This document shows, piece by piece, positions 1 to 64,000 of a stretch of 64,000 bases of DNA; position 1 is the stretch's first letter; the number at the start of each line of letters is the position of its first letter. The translations under genes and the position numbers were made by a program. Source of the DNA: Triglochin maritima (lineage: Eukaryota > Streptophyta > Magnoliopsida > Alismatales > Juncaginaceae); NCBI GenBank assembly GCA_963682175.1, contig OY821770.1, positions 17,328,501-17,392,500 on the forward strand, given 5' to 3'. The notes beneath the pieces were generated by a model. The model did not search any database. It was not told the origin of the DNA and saw only the letters and a program-made list of their open reading frames with translations.

Positions 1-654
1 AAATCTTTAGTAAGCTAACCTTGAGCATTTGAAATGAGTGATGAGATCAATGAGCTTGTTTCAAGTGGGAACAAGTGAACACAAGGATGTTTAGAGCAAC
101 TTTGGAAGTAGTATGAAGATATGAGCTTGGAGAAAGATTGGTGACCTTAGAAGTGTGTTCTCTGCTCTATTTATAAGCTTTAAACTTAATCTAGCCGTTG
201 GGATTAAAATGGTAAAGAGTTGTGTAAGAATACACAAACCACGGAAGGACAGGACATAAATTTGGACAGCAACGGTCGACCGGATCGAGTCAATCGGTCG
301 ATCGATTACGTGAAAATTAAGTAAACGTTTGAACTGAGGTGCAGACGGTCGAACCAACTGGGCTAGAATTCAAGTAAACGGTCGAACAGATGGAAGGTTC
401 GGTCGACCGTTTAGGGAATTTGGTCAAGATGAAACAGTGTAAAATGAGATAACGATCGGCCGAAATAGAGCGTTGCTTCGACCAAGATTGTCCAGTAAGT
501 TAGGTGTTTGAGGTTTCATGAATCGGTCGACCGTTTATAAGGTCTTGGTTGACCATCTTATATCCTCTAAGTAGAAGTAATTAACATGTCTCCTTTTCTA
601 TCTTAATTAGCTTAATTTTGTTTTGTCTTCTTTTAATGAGTAGTCAGTAGTTTC
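1..654 (-). mobile_element. 3' LTR of SIRE-like copia element A (left part, cut by window edge)
   Basis: Positions 1-640 match 9246-9469 plus 11032-11445, the other LTR of the same element, nearly base for base. The LTR starts beyond the left window edge. A TATA-like motif lies near 165-175 when read on the minus strand. Exact CGGTCGACCG palindromes start at 273, 400 and 524. The LTR is interrupted at 654 by a nested solo LTR and resumes at 2774. Confidence 0.8.
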
Positions 655-2773
655 TGTAGGATTTCATGTTTAATTATATATATATATATATTTTCGAAAT
701 TTTTATGTATAATAAGGATCAATTACAATTTTCTACGATTTATTTCATGCATGTATCGGTTTGTTTTAATAACTAGTTTCAAAACTTATTAAAAAAACAC
801 AAGGGACTCCGAAATTCATACCTAGAAGTTCTCTAAAACTTCTTGATGTTCCAGAGACGTTGAGGAAGACGATCGTCGCTTCTTGTTGCGCCGGATACCC
901 CCGAGTGTTCACCGAAACCCTAAACAAGGTTGGAGAGAAAGGAGCTAGCCAATCAATCTCCAAACTAGCTTAGAATCTAGCTACAAAACCCTTCCTTAAT
1001 CTCTGAGATTTCTCCTTCCAAAGACTTAGAAAACTAAGAGAATTTTCGTGGATTTTTGTGGTGAATTTAGGAGAGAAAATATTTAGCAAACTTCTAACAT
1101 AATTAAGGAGAATAAGGACCTATTTATAGGCTCCAATCTTATTCTCAATCATGGTTATTCTTAAGTCATGTTTTCTTGACATTTTCTCTCACAAACTAAT
1201 TCCAAAATGCATTATATGCACCCACAAAACGTTTGACCAAGTTTGGAGATAATCCAACCATTGATCAAATTAATCTCTTAATTATCAAAGGCAGAAAATC
1301 GATCGGGACTCGGTCTACCGAGACATACTCGGTTAACCGAATATGTCACGTTCGGATTTCCGTGCACTTGACGGATGACCGATTCTTAAGGAGAAAAATT
1401 CTTCTTAACCGTTCAGACGAATTCGCGTCTTTGACCGAGTGTCATTTGGTTAACCGAAAATATCGGAACTGGACATTGTTCGGTCGACCGTTTCTGGTTC
1501 GGTACACCAATCCAGAGTTCCAGGCACTTTGGTCAAGTTCGGTCAATCAACTTGACCATCCATTCCACGTTCGGTTGACCGATCCACAGATCCTTCGGTC
1601 GACCGAACCATAACGGATTACCGAACTTCTACCCGATTTTGCCTTTTCAAATTTTGGATTTATTTCCAACAAAATTTGAACTTTAGGGGTTTTAGCAAAT
1701 TCACAACTTATGCAATATATTATCCTATGCAATAATAAATTATTGCACCCCATAATATATGCATCTCATATGAATTTATCATGATTCTAATTATGTTATA
1801 TACAACATAATTGATTTTACTTGTTCACCACATGTGTCATATTTTCTATAAGAAACCCGACACACCATATGAACCAAAAATCAAGCTTCTTGATTCCCGG
1901 TTTTTGCGGTGTGACCTACGGGAGGATCTAGAATAAGTTGGCAGTGATATTAAGAGCTTAATATCACAAGCTATAAGAGGTGTCTAGCTACACATTATAG
2001 CTCCCAATTAGTTAGATGTCTTAATTCCACTCGAACCAAAACCCGATCCATTTAGTGATGGAGTGCACCACTTGTGTCCGTCCCTTGCCTCATGATATTA
2101 AGAATACACACAAAGTAGTATTGTGTCATCTTTGTATTAGTATTCATTTCTTGATCTCATTAAGCTAGTTATAAATATGTGACTTAACTCAAATCATATT
2201 GTGCACATTATAACTTTGCTTTATCAAGGGGCCCACAAATATCATCACTCATTTAAGAGGGGCAATGATAATCTTCTCCAACAAAAGTCATACTTAACCA
2301 ACCAATGCCTTTACACTACACTCATCGATAGCTCAAGACACTAGTCTAATTAAGCAATTCTTAAGTGATCGGATATAAGTCTCATATCAAAGGACCAAAG
2401 ACACAGTAAAACATTAATGACACAGAAAACACAATTCTATAATATTTCACTTATTAGGTCTATTCAGTATACAAAAGTAATTTTTTCCTCTTTTCTGTAC
2501 TCGTGTTGTTACTCACTTGTAGAGCTACAATGATCTATGACCAACACGACAATCTTAACTCGGTAATAAATGTCACATGTTTATTACCATGATTGCGAAT
2601 ATCTTTTGTTTTATGCAAACCAATATCTTTTAGAGCTCTACGGTTAAGGACCAAGAGCATCTTCCTTAACACTTCTAAAAGACGAATAACATAAACAAGG
2701 AACAAAATGATTTCTCATTCAATTCATAATAATTGACATTTAAAAGTAAAACTTTTAGAACACATTCCCTTCA
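655..2773 (-). mobile_element. Solo LTR, family B (copy 1), nested in the copia A LTR
   Basis: The insertion starts with TGTAGGATTTC and ends with CATTCCCTTCA, so it has TG...CA ends. It is flanked by the 5-bp target duplication GTTTC at 650-654 and 2774-2778. The uninterrupted site is seen at about 11450 in the other LTR of copia A. A TATAAATA box reads on the minus strand near 1118-1130, which gives the orientation. There is no coding region, so this is a solo LTR of 2119 bp. Related copies lie at 30738-31410, 33301-37163 and in 40430-43380. It carries palindromes at 1481 and 1596 and many degenerate ones at 1290-1610. Confidence 0.88.
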
Positions 2774-2940
2774 GTTTCATCCCCCTTTGGGGTGGAGATG
2801 AAGTTTATACATGTCATGAAGAATGGAATGAATGCTTATGTTGTTTTATGTGATGAATGTGAGTATACGTGTTTGAATTAGAGAGAATACTCAACCTGAT
2901 GGTTTCTGTCATATTAATTAGGTACATCCCATGCTTGTTG
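2774..2940 (-). mobile_element. Continuation of the copia A 3' LTR
   Basis: The sequence after the nested solo LTR matches 11446-11590 in the other LTR, including the hairpin-like CCCCCTTTGGGG. Similarity ends near 2940, while the right LTR continues to 11889. This LTR is therefore truncated or rearranged on its inner side. Confidence 0.7.
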
Positions 2941-3274
2941 CACAAGGAAATGGTAGTAGGGTTTAAATGCTTGTCTAGTTTGGCTATAAGTGAGCTTATT
3001 TGCATCTAAATGTGCTCTTAAGGAAAAATCAGTAAAATTGGCTACCTCAACCTTACGGCACGGGATGAAAGGAGCAAAGGAGAAAATTGTTGTCCCAAGC
3101 CTCCTGAGTGGCATCATCGATAGGAAAGAATGGATGAGTTGGAGTAGTCGGAGGATGCTGAGCACTCGAGGAGTTGGAAGGATGATCGTGTCTCCTCTTT
3201 GTGCGGCGTTCGATGGCGATAACTCCTGGCTCGACTGGATCCTTGCGGGTGACCAATTTCTTACATCCCATCAA
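2914..3274 (-). pseudogene. Unrecognised coding relic near the 3' end of copia A
   Basis: Two overlapping minus-strand reading frames (3274-3053 and 3165-2914) read as one protein-like stretch only if a frameshift near 3070-3100 is allowed. The reading contains a Pro/Thr/His-rich part followed by a part reading KVEVANFTDFSLRAH. I do not recognise the family with confidence. Its place between RNase H and the 3' LTR would suit the extra 3' ORF that some SIRE-type elements carry, but that is inference. It could also be a fragment of another retroelement. Confidence 0.3.
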
Positions 3275-4140
3275 AGAAGAGAGGGGTGGAGAATGGAAAA
3301 TGAGGGTGGAAATGGTAGAGGAAGGCTACGAGAGGCGAATGGTGGTGGAAAATGGCAAGATGAACGGCCGGAAGAGGGTGGTTGGTCGACCGGAGGGAGA
3401 ATAGCGACAACAAGGGTTAGAAGGGGGTGAAAGTGAAAGTGAAAAGGAGACCCAATTTTACCCTAAACGGAGCAGAAAGAGGGGTCAACGGTCGATCGGT
3501 CGGGTATAACGGTCAACCGAACGGTTAAATTTTGGGGAAAATTTGAGTTGAATTGGGCAAACGTTTGACAGGTAAGACACACGTTCGACCGACAAGAGAA
3601 TGCACAGGGAGCTTGGAAATTTTTGGTCGCCCAAAGAAGGCCACTGGTCGACCGAACTAGTAAGGAAGAGTAAAACGGACACTTCCTGGAAGATTGCGGG
3701 CGGATATGAAATGCTGACCGGTCGACCAAACTAAGTAGGCACACACTGCATGGACGTATTCGGTCGCACAAGAAGGATGAAATGGTCGACCGAGGGACTA
3801 AAAGAAAGAAAAAGATGTAAGACCGAATGAAAACTCGGTCGAGCGAAGAAATAAAAACTAGAGGAACAGCAGTCGACCGATTAAAATCTTGTTTGACTGA
3901 TCGCTTAAGTGAACTTAAGGATCAGATCGACCAGGAAGCAACCGGTCGAACGGAGCACCTGAGACGGTCGACCCAAAAGAGGCAGAGAGAGAAAAATAGC
4001 CCAAAACACATCAAAAATCCCAGAGACTCAACGAGTAACTGAATGAAGATGCAATTTTCGAAATAATGGCTTGAAATGACACAGTTTATAAATCATTTAA
4101 GTTGCACATGCCTAGATTGAGTCTTATGTGATGGAATTGA
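3275..4140. repeat. Non-coding 3' region of copia A with degenerate palindromes
   Basis: From about 3385 to 3975 the sequence carries repeated variants of the palindrome, such as TGGTCGACCG and CGGTCGATCG, separated by roughly 20-60 bp. I see no credible gene. The segment lies between the RNase H end of pol and the 3' LTR of a minus-strand element, so it is the element's 3' untranslated part or inserted LTR debris. Confidence 0.5.
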
Positions 4141-6093
4141 TCAACATTTTGGGGGTTTTGTGAAAATATCCGTTAATTGATCATTTGTAGGGACGAATAC
4201 AAGTTTGATGTCTTCCTTAGTTGCATGATCTCTAGGAAAATGATATCTTACTTCTCTGTGCTTAGTTCGTGAATGCACAATGGTATTTTTCGAAAGATTG
4301 ATGGCACTAGTATTATCATAATAAATAAGAGTAGTTTGAAACTCAAGTTGCAAATCCTTGAGGGTTTGCCTCATTCACAAGACTTGTGCACATGCATAAC
4401 GGACGGCGATATATTCGGTCTCGGTTGTTGACAATGCAACACTATTTTGTTTCTTACTAGACCAAGAAATAAGCGATTTTCCCAAAAATTGTCAAGTGCA
4501 ACTAGTGCTTTTGCAATCAAGAATGCAACCGGAATAGTCGGCGTCGCTATAAGCAACAAGATCAAAAACCCTAGTCTTGGGGTAAAATAAACCAAAATCT
4601 TGAGATCCTTTGAGATATCGAAAAAATCTTGTTAAATAATTTAAGTGAGATTCTTTTGGACTAGCTTGAAAATGAGCGCATAAACACATGGCAAACATGA
4701 TATCGGGGCGACTAGCAGTGAGGTAGAGCAAGGATCCGATCATATCTCGATATTTCTTGATGTCCACATCCTTGTCATTTTCATCTTTGTCTAGTTTAGT
4801 ACTAGTGCTCATGGAAGTCTTGTATGGCTTGCTATCTTCAAGACCAAAGCGTTTAAGAAGTTCCTTTATGTATTTTGCTTGGTGTATGAAGTTCCCATCA
4901 AGTGTTTGCTTGATTTGAAGTCCGAGGAAGAAATTTAGTTCACCAATTAAGCACATCTCGAACTCCCCCTGCATAGACTTAGAGAATTCCTCGCATTGAC
5001 AAGGGTTACTTGCACCAAAGATAATATCGTCTAGATAGATTTGTACCACCAATAGATCATGATTATGAGATTTTACGAAAAAATTGATATCCACTTTACC
5101 CGTTTAGAAACCTTTATCAATCAAGAAGTTATTTAACCTCTCATACCAAGCTCTAGGAGCTTGTTTTAGGCCATAAAGAGCATTCTTAAGTTTAAAAACA
5201 TGGTTTCGGTAAGTTTCATTTACAAAACCGGGGGGTTTTGCAACATAAACTTCTTCATTAATAAAGTCATTTAAGAAAGCACTTTTGACATCCATTTGAA
5301 ATAGTTTAATGTCCATAAAACATGCATATGCTAACAACATGCGAATGGCTTCCATACGAGCAACGGGAGCGTAAGTTTCATCAAAGTCTATCCCCTTCTC
5401 TTGACGGTAGCCTTGAGCAACGAGTCTAGCTTTGTTTCTAACTACATTCCCGTCTTCATCAAGTTTGTTTCGAAATATCCACTTAGTTCCAATAACCGAT
5501 TGGTTAGTTGGTTTTTCGACAAGTTCCCAAACATCATTTCGAACAAATTCATTTAGCTCTTCCTGCCTAGCCATTAGCCAAAATTCATCACTAAATGTTT
5601 GTTCAACTTTCTTGGGTTCTAACGTAGAGATAAAGGCATAAGAATAACAAACTACATGAGCTCTAGATCGTGTTGCTACACCTTGAGAAACATCTCCTAT
5701 TATAAGGTCCTTTAGATGATCCCTTACAAAGGTCCAATCCTTAGGAAGTTTCTCTTTATCCTCTCGAGGAGGACTTGGAGGTTCTTGATCAGACTCAACT
5801 GTGGCATCTTGGGATGATACATGTCTAATGATATCCATGCATTCATCATCAAGAAAGGAGTTATCTACACATGTCAACTCATCAAAGTTGACGTGTAGAG
5901 ATTCATCGACACAACTAGTTCGTTTATTGTAGACTCTATAAGCTTTACTCCTATCGGAATACCCTGAGAAGATGGCATCATCGGATTCCGCATCAAATTC
6001 ATCCAAATTTGTCTTTAGTGTTGAGGACAAAACATTTCGAGCCAAAAGCTTTGAAGTAAGAGATTTTAGGAATACGGTTATGTCAAAGCTCAA
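4141..6093 (-). pseudogene. Copia A pol, reverse transcriptase and RNase H part (decayed)
   Basis: This is the Ty1/copia reverse transcriptase and RNase H region, which copies element RNA into DNA in virus-like particles. Read from 6093 downward it shows the conserved copia segments ARLVAQGY, QMDVKSAFLN and YGLKQAPRAWYERLN, then the catalytic YLDD near 5040. RNase H follows with YSDADYSG, and the frame ends with the terminal motif TDIFTKPP. The frame at 6093, 5094 and 4374 is the same, so the part from 6093 to 4141 is broken by in-frame stops (about 5101-5106, 4489-4494 and 4375-4377), not by indels. The stop near 4377 falls where the family has Trp. The copy cannot make a functional enzyme. 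Family assignment to SIRE-like rests on gag style and layout. Confidence 0.85.
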
Positions 6094-7140
6094 AAGGAAT
6101 TTTCTTCAAAATAGGTCGAATGAGAACACGATTTAAAACATAGCAAGACGTATTTACTGTTTTCCACCAAAAATATTTTGGAAGCCCTTTTTCTACAAGC
6201 ATGTTTCTTGTCATTTCTTGAAGTGTAATATTTTTCCTCTCAACTACCCCATTTTGTTGAGGAGTGCGAGGAAAAGAAAAGTTATGCTCAATTCCACATT
6301 TTTCACAAAATTTTTGAAATGAATCATTTTCAAACTCTCTACCATTATCAGTATGAATAGTAATGATGTTGGAGTCATTTTAACTTTGAACATGTTTGCA
6401 AAAACTTTTAAATCTTTCAGAAGCATTATGTTTGTTTGCTAAGAACAAAACCCAAGTAATCTTGAAAAATCATCGACAATCACAAAAGCATATCTTTTGC
6501 CTCCTCGACTCACGGTACGTGAAGGTCCAAAAAGATCTAAATGCAAAAGCTCAAGAGATTTTGAAGTTGATGCCACATTTAAAGATTTGAAAGAATATTT
6601 AAATTGTTTTCCAAATTGACATGCATCACAAAGCTTGTCCTTTTTAAATCGATTTTCGGAAGTCCTCTTACTAATTCAAGTTTGGATAATTTGTGCAATT
6701 GTGACATACTAATATGTCCCAAACGGTTATGCCATAACCATGCTTTGTCATGCGAGGCAACAAGACACGTTTCAACATTCATATAAGATTATCAACATGC
6801 ACAATGTAAATGTTATTTGACCTATATCCTTTGAAAATGGTTTTTATGTCATGTGTGGAAATGATATGGCAAGTGGGTTTATCAAACACAACTAATAATT
6901 TTTTATCGGTTAATTGATTAACACTTAGCAAGCTATGTTTCAAACCATCTACTAATAAGATGTTTCCAATAGTTGGAGTAGAAGTATTGCCAACATTACC
7001 AATGCCGACAATGTGACCTTTAGGGTTGTCTCCAAATGTGATGATTCCTCCTTTCTTAGGATTCACGCTTGATAGAACTCGGGAGTCTCCCGTCATGTTC
7101 CTCGAGCACCCGTTATCGAGAATCCACTTCCCCTTTCTCC
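6094..7140 (-). pseudogene. Copia A pol, protease and integrase part (decayed)
   Basis: The segment runs from the protease through the GAG-pre-integrase zinc-binding region to the integrase core. The protease active-site region reads LDNGCSRNMTGD near 7100, so the usual Asp-Ser-Gly triad appears as Asp-Asn-Gly. A pre-integrase motif (WHNRLGHIS) lies near 6720, and a conserved integrase stretch (ERKNITLQEM) lies near 6190-6245. The reading frame changes near 7130, 6785, 6430-6580 and 6245, so indels as well as stops have broken this part. It joins gag upstream and RT downstream in the normal copia order of PR-IN-RT-RH. Confidence 0.8.
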
Positions 7141-8846
7141 TTGCTTTTATCTACAATCAAGGAAACAAGTGAAGACTTTGGTATCCAAATTTGTTTGGGT
7201 CCTTCAGGGTTAGTTTTTGGTACCCAAACTTTAGTAGTCTTAGGTACCCATACGTTTGAATGGTCCACTTTCTTGACAAATGAGTTGTTCATTCTAACAA
7301 AGTATGAAGTGGATTTCTTTTGTTTACCTCCATTGTATCCTAAGCCATGTTTTGTTAAGGATTGAGTTTGGGTGTCAAGAAGCATGTCTAGCATCTTTCT
7401 TCCTAAAGTGAATTTCTCTAAATCTTTTCTATGTTGTTCATTCTTGGCAATAAGTTCTTCATTTGTGTGACATTCTTTTGTAGATTTCAAGATCTTTATT
7501 TCATCATTTAGCAAATCATTTTCTTTGACCAACAAGTCATATTTGATAGATAGATCTTGATGTGCTTTTCTTCCTAGTTTATTTTTATGACATATCATTT
7601 CATATCTCTCAGCAAGTTCATCAAATACATCTAATAAGTCATCATAAGAAATTTCCTCAAGAGAATTTACCTCATCGTCATCGATTTCCACCACTTGGTG
7701 TAGATTGCTCTTCTTTGGGCATGTGGGTGAGCTTGAATCCGAATCCGCATTAGTTGCCATAAAACACATGTGTGCTTCCTCTTCTTGAGAGTACTCGGAG
7801 TCAGAACCTTTTGATGTGCTTGAGTCATCCCAAGTAGCCTTGAGGGTCTTCTTCCCATCTTTCTCACGATGATCCATTCTCTTGTTATCATCACAATCTC
7901 TTCTTCTAGGCCTCTCTTCTTTGTCTCTTCATGAGGGTCTTTCTTCTCTATCTCCTCTTGGTCTCTCATCTCTTTCTCTTCTAGGAGGATATCTCTTTTC
8001 CTCTCTTCGTTCACGATCTCTCGGCCTAAGCAAGGGGCAATCCTTCTTCATATGACCGGTTTTGTTGCATTCGTAGCAACTGAACGTCCGAGATGATTCT
8101 CCTTTTCCTTTTGCAAATTTTCTTTTGCAGAGGAACTTCTTGAAGTTGTGGGTTAGGAAAGAGACGTCTTCATCGGTGTCCTCGTCTTCGATTGCTTCCG
8201 AATCTGACGTTGCTTTTAGAGCAATTGTCTTTTCTTTTCGTCTTAACCCTTCCCGTTCCTTTTCCTTCTCTTTTCTTTCTTCCATTTGAATCTCATACGC
8301 CATGAGACTTCCTATGAGATCCTCCATCTACAACTTTGAGAGATCTTTGGCTTCTTCAATTGACGTAGTCTTCTTCTCCCATTCCAAAGTTAAAGACCGA
8401 AGAAACTTACGTACCTTGTCACTTTCAACCAAAACCTTACCAAGGTTCTTCAAGGAGTTATTGATATGAGTAAAGAGAGTGTGCATCTCGCTTATGGATT
8501 CATCCAGTTTCATTGCAAACATTTCATACTTTTGCATGAAATGACTCTCTAACATATGTCATGCTTCAAATGCGGAATCACATGCATTGATTCTACCATA
8601 CTCCTCTTCGGTTAAACCACACATAAGTATATTCATAAGTTTGGCATTCATTTGTACCATGGTTAATTCATCATCGGTCAAGAGTTCTAATTCTTTGTTT
8701 ATAGTGTATGGTATTTGAAAGAACACTCATAATTTAACATCATATAATTGTATGAAGATTATCATGTGTTTCTTCCAATATGTATAGTGTATTCCATCAA
8801 ACAAAGGAGGTCTACCGGTGTGGAATCTCTCACGTTGTTGGGTCAT
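7113..8846 (-). pseudogene. Copia A gag (nucleocapsid) with four in-frame stops
   Basis: This is the structural protein of the retrotransposon particle. The likely start is the ATG at 8846-8844, reading MTQQRERFHTGRPPLFDG, about 40 bp after the primer-binding site. A UBN2-type gag segment follows, then a basic linker. A CCHC zinc knuckle (CYECNKTGHMKKDC) lies near 8030-8075, then Arg/Glu-rich sequence and a long coiled-coil-like acidic part. The frame stays open without an indel from 8846 to 7113, but stop codons interrupt it at 8729-8727, 8561-8559, just above 8328, and near 7931-7929. Some stops fall where related elements carry Trp or Arg codons. The large gag and coiled coil fit SIRE/Maximus copia elements. 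Confidence 0.85.
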
Positions 8847-8883
8847 TGCTACAAATGTGAATTTGTTTATATGCAATTAACAA

Positions 8884-8897
8884 GGCTCTGATACCAA
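8884..8897 (-). other. Primer-binding site (tRNA-iMet) of copia A
   Basis: The minus strand reads TTGGTATCAGAGCC directly inside the 5' LTR. This is complementary to the 3' end of plant initiator tRNA-Met, the usual primer of plant copia elements. It fixes the inner edge of the LTR at 8899. Confidence 0.9.
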
Positions 8898-8898
8898 A

Positions 8899-11889
8899 TG
8901 TAGGATCTAGTAGGCTCTAATATTAGTCTAAAATGGGTGAATAGACTAATCTAATTCTTTAAATAACTACTGCAAATTAAAAGCTAGAACAATTAAGCAA
9001 GGGATAAAAATGTGCAAACCACAACACGGATGTATAGACGTTTCGATCCAACCACCGGATCCTAGTCCTCTCTTACAAATTGCTCTTCCTCGAGCATTTT
9101 CGCATCCTCCACTAATCTGATCTCCGTTGTGGGGCCGAGATCACGCTTTTACACCACAAGCTTTGTGAACACCCTCGCCTAGTTTGGACCACCTTCTCAC
9201 AATCCGAGAAGAGCTTCACTCCGGAAGCTAGTAAACTTTTGTAGAAAATCATTAGTAAGCTAACCTTGAGCACTTGAAATTAGTGATGAGATCAATGAGC
9301 TTGTTTCAAGTGGGAAGAAGTGAACACAAGGATGTTTAGAGCAACTTTGGAAGTAGTATGTAGATATGAGCTTGGAGAAAGATTGGTGACCTTAGAAGTG
9401 TGTTCTCAGCTCTATTTATAAGCTTCAAACTTAATCTAGCCGTTGGGATTAAAATGGTAAAGAGTTGTGAATGACATCATATCATGCATATATGGGTGTC
9501 TTATATCCATTATCTTGAACCTAAACAATGTTACGTAATGAGTTTTATGTTTGAGTTTTAGGAATAAACAGGATTGAGGAGAAGAGACATAAAAGGACCT
9601 AGAAGTAAGGAAAAGGACTGAGTTGCAAGACTTGGGGACTGAGATGTAAGAGGGAAGGACCCGGATGTAAGCCCAAAGGACCAAGGAGCAAATCAAGAAA
9701 CTCCACACAATCATGAGGAGTATTTTGGCAATTCGGTCCTGAGCTCTAACAACCTACCCGGATGCATCAAACATGAAGACATGAAGCCAGACAACCACAC
9801 ACCAAAACCATAACGGATCCAGACAATATAGACTGCCAATTGGCGGTCCAAGACCACTGATTGGCGGTCGGTTTTTGTCAGGATCCGCTAAGACTTTGGC
9901 GGGTCATGTATTAGGTTGTGTTTAGTCTATTTTTGGTATACATTAGTCCCATACAGGGGGATTGTCCCGGATTACATTTTTCTATGGCTATAAATAGAAC
10001 TCTTCCTCCTCATTTGTAATCACTCATTGCTTGGTGGCATTCTCTCTACTTGGAGTAAATGCCTTGAAGCAAAAACTCAAGGTGGAGAAGAATGTCACTT
10101 GTAATGTGAGTCATGTAAATAAAATAATTTTCCTTTGTTTCTTTTAATATTGTCTTGTCTTTTAATTCTTGCATGCTTCTTTAGTTTAACTTCCTTTCAA
10201 TTAGCTTCTTTTATATTTCTTGCTTGCTTAGTTTAATTTCCTTTCAGTAGAATGTTTCATTTTATTAATGTAGGTTGTAGTGTAATGATTAGTGAGTAGT
10301 TTCATCCCCATTTGGGGGTGGAGTAAAATGTGATGTGATTATGTGATGTATTAGGTGTGTGTTATCTTAATCCTTTGAGCCTTACATGATTTCCATAACC
10401 ATCTAATGGGATTTCACTCTTGTCTTTGATATGTTAATGCTCTTGAATGAAGCTTAGCATATGCTTAGACTAGTGGCCTATTTTATGGGGAATGATGAGG
10501 TGAGGATATGGATGGGATTGATAAAGGAAACATGGCTTGTAGTTGTATGTGCTCTTGTTGCCCTTACCTTGATTAATGTCTTGTATGTTTTAATTATTGT
10601 GATAAATCTTATTTCATGTGGTGGCATAGTGGGGTTTGGTCTTTATACATGAGTTCATTTAGCTTCATTCCAATTATTGTCTTGTATGTTTTTATGATAT
10701 GGTGTTATCTTATTTCATGTGGAGGCAAAGTTGGATTTAGTTTTATGATTTTCATGCACTACATGTTGTGATGATCATAATTGAACACACACACATACAC
10801 ATATCTTTGTATTCACATTCTTTCTCTACCCCCTATGGGGTTTAGTTTTATTGCATATTTCTCATTCCTTTCGCATTGTAGTGTAGTTTAGATCATAACT
10901 CCTTTCTCTCCTTTCTTTCCCACTCGCCTTCGAACAAACTAAAGTCGACACACACCCCTGTGGATCGACCTGTATTTGTCACCGCTTCAACGCGGTCGTG
11001 CACTTGCGGTTAATTAAAACGTTCAATCAATTTGTGTAAGAATACACAAACCACAGAAGGACAGGACACAAATATGGACACGAACGGTCGATCGGATCAG
11101 GACAATCGGTCGACTGGTTACGTGAAAATTAAGTAATCGTTCGAACTGAGGTGGAGACAATCGAACCAACTGGGCTAGAACTTAAGTGAATGGTCGAACA
11201 GATGGAAGGTTCAGTCAAACAAATGGGGAATTTGGTCAAGATGAAACAGTGTAAAATGAGATAACGGTCGACCGAAATAGAGCATTGGTTCGACCGAGAT
11301 CGTCCAGTAAGTTTGGTGTTTGAGAGTTTCATGAATCAGTCGACTGCCTTATATCCTCTTAGTAGAAGTAATTAGCATGTCTCATTTTCCTATCTTAATT
11401 AGCTTAATTTTGTTTTGTCTTCTTTTAATGAGTAGTGAGTAGTTTCATCCCCCTTTGGGGTGGAGTTGATGTTTATACATGTCATGAAGAATGGAATGAA
11501 TACTTATGTTGTTATATGTGATGAGTGTGAGTATACTTGTTTGAATTAGAGAGAATACTTAACATGATGGTACATCTCATGCTTGTTTAGGTTATTGGTA
11601 ACAAACTTGTTTATGCTCACATTAATCAACTAGGTTAGTGATTTTAGATGATAGGTTATGCAATGCAATGATCAAGGATTTGAAGTGCCAAGTTACATTA
11701 TAACCTAACAACAAGAAATGTAAACATATCTACTCTTCATTCTTGATTTCTTGTCTTGATCCACACTTGATTCCTGAAAAGTTAGAATTACAATATATGC
11801 ATGTGATGATATCAATTGTTTACATGTGTTTATTGATATGTTAGTTAATCATAAAAATGGATTATCGATTATTAGTCAAAAAACCAACA
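8899..11889 (-). mobile_element. 5' LTR of copia A, interrupted by a nested solo LTR
   Basis: The LTR begins with TGTAGGATCTAG next to the primer-binding site and probably ends with CCAACA at 11889. Without the 1562-bp insertion it is about 1.43 kb. A TATA motif reads on the minus strand near 9412-9422, which places the element's promoter here. The part 11380-11590 resembles a segment of the nested Tat-like LTR at 10240-10340, so the LTR is a mosaic. One exact palindrome lies at 11265. The far edge is less certain than the inner edge. Confidence 0.78.
9470..11031 (+). mobile_element. Nested solo LTR, Tat/Athila-like gypsy
   Basis: A 1562-bp segment absent from the other copia A LTR is flanked by the duplication TTGTG (9465-9469 and 11032-11036). 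Its 3' end carries the TGCACTTGCGG signature next to a Thr/Pro-rich leader, as in Tat/Athila-type gypsy LTRs. A TATAAATA box lies near 9990. The terminal TG...CA lie 2 bp inside the duplications, so the exact ends are slightly uncertain. There is no coding content. Confidence 0.75.
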
Positions 11890-12917
11890 GTTTTCTCTTA
11901 GATGTGTATGACAATGGAGTGTCAGAGTTGTTGAATTGTGTCTTGGTAACATCTATTTATAAGTTCCTAAGGTGTTATAGCGGTTGTGATATAAGTGGAT
12001 GATGTTTGAGTAAAAAGCACAAAATAGAAAAGCACAGGGCACTGTTCGGGACAAGTTCTGTCGACAAAATCGGGTACAACGGTCGACCGAAGGCAGTCCA
12101 TAACTAAAGTCCAGAAAGTGCCAGAAACAAACGGTCGACCAAACAAAGGACGGTCAAACGAATAAGGTTATAACCTAAGTTCACTTAAGTAAACAGTCGA
12201 ACTAAAATGTGGGACGGTCGACCGTTCAGGGAGTTTTGGCAAGAGTAAAAATAAGTTCGGTCGACTGGGGTTTTGGGGACGGTCGACCGGAAACTTCCAG
12301 CCACTTTGGGAAGTCGGAGAAATCAACAATCGGTTGGCCGGGGTATAAGGAGTGGTTGACCGGTGACCAAAGTATTTTGGGGGTTTGGGAAATCCGACCG
12401 TTGTATAAGACAACAAGTCTAACGGTCAAATAACACGTGTAGGCGGTCGGCCGAAAAGTTCAAAACGGTCGACCCGTTGAGCTGGGTAAATCACTATTGG
12501 CTAACTGATCATTCGGTCGAACGCAGAACGTTCGGTCGATCGATTTAGCACAGGCAGTGAAAGGTTAAGGTTTAGTGATTTCCGGTCTACGTTTTGGTGA
12601 CCTATTTAAGTCCAAATGATCTGAGATTTTGTGTGCGACTTATATAAGGAACCTAGTGTGTGTGAGTAGATATTTACTCTAATATGCTCAAGTACACAAA
12701 GTTCCTAAGACTCAAAAGAAATACACAATTACATGTCTTCAATAAGCTTGATTACATGTCTTGACTTGAATTTTTTCCTCCTGGAGTCTTGATCACTTGT
12801 AGAAGTTAGCACAAGGCAATATATGTTATGCATAATGTGTGCTACTCTACTTTGGATTGTGATTAAGATTAGGTTGATGAAATCATCAAAACATGGATTA
12901 AGACCTAAAAGCCAACA
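11890..12917 (-). mobile_element. Truncated LTR of a SIRE-like copia family
   Basis: The right end reads GACCTAAAAGCCAACA, matching the end of the element C LTR at 30737. Upstream, the phrases about ACATGTCTT and GATTAAGATTAG also align with 30480-30700. The left part is missing. Exact palindromes start at 12080, 12215 and 12280, with degenerate copies to 12545. Confidence 0.65.
12066..12545. repeat. Palindrome cluster in the truncated copia LTR
   Basis: Exact copies at 12080, 12215 and 12280; a CGGTCGACTG variant at 12258 is 22 bp before 12280. Degenerate copies continue to 12545. Confidence 0.85.
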
Positions 12918-13164
12918 ATTTCAACCCGACCCGAAACCCTACCCAACCCGACAAGCTCGGGTCGGTTTTCAGGTTCAACCTGACCTGTGTGCACCCTTAT
13001 CTGTTATTACAACAAAAGTCACGTACTCCAATCTAGCTCAAGAGCTCCCCGTTTTCAGGTCTCGCGGCCCTCCATCTTGTGCATTCAACTTAGCGATTTG
13101 GCAATCTTAGATCTGATCAGCACCAAGATGGTTGTAGCTCATGGCATGTGCCCTGGTGGTGACT
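12918..13164. repeat. Repeat debris and first copy of a thrice-repeated segment
   Basis: 12918-13010 contains CCCGACCCGAAA and GGGTCGG stretches resembling hAT-type subterminal sequence. From about 13000 to 13164 the sequence matches 25145-25177 plus 25923-26020, and then 31411-31470. Read on the plus strand it gives a protein-like phrase (ELPVFRSRGPP). This copy shows the site before the insertions that split the other copies. The source gene is not recognised. Confidence 0.55.
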
Positions 13165-13430
13165 AGTGGGAATGGAGTGCTACTGTGTTAGTAGATTTTG
13201 ATGGTCTAGTTGCATTGGTGTTGGACTATTGAACAATGTTTAGGCATATGTAATATTCAATTGGAAATCCAATCTTGAGTTATAAAGTTGTAACATGAGA
13301 TTCTTTCCTTCACTTTAGTCCCACATTGGGGAATTTGTCAAGAAATGTTTATATATCTATGTTTCCCAAACACATTTGAGGGGTAAAGAGAGTGCAATGA
13401 GTAATTGGAGCATATAGATTGAACGAAAAG
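13165..13430 (+). repeat. Left arm of a ~250-bp inverted repeat
   Basis: The sequence matches the reverse complement of about 22560-22800, with shared phrases such as CTAGTTGCATTGGTGTTGGA and CACATTTGAGGGGTA. Before the gypsy D insertion the two arms were about 0.9 kb apart. They may be long terminal inverted repeats of an old DNA element or an inverted duplication. Confidence 0.7.
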
Positions 13431-14255
13431 GGAGTAAAGAGAAAAACTATTTAGCTAATATTAACAATAGAAACTAAGTACATACAACATGAGACTCTCC
13501 CCGTAGAAAAAAAAACAAAAACAAAACTAAAGGATGAGGACTTTGATTAGAAACTACAATGTTTTATATAGAATTCAGTTGTCTTTCATGCGCCATTTGA
13601 CCCCTGCAACGTCGATATTTGAAATATCACATGAGACAAGGAATTGTGGCCCTTTTCAACTATCTATCTTTCAAATGTCGCTTGTATCACTTGATTTGGA
13701 TATCAGAAGGGTTGTGCAGTTGGAAATGAAGGGAAATGAACGGAATAGGAAATTATTTTCCGTTTGACTGCGGAACGAGGAGGTGTTTGTGCCTTTTCGA
13801 AAACCTCCACCCAATTCTTTTTGTTTCTAAAGTATAAAATGTGATTTCTCCCCTCAATTCCCACCCTGACCCCTCTGACTCTAAAGGAAACCATGATCCC
13901 CTTCCAACCCGAAACCCTTCCCTCCTCGACCATGACCCCGACGACCTCACCTTTGGCGATCACGATGTCGACGACCTCTCCTCTGGCGACCACGACCCCG
14001 ACGACGATGTCCTCATCTTGTCTCTAGTTTGTCCTTGTTCTATTGGTCGAAAACTTCTTTTCGGGGTTCGTGTTCTTCTCTGCTACTTTAGGTTTAACTA
14101 GCTCCATCTAGGGTTTGCTCTTTTGGGTTTTTTTGTTGTTGTGGGTTTTGCATTGTGATTTGTGCCTAGGGTTTTTTGTTGCCTTGGATTTTGATTTTTC
14201 GTCCAGACATTTTTTGTTTTAAATGCATTTCTATTTGTGTTGTTTGGGAATGTGG
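13431..14255. other. Spacer inside the inverted repeat, target of gypsy D
   Basis: No gene is supported. A GC-richer stretch at 13850-14010 has an open plus-strand frame rich in Asp, Pro and His (repeats of the HDPDD type). It has no homology I recognise and is probably not a gene. The gypsy D target duplication TGTGG sits at 14251-14255. Confidence 0.5.
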
Positions 14256-15937
14256 TGTAACGTACCCGAAAACAGCGGAAAATTTAAGCAATAATAAAGA
14301 CCGTCAACGGTCAACACTGGGCACGTCACGGGAAACAAACCAACATATATAATATAAATATGATCCACGTGGAAGTCAAATATACAAACTGACTGTGATT
14401 ACGACAAAAGCTATACAATATGGAATCACCTCAAAAGGAAGAGACTGACAACTACAGGATCTGATCTCGGGGGCACCGTCCTCGGTCACCACCTCAAACT
14501 CTAACCCTGCTCGCTACCTGAAATGCAAACAACAAACATGCCTGAGTTCCCTGCAGGAACCCCGTATACCAAATAGCGAGTCAGCCCGCCGAATACACAA
14601 CTCGGGTCAGACGACAGCCACTGCTCCCCCAAGAGTCGCCTAGCGCGCACCCTGCCGGAACATCCTCGGCCTACCGCTAAACCCTCGCAAACTGCCCAAG
14701 GTTTACGGTACACATCCCTCACACCCCGCTCGGTAAGAGAGGAAAAAGTACAACAATAATACGCCTTCGTCGAAGGTGAAATCCGTAGCTCTCAAAGCCG
14801 GTAATCAACCGTCGCCTCGGAGCCGGTAGTCGACCTGACATCGACGGATCGCGTGTGGATAAATCCACCAACCTGCGGCAGATCGGTCGACCGCTACAAG
14901 CACACCGGTCGACCAGTCCCCCACACAGTACACAGTACTGTACAAACAAGTCTACCGGTCGAACCACGCCAACCGAATTACCGACCAATCGGTCGAACAA
15001 AAGTCATCTAGCGGTCGACCGTTTGGAAGGTCTACGCTATACAATTTTATATAAAATATATATCCGACCGGTCGAACCAAGGGGCCGTTCGACCGATAAC
15101 AGGGATTTCAATATTTTGCCCAAGTCTCGTTCGGTCGACCGGAACACAGTTCGACCGAATCAACACAAGCACTCTACCGCTTAATTAAATGCTCAGTCGG
15201 TCGACCGAGAATTGAAGAGCGGTCGACCGTTTTGTTGGTCAAAGCTCCCAACCGACTTAGCATCGAATGGATCGGTCGAACAAGGTAAAGGACGTTCGAC
15301 CGTTTAATAAGTCAAAATCCCCAACCGACCCATTCTCATCGTTATTCGGTCGACCGGCTAAGTGGTCCCGTTCGACCGATAACAGCATATCCCTTTTTTC
15401 CCGCATGAATTTGGCATAACGGTCGACCGTCCATAGACATCGTTCGACCGTTTGCGGGTAAACATCAATATAATAATAGGATCGGTCGACTGCCCACAGG
15501 CACCGGTCGACCGATCGTCGTCTTCAACCTCTGAATTGGTTGAATTCCGACGGGGAATTCGACACCAACGTCGATCCCCAACACTCACAAGGCACAAGTG
15601 AGTTATATTGAAGATTTGGCATACCTTTTTGACGGTTGAAGAAGCCTCCCTAGCTTTGGCAACCTCAACCCAACACTTGACCTTCTTCTCCTCTTCTTCT
15701 TCTCTCCTTCTTCTTCTTCACCAATTTCGCCTCTCACACACTCTCTGAACTGAACACAAGTGAAGAAACGTTTTAATTAACCCTACACCTCTATTTATAG
15801 TAACATCCAAGCTTATCTTCAATCCACCTCTTAAACTTCAAATCAAAACAAGCCACCTCATCCTTCACTAATCAAGGTTTAATTAGGTTAATTGGTTTAG
15901 TTTAGTTTAATCAGGGTGCTTAGATTAAGTTATTACA
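14256..15937 (-). mobile_element. 3' LTR of gypsy element D
   Basis: The LTR has TG...CA ends (TGTAACGTACCC to AGTTATTACA) and is 1682 bp long. It is nearly identical to the 1907-bp LTR at 20553-22459; I saw only about five to seven substitutions plus small indels. It lacks 225 bp that the other LTR has at about 20872-21096. Exact palindromes start at 14884, 15012, 15132, 15198, 15220, 15347, 15420 and 15504. Confidence 0.95.
14884..15513. repeat. CGGTCGACCG palindrome cluster in gypsy D 3' LTR
   Basis: Eight exact palindromes in 630 bp, plus variants such as CGGTCGACTG at 15483, 21 bp before an exact copy. The equivalent cluster in the 5' LTR (21397-22032) has nine. Confidence 0.95.
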
Positions 15938-15956
15938 ATCTACCCTCCTTAAAAGA
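15938..15956 (-). other. Polypurine tract of gypsy D
   Basis: The minus strand reads AAGGAGGGTAGAT immediately before the 3' LTR. This is the expected primer for plus-strand DNA synthesis in a gypsy element. Confidence 0.8.
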
Positions 15957-15986
15957 ATTTCGTCCGCGAAATTCGAAACAACTGAC

Positions 15987-18900
15987 TTACCGAAATAACT
16001 CTGGATATTGCTTCCTGACATCCTCCTCAATCTCCCAGGTAGCCTCTCTGTCAGTGTGATGCTGCCACCTGACCTTCACCATCGGAATCGCTCTCCTCCT
16101 GAGCTGATGTACCATCTGATCCACAATCTCAACTGGTCTCTCATCTAATGACAAATCCTGCTGGATCTCCGGTACTGATATCTCTATCACATGAGCTGGA
16201 TCGGCCACGTACTTCCTCAACATAGAAACATGGAAGACGTTGTGAAGTCCTGCAAACTGTGGTGGTAGTGCAATCCTATATGCCACCTCACCGACCCGAT
16301 CCAATATCTCAAAAGGTCCGACATACCTCGGACTCAGCTTCCCCTTCTTCCCGAATCTCATCACCCCTCTGGAAGGCGAGATCTTCAGGAAGACATGATC
16401 TCCTACATCAAAAGTCAGCTCACGTCTCCGCGTATCAGCATAACTCTTCTGCCTGCTCTGCGCCGTAGCTAGTCGTCTCCGAATCACGTCGACCTTTTCT
16501 GAATACAACTGAATAATGTCAGGTCCAACTAGCTGTCTCTCGCCCACATCACTCCAGCATACCGGCGATCTACACGGTCTCCCGTATAATGCCTCATAGG
16601 GTGCCATCCCAATACTCGAGTGGTAGCTGTTGTTGTAGGCGAACTCGATCAACGGCAAATGCTCATCCCAATGCCCTGCCCAGTCAAGTGTACACGCTCT
16701 CAGCATGTCCTCCAAAGTCTGTATCGTCCGCTCTGACTGGCCATCTGTCTGTGGGTGGAAAGTTGTGCTAAACTTCAGACGTGTCCCCAGTGCTCTGTGT
16801 AGACTCTCCCAAAATCTCGAAGTGAATCTGGGATCTCTGTCTGAAATAATACTGACCGGCACGCCATGAAGTCTGACAATCTCCTCAATATATAACTTAG
16901 CTAGACCCTCCAGAGCAAGAGTGGTCTTAATAGCTAAGAAATGCGCCAACTTGGTCAGTCGATCGACTATCACCCAAATCGCATCGTGGAATCTCCGTGT
17001 CTTCGGTAGCCCCGTAACAAAATCCATCGTCACGTGCTCCCACTTCCACTCGGGCAACTCAATCCTCTGCATCTGCCCTGCTGGTCTCTGGTGCTCGATC
17101 TTCACCTGCTGACAGACCAAACACCTCGACACGAAGTCTGCAACGTCCTTCTTCATACCTCGCCACCAGAATTTCCGCTGCAGGTCTTTGTACATCTTGG
17201 TGCTCCCTGGATGAATGGAATATCTCGATCTGTGTGCCTCCTCCATGATATCATGTCTCAGGTCCTCTGTCTTCGGCACCCAGATACGGTCTCTGAATCT
17301 CAGACCTCCATCCACTCCAACTCTGAAGTCTGACCCATCTCTGGTAGCTAACTGTAACAAACTGCTCAACTCCTCATCTGTAGTCTGAGCATGAATCACT
17401 GCTGATACTGTCTGAGGCTCTACTCTCAATCCGGCAATCACTGCGCCCTCAGAGCTATCAGCAAATGGCCTCCACTCTGCCAAGGACTCTAGCAGTCTCC
17501 ACTCCTGAATACATAGGCCTGCTACTGATACCTCCACCTTCCGGCTCAAAGCGTCTGCAACCGTGTTCGCCTTCCCCGGATGGTAAGAGATAGTGAAGTC
17601 ATAGTCCTTAATGAACTCAAGCCATCTGCGCTGCCTCATATTCAGCTCCTTCTGCGAGAACAGGTACTTCAGACTCTGATGATCTGTAAACACCTCGAAC
17701 TGCTCGCCATAAAGATAGTGTCTCCAGGTCTTCAGTGCGTGAACCACTGCTGCTAACTCCAAATCATGTGTCGGGTAATTTCTCTCATGGACCTTCAGCT
17801 GTCTGGATGCGTATGCGATCACCCTCCCGTGCTGCATAAGTACACATCCTAAGCCAACACCTGAAGCGTCGCTATAAATCACGAATCCACCCGTGCCACT
17901 CGGCAATGATAAAACTGGTGCTGTGGTCAACAATCTCTTCAGCTCCTGAAAGCTATCCTTGCACTTCTGCGACCAAACAAAAGTGACTCCCTTCTGCGTC
18001 AGAGCCGTCAGTGGTGCTGCCAATCTCGAGAAGTCTTTGATGAAGCGACGGTAATAACCCGCCAGTCCAACAAAGCTCGTAATCTCCGTCACGCTCGTAG
18101 GGGTCCTCCACTGTGTCACTGCCTCTACCTTCGCCGGATCCACTGATATCCCCTCTGCCGATACAATGTGTCCGAGGAATGCCACTCTGTCCAACCAAAA
18201 CTCGCACTTTGAGAACTTAGCATATAACTGCTGAGCCCTCAATATGCTGAGTACAATCCTCAGATGCTCTCTGTGCTGCTCCACATCTGGTGAATAGATC
18301 AAAATGTCATCCACGAAGACAATCACAAATATATCAATATACTGCCTGAACGTCCGGTGCATCAGATCCATGAACGCTGCCGGAGCATTCGTCAATCCAA
18401 ATGGCATCACCAAGAACTCATAGTGTCCATATCTCGTCCTGAAGGCTGTCTTCTGGATGTCCTCATCTCGGATCCTCAACTGGTGATATCCTGAACGCAG
18501 GTCAATCTTCGAGAAAACCTTCGCTGACTGCAGCTGGTCAAAGAGATCCTCAATCCTAGGTAAGGGATACCTATTCTTCACCGTCACCTGGTTCAGCATC
18601 CTGTAGTCTATGCACATCCTCAAGGATCCGTCCTTCTTCTTCACAAACAAAACTGGTGCACCCCAAGGCGAGACGCTCGGTCTGATAAATCCAGAGTCCA
18701 TCAACTCCTGCAACTGCTTCTTCAACTCTGTCAACTCAGCAGGTGCCATCCGGTATGGAGCCTTTGACTGTGGTGTAGTGTCGGCTACCAACTCAATGCC
18801 GAACTCCAACTCCCGGTGTGGTGGTAAACCTGGAATCTCCGCTGGAAAAACATCCGCGAACTCCTGCACCACCTCAATGTCCTCTAGCCTCTGGGACTCT

Positions 18901-20456
18901 GCCTCCGCAACCACAAGTGTCGCCAGAAAAGCTGCACACCCCTGTTGTAACAGTCTCTGAGCTCTCACAGCAGATACAATAATGCGACCCCCTCTGCTTC
19001 TGATCCCTCTAATCAGAATATCAGGCAAACCCTTCCTCGGGATCAAAATCTTCTTCTCACGGCACAAGACTCGAACATCATATTGGGACAGCCAATCCAT
19101 CCCAAGTATGACATCAAAGTCCTCCATCGGTAGCAAGACCAGGTCTGCCGAAAACTCCTGATCTCCCGAAACAACCGTGGCGCCAGGGACAAATCTCCCC
19201 ACAGTGCCCACCAGACCCAGGGGTGTGCTGACCTCCAACGTGGCAGTCAACATCGCAAGGGTACAGCCCAACACTCCCGCAAATCGCTCTGAGATGAACG
19301 AGTGTGTCGCGCCACAATCAAATAACACCCTAGCTACTGAACCTGCGACAAGAAGTGTACCTTCCACGACAGCGCCTCCATCCCGAGCCTCCTCTGCTTG
19401 GATGGTGAAAACTCTGCCAGTGCGCTGCCCCTGCTGTGGTCTGAAAGGTGGTCTACCTCCGCCTCCTCCTCTGCCTGGTGCGGTTAAACCCGGTGGTCTG
19501 CTCGGCCCAGTTCCTCGGCTCGGACAGCTCCTGATAAAGTGACCCATCTGGCCACAACCATGACATGCTCCGGGGGTGAAGCACGGCCCGGAGTGAAACC
19601 TCCCACAAGTACCACAAGGCTCAGGTCGTGGTACTGCAACTCCTGCTCCCTCGAATCGGGGCCTCTTGCCCGGATTCCCTCCAGTCTGACCTCCTGGCCT
19701 CCCAGAGAATCTACCTGATGGCCTCCTCTCATCCTGGTAGTTCTCCCTGTAGTCACGATCAAGAACAGAGGCACTCTTCACTGCATCGGCCAACGTGCTC
19801 GGCATGTGTGTCAGCACCTTCGTCCTCAACTGCTTCTGGAGCCCCCGGACGAACTTCCCAGCCCTCTGCTCCTGTGTGACATACATCTCGGGACAGTAAC
19901 GCTCAAGGGCGTTGAACTTCCCGATGTAGCCTGCCAAGGTCATGTCTCCCTGCTGAAGACTCAGAAACTCCTCCCTCTTCGCATCCTGGACATGCTGCGG
20001 AAAATACTGCTCGTTGAACTCGCCAACGAACTCCTCCCAGGCTCTATCATCTCTGTCCGCAAACACCACTGCAGATGTGGACCTCCACCAGTTGGACGCA
20101 GCACCGCCCAAAACATATGTAGCCAGGCCCACTCTCGCCTCTGGAGGACAACCAATAGCACTGAAGATCTTCTGCATCGTGAAGATCCACTCCTCTGCAG
20201 CCTCTGCGTCGTACTGCCCCAGAAAGGTAGGCGGATGCTGGCGCATAAACCGGTCATGCATAGCGCCAGTCCCCGTCTGCCCAGTCTGTGCCGTCTGCTG
20301 CTGTAGCATCTCTGTCAGACGTCCGACCGTATCGAACAACGTCCGACGCTCATCCTCCCAAGCCTCATCCCTCGCAGTCTCACTCTCACCGCGAGTATGG
20401 GCAACCGCCTTCCCCCGTCTAGGAGGCATCTGCCAAAGGAAACAAGACAATATCAA
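15987..20456 (-). CDS. Intact Gag-Pol polyprotein of gypsy element D (chromovirus, Tekay-like)
   Basis: This single open frame of 1489 codons holds the full machinery for retrotransposition. The likely start is the second Met (MPPRRGK, codon at 20429-20427); the frame itself opens 9 codons earlier. In order it has Gag (about residues 60-235), a zinc knuckle (Cys298 to Cys311, [14 protein letters not shown]) and a protease with FDCGATHSF (Asp380). Reverse transcriptase follows with Asp652 and the FVDD box at 714-717. RNase H has Asp863, Glu900, Asp925 and Asp968. Integrase has an HHCC zinc finger (His1075, His1082, Cys1112, Cys1115) and the DDE triad Asp1145, Asp1206 and Glu1242. The C-terminal 60 residues (PVEIVDQM to TWEIEEDV) resemble a chromodomain. 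The protease triad reads Asp-Cys-Gly where Asp-Ser/Thr-Gly is usual. With near-identical LTRs, a PBS and a PPT, the copy looks potentially autonomous. The lineage call is from memory of motifs. Confidence 0.95.
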
Positions 20457-20537
20457 TATAATCTATGCATGCATGATCCTCTAGACCTAACTCCTAACTC
20501 AAAAGTGGTTTCTTTGGACAAGTACGCCGAGATCAAC

Positions 20538-20550
20538 GCTCTGATACCAA
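20538..20550 (-). other. Primer-binding site (tRNA-iMet) of gypsy D
   Basis: The minus strand reads TTGGTATCAGAGC, complementary to the 3' end of initiator tRNA-Met. It lies 2 bp from the 5' LTR edge at 20553. Confidence 0.9.
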
Positions 20551-21396
20551 ATTGTAACGTACCCGAAAACAGCGGAAAATTTAAGCAATAATAAAGACCG
20601 TCAACGGTCAACACTGGGCACATCACGGGAAACAAACCAACATATATAATATAAATATGATCCACGTGGAAGTCAAATATACAAACTGACTGTGATTACG
20701 ACAAAAGCTATACAATATGTAATCACCTCAAAAGGAAGAGACTGACAACTACAGGATCTGATCTCGGGGGCACCGTCCTCGGTCACCACCTCAAACTCTA
20801 ACCCTGCTCGCTACCTGAAATGCAAACAACAAACATGCCTGAGTTCCCTGCAGGAACCCCGTATACCAAACCTCCTAAAAAAATATAAAAAGGAATTAAA
20901 GACAATGCAATGCTATGCACATGATCATCCGCCTCGGGCCCACAATAATGCCCTCACCGCCTCCGCGGCACTGAACCACTCCTGCCACTAGGGTCAAGTC
21001 AGTCCATCGCTGCCTCACAAGGGTCAGTCGACACCACTGCTCCCAAAAAGTGCAGGAAGGAACCCCCGGTACACGCCGCACCCAAAGAGCGAGTCAGCCC
21101 GCCGAATACACAACTCGGGTCAGACGACAGCCACTGCTCCCCCAAGAGTCGCCTAGCGTGCACCCTGCCGGAACATCCTCGGCCTACCGCTAAACCCTCG
21201 CAAACTGCCCAAGGTTTACGGTACACATCCCTCACACCCCGCTCGGTAAGAGAGGAAAAAGTACAACAATAATACGCCTTCGTCGAAGGTGAAATCCGTA
21301 GCTCTCAAAGCCGGTAATCAACCGTCGCCTCGGAGCCGGTAGTCGACCTGACATCGACGGATCGCGTGTGGATAAATCCACCAACCTGCGGCAGAT

Positions 21397-22032
21397 CGGT
21401 CGACCGCTACAAGCACACCGGTCGACCGGTCCCCCACACAGTACACAGTACTGTACAAACAAGTCTACCGGTCGAACCACGCCAACCGAATTACCGACCA
21501 ATCGGTCGAACAAAAGTCATCTAGCGGTCGACCGTTTGGAAGGTCTACGCTATACAATTTTATATAAAATATATATCCGACCGGTCGAACCAAGGGGCCG
21601 TTCGACCGATAACAGGGATTTCAATATTTTGCCCAAGTCTCGTTCGGTCGACCGGAACTGAAATACAGTTCGACCGAATCAACACAAGCACTCTACCGCT
21701 TAATTAAATGCTCAGTCGGTCGACCGAGAATTGAAGAGCGGTCGACCGTTTTGTTGGTCAAAGCTCCCAACCGACTTAGCATCGAATGGATCGGTCGAAC
21801 AAGGTAAAGGACGTTCGACCGTTTAATAAGTCAAAATCCCCAACCGACCCATTCTCATCGTTATTCGGTCGACCGGCTAAGTGGTCCCGTTCGACCGATA
21901 ACAGCATATCCCCTTTTTCCCGCATGAATTTGGCATAACGGTCGACCGTCCATAGACATCGTTCGACCGTTTGCGGGTAAACATCAATATAATAATAGGA
22001 TCGGTCGACTGCCCACAGGCACCGGTCGACCG
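21397..22032. repeat. CGGTCGACCG palindrome cluster in gypsy D 5' LTR
   Basis: Nine exact palindromes. Pairs at 21397/21419 and 21717/21739 are exactly 22 bp apart. Confidence 0.95.
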
Positions 22033-22309
22033 ATCGTCGTCTTCAACCTCTGAATTGGTTGAATTCCGACGGGGAATTCGACACCAACGTCGATCCCCAA
22101 CACTCACAAGGCACAAGTGAGTTATATTGAAGATTTGGCATACCTTTTTGACGGTTGAAGAAGCCTCCCTAGCTTTGGCAACCTCAACCCAACACTTGAC
22201 CTTCTTCTCCTCTTCTTCTTCTTCTCTCCTTCTTCTTCTTCACCAATTTCGCCTCTCACACACTCTCTGAACTGAACACAAGTGAAGAAACGTTTTAATT
22301 AACCCTACA

Positions 22310-22323
22310 CCTCTATTTATAGT
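22310..22323 (-). promoter_or_regulatory. TATA box of gypsy D 5' LTR
   Basis: The minus strand reads CTATAAATAGAGG in the 5' LTR upstream of the leader. This is a good plant TATA box for transcription of the element. The same box is present in the other LTR near 15788-15801. Confidence 0.6.
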
Positions 22324-22464
22324 AACATCCAAGCTTATCTTCAATCCACCTCTTAAACTTCAAATCAAAACAAGCCACCTCATCCTTCACTAATCAAGGT
22401 TTAATTAGGTTAATTGGTTTAGTTTAGTTTAATCAGGGTGCTTAGATTAAGTTATTACATGTGG

Positions 22465-22559
22465 TGTCTGGAGGTTATGTTAGTTGTCGTTGATTTGTGT
22501 TGATTTCTCGTCGAGTTGATTCGATTTGCTGCATTGCATTCGATTTGTGTGATCAGGTG
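22465..22559. other. Host sequence right of the gypsy D target site
   Basis: This short stretch continues the interrupted spacer of 13431-14255 and joins the right inverted-repeat arm. No gene is seen. Confidence 0.5.
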
Positions 22560-22800
22560 GACGTGTGTATGCTCCAATTACTCCTCTCACTCTCTACCCC
22601 TCAAATGTGTTTGGAAACCCAGATATATAAACATTTCTTCACTTCTCAAATTTCCTAACGTGGGACTAAGGTGAAGGAAAGAATCACATATTCCAACTTT
22701 ATAACTCAAGATTGGATTTTCAAATTGAATATTACATAGGCCTAAACTATTCAGTAGTCCAACACCAATGCAACTAGAGCATCAAAATCCAATAACACAA
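22560..22800 (-). repeat. Right arm of the ~250-bp inverted repeat
   Basis: The reverse complement of this segment aligns with about 13170-13430, with scattered mismatches (roughly one in ten by eye). It places gypsy D inside the inverted-repeat unit. Confidence 0.7.
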
Positions 22801-24148
22801 TTGTCACTCCGTTATATTTCTCGTATGCTTTCAATTTTTTTGGGAGTATCTTATAATGCTTTTGACCCAAAAAAATGATTTAGAAATAGGATTTATTTTT
22901 TGATTCTGACAGTTACAAATTTAGACATTGTGACCATTCTATCTTAGGAGAAAGCAACTATCATCGTAACAGTACATGATATTTTCTTAAAAAAGAATAT
23001 GCATCGACAAATCTAAGAGGTGTCTTCTTATCCCAACCATTTGTCTGATTTTCGTTTTTTGTCATCATTGTGATGTTCATTTACTTTATATGGATTTTTA
23101 ATCGACATATATTCCCACTGTTACGTTAGCTCGAACCATTTATCGATTAAAGTTGTGTAAATGAATTGAGTTATTAGATTGAGTATTAGACTAAGAAATC
23201 ATCATCAAAATGACGGATAAATTAAGACTATAAAGCTACGCCTACATGTATTATGTTTGTGGAACCATGATGTTAATATAATTTCTTATGAGTTTATTAC
23301 TAAGTGAAATATTCAAGTATCAAATGTCCTATCGAAATATGGGACCTCTCTATCGTTTTTTGAACACGGAAAAATCTACCAAAAATGGTTTAAAATTTGT
23401 GCAAAATTACAGAGTAGAATCTCATTATCATCCGTTTCATCACGAAGGAAGTGAAAATGGAACCTGTTGAACGGACAAGCACTGGGGCACACGGGTAATC
23501 TTTCCCAGAATGCAACAATCACGACTTGACCTACGGATAATCTGTCCGGCGCGTCAAATGCTAACATCATGGCATTATCACAAGTGTTGCATAACAATCA
23601 CCAGTGTATTTATCCAGTTCAATGATTATCACTAAGGGATTTTTGTGGGGGAAAAAATAGTGTCTTAACATTAATTATGTAATTCCGCCAATTGGGTTCC
23701 CAACATTCCGTCGATTGGGTTCAAAATGATAGATAATGAACTGAAGTTTAAAATTTGACATACATGAGATAACAAACTTGACATTTATAGATAATATTTG
23801 GAAAGACTTAAATGGCACACGAGTTGCTTCACGATAACATACTGTGGAAACAATGGTTTCGAGGAACAGATATTCAGAACAGTGATTCTCACGTTTAAAC
23901 ATTCAACACATAGGTAGACAACAAAACTGCGACTGCCAGAAAAACCATAATCTTCCCGAATCACCATAAATTCAAGCAAATTTAAGAACTTAATTTACAG
24001 CCAGATAAGCAAACCATAGAAATTAACGTTCATGTTCAGTTGCCCACTATAAACATAATTCACCAAAACAATCCATTATAAAAATTCTTCATACCCGGAC
24101 CATATATCGTACAATGTAGATCATTAAAAACTAAAGCACCAATACAAT
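22801..24148. other. Intergenic DNA downstream of histone H3.3
   Basis: AT-rich sequence with short unconvincing open frames only. The right end (about 23950-24148) must include the 3' untranslated region of the minus-strand H3.3 gene. I found no RNA gene or transposon ends. Confidence 0.4.
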
Positions 24149-24722
<574 letters not shown>

Positions 24723-24904
24723 CGGAAATTTGAGATCAGGATTTCGGGGATTAGGGTTCGAGGGAGATGAGATGGGAATTGTAGGGTTTGGATTTTATAT
24801 GTGGAGAGAGAGGGAGAGGAAGGACGAGGTCGTGGCGGTTGCGGATTGGAATGGTTCGGTTTGGGTGGGGATCGGACGGGTGGAATTCGTTTGAGGAAAC
24901 ACAC
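24723..24904 (-). promoter_or_regulatory. H3.3 5' untranslated region and proximal promoter
   Basis: Read on the minus strand this stretch lies directly before the H3.3 ATG. It contains pyrimidine-rich sequence (CTCTCCCTCTCTC near 24805), typical of plant 5' leaders. No clear TATA box was found, and the transcription start is not determined. Confidence 0.5.
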
Positions 24905-24956
24905 GATCCGCGGGGTTTGATGGGATTGGTCAGAATATGACGCGGATTGGTGACGT
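24905..24956 (-). promoter_or_regulatory. Plant histone octamer and hexamer motifs
   Basis: The minus strand carries CGCGGATC (24912-24905), the plant histone octamer. It also carries ACGTCA (24956-24951), the histone hexamer bound by bZIP factors. A second, imperfect octamer (AATCCGCGTCA) and two CCAAT boxes lie between them. Their presence about 190-235 bp before the ATG supports this as the H3.3 promoter. Confidence 0.75.
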
Positions 24957-25177
24957 GTAGGGTTGGATGGTCTTTTGTGGAGTCACGTTCGGGCGATCTT
25001 CAGTTTTGGGATCTTTGGATATGTATCTACAATTGTGGCTGGTCTTTTTGTTTGAACTTTGTTTAGAAAATATTAAATAGCAGTTGAGCCCTTGTAGCCC
25101 GATTACGGTAAGCATGTTAGCCGAATAAGTATTCCATAGAAAGTCTTTTATAACAACAAAAGTCTCACACTTCAGTC
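24957..25177. other. Spacer between H3.3 promoter and hAT element
   Basis: No gene is seen. The right end (25145-25177) matches the thrice-repeated segment at about 13000 and ends with the hAT target duplication CTTCAGTC (25170-25177). Confidence 0.45.
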
Positions 25178-25922
25178 TAATGGTGTCAATGCATCGGATA
25201 CAGATCGGATATAGGTATATTCATATTCATATCCGTATGAAATTTACGGATTCGGATACGAATACGGATTGTTTGTGGATATGAAAAGTTTATATCCGTT
25301 CGAATATTTAACGGATTCAGAGCAGATACGGATAATATCCGCATCCGTAAACATAATTCTCAATCTTTTAACAATTGTTATTTTCACTTAGACAAATTTT
25401 ATACATAGTCACATTTATAACTTTATTTGGTTTCAAATATGGATACGGATGTTGAAATACATATATGTAGTTCCGAAGCGGATATTATTCGGATCGGATA
25501 CAACAATATCCATATTCACCCATCAAGTTTCGGATACGAATACAGTTTTACGGATGACGGATTCTTGGATAAAACGAATACGGACGCGGACGAATTCTCG
25601 AATTTCGGACATCACTGACACTTTAAGGTTAGTAATTTAGAATAGTTTATATAGTTAGGTAAATACCTAACTTATATATATCATTAATTTAAAGAATAAC
25701 TATGTATAATACGGATACGAATACTGATGTTGTACTACGGATATTCGATACTAGGTCGGATATTATACGGATCGGATGTACCAATAACCATATCCGTTTT
25801 ATGACTTTACGGATCGGATACGAATACGGTCTTTCGGATATATTTTTCTCGGATCGAATGTCCAAATTCGAATACGGATACGGACGGATGCTCGGATATT
25901 CGAATATCTATCGACACCCCTA
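25178..25922. mobile_element. Non-autonomous hAT element (745 bp)
   Basis: The element starts TAATGGTGTCAATG and its other end reads TAGGGGTGTCGAT on the opposite strand, which are hAT-like terminal inverted repeats. The 8-bp duplication CTTCAGTC flanks it exactly (25170-25177 and 25923-25930). The interior has no transposase but is packed with CGGATA, ATCCG and related hexamers on both strands. These resemble the subterminal motifs bound by hAT transposases. Confidence 0.85.
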
Positions 25923-26024
25923 CTTCAGTCCATCTCGAGAGCTCCCTGTTTTCAAGTCTCATGACCCTCCATTCTCGTGCATCCAACAAAGCTGTTGGGC
26001 ATTCTTCGATCTTGTCAGCACAAA
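25923..26024 (+). repeat. Second copy of the thrice-repeated segment (left half)
   Basis: The sequence matches 13019-13125 and stops near CAGCACAAAGGCG, where element C begins. Its continuation is at 31411. The plus strand reads ELPVFKSHDPPF, protein-like but of unknown origin. Confidence 0.6.
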
Positions 26025-27148
26025 GGCGGTGAAGTTTAGGGTTGAGTATTGTGGATTGAGAGCTTGAAGATGGATAGGATTTGGCTTTGAATATTAGACA
26101 GATAGGAAGTGTTCAAGAGATCCAAAACCAACAAATGAGGTCCTATTTATAAGCCTTCAAACAAAACTAGCCATTTTGGAGTTGGTGGGGAAATGGACCA
26201 ATAGGAATGCAAGATGTGACTTAAGCTCGGGCAGAAATCGATGCATCTTCGGTCGACCGTTAACCAAATAGTAGTCCAAAGAATTGTTATGATTTAAGAA
26301 TTTGGTTGACCGATTAAGTATTGGATCACCGTTCACCAACCTCCAGTAGCTTTTATCTATTTAGCCCTAATTAAGTTCGGTTCACCAAAGTACATTCGGT
26401 TCACCGTTCCAAGGTGGACAATAGAATTAGGTGGGCTCTCATCTACTCAAGTTCGGTTGGCCGTGTACACTTCGGTAGACCGAAGTTAGTGCAGGTTTTG
26501 TGCTGACAGTTATAGCTCAAATAATGGTTGGGTACAATAGTCAAGTGTCACGTGTAAATAGTCGTTGCGCACCTAAAGCCAATAAGGAATCGGTAGACCG
26601 ATATGTATTCGATCGTCCGAAGTGGGATAAGTCAATTGGGCTCTAGGGACTCAATTCGAATGCGACCGTTGGAGCAAAGTCCAAAACCGGTCCATGGCTA
26701 TTCGGTCGACCGAAGGTGGTTCGGTCTTCCCTTAGGGCAATTCCATAGAACACCTAAGTTTTACTGGTGGGAAGTATTCGGGTATCCGAAAGGTGTTCGG
26801 TGGACCGAACTAGACAAGATTCGGTTGACCGAAAGAGGTTCGGTTTACCGATGATGGACGGGACAGAATCCTAGTACTCAAGTTTACATTAAACCTTATG
26901 GACTCAATAAATATAAAATTACATGTATTGGTCCAAAGCTTTGATTACAAGTCTTGAGTCTTGATGTCTTTGTCCCAATGCTCGTTTACTTGATTGTCTT
27001 GATCAACCTATTAAGATGTTTACAAGTATACAAGTATGTATGCAATGCATGTAATCATGTTTGCTCACTTTGATTAACTAGGTTGATTGATTAAGATTAG
27101 TTTAATTAAGCATCAAAATTAATAGAGATTAAGGCCAAAAATCCAACA
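26025..27148 (-). mobile_element. 3' LTR of SIRE-like element C (truncated)
   Basis: Positions 26025-27148 match 29618-30737 at high identity; the first roughly 410 bp of the LTR (as in 29210-29617) are missing on the left. A TATA motif reads on the minus strand near 26145. The end is CCAACA at 27148, next to the polypurine tract AAAAATGGGAGAT on the minus strand (27149-27161). Palindromes lie at 26250 and 26703 among degenerate forms. Confidence 0.85.
26250..26852. repeat. Degenerate palindrome cluster in element C LTR
   Basis: Two exact copies (26250, 26703) lie among variants such as CGGTTGACCG, CGGTAGACCG, CGGTGGACCG and CGGTTTACCG. Most keep the outer CGGT...ACCG. The matching cluster is at 29840-30440. 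Confidence 0.85.
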
Positions 27149-27750
27149 ATCTCCCATTTTTGATGATGACAAATATATATCTTAATACTTGATATTCAAT
27201 TTAAGTTCTCCCATTTTCTATATGATTGCTCCCCCTTCATATATGCAAACTATGCATGTATAAGATACTCCCCCTAACAATATGCATAGTATGAGTAAAT
27301 TGAAGCTCAATCCTTATCATTCTCCCCATTTGACATCAATCAAATGCAAACAATACAAGCATATGATGTAAAGGTATAGGAATACATAATTCTCCCCCTT
27401 AATTTGATGATATAACATTATATGATCCCCCTATCACTAAAGCCTAAAAGCAATGATGTATGATATCAATTAAGCATGTTACAATCCTACATTAGAACCA
27501 AATGTTAAAGTTTAGGAGGATTGAAAATATTACCCAACTTTTGATCCTCGATTTGGTATTGGTTCCAATCTCCTTTCGATAGCGACAACGGCTATATGAA
27601 TTCGATCCAAATGATTTCCTTGAAACTTGGAATCGATCTTTTATTGCTTGAGCCGATCGCTACCGATTCTCCTCCTTCTAAACACCTACAAGTGATCATT
27701 TGGGTACCCAAACAACCTTGGCTCCTTTGACATTAGTTTTGGTACTCAAA
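27149..27750. other. Element C internal non-coding part, pol missing
   Basis: This 600-bp stretch between polypurine tract and gag has no RT, integrase or protease similarity. It holds several pyrimidine-rich blocks (CTCCCCCTT, CTCCCCATTT). Element C has therefore lost pol and would depend on other copies. Confidence 0.65.
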
Positions 27751-29030
27751 TCATTTTGGCCTTAGGTGCCCAAACACTTGAGAACTCTTAGTCACAAAGA
27801 AATGTTTTTCATTCATGGTAATGTGAATAACATGATTTTTGTAGTTGTTAACATAATAACATATATCATGTTTATCTAAAGATTGTTTTTGACTACCTAT
27901 GAGCATATCAAGCATTTTCTTTCCCTTAGTAAATCTTTCAAGATCATTTTGTAATTGAACATTCTTGGCAATTAGATCTTGAATACCATTACTATATGAA
28001 GGTTTTGCATTTAAAGTTGCAATTTCATCAATCAAATGAGTATTCTCTAATGCAATTTTATCATGACTAGCAAGCAATCCATTCTTCTCATTCATGATAG
28101 ATTCAATTTGAGACTGTAGCTCATTGATTTTCTTTTTAGCTACTTTGTTTCTTTGACAAAATTTCTCAAAATTTTCAAGCAATTCATTGAATTCACATTG
28201 AAGTTCATTATACGCATTTGAATGAGTTGAATTAATTGAATCGCGACTAGAGTAAGAAGATATCTCACTATCGTCATCTTCCATTGTCATGAAGCACATC
28301 GAGGCAAATTCGCCTTCAATTGATGAAGATGATGAAGTGTCCCAAGTTGCTTTGAGAGCTTTCTCTTCTCTTTTCTCTTGCTCTTCTTCTTCTCTTTTCT
28401 CCTTTCTTTCTCTTCTTTGAGAAACTCCTTGAATTGTTGTGTTGCCAACTCTTCATTGTCACTATCTTCTTTCTTGGAATTGGCGACGGCGTGTAACCCC
28501 AAAGATTTTTTGGCTCTCTTCTCCTTGCGGTCTTTCATTTGTATCTCATATGTCATGAAACTACCCATAAGCTCCTCAACCGATAATTTGGTGAGATCTT
28601 TTGCTTCTTCGATAGTGGTCGTCTTCTCCTCCCAATCGTCGGTGAGTGACCGGAGAATCTTTTGAGTCATGTCTCCCTTGCTTAACTCCTTGCCAAGTGC
28701 TTTAAGAGAGTTAATGATCTCGGTGAAGCGAGTATGCATCTCGCTTATGTTTTCACCAGATTGCATACAAAATAATTCATATTTATGCATGAGCAAATTA
28801 ATCCTAGTTTCTTTCAATCTAGTTGAACCCTCATGATGCATCTCTAATGTATGCCAAATGTCATAAGCACTTTCACAATCTCTTACCCTATTGTATTCTC
28901 TTTCATTTAACCCCCAATACAAGATGTTCATATTGCGGGAATTCATCTCCGCTTCCTTAATTTTGGGTTTAGTTAAGGATACAATATTATCGTCATTAGG
29001 ATGTGTGTATGGGTTAATATGAATGTCCAA
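27751..29030 (-). pseudogene. Element C gag, frameshifted, without zinc knuckle
   Basis: Two minus-strand frames, 29030-28287 and 28299-27751, together form one SIRE-like gag. The first has the UBN2-type region with NERE...RDCESAYDIWHTLE, SGENISEMHTRFTEI and EEAKDLTKLS, then a Lys/Glu-rich stretch. A one-base frame change in the lysine-rich part near 28370-28385 separates it from the second frame, an acidic coiled-coil part (KKINELQSQIESI). The CCHC knuckle found in element A gag is absent, and the second frame ends soon after a segment reading FVTKSSQVFGHLRPK. The frame also opens upstream of 29030 toward the primer site. Coding capacity is limited to gag, so this is a non-autonomous derivative. 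Confidence 0.8.
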
Positions 29031-29209
29031 TATTTTAAGTCATTGGATTGTAAATATATTCTCATTCTTTTCTTCCAACAGTCATAGTTTAACCCATTAA
29101 ACAATGGTGGCTTAGTTGTGGATAATCATTCACAATGATTAGAAGTATATGCCATGTTAAATTACGATTAAGTAAATGAAATTAGCAACTTAATGCTCTG
29201 ATACCAATT
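29031..29209 (-). other. Element C leader with tRNA-iMet primer-binding site
   Basis: The minus strand reads TTGGTATCAGAGC at 29208-29196, adjacent to the 5' LTR edge at 29210. The rest is leader or the decayed gag N-terminus. Confidence 0.8.
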
Positions 29210-30737
29210 GTTAAGATCTATGGCCCTCTAATCGCTAGATAAATGTGGAATTAAAAATACTAATCAAATGATTAAGAGATAAGACGTGCAAACAACAAAA
29301 TCGACGACACCGGAGTTTAGAGAGGTTCGACACCCACACTCGGGTCTTAGTCCTCCTCGCAAGCCTCGTTCGATCCCCCGAGCCTTGCTACGGTTCCACT
29401 AACCGATCTCCGTTCCGGGCCGAGATCAACACCGCTTACAACACCTCGCCTCGCAAACAACCTCGCCTCGCTCGTGTCTCCTCTCACAATCCGAGAGGGA
29501 GCTTCCTCGAAGCTTTACAACTTGGTGATTCTTTGAATATGGAGATGGAATCACAATCTAACTAACACTTTATACTTGAGCACACTTGGATATTGATATG
29601 GAATTGGATATGCAAGTGGTGAAGTTTAGGCTTGAGTGTTGTGGATTGAGAGCTTGAAGATGGAGAGTATTTGGCTTTGAGTATTGGACAGATAGGAAGT
29701 GTTCAAGAGATCAAAAACCAACAAATGAGGTCCTATTTATAAGCCTTCAAACACAACTAGCCGTTTGGGAGTTGGTGGGGAAATGAACCAATAGGAATGC
29801 AAGATGTGACTTAAGCTCGGGCAGAAATCGATGCATCTTCGGTCGACCATTAACCAAACGGTAGTCCAAAGAATTGTTATGATTTAAGAATTTGGTTGAC
29901 CGATTAAGTATCGGATCACCGTTCACCAACCTCCAGTAGCTTTTATCTATTTAGCCCTAATTAAGTTCGGTTAACCGAAGTACATTCGGTTCACCGTTCC
30001 AAGGTGGACAATAGAATTAGGTGGGCTCTCATCTACTCAAGTTAGGTTGGCCGTGTACACTTCGGTAGACCGAAGTTAGCGCAGATTTTGCGCTGACAGT
30101 TATAGCTCAAATAGTGGTTAAGTACAACGGTCAAGTATCACGTGTAAATAGTCGTTGCGCACCTAAAGCCAATAAGGAATCGGTAGACCGATATGTATTC
30201 GATCGTCCGAAGTGGGATAAGTCAATTGGGCTCTAGGGACTCAATTCGAATGCGACCGTTGGAGCAAAGTCCAAAACCGATCCAGGGCTATTCGGTCGAC
30301 CGAAGGTGGTTCGGTCTTCCGTTGGGGCAATTCCATAGAACACCTGAGTTTTACTGGTGGAAAGTATTCGGGTATCTGAAAGGTGTTCGGTGGACCGAAC
30401 TAGACATGATTCGGTTGGCCGAAAGGGTTCGGTTTACTGATGATGGACGGGACAGAATCCTGTTGCTCAAGTTTATATTAAACCTTATGGACTCAATAAA
30501 TACAAAATTACATGTCTTGGTCCAAAGCTTTGATTACAAGTCTTGAGTCTTGATGTCTTTGTCCCAATGCTCCTTTCCTTGATTGTCTTGATCAACCTAT
30601 TAAGATGTTTACAAGTATACACGTATGTATGCAATGCATGTAATCATGTTTGTTCACTTTGATTGACTAGGTTGATTGATTAAGATTAGTTTAATTAATC
30701 ATCAAAATTAATATAGATTAAGGCCGAAAAGCCAACA
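29210..30737 (-). mobile_element. 5' LTR of SIRE-like element C
   Basis: The LTR is 1528 bp with TG...CA ends (TGTTAAGATC to GCCAACA). Its inner part 29618-30737 is duplicated in the truncated 3' LTR. A TATA motif reads on the minus strand near 29731-29742. One exact palindrome lies at 30293, with many degenerate ones such as CGGTAGACCG and CGGTTGACCG. Confidence 0.85.
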
Positions 30738-31410
30738 GTAGAAATGTATCACCTTTGTATTATATATTCATTTCTTGATCTCTTAAGCTTATTATGAATA
30801 TGTAACTTAATTAAGTCAAATTGTGCACATTATAATTTGCTTTATCAAAGGGTATACTAATATCATCACTCAAGTAAAGATAGACAATGATAATCTTTTG
30901 ATGAACTATATTTTCCAGTACAAGTCATGTTCAACCAACTCTTTTCTTTATCACTATGCTTATTGATAGTTTTTGACAATAATCAAATTAAACACTTCTC
31001 ATGTGAAAATACATAAGTCTCATATCTTAGGATTCAAGACACAGTGAAATATTAATGACACATAACACAATTTCATAATGTTTCATTTGCTAGGTCTATT
31101 CAATATATAAAAGAAACAATTTTCGTCTTTTATATACTCGTGTCATGAAATATTTGTAGAGCTACAATAGTCTGTAAACAACACGACAATCTTATCTCAG
31201 TAATTAATGTTGCATATCAATTACCATGATTATGAATAACTTTTAATTTATGTAAACCATTATCTTTTAGAGCTATACAGTTAAGGATCAAGAGTCTCTT
31301 CTTTAATACATCCAAAGACGAATACATTAATCAATGAACAAAATGTAATTTGTACGTTCAATTCATAATAATTGACATATAAAAGAATACTTTTAGAACA
31401 CATTCCTTTC
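30738..31410 (-). mobile_element. Family B LTR fragment
   Basis: The sequence matches 2095-2773 of solo LTR B copy 1 and ends with CATTCCTTTCA at 31410. The other half is missing; it was probably lost with the left end of element C. Confidence 0.75.
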
Positions 31411-31669
31411 ATGTAGCTCATGGCATGTGCCCAGTGGGAATGGAGTAACAACTGTGTTATTGGAGTTTGATGGACCAGTTGCTTTGGAGCTTGGCGAAAA
31501 GCATGTTGTCCAAAAGAAAGGTGGATGCTCATTTGGTTGGTGTGGATTGTTGGAGGTGTTCACCCGCGCTTTTGTTGTTACCTGTCCAAAGAAATGTTAG
31601 CTCAAAGCATTTATCGATTAAAGTTTGAAGGGAATCCGTTTTTTCCCTAAAAATGTGTTCGTTCTTTTT
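31411..31669 (+). repeat. Third part of the repeated segment, then MULE target site
   Basis: 31411-31510 matches 13128-13230, continuing the copy at 25923-26024. The nested stack 26025-31410 thus sits inside one copy of this segment. The last 9 bp (31661-31669, GTTCTTTTT) are the MULE target duplication. Confidence 0.6.
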
Positions 31670-31886
31670 GGGAACTACTAAACGTCGCCCCAAAACTACT
31701 TAAATCGCCCCTTGAAATTACCAAATTGTCCTTAACAATATATTTAATACCCATATCGTCCCGTGTCTTTAAACAAGGTTATTGACTCAGTTTTACTAAC
31801 ATTCATAGTACCAACACCACGAAAATGTCTGGCGAAACACCTAGACCAGGCGAAGTAACGGAGGCGGATTTTTTTTTCCGACACGA

Positions 31887-32103
31887 GCGTCTGGCTAAGA
31901 CGCCTGTACCATCGTGGAGGCGTCTGGCTAAGACGCCTCCACCATCGTTGAGGCGTCTTAGCCAGACGCCTCCACGATGGTGCAGGCGTCTTAGCCAGAC
32001 GCCTATACCATTGTCTAGGCGTCTGGTTAAGACGCCTCGACCATGGTGGAGGCGTTTTAGTCAGACGCCTCCACGATGGTACAGGCGTCTTAGCCAGACG
32101 TCC
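31887..32103. repeat. Array of ~33-bp palindromic units in the MULE
   Basis: About seven units of GCGTCTGGCTAAGACGCC, or its reverse complement, are separated by 15-bp spacers of the CCACCATCGTGG type. Each 18-mer is itself an imperfect palindrome. The unit is 33 bp, a multiple of three, so both strands stay open and encode similar RRLAKTP/RRLSQTP peptide repeats. I treat this as a by-product of the palindromes and not as a gene. Confidence 0.9.
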
Positions 32104-32548
32104 CATTTTTTTTAATTTTTTTTTTCAAATTAAAATTATACGGTGTATTATCTCAAATTATTTGACGTTTCTTTGCAAGTTTTCGGTGGTAACCGGTCGG
32201 ATTACAATGAGTGTTTTTTGCAAGTGATAAAGATTCAAAAAAATTCCAGATCCAACATTTTTTAAGTTCCAAATCCCCCGGTGGTAAAACATCATGACTT
32301 ACAAATACCACCTCGACAGGTCGTTCGGGGGTCTCGCTCCCCGGTGAGCGAGCGGCATTCCACCTCGCCGGTGAGGTGGCGGGGGTGGCAAGGGGGCAGC
32401 GCCCCCTGGAAATTTTTTGGATTTTGAAATTGTTGGATCTGGAAATTTTTGAATTTTCGGTGTACCGAAGAGGTATCGGTCATCCGAATATAGTAATTAT
32501 TAACTTATTAATTAATTTAACAATTATCTAAATTTATAATCAATTATC

Positions 32549-32842
32549 TTTTTAAAAAAATAATAAAAAATAATAAAAAATTATGGGCGTCTGACGGAGC
32601 CGCCCCCACGTAGGAGGGGGCGTCTGGCTAAGACGCCTTCCCCATGGAGGAGGCGTCTTACACAGACGCTTGTCCCATGGGCGGAGCGTCTGGGTAAAAC
32701 GCCTCCCCGATGGGTAAGGCGTCTGGGTAAAACGCCGCCCCCATGGGGAAGGCGTCTTAGCCAGACGCCCCCTCCTACGTGGGGGCGGCTCCGTCAGACG
32801 CCCGTAATTTTTTATTATTTTTTATTATTTTTTTATTAAAAA
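32549..32842. repeat. Long near-perfect hairpin in the MULE
   Basis: The left arm (about 32549-32645) and right arm (about 32738-32842) are reverse complements over roughly 95 bp. They share CGTCTGACGGAGCCGCCCC and an AT-rich outer part of AATAAAAAA runs. The roughly 90-bp loop holds more GCGTCT units. A transcript across it would form a long double-stranded RNA stem. Confidence 0.9.
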
Positions 32843-33068
32843 GATGTTAGATGTTTTACCAGATTCGAGTACACTGGGGCGTCCGTTAGTTCATTACTGA
32901 CCTCCAAAACATTATTTTTTATGATTATAAGAGGAATATGAAGAGAGATGTGTGATAGGAGGGTAAAATGTCGCGTTATAGCAGTAGAAATGAGAGAAGG
33001 GCAAAATGGTAATTTCAAGGGGCGATTTAAGTAATTTTGGGGCGATGTTTAGCAATTCAGTTCTTTTT

Positions 33069-33300
33069 TAACCACCAAACCCATAAGAAAACATTTATTA
33101 GTGTGCTCTGTTGTTAGGTTCCTAAATTAAGAAGATTTTTGGACTATGTTATCTTCTTTGGCCAAGTTTAGGTCCAGCAATGTTGTTTTTCTAAAAGTAA
33201 GAAGCAAGTTCACATTAAAAAATAAGAGATTAGTTGTTTCCTTTTAGTACTGCATATTGGGCACAATTGGTCAATGTTTACACTTTTTATTAGATTGTAA
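33069..33300. other. Spacer between MULE and solo LTR B2
   Basis: AT-rich sequence without recognisable feature. Confidence 0.4.
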
Positions 33301-34458
33301 TGAAAGGAATGTGTTCTAAAAGTTTTTACTTTTATATGTCAATTATTATAAATTGGATGTGCAAATATTTTGTTTCTTGATTAATGTATTCATCTTTTAA
33401 AAGTGTTCAGGAAGAGGCTCTTGGTCCTTAACTGTAGAGCTCTAAAATATAATGGTTTACATAAATCAAAAGTAATTCACAATCATGGTAATTGACATGG
33501 AACATTAATTACCGAGATAAGATTGTTGTGTTGGTCGTCGATTATTGTAGCTTCACAAATATTTGACGACACGAGTATATAAAATAGGAACATTGTTACT
33601 TTATATATTGAATAGGCCTAGCAAGTAAAACATTATGTAATTGTGTTATGTGTCATTAATGTTTTACTCTGTCTTAGATAATAAGATATGAGACTTATAT
33701 ATTTTCACGTAAGGAGTGTTTAATTTGATTATTGTCAAAAGCTATCATAGAGTATAGTGATAAAGACAATAGTTGGTTAAACATGACTTATGCTGGGAAA
33801 TGTAGTTCGTCAAAAGATTATCATTACCCCTTTTTAATTGAGTGATGATATTACTGGTGCCCTTGATAAAGCGAAATTATAATGTACACAATGTGACTTA
33901 TGTTAAGTTACATATTTATAATTAGCTTAAGAGATCAAGAAATGAATATAAAATACAAAGGTGACACATTTCTACTTTGTATAATATTCTTAATATCATG
34001 AGGCAAGGGATGGACACAAGTGATGTCCTTACATCACAAAATGGATCGTGTTTAGTTCGAGTGAATAAAGACATCTATGTTAATTGGTAACTATAATGTG
34101 TTTATGATATTAAGTGTTTAATATCATTGTCAATTGACTTAGATCCTCATATAGGTCACACCACAAAACCTAGAAATAAGAAGGTTGATTTTATATTCAT
34201 ATGATGTATCAGATTTCGTGTGAAATAGTATACATGTGGTGAATCAATAAAATCAATGTTTCATGAAAATGAAATACTTAGAATTATTTATAAGTTCATA
34301 TAAGATGTATGTATTATGAGGTGTAATTATGAGATCCCAATCATAATTAGGTTTTAATTTGTTGTTAGGAGGGTGATTAGGAGGACAACGGATTGGATGG
34401 TTAAGATGAAGTGGAGAAGGTTGGGTGGATGGTGAGCTGTGGTGGAGGGGTTTATGAG

Positions 34459-34596
34459 GTGATTCTCTCTCTCTCTCTCACTCGCTCTCACATCTCTCTC
34501 ATTTCTCTCTCACTCTCTCGCGTCTCTCTCACTCACTCACTCACTCTCACATCTCTCTCATTTCTCTCTCACTCTCTCGCGTCTCTCTCTCTCAGT
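34459..34596 (+). repeat. CT-rich microsatellite with a ~70-bp duplication
   Basis: Runs of CTCTCTCT are mixed with CACTCACT. A block containing CACATCTCTCTCATTTC is present twice in tandem. It lies in the leader part of solo LTR E. Confidence 0.85.
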
Positions 34597-34999
34597 GTCG
34601 TGCTCCGATGAGAGGAGGTGATGTCCGGCGAGGTTGTGGTGATCTGCAAGTGTTGGTTGGGTGGCAAGGTGAGTCGGGTTCCAAGCCAACTCTTCCCTTT
34701 TGTGTTCTTTCTTCTCTCTCTCAGATGTTGCAGTTGGTGTGGTGATCGACGAAAGCAAAGGAGTGGATGTGGATCGACGTGGAGTTGTGATCGTTGATCG
34801 AGCGAGAAGTTCGTCGAAAATGTGTTTTTGAGATAAGTGCTCGTGAAAGCGTCGTCGTGTTCTTCGAAGGTTTCTTCAAACCTTCACAGTATGTCAAACT
34901 AGTTATTGTAGCTCACTTATGTCGTGTGAGTATTTGGAAGTCGACGGTAGGCCGAAAGACTCGTCGTAGGTAAGCGTGCAGCAGATTTATCTACTGGAT

Positions 35000-35609
35000 C
35001 GGTCGACCGGTTGGTGCAATGGTTGACCGTTCCTAGTGTGATTTTGGGATTCTGCTGCGTGTCGGTCGAACGATGTCTTTGGGAGATCGACCGGTGGTGC
35101 GTTAGAGGCAAGCCCTGGTTGTTTTCAGTCAGACCGGGCCCCTTCGCCGTTCGACCGTGTACACTGTTGTAGGTTTGGTTGAGGGCATTGACCATCTAAA
35201 CGGTCCACCACTCGTTGACTCGTTCGATCGACGAATTAAGTTAACTTATTTGTTCGTTCAACCGATGGTGGTTCGGTCGACCGGTGTTGATTGGATCCGA
35301 TGGAGGATTTTACTAGTGGTTTTCGGTCGACCGAGTGTGCTCGGGGGTTCGACCAGTTGATTATGTTGAGAGATGGAGAATTTTACTGGTAGTTTCCAGT
35401 CGAAAGAGTCCCTTTTTCCGTTTGACCGATTGGTAGCTGTGTTCGTTGAACCTGTGAGGTGACCTTCTAAACGGTCGATCGGTCCCTGACTTTGGTTCGA
35501 CTGAACGTGTGTTGTTGGTGGGAGATGTTCGACCGATGTAGTGTCGGTCGAGGCATTTGCCTGATTTTGGTGAGAGTCGGTCGACCGGGACTCTTGGTTC
35601 GGTCGACCG
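35000..35609. repeat. Palindrome cluster in solo LTR E
   Basis: Exact copies at 35000, 35274, 35324, 35578 and 35600, with the last pair 22 bp apart. Confidence 0.9.
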
Positions 35610-35720
35610 ATATTGTCCAGTTTTGCACTTGTGAGGTGTGTTTGCGTGGTCATCCTTGTGAGATGAGTTGTGGTGACGATGTTCTTCCGGCAAGTGTGCT
35701 TGTGAGCACGGGTGTTGCGG

Positions 35721-36062
35721 TGGTTGGGTGAAAAAGTCGTGGAGCCCCGTAACTATTGTGAGAGTTACGATTGGGTGAAAAGCTCTGGAGCCTAGCTAGT
35801 CTGTGCGGGGTCGGGTGAAAAAGCCCTGAAACTCCGTAGTGCGTTCAGATTGGCTGAAAGAGCCCTGGAGCCTAAGCAAGGACCGCGTGATAATGGTTGG
35901 GTGAAAAAGCCCTGGAACCCTTAGAATGTTCGGGTTGGGTGAAAGAGTCCTGGAGCCCTGGTTGTGTCGTGGTGGTTGTGATTGGGTGAAAACAGCCCTG
36001 GAACCCAGCTTGACGATGTTAAGTGTTGATGTAGTTGGGTGAAAAATCCCTGGAACCCAGCC
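35721..36062 (+). repeat. Minisatellite in solo LTR E
   Basis: At least seven copies of a core like GGTTGGGTGAAAAAGCCC followed by TGGAACCC recur at about 40-55 bp intervals. The cores are well conserved and the spacers vary in length and sequence. No such array was seen in the related LTRs of elements D or F. Confidence 0.85.
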
Positions 36063-37163
36063 TGTTGTTTATGGTTTTCTTTGTGGATAGAATTGCATGC
36101 TAGAGTGTTTCAGTTTCATGCATTTTGAGTTTTACATACGGGGTTTCCTTCTGGAAACTCAGGCATTGTTGCATGTTTACCTTTCAGGTCGTGATCGGCG
36201 TTAGGGGGTGGGGACCGAGGAGAGGAGCACCGCTACCAAATTCTGTTTTCTCTCATTTTGTGTAACCATTTGATGTAATCACACTTTTGAAATACTCAGA
36301 TATATATATGTATATATATATGTTGGTGCACCGTCTCTGTGTATTGTGTAATATCCTCTGGTTGTTTGTGTTATAAATTTTTTAAAATTTTCCATTGTTT
36401 GAGAATGTTACAATAATGGTTGACATTACATATGATAATATATTACATGATATATGAATTTGCTAAAAACCCCAAAGATCAAATTTTGTTGAACATAAAT
36501 CCAAAATTTGGTAAAAGGCAAAAAGCAATTAATACGGTTTTGCTCGAATTAATAAGGAATTAGTATTAATCATGTATTTGAATTATTCCAATTTTGGTTA
36601 AATGTGGATGTTGTTGATTATGTTCAAATTGTGATTGATTTTAGAGAAGAAAAAAAGACATCATGGGTTAATGGTTGCTCCTGATGTGGGTGTTGGGAGA
36701 CCCTATAAATAGGTCTCCTCTCCCTCTTTGTTTTAACTAATGCAAAAAAATTCTTTCTCCCTAACCACCTCATTAATCTATCCGAAAATTCTCTTAATTA
36801 TTCATGTTTTTTGGAGATCAAATACTCATGAGCTTTAGAGGGGTTATTAGATAGATTTTAACCTTGATTTAGAGATTGATTGGTTAGCTCATTTCTCTCT
36901 AATATTGTTTAGAGTTTGGTGAACACTTGGAAGGGAATCGGCGGACGATTCAAAGGGCAACGCCACTCCGGATCTTCATAAAGGTTTTAGAGAACCTTTG
37001 GGTATGATCAACTTCTATTTGTTTTAATATATATGTAGATTACATGATATTAGAATAAATATAAAATAATGTACATGAAATCGTCGAAAATATGGAAATC
37101 GATCTTGTATGCATGTATAATTTTTAAAAAATATATACAAACATAAGGGCACAAAATCCTACA

Positions 37164-37370
37164 TTTAACGAGTTTGAATTCTACCTTCCGCCATGATTTT
37201 TGGCGAGCATAAAGTTTTCCAGATCTCTCGCATCAACAGATATCTGATACCTCCATCAATTTGGAGTTTGTAGGATTTTTTTGTAAAACCTACAAATTTT
37301 GCTGACTTTGTCCTTTACCATTGTCGAGGAAATGCAACGTAGCATTGCTATAATTCAATGATGTTGGGGT
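37164..37370. other. Spacer right of solo LTR B2
   Basis: No recognisable feature. It contains TGTAGGATTTTTTTG near 37269, possibly a family B LTR edge fragment. Confidence 0.35.
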
Positions 37371-38142
37371 TTTTGCTTGGGTTCACTTCCAAAAGTGTCT
37401 TATTGGACATTTGCACATGTTTAGTTTTTTATTGGCCTGGTACACTTGGGAACTTGTCTAATTGCTTTGTGCACTTCCCTTTAACAGTCGTTAACGTCCA
37501 TTAGTAGAGTCTCTGACGGTGTTAGGTTCATTTGCATTTAAACCCTCGTACTTCCACAAAATCACTGTCTACCCCCAAAACCCATCCAATTCGGGCCAAA
37601 ACTCATAACGAAATCACCCTCAAAATCCCAACAAAATCGCCTTCTCCCCCACCCGTCCTCATCGCCGACCCTACTGCTGCCCGGTCTTCGTCCTCGCCCT
37701 TTCTTCCGCCATGTCATCCTAGCCCAAGCCCTCTTCACCCTCTCTTCCGCCCCGTCGTCGTCGCCCAACCCTTTTGATTAACTCCGACTATGCATGAACT
37801 CTTTAAATCCTTCTTTAATTTCTTGTTTCATTGAGTCCTTTGATTAACTCATGTCCATTTGGTTGTACTAGTATAGTTTCTCCTAACATAAGGATCTCTT
37901 CTTGTGTGCTTTGGTTGTTCACACTTAGTTTAGGATTTTAATTGTCTTAACGAAAGAGATGCTCCACTATGTTTTTAAGAAATTGATGCATGTTCTTCGA
38001 TTAATTCTTTGAAACCAATTGAAGTCAGACGTGAACATGTTTATTTCAAGTATGTGTGTAAAATAACAGCCTAATAGCTCACCATTTTATCAAATAAAGT
38101 CAACTGACGAGTTACGATCGTAGGTCTCTGAACAAATTGCTG
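37371..38142 (+). repeat. Unknown repeat G, copy 1
   Basis: The sequence aligns with the reverse complement of about 44040-44790 over roughly 750 bp, including the stretch CCACAAAATCACTG near 37557. A piece of it (about 38005-38100) is repeated in direct orientation at 38310-38400. No coding potential I trust and no clear terminal repeats. Class unknown. Confidence 0.65.
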
Positions 38143-38401
38143 AATTTTTTGGTGTTTAGGAGTTTATAGACCTTATTTCATATTCTCTTTTTGCTTATAC
38201 TCATGTGTTTTCAATTTGTATAGTCTCAAATTGAAGGCTTCTTTTTAATAACCAGAAGTATCAATGCACTTCATTTATCTAAATAATACATAATACACAT
38301 TATTTTTTTCTCTTTGAAACCAATTGAATTCAGACTTGAACATGTGATTTCAAGTGTGTAAAATAACAACCTAATAGTTCACCATTTTATCAAATAAAAT
38401 T

Positions 38402-38599
38402 AGGATATCACAAGGTACATCGAGGAGAGGTGGTGATAGGAGAGTTTGGAGAAATTCATCAACAAGTACGACTGCTTACTCAGAAGCACCGACAAGTTCT
38501 AGTGCAGTGGTTCCACCACCTTTATTCACTGTTGCAGGGCCAATGTTGAACTTGCTCGGTGATGCATTGCAAACATTGCATCATATGTCTTTCATTTAG
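38402..38599 (+). pseudogene. Possible exon-like coding remnant
   Basis: A 65-codon stretch opens after a TTAG that could be a splice acceptor and ends with TAG at 38597-38599. It reads Ser/Thr/Arg-rich at first and ends with PMLNLLGDALQTLHHMSFI. The composition is more protein-like than its surroundings, but I recognise no family and no upstream exon. It may come from a transposon. Confidence 0.25.
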
Positions 38600-38659
38600 A
38601 TTAATTTTATATCAATAAATGCTACTAAGGTATGTGTTTAGTCTTATTTACATAATACA

Positions 38660-39755
38660 GGGACCTGAATGCAAATTACCCATATCCCGAGCATAAACGC
38701 GTGCAAGAGACTCATTTCTATCACGAAGACCAAGTCAAGATTATCGGGGTTCAAATGGAAGTCCATCCAAGCATAAAAGCATTCAAGACCTAATTACAAA
38801 AAGACCAAGGTCTTAAGCACAAAAGTAGCCAGGGACTTAATTGCAAAGAGCCGAGGACCCGACTGCAATTACAAGTACCAAAATATTAATTTGGAAAAGT
38901 TCTAAAGAAAAATCAATTGGGATCTCCAAATATATGAAGAAATAAATTCGGAGCTCAAAAGAAAGGAAAGAAATCAATCCAGACGCGCAAAGGACATTTA
39001 AATCATACCATAAACACACAGGAAAAATCCGGATCGATTCTGAGCCAAAAAGGTGGCGATTCCGCCGCACCTCATGTACAAAATGCGGCGATTCCGCCGC
39101 ACAAAAGTTGATCCGTGCGCTCAAATTTTTACCAATGCTGTATTGACGCGTGTACTTTCCTTTTATGTATTAGGATCCCCGGTTGAGGCTATAAATAAGG
39201 CCGAATCATGTATTGAAAAGGGGCTCCTCTCCTCTTCTTTTTGGCAATAAAATTCTATTCTTTTATTTTGTGTTTTTAGTTTTCTTTTGTAGTTTCTCTA
39301 GGACCCCTTCTCCTTCCCTCCATCCATGAGTTTCTAACTCTCTCCAAATGGTGGGGGTGACGGATTTAGGGTGATGAGAAGAAGAATTATGTTATTATTT
39401 TAATTTCGTGTTAGTATATTTTGATTATTGAGTTTATGTTGAGTCATTTATCATGTAATGCTTTATAACTAATGTGATTTATTATAAGTTTCAGAATTCT
39501 CTAATCAAAACCCGATATCTAAACCTCCACCCCCTGGACTCTCATCCATCTTTGCTTTATTTTCTTTTTAGTTTTTGTTGTTCTTACTTTAGATAATTAA
39601 AAACCAAAAATCTCAAACCAAACTTATTGCTCTCTCTTTCTTTCCTTCATCGAAAATCATAAAAATAACAATATCTCTCTCTCCTTGTGTTCGACCCGTA
39701 CTTGCCACGTCTTCATTGACGTCGTGCACTTGCGGTATAAATAAAATTCCCATCA
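38660..39755 (+). mobile_element. Tat/Athila-like solo LTR
   Basis: The right end carries GTCGTGCACTTGCGGTATAA and ends at CATCA (39755), matching the end structure of the solo LTR at 9470-11031. A CTATAAATAA box lies near 39190. The left edge near 38660 is approximate and no target duplication was found. Confidence 0.6.
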
Positions 39756-40386
39756 CTCGACCAAGTTAATGGTGGAAGTCTGCCTTGATCAATTTCTACC
39801 AATGAAGAAGTAAAACTTTTGTATGTTGTTATCCATTGAAATTCAGATTCAAAATCTTTTAAACTTGTTTGAAGTCATGGTTGCTTCTGAATTTGTAAAC
39901 TTGTGTTGTTTTTGAATTCGGGTTTGTAAACTTGTCTTTCTGAATTCATGTTGTTTCTGAAGTATGTTTAATGAAGTATGTTTAATGCACAAGCATTTTG
40001 TAGAAGCTGAAGCTCAGTCGAATTCAAGCTGAAATCTGGACTGAATTAAAGTTGAATTCATGTGGGAGTAAGAAAAAAATATAGTTGAATTGGGGTTCAA
40101 TTGAGGTTGAAATAAAGTTGAGTTGAGGTGCAATTTCAGTATAGATTTGTAATTGAATTTAACCTGAAATGAAGATGCTTTTCTAGCTGCATTTTGACCT
40201 TAATTTTAGTTGAACTTAACCTTAATTGTTGTTTGTATTTAACCATATCTTTTACTTGTGCATGCTAACTTTAAATTGAATGTTGGTTCATGGTAAATGC
40301 AGTATGAGTTGAACTTGAATTCAATCCGAAGTGAAGATCAATGTAACCTGAATATTAACGGTCTATTCAAGCTGAATGTCAAGCAC
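39756..40386. repeat. Degenerate TTGAA-rich sequence
   Basis: From about 39840 to 40330 short phrases such as GTTGAATT, GAGGTTGAA and GCTGAA recur irregularly. No gene is supported. Confidence 0.4.
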
Positions 40387-42274
40387 GTATTAACGGTCGA
40401 CCACATATTTGTAGGATTTCGTCACATGCTTGAGGTATATTTTATTTTTTTAATACACAAGCAAGATATATTTCATATTTAATCAATAATTTCATGTATA
40501 AGACCGTACCAAGCATTTTAATAAAGATGCATTATACACAATATTAAAATGCACAAGTTGAATCATACCTGAAAGGATTGTCAAACCATTTTCGGTGATT
40601 AGTCACTTTGCACGTTGAATCGCCCGAAAAACTTTCTCCAAGTGTTCACCAAACTTTAAACAAGATTAGAGTGATTTAATCTAGCCAATCAACTCTAATG
40701 CATTGTTAGAATCTAGTTGTTAACCTCTTCTATGCCACCAAGAATTAAATCTCTAGCACTCAATTAATTAAGAGACTTTTAATGGAATGATGGAGAGAAG
40801 ATGTAAAGGCTGTATTTTCAATTGTTGTTTCAAACAGAATGAGGAGAGGTTTATATAGAAAACCCCTATAACTACCTCATGAATGAAACTAATCCACACA
40901 AGATCTATAGTAGTTTTTATCTCCTCCAATCACATTTTGACACGTCATCTTCTTATAACTTTCATTGACTATCATGGGTCACATCCCTCTATTAATCATC
41001 AACAATATCTTATTAATTTGGGCAAAATGCAGGGCATATGGTCGACCTAAATATCTAGCCGGTCGATCATTCTGTTATCTAGAAAAGTTCATGATAATTT
41101 TGGTCAAACTGTGTTTAATCTCGGTCGACCGTTCCCTTTCCAAGAAAGTGTTGGATTTCGTGTCATATACTTGTGTGTATATATATATATATTAAATTTT
41201 ACAAGCAATTAGGATCAGTTTTCATATTTTTCAACAATTTTATGTATACAATTTCTTAATTGTATTTCAATATATATAATAAACTATTTAATATTGAAAT
41301 ACATTCATACCTATCCTAATCATTCATTCAATCACTTACATGTCAAACACACAAACATAAATAAATTCACTCACACATTTGTGTGAGTTCATATGTTCTC
41401 GCGTCCTCGACCTTCGCACATTCTTCTTACACCATGGATGTAAAAATTGTAAAATATAAACATACATCTCTCAATTTGAAACTAAAGTGTCTAATGCAAG
41501 TCCTATATATAAAAGTCCTCTCATATGCATGCATATAAAATAAATAACTTTTACATATACATAAGCCCATGTGATTAATAACAACAATGATATACACATA
41601 TCATTCATTCACATATGACTTCGATTGGAACATATGAACTCACTAATTCCTGCAAAAACGAACAAGTGCAACAATATGTACATTTGTTATTTTACACTAT
41701 TTAGTTGATCATTCATCTCTCAATTAAATAAGTCAAAATCATTTGAAATTGTTTAAAATGATTCAAGCATCCTTAATTCAAGATATTAAAAAAAATTGAA
41801 TTGAAGTTTATCTAAATTCCCAAGAACACTTCAAGGAAAATAAACATATTTGCTCACTTTTGTTTCGCCGATTCCAAGTAAAACAATCATTTAAAATAAA
41901 CAAAAAATTTAACAACTAGACATAAGTCTAAAACTTGATTTTAATAATCATATGACATGTTTTGAAACATTTAAAACTCGCAAAAGAAAAATTAAAATCA
42001 AAATAGACAAAACAATCCTATTTTCCCGATTTTTCACCTTAAAGATCAGAATTAATCCATTGATCTTGATGGTTAAAATATTTTCTAACATTAGAAACTA
42101 ATGTAGGAAAATAAGAAACATAAAAATCCATGATTACAATTTGATGCATCCATCAAAAATAAAAAAGAACTCGAAAAATGGCAAAACTCGAATTATTCAA
42201 TTAAGATAGTAAACTAAATATATTAAATAGCCTAATCATTACAAAACACTATGTTGGATTTCGTGCCCTATACT

Positions 42275-42305
<31 letters not shown>

Positions 42306-43380
42306 TAAAATTTTACAAGCAATTATGATCGGTTTTCATATTTTTCAACAATTTTATGTGTACAATTTCTTAATTGTATTTCAATATATATATTAAACTA
42401 TTTAATATTGAAATACATGGATTTGATCATACCTAAGGGATTATCAAATCCCTCTTACCAATCAGAAGTCGGGTTGCACGTCGGATCGCAAATATGAAAA
42501 TCGATATTATATGCATGTATAATTTTTTTAAAATATACACATACATAGGGGCACGTAATCCTACAAGTATTTATTGATATATTAATTAATCATCAAAACT
42601 GGATTAATGAGTATTAGCACAGAACATGATCCACTTAGTGATATGAGATAATATCAGTTGTGTTCATCTTTTGCCTCATGATATTAGGAATATTATACAA
42701 AGTAGGAATGTGTCATCTTTGTATTATATATTTTTTTCTTGACCTTTTAAGCTAATTATAAATATGTAACTATACATAAGTTACATTTTGCACATTATAA
42801 TTTGCTTTATCAAGGGGCCTAGTAATATCATCACTCAAGTCAAAAGGGGCAATGATAATCTTTTGACAAATGACATTTTCCCGCACAAGTCATATATAAC
42901 CAATTAATATTTTTATCACTATACGTAATGATAATTTTTATAAGAATCAAATTATATACTTCTCGTAGGAAAAAGAAATAAGTCTCATATCTTAGGATTC
43001 AAAGACACAATGAAACATTAATGACACAAACGCAATTCCATAATGTTTCATTTGTTAGGTCAATTCAATATATAAAAGAAAATATTTTTCTCTTTTATAT
43101 ACTCATGTTGTTAAATATTTGTAGAACTACAACACTGTCTAATCAAAATGACAATCATATCTTCGTAATTAATGTTCTATGTTAATTAATTATCACGATT
43201 GTGAATTACTTTTGATTTATGTAAACGATTATTTTTTTAGAGCTCTACGGTTAAGGATCAAGAGTCTATCCTTAACTCTTCTAAAAGACAAATACATTAA
43301 TTAAGAAATAAAATGATTAGACATTCAATTCATAACAAAAGACATATAAAAGGAAACTTTTAGAACACATATTCCTTTCA
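40387..43380. mobile_element. Cluster of family B-like LTR fragments
   Basis: Several pieces related to LTR B follow each other. 40560-40960 matches the body of copy 1 near 900-1130. TGTTGGATTTCGTG starts occur at 41151 and 42252 with the same AT-repeat neighbourhood. 42480-42566 is an opposite-oriented LTR end (AATCCTACA). 42567-43380 matches the 5' part, ending CATATTCCTTTCA. 41320-42250 is AT-rich sequence without identified content. One exact palindrome lies at 41122. Confidence 0.6.
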
Positions 43381-44039
43381 ATATTCACACGATCATCACC
43401 ACAAACACGAAACAAAAAACCAACACCATCGCCCAATCGAACCACAACAGTCACACAATAAATCAAACAATCACAAAACCACAGCAACATAAAATAAGAC
43501 AATGATGTACCACTTCAATAACTCGATTAAGTTGACGTACAAATAACAACAAATACACACAAATGAACAACCAAAACATCTCTATTTGATCGATTGCCAG
43601 AGCATACAAGGTTTTAACACAAACAAATAAACGTATGACATGTCTAGATCTACCTCGTCCCAAGAACCAGGTGACTATATAAATAGGATTTCAGGAAAGA
43701 CTACAGGAAATCTAGAGGGTTGTGGAAAGAGATTCGATTATTGGTAGCTAAAGCCACCCGCAGTATATCTCGAGAGACATAAATATGTATGAAACTCAGA
43801 TGTGCAGCCTCTACTCACGAAACCAAATGTCTGCTCTGTCCATGTAATTTAAGCTGATAAGAGTTCTGAATGGAAGCTAAAGACCACTCATCACAACATA
43901 AGATATCCCACTGTATATACTTCTATTGAGAACCAATTTGAAAAGGATTGAACGAAGAAATGGTTAAATAAATCCTAAATCTTGGATGATAAAAAAAAAC
44001 CAACTAACTTTCACAAATAATTTGTTAATCGACAAAAGA
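43381..44039. other. Spacer without recognised content
   Basis: AT-rich sequence. I see no gene or clear repeat edge in it. Confidence 0.4.
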
Positions 44040-44790
44040 AAGAAAAAAAAACAATTTGTTAGAGACCTACGATCATAACTCATTAGTTGACTTAATTTAT
44101 TTGATAAAATGATGAACTATTAAGATGTTATTTTACACACTTAAAATCACATGTTCAAGTCTGAATTTAATTGGTTTCAAAGAAATAATTGAAAAACACC
44201 AATAGGTATCAATTTCTAAAAAACTCAGTGGAGCATCTCTTTGGTTAAGACCATTAAAATCCTAAACTAAGTGTGAACAACCAAAGCACAAAAGAAAAGA
44301 TCCATATGTTAGGTGAAACTATACTGGTACAGCCAAACGGACATGAGTTAATCAAAGGAGTTAATCGAAGAAGAAAATTAAACAAGGAATCAAAGAACTC
44401 GTGCATAGTCGGAGTTAATCGAAAGGGTTGGGCGACGATGATGGGGCGGAAGAGGAGGGTGAAGAGGCCTTGGGTGAGGACGACATGGTGGAAGAAAGGG
44501 TGATGACGACGACTGGGCAGCAGTAGGGTCGGTGAGCAGGACGGGTCGGGGGAGGGCGATTTCGTTGGGATTTTGGGGGATTTCCATTTGAGTTTTGCCC
44601 CAATTGGATGGGTTTTGGGGTAGACGGTGATTTTGTGGAAGTGTGAGGGTTTAAGTGCAAATGTACCTAATACCGTCAAATACTGTACCAAAGCAATTTA
44701 ACATGTTCCCGAATGTACTAGGCAAATAAAAAACTAAATAGATGCAAATGTACTTTTGGAAGTGCAACCAAACAAAAATTACCACGATGT
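44040..44790 (-). repeat. Unknown repeat G, copy 2 (inverted relative to copy 1)
   Basis: The reverse complement aligns with 37371-38142, so the two copies form a 750-bp inverted pair about 5.9 kb apart. Divergence is moderate. Confidence 0.65.
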
Positions 44791-45250
44791 TTTCATAGCG
44801 TGGCCACTCAACAAGGTCTACGAGGAAAGGTGATGGTGTGGATTTTGTTGTTGGAAGGATGCCTAAGTGTTTATTATTTCTTTTGTATTGTTCGTGGATT
44901 ATGGTCTAACAATTTTCCTTGTTTCCATCGATAACTTGCCAAATGCAATTTTGTTAATTAGTGATAGTTAATTGCATGTTACTCCTCACAAGTCGGTGCG
45001 AAAAAAAATGCAATTTTGCTACTAATCAGAGAAGAGACATCCACAATTTAATATTTGAATTAGAATTTGTGGTTCTGATTGGTTGGGTTTGATCTCTTAA
45101 ATTCCAACTTAATTTAAGGAGATCTAGATCCACAGCCTCCCCCACTTTAAACGTGGATGGGTGGAAAATTTTTAATGGGTCGAAAATCTTAACATATACC
45201 CGTTGTAGGGGGCTGGGTGGGTTGGCATGATGAACCCACCTTACTTATAA
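44791..45250. other. Spacer before MULE 2
   Basis: No gene found. The last 9 bp, TACTTATAA (45242-45250), are the target duplication of the next element. Confidence 0.45.
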
Positions 45251-45339
45251 GAGTCCTTATACACGGCCGCGCGCGTCCCGGACGCGGCTGACGTGGTCAG
45301 TTGAGTCAGCAATCCAGTCAGCAGAGAAATTCATTTAAT

Positions 45340-46905
45340 AACATGTTGATGTCACATGCAACCTTTAATTTCCCAATGCAACATTACTTTCTTACTGCAA
45401 CGTTTGGTTTCCCCATGCAACTTTTACTTTTCTCACTGCAACGTTTGGTTTCCCCATGCAACTTTTACTTTTCCCAACGCAACTTTTGGTTTCCCCAAAC
45501 CACAACTTAAAAAGGCAAAACATATTCCTTTTTAACATCTACGTCTATCCTTTTTAAGTTTGTGGTTCACCTTTTTAACTGTGAGTTATATCTTTTTAAG
45601 TGATGTTTGTTCCTTTTTAAGAATTGTTTGTTCTTTTTTATTTTTGAGGTTCTCCTTTTTAACTGTGAGTTGTACCTTTTTAAGTGTAGTTTGTTCCTTT
45701 TTAAGTGAGGCTTATTCCTTTTTATATTTGAGATTCTCATTTCTCACTGCAACGTTTGGTTTCCCAATGCAACTTTTACTTTTCCCAACGCAACTTTTGG
45801 TTTCCCCAAACAACAACTTAAAAAGACAAAACATATTCCTTTTTAATATCTACGTCTATCCTTTTTAAGTTTGCGGTTTACCTTTTTAACTGTGAGTTGT
45901 ACCTTTTTAAGTGATGTTTGTTCCTTTTTAAGAATTGCTTGTTCTTTTTTATTTTTGAGGTTCTCCTTTTTAACCGTGAGTTGTATCTTTTTAAGTGTAG
46001 TCCGTTCCTTTTTAAGTGAAGCTTATTCCTTTTTATGTTTGAGGTTCTCCTTTGTCACAGCAACGTTTGGTTTCCCAATGCAACTTTTAATTTTCCCAAC
46101 GCAACTTTTGGTTTCCCCAAACAACAACTTAAAAAATCAAAACATATTCCTTTTTAATATCTACGTCTATCCTTTTTAAGTTTGCGGTTCACCTTTTTAA
46201 CTGTGAGTTGTACTTTTTTAAGTGATGTATGTTCATTTTTAAGAATTGATTGTTCCTTTTTATGTTTGAGGTTTTCCTTTTTAACTGTGAGTTGTACATT
46301 TTTAAGTGTAGTCTGTTCCTTTTTAAGTGAGTGTACATTTTTAAGTGTGAAGTTTTCCTTTCTAGTGTTTTTGTTCCTTTTTAAGTTTGTGGTTCTATTT
46401 TTTAACTGTGAGTTGTACCCTTTTAAGTGATGTCTGTTCATTTTTAAGAATTGATTGTTCCTTTTTATGTTTGAGGTTCTCCTTTTTAACTGTGACTGTA
46501 CCTTTTTAAGTGTAATATGTTCCTTTTTAAGAGGTTTGTTCCTTTTTATATTTGAGGTTCTCATTTTTAACTGTGACTTGTACCTTTTTAAGTGTAATTT
46601 TTTCCTTTTTAAGTGAGGCTTGTTCCCTTTTAACTGTGAGTTGTACCTTTTTAAGTGGGTGTACCTTTTTAAGTGTGAAGTTTTTCTTTTTGATTTTTGT
46701 TTCGTCATTTTTAAGATATGTTGTTCCTTTTTAGGTACTACTTCATCCTTTTTAAGTATTTCTTCATCCTTTTTAATTTTCTGTTGTTCCTTTTTAAGTT
46801 GATGTTTTTCCTTTTTAATTTTCTGTTTTTCCTTTTTAATTTTCTGTTGTTCTTTTTTAAGTTATGTTTGTTCTTTTTTAAGTTGTTGTTTTTCCTTTTT
46901 AACAA
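45340..46905 (+). repeat. CTTTTTAAG tandem array with ~311-bp higher-order repeat
   Basis: The basic unit of about 20-25 bp has the core TTCCTTTTTAAGTG. It is embedded in a higher-order repeat of about 311 bp (45560, 45871 and 46182 are equivalent points). That repeat also contains GCAACGTTTGGTTTCC and GCAACTTTT blocks. Open frames on both strands here are low-complexity by-products. Confidence 0.88.
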
Positions 46906-47300
46906 AACCAAAAACTTTAAATCAACCACAAAGAAACAAACTTTTCCTCAAAAACTCAACACAAAAAAACTCAAATCAGCTACAAAGAACCACACTTCCA
47001 AAAAAAATCAAGATCAATCAATTATAGAACAAAACCAAAAACTTAAATCAGCCACGAAAACCAAACATTCCCAAAAAACCACCACACAAAAAACTCAAAT
47101 CAGTCACAAAAAATCACATTCCTCCTCATCCGTGAAAACTCAACACAAAAAAACTCAAATCAGCTACAAAAAACCACGTTTCCGAAAAATTCAAGACCAA
47201 TCCATCACATAACAAAACCCCAAACTTCAAATCAGCCACGAAAACCAAACTTTCCCCCAAAAACATCATACAAAAAACTAAAATCAGCTACAAAAAATCA
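46905..47300 (+). repeat. AAATCAGC tandem array
   Basis: Five or more imperfect copies of a unit of about 60-90 bp with the core ACTCAAATCAGCTACAAA. It lies directly beside the T-rich array inside the same MULE. Confidence 0.8.
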
Positions 47301-47699
47301 CATTCCTCCTCCTCCTCGCCTCGAGAAAGACTACAACGCCGACTATTTCCTCCTCTTCCTCGCCGACCAACTACATCGTGACGTCCTTACCAACGACGTC
47401 GGCGTCCCAACCTCCTTAAGACTCACTCCCGCGTCATCTCCTCAGCATCCCTCTTACCGATCTCGTCTTCCATCGGGAGAAAATGATGGAGAATAAAAGG
47501 TTTGGGGGGACAATGGAATGTTTTGAGAATATATGTACGTTGGAAACCAAAGGTCACATAGTTCCGCGTGCGCGTGATGTGACACAAAATAAATAAATAA
47601 TATGTGATTTAATTAATCTTTGTTTTTTGCTGACTGGATTGTCCACGTCAGACGGCGTCTCGGACGCGGCGCGACCATAAAACATTTTCCTACTTATAA

Positions 47700-47817
47700 C
47701 TCTTGTTAGACCCCTTAAGTTTAGGAGAGACCTATACTTGCAATGCAATTAGGAAACGAAGATTGATCTTCCTTGTGTTCCAAGGAAAAAATCATTTAAC
47801 AAATCTCAGTTTTGAAA
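47700..47817. other. Spacer between MULE 2 and Ale copia element
   Basis: Short unique sequence ending with the copia target duplication TGAAA (47813-47817). Confidence 0.5.
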
Positions 47818-48080
47818 TGTTAGAGCCCAAAGCTAATCAGGCTCATTAAGCCCAGTATATAAGTCCACATGCATTGTAACTCTAATTAATTGTAACATTC
47901 ATTGTATCTAATACTAGTCTACATCCATTGTATTAGAATCATCTAGATTTTCTATAATTTGTGTCCAGGTACAAATGTATTCATGGTTCTAGTAGGCTAT
48001 AAATAAGCCTCCACCACTTTCATTCCAAATCAATGAGAATCAACTTATTTTCTTCATTGTGACTTGTATTCTCTCTAACA
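47818..48080 (+). mobile_element. 5' LTR of Ale-type copia element
   Basis: The LTR is 263 bp with ends TGTTAGAGCC and CTCTAACA. It differs from the 3' LTR (53174-53436) at only about two positions that I could see. A CTATAAATA box lies at 47998-48006. The element as a whole is 5619 bp, flanked by TGAAA (47813-47817 and 53437-53441). Confidence 0.95.
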
Positions 48081-48094
48081 TGGTATCAAGAGCT
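48081..48094 (+). other. Primer-binding site (tRNA-iMet) of Ale copia
   Basis: TGGTATCAAGAGCT follows the 5' LTR directly. It is an initiator tRNA-Met type site. Confidence 0.85.
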
Positions 48095-49101
48095 AGAATG
48101 GTTAAAAGCCAGACCAACACCTCATCTCTTTTTTCTTCAGCCCACCCACTGCTCCCAACCCAGCCCGTCTTCATCCTTCCTTTTCTCTTTTTTGGCCCAT
48201 AACTACATCAAGAAAATCAACCCAGCCCATAACTTCCTCCATCTAGAAGACTCTTCCTTTTCTTTTATCCAACGGTGTGGATCTACTCGCTCTGTTGCAC
48301 ACGGATTGTGCTTTTCCCAGCAAAATCTGATCGTTCTCTTCACAATAAACGGTCAGGATCCACTGACTATTCCTTTCCCTCCTACACATCCTCACCGTTC
48401 ATCATCCAACGGTTCTGATCACTTCTTCCTTTCCCAACGGATTGTGCTTTCCAAGGACAAATCTAACCGTTCGTCTTTCTGATCTAACGGTTCTTTTCTC
48501 ATCTCACCTTATCTCACGGATTGTGCTTCTCCTAAGCAGATCCATTCCGTTCACTCTATCCAACGGTCTTCTTTCCTTCGTATCTTACAAGAGAATCTCA
48601 TTCGTTCTTCTTCAATCTTACGGTTGCGATGAAACTCTTTCTCATATAAAAACTCCTAACCTAGAAATCCTGCCACTTTCTCCTCCTCCTCTCCAACTGT
48701 TCCTCTCCGCGGCGCTTATCTTGAGCACCTTCACCACATCGAGACCTACCTTGGCGATAGTCTCGCGCTTTATCCTCTTCTGAGTTTCTGGTGATCTTTA
48801 TCTTTCTTGTGTTTTTTTCCGTTGTTTGTTTTTAAGCTATGATGACTAACAGTCAGAGCTCCATATCTCCGTTTTCATAACAAACTACGAACTGCTTTCA
48901 ACTTCTTACAGTATCTTCTTGATTTGCAAAAAAATCAGACGTTTTTTTTGGTAATCTGTTTTCTTCCTATAGTTCTTGCGTTTTTTTTATTTTTTACTTC
49001 TCTTCGTTTTTTTTAAACAAAAAAAACTATAAAGTCATTTTCTGATTCCTTTTTTTTTCTTCTCTCCTTTTCTTTCCTTTGGATTTTATCTTCTGGTAGC
49101 C
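48095..49101 (+). other. Long leader of Ale copia element
   Basis: About 1 kb of pyrimidine-rich sequence precedes gag. Several ACGGTT/AACGG words and Ser-rich open frames occur, but none looks like a gene. A near-duplicate of the gag start (ATGATGACTAACAGTCAGAG near 48839) lies 260 bp upstream of the real start. Confidence 0.6.
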
Positions 49102-50340
49102 ATGACGACTTCGAGTCAGAGCTCCACTAGCATTCCAAACACCACCACTTCTTCCACCATATCTGTTTCTGGAAATCTATCCTTTCCCATACATGTGCGT
49201 CTTGATCGCACGAACTACCTACTTTGGCGCTCTCAAATCATGCCCATTGTTCGTGGTAATGATCTGTATGGTTTTCTTGATGGTTCTGTTCCTACTCCTA
49301 GTCCCTTCTTAGACGAGGCTCAAACCATTCCCAATCCTGAATATAAAGCATGGTCTCGACAAGATCAACTACTGTTAGGATGGTTACTTGCGAGTCTTTC
49401 TGAGGGGGTGTTAGGTCAAACCGTAGGATGTACAACTTCTCGCTCTGCTTGGGTCACACTTGAGAAGGCTTTTGCCTCTCAGTCTCGTTCTCGTATTATT
49501 CAACTCAGATTACAAATTCAAACAACAAAAAAAGGAAATCTCTCTATTTCTGAATATTTACAAAAAATGAAATCTATTGCTGATAACTTGTCTGCTGTTG
49601 CTAATCCTGTCTCTGATTCTGATCTCATTCTTTATATTCTTGCTGGGTTAGGGACTGAGTATGACTCTTTTGTTGTTTCTATATCTACTCGTACTGATTC
49701 CCCTAGCTTAGAAGATTTACATGCCATGCTTCTTACTCATGAAATGCGGTTGGAAAGCAACCTCTCCACTGCTCTCCCTTCTGTTAATGTTGCCACTCGG
49801 GCACCTGTGCCAACTAATCGAGGAGGGCGCAATAACAGAGGCAAAGGGCGTGGTCGTGGAAGGTTTTTCAACAATAACAATAATAATCGTCCTCCCACTC
49901 CTACCTTGTCTGGTAACCCCCCTCGACCTAGAGTTCAATGTCAAATCTGTACCAAAATGGGTCACAATGCCCTTCAGTGTTACAAACGTTTTGATCAGTC
50001 CTTTCAAAATCCCTCTCTTTCTGCTATGATGGCAACTTCTTGCAACATAGCAGATGATGCCTGGTACCCTGACTCAGGAGCCACAAATCACCTGACAAAT
50101 GACCCAGACTCACTTCAGAATTCAACAGACTATACAGGTTGTGATTCTATCAGAACAGCTAATGGAGCAGGTTTGCCTATACTACTCATTGGTTCTTTTA
50201 CTGTTCCGTCGTCTTCCAAATTACTAAAAATGCATGATGTTTTCTTTGTTCCTAGTGTTACTCGAAAACTATTAAGTGTAGCTAGATTCACGTCAGATAA
50301 CAATGTATATTTTGAATTTTTCCCAAACATTGCTTTGTGA
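49102..50340 (+). pseudogene. Ale copia gag and start of protease
   Basis: The frame of 412 codons begins MTTSSQSS. It holds a copia-type gag (NYLLWRSQIMPIVRGNDLYG near residue 40), then an Arg/Gly/Asn-rich linker. The CCHC knuckle CQICTKMGHNALQC follows, then the protease active site WYPDSGATNHL. Gag forms the particle and the protease cleaves the polyprotein. The frame stops at 50338-50340 because reading continues one base out of phase in the next segment, consistent with loss of one base near 50315-50335. Gag itself appears intact. Confidence 0.9.
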
Positions 50341-53192
50341 AGGATCTCTTCTCGGGCCAGGTCCTACTACGGGGGCACCTTGATCATGATCTTTACAGAT
50401 TACAACTTCCTAGTTCTCTACCTAGGAAACTTGCATTCCACGGTGAACGAACCTCTGCTGATATCTGGCACAGACGGCTGGGACATCCTTCTGCACACAT
50501 TGTTCACTCTATTTTACATAAACATGCTCTTCCCACTGCAGGAAAAACTTTGATAAATAATTGTCATACTTGTTCCTCTATTAAAAACAATAAACTACCC
50601 TATACTACTACACATATAAAGAGTAATATTCCTTTAGAACTAATTCATTCTGATGTTTGGGGCCCTGCCCCTGTCACTTCTCATACTGGTTGTCGATTTT
50701 ATGTCAGTTTTTTAGATGATTTCAGTCGTTACACTTGGATTTTTCCTATTGCTTCTAAGTCTGATGTCTTGCCTACGTTTCAAAATTTTAAGTTACAAGT
50801 AGAAAATTTCTTTTCTTGCAAAATTAGGAGTTTTCAAAGTGATTGGGGTGGTGAATACAGATCTGTTTCCAAATTTCTTGAGTCAAATGGTATTTCTCAT
50901 AGAATCTCTTGTCCTCATACACATGAACAAAATGGCTCTATAGAAAGAAAGCATAGACATATTGTTGATTGTGGCTTATCTATTCTAACTCATGCTTCTC
51001 TTCCTGTTTATTTCTCATTCTCTACTGCTGTATTTTTAATTAATCGATTGCCATATGCTAACTCTGCTATTTCTCCCTTTGAAAAATTGTTTAAAACTGC
51101 TCCAGACTATTCTATTTTAAAAGTATTTGGTTGTTCATGCTTTCCCTGTCTACGACCTTATAATACCAATAAGTTGCAACCTCGTTCTCGTCAATGTGTA
51201 TTTTTAGGATATAGCACTATGCATAAATGATATAAATGTTATAATAAACATACTAATCAGATGTTTGTAGCCCGCAATGTTATATTTGATGAAACTCATT
51301 TTCCTTATGAGGGGGCCAATAAGACTAAGGTATCTGGCAGTAGTAGTTTATCTACTTCTACCATACCTATCTTAACCAATACTGACATTGATACTCCAGT
51401 ATATCCTACTTTGATTCCCACTGAAACCACTCCAAACTCTTTTCCTTCATCCACATTACAACATTCAAATTCTGACCCTGAACCCACCTCCTCACTCAAT
51501 CCCTGTCATCCCATGACCACAAGAAATAGAGACAATACTAGGAAAACTAAAACCTTCCCTGGTTTTCAGACCTTTGCCACCACCAGACATCCTTTGTCCG
51601 CTTCCTCTCTCCAAGGCACTAAGCCTACTTGCTTCTCTCAAGCTTCCAAAGATCCTAACTGGAGAAACGCAATGGATGATGAGTATAAGGCCCTAATTCT
51701 GAATAACACTTGGACCATTGTTCCTAAGTCTCGTGCTACAAATCTGATAGGTTGCAAATGGGTTTTTCGGCTGAAAAGAAATCCTGATGGGTCTATACAG
51801 CGGTATAAGGCTCGTTTAGTTGCCAAAGGATTTCATCAAGAGGAGGGTATTGACTATTCTGACACCTTTAGTCCTGTAGTTAAGCCCGTAACTATCAGGA
51901 TTATGCTTACCCTTGCCATTTCTAATAATTGGGTAATAAAACAACTTGACATTAATAATGCCTTTTTAAATGGAGATTTAAATGAACACGTCTACATGTC
52001 TCAACCACCTGGTTTTATTAATAACTCTTATCCAGATCATGTATGTTTTCTTCGTAAAGCTATATATGGGCTCAAGCAAGCCCCTCGTGCCTGGTTTACC
52101 AAATTAGCTCATAAACTTAGATCTCTTGGGTTTTGTCCCACTAAATCTGATTCATCTTTGTTTGTATTACGAAATAAAGGACAACTACTATTCATTTTAG
52201 TGTATGTGGATGACATTATTGTTACAGGTAACTCTCCTCTATTGCTCCAACAGGTGATTTCTCAACTCAACTCTGCCTTTCCTTTAAAAGACCTAGGTTC
52301 TCTTCACTATTTCCTAGGAATTGAAGCAACCTTTCACTCCTCCGGGTTGTTTCTTAATCAACACAAATATATACAAGACTTACTTGTTAAAACTAATATG
52401 CAAAATGCTAAAACTATGTCTTCTCTTGCATGTCCAAATGTTAAACTATCTAAAACGGGAGGTACTCTCATGACTAATCCATTATTATACAGAAGTATTG
52501 TTGGTGCTCTCCAATATCTTACTCTAACCAGACCAGAAATAACCTTTTCTGTCAATAAAGTTTGTCAATTTATGCATCATCCAACTGAAGATCATTGGGT
52601 AGCAGTAAAACGGATTTTAAGATATCTCAAACAAACTATCGACTTTGGACTCTACATTCATAAAAATTCTTCCACCAACTTAAGCGGTCTTCATGCCTTT
52701 TCAGATGCTGATTGGGCTGGAGATCAAGATGATCGCCGTTCCACTACAGGTTATTGTGTCTTTATGGGGAAAAATTTGATCTCCTGGAGGTCAAAAAAAC
52801 AACCCACAGTCGCAAAATCATCAACCGAGGCCGAGTATCGTGGCATTTCTCAGGCAACAGCTGAAGTTCTCTGGATTAAAAACCTTCTTCTGGAGTTAGA
52901 TCAGTCCTCTTCTATAACACCAACTCTCTGGTGTGACAACCTCGGTGCAACATATCTGGCATCCAATCCTGTCTTCCATGCGCGCATGAAACATGTTGTT
53001 ATTGACTTTCACTTTGTTCGCGAACAAGTCTCTTCACGACAAATTCAAGTCCGGTTTGTCTCCAGCGATGATCAGTTGGCAGATATTTTGACGAAGCCTC
53101 TCGCCATTCAACGATTTACATATCTTCGGTCCAAGCTTCTGGTGGATTCTCCCCCTATCCGCTTGAGGGGGGGTGTTAGAGCCAAAAGCTAA
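50337..53192 (+). pseudogene. Ale copia pol: integrase, reverse transcriptase, RNase H
   Basis: Pol resumes at 50337 in a shifted frame. The GAG-pre-integrase motif WHRRLGHPS comes first, then the integrase core with DDFSRYTW and the [13 protein letters not shown] region. A TGA at 51228-51230 interrupts the frame just after FLGYSTMHK, and the same frame continues at 51231. Reverse transcriptase has LDINNAFLNGDL, YGLKQAPRAW and the catalytic YVDD, and RNase H has FSDADWAGDQDDRRSTTGY. Pol ends ADILTKPL about 20 bp before the polypurine tract (53161-53173, GCTTGAGGGGGGG). Apart from the frameshift at the gag border and the single nonsense codon, the enzyme regions look complete. Confidence 0.92.
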
Positions 53193-53436
53193 TCAGGCCC
53201 ATTAAGCCCAGTATATAAGTCCACATGCATTGTAACTCTAATTAATTGTAACATTCATTGTATCTAATACTAGTCTACATCCATTGTATTAGAATCATCT
53301 AGATTTTCTATAATTTGTGTCCAGGTACAAATGTATTCATGGTTCTAGTAGGCTATAAATAAGCCTCCACCACTTTCATTCCAAATCAATGAGAATCAAC
53401 TTATTTTCTTCATTGTGACTTGTATTCTCTCTAACA
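53174..53436 (+). mobile_element. 3' LTR of Ale-type copia element
   Basis: 263 bp, nearly identical to 47818-48080, and followed by the target duplication TGAAA at 53437-53441. Confidence 0.95.
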
Positions 53437-53441
53437 TGAAA

Positions 53442-53717
53442 CATTTTCACAATTTCATAGACCTTGATCTTAACTCAACAGTCCAACTACTAAAATATGT
53501 TCCATTTGATCTCTAGTATTTTCTTATATAATAAATACAGTAAATTAGAATTACCTCTCGGAAGTCAATTATCCATGGAAAAGTAGAACTCAAGAAGCTT
53601 GAACATTAATCACTTTTCCAACTCTCAAGCAACAAATCTTATGATTGTTAGCCACGAACTCATCCCTCAAACGAATACATCGACGCAGACCCAGAGGAGG
53701 AATCCAAAACAAGAACA
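53442..53717. other. Region 3' of the CUL3-like gene
   Basis: The cullin frame does not continue here in any frame I could read. The stretch probably holds the 3' untranslated part of the gene, if it is transcribed, cut by the copia insertion at 53442. Confidence 0.45.
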
Positions 53718-56700
53718 TCAACGCTCTTCCCATGCATCAATCTCTTGAATGGCATAAAATTGTTGTGTAGTCCCTTCCAATTTAGAAGTGAATTGATGCC
53801 CACATTCTTTACTGAGTTTAGCTATAAGAATCATCTCGTTATCCTCAAAAAATGTAAGTTCAGATACTAAACGCTTTGTCAAGTGTTTTTCGTAAAATTT
53901 CTCGAACACTTCCTTCTTCTGCAGCCACCGATATAACATCACTACTTTGTCCATTATAACCTCGACATCGTCTTCGCTAAAGCCTCTCTGCAGTTTGTCG
54001 TCAACATATAAGGAAATAAACTCTGGTGTCCGGTTGTTTAAATTTATGAAGTACTCAAATGATGAATCCAATGCATTCCGGAAAGTGGTGTCCTTGTTAA
54101 ACGCTTGGCTAATGATCTTCTCATGCTTATCTCTCTCATCCAGAAGACGCTGAACAAGATTAACAGGATCTTTTATGTTCTCTGGGTCGAGTACCAAGTG
54201 CTTGCCTGTTTCTCTAATGTGGGACGTCATAACATCTCTGATGGTAGTTAGACCTCCAGTCACCCTCTGGAACAAGCAATACATTCTTCCCAAATCTTCA
54301 TATTTATCATCAATTAACAAGTTCACTAGACCATAATTCTCCATGTGCACGAGCCTTTGCATAGGCTTCGCAATCATCTCTTTCTCCACCACATTTCTTA
54401 ATTTTGTTTCGATACCTGGACATAGATAGTGAGATACTCTTTCGGTTTCTTCATTAAGCCGCCTCTCAACTTTCTCCAGATACTGCCCACAGTCACAACA
54501 TTCAATTAAACGCCGAGACTCGTCTCTATAAAAGATAATTGAAGCATGAAGAAAATCATCCTCAAAATCATCTCGGTATGCTGTACCCAAATCAGAAAGC
54601 ATTTTGGTTGTGTTTCTCATCAAGCCACGATCGATAACTTCACCATTCCGTTCAGTGTGTACGAGTTCAAGCATCGTCTGAAGTAATCTTGTTTGTACTT
54701 CAGTTCTAAGGACGACGACATCCACCCACAGATTCAATCCAAGTTCTCGAACTGGGGTTTTACGTTCGAATTCCACGAATGACCTGTCCATATACATCAC
54801 CACATCTCTAATTGATCTTGTTGCTTTAATATGTTCAATCCACTGCCTATTGAGTTCTTCCAAGAATTGAACCCCTTCCGCTGCTTCAATGGAGTCCGCA
54901 ATGTCCTTCAAATGGCCGGTCATAGTGTCAACTATTCCATTATATAGTTTTTCCCCATGCTTGTGCAACACCATCTCATAAGCGGTTCTGTTTATAGGAA
55001 TTGTAAATTGGTCATACGTGATGTGTATACAAGAGAAATATAAAATGTTCAGAACTCGTACAAGTTGAGCAAAGTAGAAACAACATACAATGTTTTACTC
55101 AAACAGGAAAACACAACTATACCAATAATCTTATTTAATTATCGTTCTCTGTTTCGTTCACATAAAATACACCACACAATAGTTTAAGACAAAGATCAAA
55201 GCAATTAGCAACTAACAAGTCTCATTTTAGTAAAAGAAACTAAAAGTCTTGTTTTTGCTTATTACTAATAGAATATTATACAAGTTAAAATGATATTATA
55301 ATATATTACACACACCAATTAAGTTAATGAGCTATTTTGCTTTTAAAAAACAAACTGTAAAAGTAATATGTCAGTAGGTGTACTTGTTAATTTGCTACCT
55401 ACCTTCACTTTGTATTATATATTTGCTCGCAAGACTAAACCACTCCATATGGTCTCTATCGTAAAAAAAGAAAAGAAAAAGACTCAATACCCGCGGTGCA
55501 GTAGTAATGGTTCACGAATGGGGTGGGCTTGCTGCTCAGTGCTCAACCATACCAAAACGGGCATAACTTTTGACCTGATTGTCGGACCAGAGTGAAACAT
55601 TTTCTATTTGGAACCACCGGTGTTGTCTTGTTGGACGTTGGGTCCATTTTCATCTTAGAATCTGTTTAGGACAGTCTCTTTTGAGTCTGAGATTCTTTAA
55701 ACTTGCATTTGAGATGTAGATAACATTTTGTACAGTAGTAAATTTTTGGAGTGTCTGTCTAATTTTTTATTTGGGACACTAGGTTTTGCATTGATTTTCT
55801 TGTGTTTGATGCACCCTTGCAACACCAACACTGTTAGAACCCAAACCTAAGTTAGAGAGGTTAATGGAGAGTAAGAGGGGTTTTGTATGGGGAAGAGGTG
55901 TGTGAATAGTAGGGTGATGAGAGGTATGGTGTAGGGTGATGGGTAGGGTATGGTGAGGTGAGAGGTTGTGGGTTTTTATAGCAAAAATCCTTCTCTCTCT
56001 CCCATTCGTTTTCCCTCTCTCACTCTTTCCTCTCCAGTTGCACCAGAGGACTCCGTGGCTCCGGCGTGAGGTGATCGGCGTGAGGAGGTCGCGCGACCGG
56101 AGGAAGACGACGTGCGTGAGCGGGCTCCGGCGGTTCATCGTCTTCGTTTGAGGTATGTCGATTCATTAGTGTGGTTGCTTGCTCCCCAAGTGTGGGGGAG
56201 GTGTTGGTCGGCCGGGAGAGGTCGGAGACCTCTACGGCGGCGGGATTCTTCGTAAATCCTTGGCTGGCGCGAGGTTGAAGGCGACCAACGGTCGACCGGG
56301 CCCTTCGGACGGTCGACCGAATGTAGTGTTTTTGCCTGTCTGTTGTGTTTCGGTCGACCAAGTCCTCGTGTTCGGTCGACCGGAACTTAAGTCTATTGGA
56401 TTTTTATATGCATGATGTTCGGACGTTGGTTTTCGTTCAGTCGACAATTTTATGACGTAGAAATACTAGGTTGACCCTGTTAGTTTTCGGTCGACCGAGA
56501 CCCCTGAGTCGGTCGACCGATAGATTCAATTTTGATGTTGACCAGACACCGGATTTTGACCTCGTTCGGTCGACCAGTTTTAGACCTTCGGTAGACCGTT
56601 AGGATTTTTGTGTTGCGCAAATAGTTCGACCGTTGCAGACGCTTCGGTCGACCGATTCCCTTGTGGAAGCGGTCGACCGAGCTGTCACATTCGGTCGACC

Positions 56701-59700
56701 GATTTCCCTTGTGGAAGCGGTCGACCGGATGTCACTTCCGGACGACTGATTCCCTTGAGGAAAACGGTCGACCGAGTGGTCTTTTTCGGTCGACCGTTTT
56801 TGCACAGGACAGAATTCCTGGTTCCCTTTTTGAATTCCAACTTTGTCCACGGAAACCCGTGTCCTCACCTTGTGCGTGAGCCGGGAGGTGACGGTGGGCG
56901 CATTCCGCATGCCTGTCCAGGGACCGCCGTGTGGAAAAGTGTGGGTGTTCGGGACGCGTCACCTCCATGTATGGACCGTGGCTAAGTTGATGGATTGATT
57001 GGACTTATTGTAGTATAGCAGGTCTGAGGGATCGCGGATCCCAATGTTTGATGTTTGTGCGGGCACGCAACTGGCGTTGGGTGAGGTGACTACCGGCCTA
57101 CGGGCTACGGAGGTCGCTGCCCTGCTTTTATAGCGGCGCAATTGGTGTTTGCGGCTCGTGGAGCCTGATGACCTGACAGACTTCGGTCTGGACCCGTCCG
57201 ATGCTGTGCCGGACGTTTGTGATGGACCACCGATGTTGTGCCGGTGATGCCGCCGAGGTGGTGCCGGCGATGATGATTGTTGGACCGAGGCTGTTCCGGC
57301 TATGTTGATTCCTCGACTGGGCACCTATCGAAATGATGTTGTTATACCTTCCGGGCGACGACCCGTTGGTCCCCGTGGCTCCGAACACAGAGATTTGCAG
57401 ATCTGTATTCTATCGGCCCGCAGGCGTGACAGAGGCTCCTTACCGAACCCTTGAGTAGTGTAGCCGCGTGTGGGGGGTGCGATGTCGCGTGCTGTAAGAC
57501 TGCATGTGCCTGCAGTAGGTCTCCTCGGGAGACCCGATGTTGACTGTCGGACTGATGTCCTGTTTTACCCTTCGGGGGGACTGTTTTCCTTTCTGTGGAT
57601 GCCATGACATGCTACTAGTATGATAGGTTCATTTGTGTAATTTACGCATATAGGTGAGTTGGCATACGAGGTTTCCTTCTGGAAACTCAGGCATTGTTGT
57701 CATATATTTTTCAGGATCACAGTAGGTCCAGTGGGTGGTGATCGGCGGGTACGCGCATTTTGGAGTAGGATCCTCTACTCGGACCACTGAGGTCAACATG
57801 ATTACGTTTTATCTTCTTTTGTTGTTCTTAACAACGTCTTCCATGTTTCGATGTTGAGGAAGTACGTTGCAGATCCAGCTCACGTGATTGAGATAGCAGT
57901 GCCAGATTTTCAGCAGGACTTGTCGCTCGAGGAGAGACCAGTCGAGATAGTTGATCGCATGGATCATCAGCTCAGGAGGAGGACTATTCCGATGGTGAAG
58001 GTCAAGTGGCAGTATCACAGTGAGCGCGAGGCCACTTGGGAGATCGAGGAGGAAGTCAGAAGGCAGTACCTAGAGCTTTTCGGTGAGTAGTTTGCTTTGA
58101 TTTCGGGACGAAATCCTTTTAAGTTGGGTGGATTGTTAGAACTCAAACCTAGGTTAGAGAGGTTAATGGAGAGTAAGAAGGGTTTTGTATGGGGAAGAGG
58201 TGCGTGAACAGTAGGGTCGTGGGAGGTATGGTGTAGTGTGATGGGTAGGGTATGGTGAGGTGAGAGGTGGTGGGTTTTTATAGCAAAAATCCTTCTCTCT
58301 CTCCCATTCGTTTTCCCTCTCTCACTCTTTCCTCTCCAGCTGCACCAGAGGACTCCGTGGCTCCGACGTGAGGTGATCGGCGTGAGGAGGTCGCGCGGCC
58401 GGAGGAAGACGACGTGCGTGAGCGGGCTCCGGCGGTTCATCGTCTTCGTTTGAGGTATGTCGATTCATTAGTGTGGTTGCTTGCTCCCCAAGTGTGGGGG
58501 AGGTGTTGGTCGGCCGGGAGAGGTCAGAGACCTCTCCGGCGGCTGGATTCTTCGTAAATCCTCGGCTGGCGCGAAGTTGAAGGCGACCAACGGTCGACCG
58601 GGCCCTTCGGGCGGTCGACCGAATGTAGTGTTTTTGCCTGTCTGTTGTGTTTCGGTCGACCGAGTCCTCCTGTTCGGTCGACCGGAACTTAAGTCTATTG
58701 GATTTTTATATGCATGATGTTCAGACGTTGGTTTTCGTTCGGTCGACCATTTTATGACGTAGAAATACTAGGTTGACCCTGTTAGTTTTCGGTCGACCGA
58801 GACCCCTGAGTCGGTCGACCGATAGAATCGATTTTGATGTTGACCAGACTCCGGATTTTGACCTCGTTCGGTCGACTGGTTTTAGACCTTCGGTAGACCG
58901 TTAGGATTTTTGTGTTGCGCAAATAGTTCGACCGTTGCAGACGCTTCGGTCGACCGACTCCCTTGTGGAAGCGGTCGACCGAGCTGTCACATTCGGTCGA
59001 CCGATTTCCCTTGTGGAAGCGGTCGACCGGATGTCACTTCCGGACGACTGATTCCCTTGAGGAAAACGGTCGACCGAGTGGTCTTTTTCGGTCGACCGTT
59101 TTTGCACAGGACAGAATTCCTGGTTCCGTTTTTGAATGCCAACTTTGTCCACAGAAACCCGTGTCCTCGCCTTGTGCATGAGCCGGGAGGTGACGGTGGG
59201 CGCGTTCCGCGTGCCTGCCCAGGGACCGCCGTGTGGAAAGGTGTGGCTGTTCGGGACGCGTCACCTCCATGTATGGACCGTGGCTAAGTTGATGGATTGA
59301 TTGGACTTATTGTAGTATAGCAGGCCTGAGGGATAAAGGATCCCAATGTTTGATGTTTGTGCGGGCACGCAACTGGCGTTGGGTGAGGTGACTACCGACC
59401 TACGGGCTACGGAGGTCGCTGCCCTGCTTTTATAGCGGCGCAGTTGGTGTTTGCGGCTCGTGGAGCCTGATGACTTGGCAGACTTCGGTATGGACCCGTC
59501 CGATGTTGTGCCGGACGTTTGTGATGGACCACCGATGTTGTGCCGGTGATGCCGCCGAGGTGGTGCCGGCGATGATGATTGTTGGACCGAGGCTGTTCCG
59601 GCTATGTTGATTCCTCGACTGGGCACCTATCGAGATGATGTTGTTATACCTTCCGGGCGACGGCCCCGTTGGTCCCCGTGGCTCCGACCACAGAGATTTG

Positions 59701-61325
59701 CAGATCTGTATTCTATCGGCCCGCAGGAGTGACAGAGGCTCCCTGCCGAACTCTTGAGTAGTGTAGCCGCGTGTGGGGGGTGCGATGTCGTGTGCTGTAA
59801 GACTGCATGTGCCTGCAGTAGGTCTCCTCGGGAGACCCGATGTTGACTGTCGGATTGATGTCCTGTTTTACCCTTCGGGGGGACTGTTTTCCTTTCTGTG
59901 GATGCCATGACATGCTACTAGTATGATAGGTTCATTTGTGTAATGCACGCATATAGGTGAGTTGGCATACGGGGTTTCCTTCTGGAAACTCAGGCATTGT
60001 TGTCACATATTTTTCAGGATCACAGTAGGTCCAGTTGGGTGGTGATCGGCGGGTACGCGCATTTTGGAGTCGGATCCTCTACTCGGACCACTGAGGTCAA
60101 CATGATTACGTTTTATCTTCTTTTGTTGTTCTGTTGTAATCATGTATCATTTTGAAAAACTCTGTTGTAATTTGGTACACCGCTATTTGTTTTATGAGAA
60201 GTAACAGTCCCGTCCTTGATTATTGAGTTCCATTGTCTTGATTATGAATTTCTAAATTTCCGCTGTTTCGGGATGTTACAAACACTAATATGAGTTGCTT
60301 GGAACTCATTTTGGCATTTGGGCGTGATTAAGGGAGTTTTTGGGTAGGTTGGGTGAGCTGACGTGGTAGAGAAAAGCTGTCGTGACAGAGAAAGTGAGCG
60401 GGACGTCCGCGAGTAACCTGGGAACTGTTAAATGTGCTCCAGCTAAGAACGTCTAAAAAGTTGGTGGCTTAAGAAATGTTTGAGTGAGTAGATTCTCAAA
60501 TAAAGTAAAAATGAATGATCATGTTTGAGTCCATTTGTACCTTCTCAAATGGCAAAAAGTCGTTTGTGAGAGAGAAAAAGGTCTTCGTGTTTGGTGAGAG
60601 ACTCAAATGTAATTTTTTGCATTTTAGGGTTTAAACGTCTTCGTGAAGAAATTTCTTGTTGCTAGGTAGAGTTTTAGTTGTGTTGCTATGTAAAGGACAA
60701 ACCGTCTCTTTTGTATGGACTTTGTCTTTGATGTGTTCATTTTTATACAATAGTAAAACGAGACGATGGTTTCTCAAATCTTCTTGTAATTTGTGTTTTC
60801 TTTCCACCCAAATATCTCTATCTTTGCTTAGGGTTCCATAACTCTTAAGGTCACTTCACAAAAAAATTATTTTTGCGAGAATTTGAGATATTATGTTCAA
60901 ACCCGCTTGTCCTGAACCTTTCCAGCATGTCGAGTTACGGATAGAAATTTTTAGTTGGATCTAGTCTAGCACTTCCCTAACGGTGGATAAGTTACGGAAA
61001 TCTTTCATCCCGTCACTTCGAGGAAAAACACGTCAGTCTAGCCTTACGAACCCTCAAACTAATGTAGTTTGTACGTAAAAAATAATAACAACCTTTTATA
61101 ATAATAAAAATCCTATATATATAATCCAACAAATCTAACACAATAAAATCCTCAACAATAACCGATGAAAAATAACGAATCGAATTGTTTCAGTTACCTG
61201 TAAAGCTCCGCAAAGTTTAGACGTTTGATGTTGTCGTTGTAGATTTCATGTATGCTGTTTTCGATAACCTTCCAGGCCTTACCAGCGTCGTCGGAATCAA
61301 ACGGTTTATCCTCCCGTGCAAACAT
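53718..61325 (-). CDS. Truncated CUL3-like cullin (two exons, intron with gypsy element)
   Basis: Cullin-3 is the scaffold of CRL3 ubiquitin ligases: its N-terminal cullin repeats bind BTB adaptors, its C-terminal part binds RBX1 and is modified by NEDD8. Exon 1 is 61325-61198 (MFAREDKPFD to FAELY). The donor is GT at 61197-61196, and exon 2 runs 54987-53718 after a CAG acceptor. Together they give 465 residues plus stop, in frame, with the single intron position of plant CUL3. The sequence matches CUL3 well (RNTT...MLSDLG, ECCDCGQYL, KPMQRLVHMENYGLVNLL, EYFINLNNR). It ends shortly after QFTSKLEG with an unrelated 17-residue tail. About 270 residues of the usual roughly 730 are missing, including the RBX1-binding region and the neddylation site. 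The first residues are also shorter than usual. No internal stop or frameshift is present, so it may be a truncated paralogue or a young pseudogene. The 6.2-kb intron holds gypsy F. Confidence 0.85.
54988..55831. other. CUL3-like intron, part before gypsy F
   Basis: AT-rich intronic sequence on the exon 2 side. It ends with the gypsy target duplication AACAC (55827-55831). No other gene is seen. Confidence 0.6.
55832..57828 (+). mobile_element. 5' LTR of gypsy F (3' end deleted)
   Basis: The LTR starts TGTTAGAACCC and matches 58134-60137 nearly throughout. It stops at GTTGTTCT (57828), about 143 bp before the LTR end. Palindromes start at 56289, 56310, 56373, 56488, 56510, 56645, 56670, 56692, 56718, 56765 and 56787. 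A TTTTTATAG motif near 55973 may be the TATA box. The stem-loop GTTTCC...GGAAAC lies at 57671-57686. Confidence 0.93.
56289..56796. repeat. CGGTCGACCG palindrome cluster in gypsy F 5' LTR
   Basis: Eleven exact 10-bp palindromes lie in 508 bp. Start-to-start distances include 21 (56289-56310), 22 (56488-56510, 56670-56692, 56765-56787), 25 and 26. Half sites such as GTTCGACCG fall between them. Confidence 0.95.
57829..58133 (+). pseudogene. Remnant of gypsy F pol (C-terminal end) and polypurine tract
   Basis: Only the last roughly 85 codons of pol remain (57829-58090). They read [20 protein letters not shown] and end with a chromodomain-like stretch ([14 protein letters not shown]). They closely match the end of the gypsy D polyprotein. 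A purine-rich tract with AAGTTGGGTGGAT precedes the 3' LTR at 58134. Everything from the 5' LTR end through most of pol has been deleted. Confidence 0.92.
58134..60280 (+). mobile_element. 3' LTR of gypsy F
   Basis: The complete 2147-bp LTR has ends TGTTAGAACTC and GGGATGTTACA, followed by the target duplication AACAC (60281-60285). The element lies antisense inside the CUL3-like intron. Twelve exact palindromes start between 58591 and 59089. Confidence 0.95.
58591..59098. repeat. CGGTCGACCG palindrome cluster in gypsy F 3' LTR
   Basis: Twelve exact palindromes, in the same layout as the 5' LTR. One site that is imperfect in the 5' LTR (56351, ending CCA) is perfect here (58653). Confidence 0.95.
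60281..61197. other. CUL3-like intron, part after gypsy F
   Basis: Intronic sequence on the exon 1 side, without other recognised features. It ends at the splice donor at 61197. Confidence 0.55.
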
Positions 61326-61881
61326 CTTCCGATCCCCTCTATTAATCCTAATTACAGAGGTCGAACTTAGCTAGCTTTATCTTCTATCCTTTTCTCTGTG
61401 GAATGTAGAGAACACATTCAAATCTCCTAGTTGATACATGCAGTTATCATGAATATCGGACTTGCCAAATAGAGATCCGTTAAATATGGTACCTAAGAGG
61501 ACTAACAAAGCGACTTAGTATACGTAGCAAATATTGCCAAAAGTTGATACTTGAAGATAAAATCATAAGACTCGTAACTTCTCACGAAAAACATAAGGTC
61601 ATAACTACAATTACATTCACGAGAGTTCAACAGAATCATTTGGTGGTCTCATCTTGAATCGGATCCGTGCAAGATCTTAAGAAAGACCCGCCTTATCAAA
61701 AAAATTGGATCCTTATATGTGTGAACTTGTGATTCCTTACGCTTGGATTGAATTCAAATAATTAATTAATTTGATACGGCATCGATTTGTTCAGAGGATC
61801 TTAAGGAAAATAAATAAATCAATCAAGGAACAGTTTTTTAGCATTCTTTGTTGAATTTTCCAACAGTTGAAACAAAAAAAT
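61326..61881 (-). promoter_or_regulatory. Upstream region of the CUL3-like gene
   Basis: The minus strand reads an in-frame stop (TAG) about 45 bp before the ATG, so no longer N-terminus is contiguous. No clear TATA box was found. The MULE begins 556 bp upstream of the ATG, which limits the native promoter to this stretch. Confidence 0.4.
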
Positions 61882-62285
61882 GGACTACTGTTCGTCGCCG
61901 GAAAACTACTTATATCGCCCCAAAAATGACATTTTTGCCCTTAACAAATCAATTAATACACATTTCGTCCCGTGTCTTTAAACAAGGTGTTTGACTCAGT
62001 TTTACTCACATTCCTAGTACCAACACCACGAAAATGTCTAGCGAAGCACCTGAATCCGGCGAGGTAACGGGGGCGGAATGTTTTTCCTGACTCGGGCGTC
62101 TGGCTAAGCCGCCTCCACCTAGGTGGAGGCGGCTTAGCGAGACGCCCGTTTTTTTAAAAAAATTTAAGTTTCTGTTAAATTAAATTTTTTCAGGTTCAGT
62201 TGCAAGATTTCGGTGGTGATGGAGTAGATTACAGTGAGCTTTTTACTGTAAAGAAATATTTACAACAATCGAGAAAGCTTATAAA
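61882..62285 (+). mobile_element. Left end of coding MULE 3 with palindrome
   Basis: The end GGACTACTGTTCGTCGCC resembles the end of the MULE at 31670, and about 230 bp inside it aligns with that element. A 54-bp near-perfect palindrome centred on CCTAGG lies at 62094-62147, flanked by GGGCGTCT and AGACGCCC. The right end is outside the window, so the target duplication cannot be checked. Confidence 0.8.
62094..62147. repeat. 54-bp palindrome in MULE 3
   Basis: The two halves, each reading GGGCGTCT.GCTAAGCCGCC then TCCAC, mirror each other around CCTAGG with a single mismatch. The outer GCGTCT...AGACGC module is the one repeated in the non-autonomous MULE at 31887-32103. Confidence 0.9.
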
Positions 62286-64000
62286 TGGGCGAAACAAGTT
62301 GCAATAGGAGCCAGATTTTTTTTGGTTATATCATCATACAAACCAAAAGCAGATAACCAGATAGATTGTTTCCTGAGATGTGATCGCAGACGTGAAATGA
62401 GTTCTCGTGATACGAGTATTGCACTGCGAAAGAATACAAAAAGAAAAAGTTGCGGTTGTCGGTTTTTGGTAAAAGAGATGGAGCGACGGGATCGTGATGG
62501 ATGAGTCATTGTTTCTAGTAGCATCTATGAGCAGCACAACCACCCACTTGCAGTTTATTCAGAGGGTCACCGACAGGTCAGCGGACTTAGTGCTGGGGCA
62601 AAACAAATTGTTCGTGATATGACAGAGGCACAAGCAAGACCACGTAACATTTTGTTGGCGGTAAAGGAGAAATTCCCGGACGATAATCCTAATCAAAGAC
62701 ACATTTATAACTTCAGAGAGTACACGAGGAGGACGAAATCTGAAGACAGGAATCCCGCGCAGCAGTTTCTCAGGGAGGCAGTGCAGCATAAGTATTTGCA
62801 TTGGATTGTGGCAGATAATGAAACTAATATCCTCACTCACGCATTTTTGGCACATCCGATTTCTGTTCAGTTGTTGCGTACATACCCATTCGTAATCTGC
62901 ATGGATTCAACGTATAAGACGAACAAGTACAAGATGCCTTTGTTTGAGATGGTTGAGGTTACTCCAACAAACATGAATTTCCTCGTCGGATATGCGATTT
63001 TGCAGGATGAGACCGAGTCTAGTTACCGGTGGGTGTTGGAGAGGTTGCGAGATCTGTTATTGGATATTGTTAGCCCGACTGCAATAATAACGGACCGAGA
63101 GATGGGTCTGATGCGACCAGTGGAAGAGGTTTTTCCTGAGTCTGCTCATTTACTATGCACCTGACATATCAACAAAGACGTGTACAACTACGCATACCAC
63201 GTATTTGGCAAGGACAAACAACTTGCATAGAGTTTTAGGCGTGGAAGGTGGAGGAGAGTCATGCTTTCTGATTTACAGACGGATTATGATAGAGCAGTCC
63301 GTAATCTGAAAGATTCTTACAAGTCCTGGCCAGTGCTGACGGAGTATGTGGAAGACACGTGGTTGGTGCATAAGAAAAAAATTGTGTTGAATTGAACGAA
63401 TAAAGTTTTTCATTTAGGCAACACTACGAACTGCAGGGTGGAAAGTGCACATTCGGCTCTGAAAGAGTGGATCACTACATCGACTGCCGCTCTCGACACT
63501 CTTTTCGACCGCGTGAACTCGGCTATTGAAATCTAGCTGACAAATTTTCGGAACTTTCTTGAAGATTCGAGACGTCGAATTGTGACAAACTACATAGGTC
63601 CTTTATTTCAGCATATAAATGACTGAGTTTCGCATCACTGCTTGTCGTTATTGACTCAGGAGTTGAAGAGAATGCAAGACTTAAGTGATGAAGTTGAATA
63701 TCGTTGTGGGTGTGTTTTCCTGACAACACATGGGATTCCTTGTGCCTGTACCATGTACGAGTGTTTTGCGTCAGGTGATGGAATTTATTTAGAGCAGATT
63801 CATCCATTCTGGAAAACACTTGTCATTGGAGAAGGAGTCCAGATGTCAGAGTTTATGGATCAGTTAGTACAAGACGTCAAGTATTTTCGGAAGCTAGTTG
63901 ATGAGATTTCTAAGAGCGACCCTGCAGTAATTTGTAGTGCCTCTCGTATTTTATACGAACAATTACACCCTGATCAGTCGAACTATGGAGAACCCACAGA
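62244..64000 (+). pseudogene. FAR1-type MULE transposase, six nonsense codons, no indel
   Basis: One reading frame runs from about 62244 to the window end. First comes a FAR1/WRKY-GCM-like DNA-binding region (WAKQVAIGARFF, CGCRFLVKEM, HNHPLA at 62286-62560). The MULE transposase domain follows with MDSTYKTNKY (first Asp), IITDREMG (second Asp) and NCRVESAHSALKEW (Glu). A SWIM-type zinc finger, CGCVFLTTHGIPCAC, lies near 63708-63752. The frame is interrupted only by stops at 62502, 63162, 63228, 63393, 63534 and 63624. At 62502 and 63162 the context (RDG*VIV, LCT*HIN) shows a lost Trp. The enzyme would cut and insert the element at its terminal repeats, but this copy cannot make it. The C-terminus lies outside the window. 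Confidence 0.88.

What the first reader, a model, noticed from the sequence alone, without database searches (positions are those of the whole stretch)
14884..59098. One 10-bp palindrome, CGGTCGACCG, shared by LTRs of unrelated retrotransposon families
I count about 58 exact copies in the window, where chance would give well under one. They occur only inside LTR-type sequence: SIRE-like copia A and C, solo LTR B, solo LTR E, gypsy D and gypsy F. The rest of these LTRs does not align between copia and gypsy, so common descent of whole LTRs does not explain it. The short Ale copia LTR, the Tat-like LTRs, the MULEs and both host genes lack it. Possible explanations are a host DNA-binding protein exploited as an LTR enhancer, a silencing target rich in CG and CHG sites, or exchange of a small module between families. 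This is the best candidate here for an undescribed system.
Basis: partly seen in the sequence, partly recalled or inferred. Interest (0 to 1): 0.88.

Follow-up and report, generated by a model that had tools for sequence, protein, structure and literature searches.

The report
Shared helix-phased palindrome in retrotransposon LTRs
In this plant genome one 10-base palindrome occurs about 360,000 times; in the stretches studied it forms arrays, mostly spaced by whole turns of the DNA helix, which in the window lie in the end repeats of two unrelated kinds of retrotransposon, where it likely is a docking site for one shared DNA-binding protein that would help switch these elements on.

Summary
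In detail: 58 exact CGGTCGACCG in the window and 359,535 in the 1.06-Gb genome against 90 for the reversed control. In 150 kb placed blind to the motif it is the commonest non-simple 10-mer. It forms arrays in LTRs of copia (A, C) and gypsy (D, F) elements. It is not undescribed: the same decamer is the "repeated motif" of a Vitis Sirevirus, one of a CGG-CCG palindrome class published in 2010 (PMC2829016). I found no report of it in gypsy LTRs. New here: (1) one version in both superfamilies, with no array homology found between typed copia (A, C, fam1) and gypsy (D, F) LTRs beyond the decamer, though unclassed B shares a short module with the D/E group; (2) neighbouring sites tend to lie at multiples of about 10.5 bp, none closer than 18 bp in the loci sampled, though the F family departs from this; (3) motif CpGs outlast other CpGs in three of five families. 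Best reading: sites for one dimeric DNA-binding protein used as an LTR enhancer, gained convergently. The protein is unknown; nothing was tested at the bench.

The parts
273..533 (-). motif array in the 3' LTR of copia element A (3 exact, 1 one-off)
   Evidence: TATAAATAG 107 bp downstream of the last site in LTR sense
1311..1605 (-). motif array in a nested LTR of the fam1 type inside the LTR of A (2 exact, 2 one-off)
   Evidence: TATAAATAG 192 bp downstream; a relative in L021 lies 3' of a copia RT
3383..3974 (.). array of 11 one-mismatch copies, 0 exact, between pol and the 3' LTR of A
   Evidence: spacings phased at 10.5 bp
4492..6105 (-). copia reverse transcriptase (two ORF pieces) of element A
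   Evidence: Pfam RVT_2
11085..11274 (-). motif array in the 5' LTR of A (1 exact, 2 one-off)
12080..12542 (-). motif array of B (3 exact, 6 one-off), class not settled
   Evidence: TATAAATAG 128 bp downstream in minus sense
14256..15937 (-). 3' LTR of gypsy element D; array 14884-15513 (8 exact, 6 one-off)
15987..20462 (-). gag-protease-RT-RNaseH-integrase ORF of gypsy D, 1491 aa, open as it stands
20553..22459 (-). 5' LTR of gypsy D; array 21397-22032 (9 exact, 5 one-off); TSD TGTGG; primer-binding site adjoining
26028..27148 (-). LTR stretch of copia C; array 26250-26831 (2 exact, 4 one-off)
   Evidence: TATAAATAGG 108 bp downstream
28287..29039 (-). copia-type gag of element C
   Evidence: Pfam Retrotran_gag_2
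29618..30737 (-). LTR stretch of copia C; array 29840-30397 (1 exact, 4 one-off)
35000..35609 (+). motif array of E (5 exact, 3 one-off); likely gypsy LTR, sense inferred
   Evidence: 91-bp match to the LTR tail of D; array
41122..41131 (.). single exact copy in a decayed LTR-like repeat
55832..57828 (+). 5' LTR of gypsy F; array 56289-56796 (11 exact, 3 one-off)
57829..58133 (+). only internal remnant of F: end of the integrase region, related to D
58134..60132 (+). 3' LTR of gypsy F; array 58591-59098 (12 exact, 3 one-off)

Best explanation
The palindrome CGGTCGACCG is likely the binding site of one dimeric DNA-binding protein that would act as an LTR enhancer, and copia and gypsy retrotransposons of this genome have likely each built arrays of it on their own. 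Shown: the copy number; arrays in LTRs of both superfamilies in the window; no hit around the sites between the typed copia and gypsy LTRs; spacing that tends to multiples of about 10.5 bp with a floor of 18 bp in the loci sampled; better survival of motif CpGs than of other CpGs in three of five families. Inferred: that a protein binds; that dimers sit on one face of the helix, two or more turns apart; that binding helps transcription, so that copies with arrays spread more; that the protein is encoded by the host (a protein made by one element family and used by others is not excluded). The site version (CGG-TCGA-CCG, four-base centre) would be set by the protein of this genome, and every family that depends on it would follow.
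For: Genome count 359,535 against 90. In 150 kb from 15 stretches placed blind to the motif: 54 exact copies in 7 of 15 stretches, the commonest non-simple 10-mer. CGG-N4-CCG occurs 175 times in those plus the window, 112 with TCGA in the middle, while palindromic N5 occurs 0 times and palindromic N6 once. Verified copia (A, C) and gypsy (D, F) LTRs carry it. Neighbour spacings: best period 10.5 bp between 7 and 16, R 0.55, n 170, phase 0.2 bp; 17 of 18 array units (not all independent families) in phase at spacings of 28 bp or more. After collapsing look-alike spacers at 60% identity 58 of 437 intervals remain: best period 10.6, 1 of 2000 jittered sets as good. No spacing under 18 bp in the loci sampled. 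Genome-wide, exact pairs at 50-54 bp (32,592) outnumber 45-49 (15,132) and 24-28 (7,505). Motif CpG identity against other CpG within arrays: F 0.961 v 0.804, fam1 0.906 v 0.635, B 0.863 v 0.706. In copia A, the nested LTR, B and C a TATAAATAG lies 107-192 bp downstream of the last site.
Against: No protein is known, and no expression, binding or methylation data were available. In gypsy D the best TATA-like box (TATAAATAGA, LTR position 139) lies upstream of the array (428-1054), so the array would be in transcribed sequence; F has no TATAWA at all. F, an abundant family, breaks the phasing (25-bp steps; cosine -0.19 at 28 bp or more), and genome-wide the 45-49 bp class (15,132) is nearly as large as the 40-44 class (15,960). 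In the replication set the best period is 10.1 over all spacings, and 12.1 above 28 bp without the class used to pick it. With look-alike spacers collapsed at 50% only 10 intervals remain and the phasing is not significant. In the two families with only two members motif CpGs did no better than others (0.952 v 1.0 and 0.944 v 1.0). The alignments may favour repeated motifs. B, with a copia-like TATA region, shares a module with the D/E group, so part of the sharing may be exchange.
Confidence: 0.6

Rival explanations
1. The arrays are silencing targets: hairpin-prone transcripts of the palindrome clusters feed small RNAs and dense CG methylation, and the host profits.
For: Arrays fold far better than shuffles (z -9.2 for F over 100 shuffles, -9.3 for D over 20). 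CpG o/e of eight arrays is 1.15-1.65 against 0.85 for the window. In maize, small RNAs concentrate on Sirevirus palindrome clusters (passages of PMC10760457).
Against: Elements should lose a pure target, yet motif CpGs are kept better than others in three of five families. Spacing by the B-DNA turn is not needed for RNA hairpins.
Confidence: 0.15
2. A small module was passed between LTR families by recombination or template switching during reverse transcription, and the shared decamer is its remnant.
For: A segment of about 60 bp with two sites is shared by D, E, L035, L048, L055, L051 and a B-type locus in L019; B groups weakly with copia C and with A and C at its TATA region, so this may cross superfamilies; B and E also match over 137 bp at 70%. 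Single linkage at E<1e-3 merges 54 arrays into 6 groups.
Against: No hit at E<0.01 between the arrays of copia A, C, fam1 and those of gypsy D, E, F. Non-homologous spacers still keep the phase.
Confidence: 0.12
3. The palindrome works in the RNA, for instance as a dimerisation or packaging signal of the element's genomic RNA.
For: Self-complementary, many copies, strong RNA folding; in D the array may be transcribed.
Against: The spacing rule follows 10.5 bp of B-DNA, and sites lie upstream of the TATA box in copia LTRs.
Confidence: 0.05
4. A protein encoded by one element family binds the motif as an anti-silencing factor, and other families carry the site as free riders, as VANC does for VANDAL elements.
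For: VANC21 binds a nine-base motif dense in non-coding parts of its own elements (passages of PMC5735166); the linker of A holds 11 near copies. Several ORFs of A and C have no Pfam match, so an unknown protein is not excluded.
Against: The VANC motif is rare in other TEs, ours is shared; Pfam named no DNA-binding regulator in the 16 of 17 ORFs of at least 150 aa that were scanned.
Confidence: 0.08

Closest known systems
Sirevirus repeated motif (RM), Bousios et al. 2010, PMC2829016 (abstract, sections 9, 10, 11, 19 and passages seen)
   Same: The Vitis Sirevirus RM is the identical decamer CGGTCGACCG; CGG-CCG palindromes, many copies, CpG-rich, upper LTR half, upstream of a TATA box, extra copies in the internal linker.
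   Different: There it is described as a Sirevirus feature absent from classic retrotransposons of a Ty1/copia set; its Table 3 lists no gypsy carrier; no spacing rule and no genome count appear in the parts I read. Here gypsy LTRs carry it, largely helix-phased, with about 360,000 copies in the genome.
Maize Sirevirus LTR palindrome CACCGGAC-N3-GTCCGGTG, PMC10760457 (section 10 and passages seen; Bousios et al. 2016 itself not held)
   Same: Clustered palindrome in copia LTRs, strong RNA folding, also found outside its own superfamily (Helitrons).
   Different: Other centre and length; in maize Ty3/gypsy elements lacked an obvious peak of structure; the sharing reported is with Helitrons.
VANC / YAGTATTAY system of Arabidopsis VANDAL elements, PMC5735166 (passages seen)
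   Same: Short binding motif multiplied in non-coding parts of mobile elements; density matters.
   Different: Motif not palindromic, arrayed in one orientation, highly enriched in one DNA-transposon family and rare in other TEs, binder element-encoded and known.
LOB/LBD transcription factor sites (recalled, from no call)
   Same: Plant-specific zinc-binding dimers recalled to prefer CGG..CCG inverted repeats.
   Different: Recalled spacing of the half-sites is longer; not tested here.

Membership tests
Sirevirus RM box | Palindrome with CGG-CCG signature | tested here: met
   CGG-TCGA-CCG, identical to the Vitis entry
Sirevirus RM box | At least eight copies per element, clustered in the upper LTR half from 200-400 bp | tested here: inconclusive
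   Arrays start at LTR position 318-341 (C), 425-428 (D), 458 (F) and extend about 500-630 bp; C has 2+1 exact and 6+5 sites within one mismatch, A 3+1 exact
Sirevirus RM box | TATA box shortly downstream of the array | tested here: inconclusive
   [quoted passage not shown] not met in gypsy D and F
Sirevirus RM box | Carrier is a Ty1/copia Sirevirus | tested here: not met
   Met at copia level for A and C, lineage not typed; not met for D and F, which are gypsy. So the motif belongs to the RM class, but the gypsy arrays are not Sirevirus RMs
VANC-type anti-silencing motif | Motif nearly confined to one element family whose own protein binds it | tested here: not met
   Shared by copia and gypsy LTRs; binding not testable here
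Transcription factor binding array | Sites phased by the DNA helix with a minimum spacing | tested here: met
   F is an exception, and the replication set is less clean
Transcription factor binding array | A protein binds the site and changes transcription | not testable with these tools
   needs bench work
LBD/LOB target site | Bound by an LBD dimer | not tested
   recalled lead only

The most novel reading that the evidence does not exclude
One trans-acting DNA-binding protein of this plant has become the common activator of unrelated LTR retrotransposons: copia and gypsy families converged on the same ten bases and the same helical grammar, and together they have laid about 360,000 of its sites over the genome, so that a single factor could wake or hold a large part of the mobile genome.
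Probability: 0.35. Interest if true: 0.88.

Novelty: new variant of a known kind. Interest (0 to 1): 0.72.

Why it matters
Sirevirus palindromes have been in print since 2010, and those authors could not name a common binding factor. A genome where the same decamer marks copia and gypsy LTRs, with a helical spacing tendency, gives that question a direct test: pull down with phased and mis-phased arrays. If one factor drives both superfamilies, it would be a single control point for much of a plant's retrotransposon load, and a shared target in the conflict between host and elements. The different palindromes in other plants would then read as a record of that factor changing its taste.

Tried and rejected
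Chance and base composition: rejected by the local Markov control and the reversed-pattern control. Simple satellite or tandem repeat: among the 52 rows only the F arrays appear as a tandem of the motif (47-bp units). Virus-like attachment sites of the Del lineage (PMC4963935, passages): these are LTR end sequences and the word palindrome does not occur in the text; dropped. Literature for the decamer: 34 papers hold the string, 20 were listed, PMC2829016 is the one opened; the other 19 titles have no plausible bearing and 14 were not seen. Searches for a copia-gypsy shared palindrome or phasing listed no such report; I saw listings only, apart from the papers cited, and searches showed 15 of 64 and 10 of 1,629. 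Passages of PMC3414828 and PMC5311732 added nothing on gypsy. An LBD search gave nothing usable. Grouping with 700-bp flanks merged 35 of 43 arrays and sites through nested neighbours and was not used for family counts. Class of B: the piece between L045 and L046 (L063) gave no retroelement hit and holds ORFs that look by eye like a host gene, so B stays unclassed; L065 likewise; L064 is copia. Species: not settled; the cullin search gave at best 67% identity to plant proteins among the 120 listed, which does not place the species.
Full report
What is there. The window holds 58 exact CGGTCGACCG, from 273 to 59098, and it is the commonest 10-mer of the window. A local first-order Markov model expects 0.075 exact and 1.05 one-mismatch copies; 58 and 51 are found. 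The window is part of a 1.063-Gb assembly with 359,535 exact copies, one per 3 kb, against 90 for the same letters reversed. The control has no CpG while the motif has three, so in DNA prone to CpG loss the true excess is if anything larger (inference). Fifteen 10-kb stretches, placed by coordinates without regard to the motif, hold 54 exact copies in 7 of 15 stretches, about the density of the whole genome.

Which elements. Element D (15987-20462 on the minus strand, LTRs 14256-15937 and 20553-22459) is Ty3/gypsy: gag, protease, RT, RNase H, integrase in that order in one ORF, LTRs 99% alike, TSD TGTGG, primer site next to the LTR. F is an LTR pair with about 305 bp between, the remnant being the end of the integrase region at 82% identity to D. 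A is copia by its RT and C by its gag. A relative of the nested LTR in A lies 3' of a copia RT in L021. E matches the LTR tail of D over 91 bp and is likely gypsy. B is unclassed: it groups weakly with copia C and its TATA region resembles A and C, but a relative shares a module with the D/E group.

Descent or convergence. With sites masked and 300-bp flanks, 28 arrays and single sites fall into 14 groups at E<=1e-4 and at least 60 bp. A looser single linkage (E<1e-3, 200-bp flanks) puts 54 arrays of three or more sites into 6 groups, one of them large and holding A, B, C, D, E and F. The best link of each pair of labels is listed: gypsy D, E and relatives share a segment of about 60 bp containing two sites, and a B-type locus has it too, so part of the sharing is descent or exchange, and if B is copia it crosses superfamilies. 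Between the arrays of copia A, C, fam1 and those of gypsy D, E, F no hit at E<0.01 is listed. Two hits link a copia array's flank to a locus of the gypsy-like side: A to L051 (81 bp, 86%, at window about 654-733, outside the A array) and C to L053 (42 bp, 93%, outside the F-type array of L053). So whole-LTR descent does not explain the copia-gypsy sharing, but exchange inside the large group is real.

Spacing. In 20 arrays (some from the same family) the 170 spacings of up to 160 bp between neighbouring sites (at most one mismatch) have their best period at 10.5 bp in a scan from 7 to 16, R 0.55, mean phase 0.2 bp; with the dominant 18-26 bp class removed, n 100, R 0.48, best period 10.6; 0 of 2000 sets jittered by up to 6 bp did as well in either case. 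By array unit (18 units, not all independent families) 18 of 18 have a positive cosine overall and 17 of 18 at spacings of 28 bp or more, F being the exception. Sixteen further loci, chosen for a 24-28 or 40-44 bp pair, give R 0.60 at 10.5 but a best period of 10.1 (R 0.66); above 28 bp R 0.52, best period 10.3; above 28 bp without the 40-44 class R 0.47 at 10.5 but best period 12.1. When look-alike spacers are collapsed at 60% identity, 58 of 437 intervals remain: best period 10.6, R 0.48, 1 of 2000 jittered sets as good; above 28 bp, n 36, 8 of 2000; at 50% only 10 remain and nothing can be said. Over the sampled loci no spacing is under 18 bp and 22 bp is the mode (115 intervals); the genome-wide count under 18 bp did not complete. 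Genome-wide counts of exact pairs, neighbours or not: 24-28 bp 7,505, 40-44 bp 15,960, 45-49 bp 15,132, 50-54 bp 32,592. Many of the 45-49 bp places listed hold a third site between, as 22+25 steps of F-like arrays. Multiples of 10.5 bp put sites on one face of B-DNA, and a floor near two turns suggests a footprint wider than one turn (inference).

Constraint. In families F (7 rows), fam1 (6) and B (4), CpG positions inside exact motifs agree between copies at 0.961, 0.906 and 0.863, other CpGs in the same arrays at 0.804, 0.635 and 0.706; two families with two rows each show no difference in favour of the motif (0.952 v 1.0 and 0.944 v 1.0). Sites within two mismatches were left out of the second class. 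The repeated motif may help the aligner, so this is support and not proof. Base by base, position 4 (T) almost never varies: 3 of 115.

Position in the LTR. In copia A, the nested LTR, B and C a TATAAATAG follows the last site by 107 to 192 bp, start to start; in the other LTR of A an insertion separates them. In gypsy D the best such box (TATAAATAGA, LTR position 139) precedes the array (428-1054) and F has no TATAWA. So upstream-enhancer position is shown for copia-like LTRs only.

What is known. Bousios et al. 2010 (PMC2829016; abstract, sections 9, 10, 11, 19 and passages read) list palindromic repeated motifs in 13 Sireviruses, all but one with a CGG-CCG signature; the Vitis one is CGGTCGACCG. 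They sit upstream of a TATA box, border CpG islands, occur also before the env-like gene, are stated to be absent from classic retrotransposons of their copia set, and no common factor was found. In maize the Sirevirus palindrome is also the top motif of structured Helitron regions, and Ty3 elements lacked an obvious structure peak (PMC10760457, section 10 and passages). I found no report of the motif in gypsy LTRs or of helical phasing, within a library that lacks most subscription papers and the 2016 maize study.

Mechanism. A dimeric protein reading CGG-TCGA-CCG on duplex DNA and acting as an enhancer fits the palindrome, the phasing, the spacing floor, the constraint and the copia position. 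RNA folding of the two arrays tested is strong (z -9.2 and -9.3), so small RNAs are expected from transcripts through them; this is likely a cost and not the reason. Whether the protein is host-made or element-made is open; host-made is favoured because two superfamilies follow one version.

Verdict. Observation confirmed; the class is known, its spread to gypsy LTRs with a helical grammar appears new. New variant of a known kind, interest 0.72.

Noticed in passing
window 3383-3974: Linker of copia A holds 11 one-mismatch copies and no exact copy, phased at 10.5 bp, like the published clusters before the Sirevirus env-like gene; it overlaps a 152-aa ORF without Pfam match.
   Followed up: partly
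window 53718-55094: Uninterrupted 458-aa cullin-3-like ORF, at best 67% identical to listed plant proteins, beside a copia element; perhaps a processed or diverged copy.
   Followed up: partly
window 55832-60132: LTR pair of F separated by only about 305 bp of internal sequence: a gypsy element that lost nearly all its coding part.
   Followed up: partly
window 45429-46902: Long tandem array with period 21 and higher-order 311 bp (CCTTTTTAAG units).
   Followed up: no
window 31898-32100 and 32619-32802: 33-bp tandem units (GGCGTCT..) in two blocks that match each other in both orientations.
   Followed up: no
L063 (C1:264500-266000): Between two B-type arrays lies what looks by eye like a host PII/GlnB-like gene, so the arrays seem to flank a gene and not to be one element.
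   Followed up: no
window 14256-22459: Gypsy D has an open 1491-aa ORF and LTRs 99% alike, so it is likely a recent insertion.
   Followed up: no
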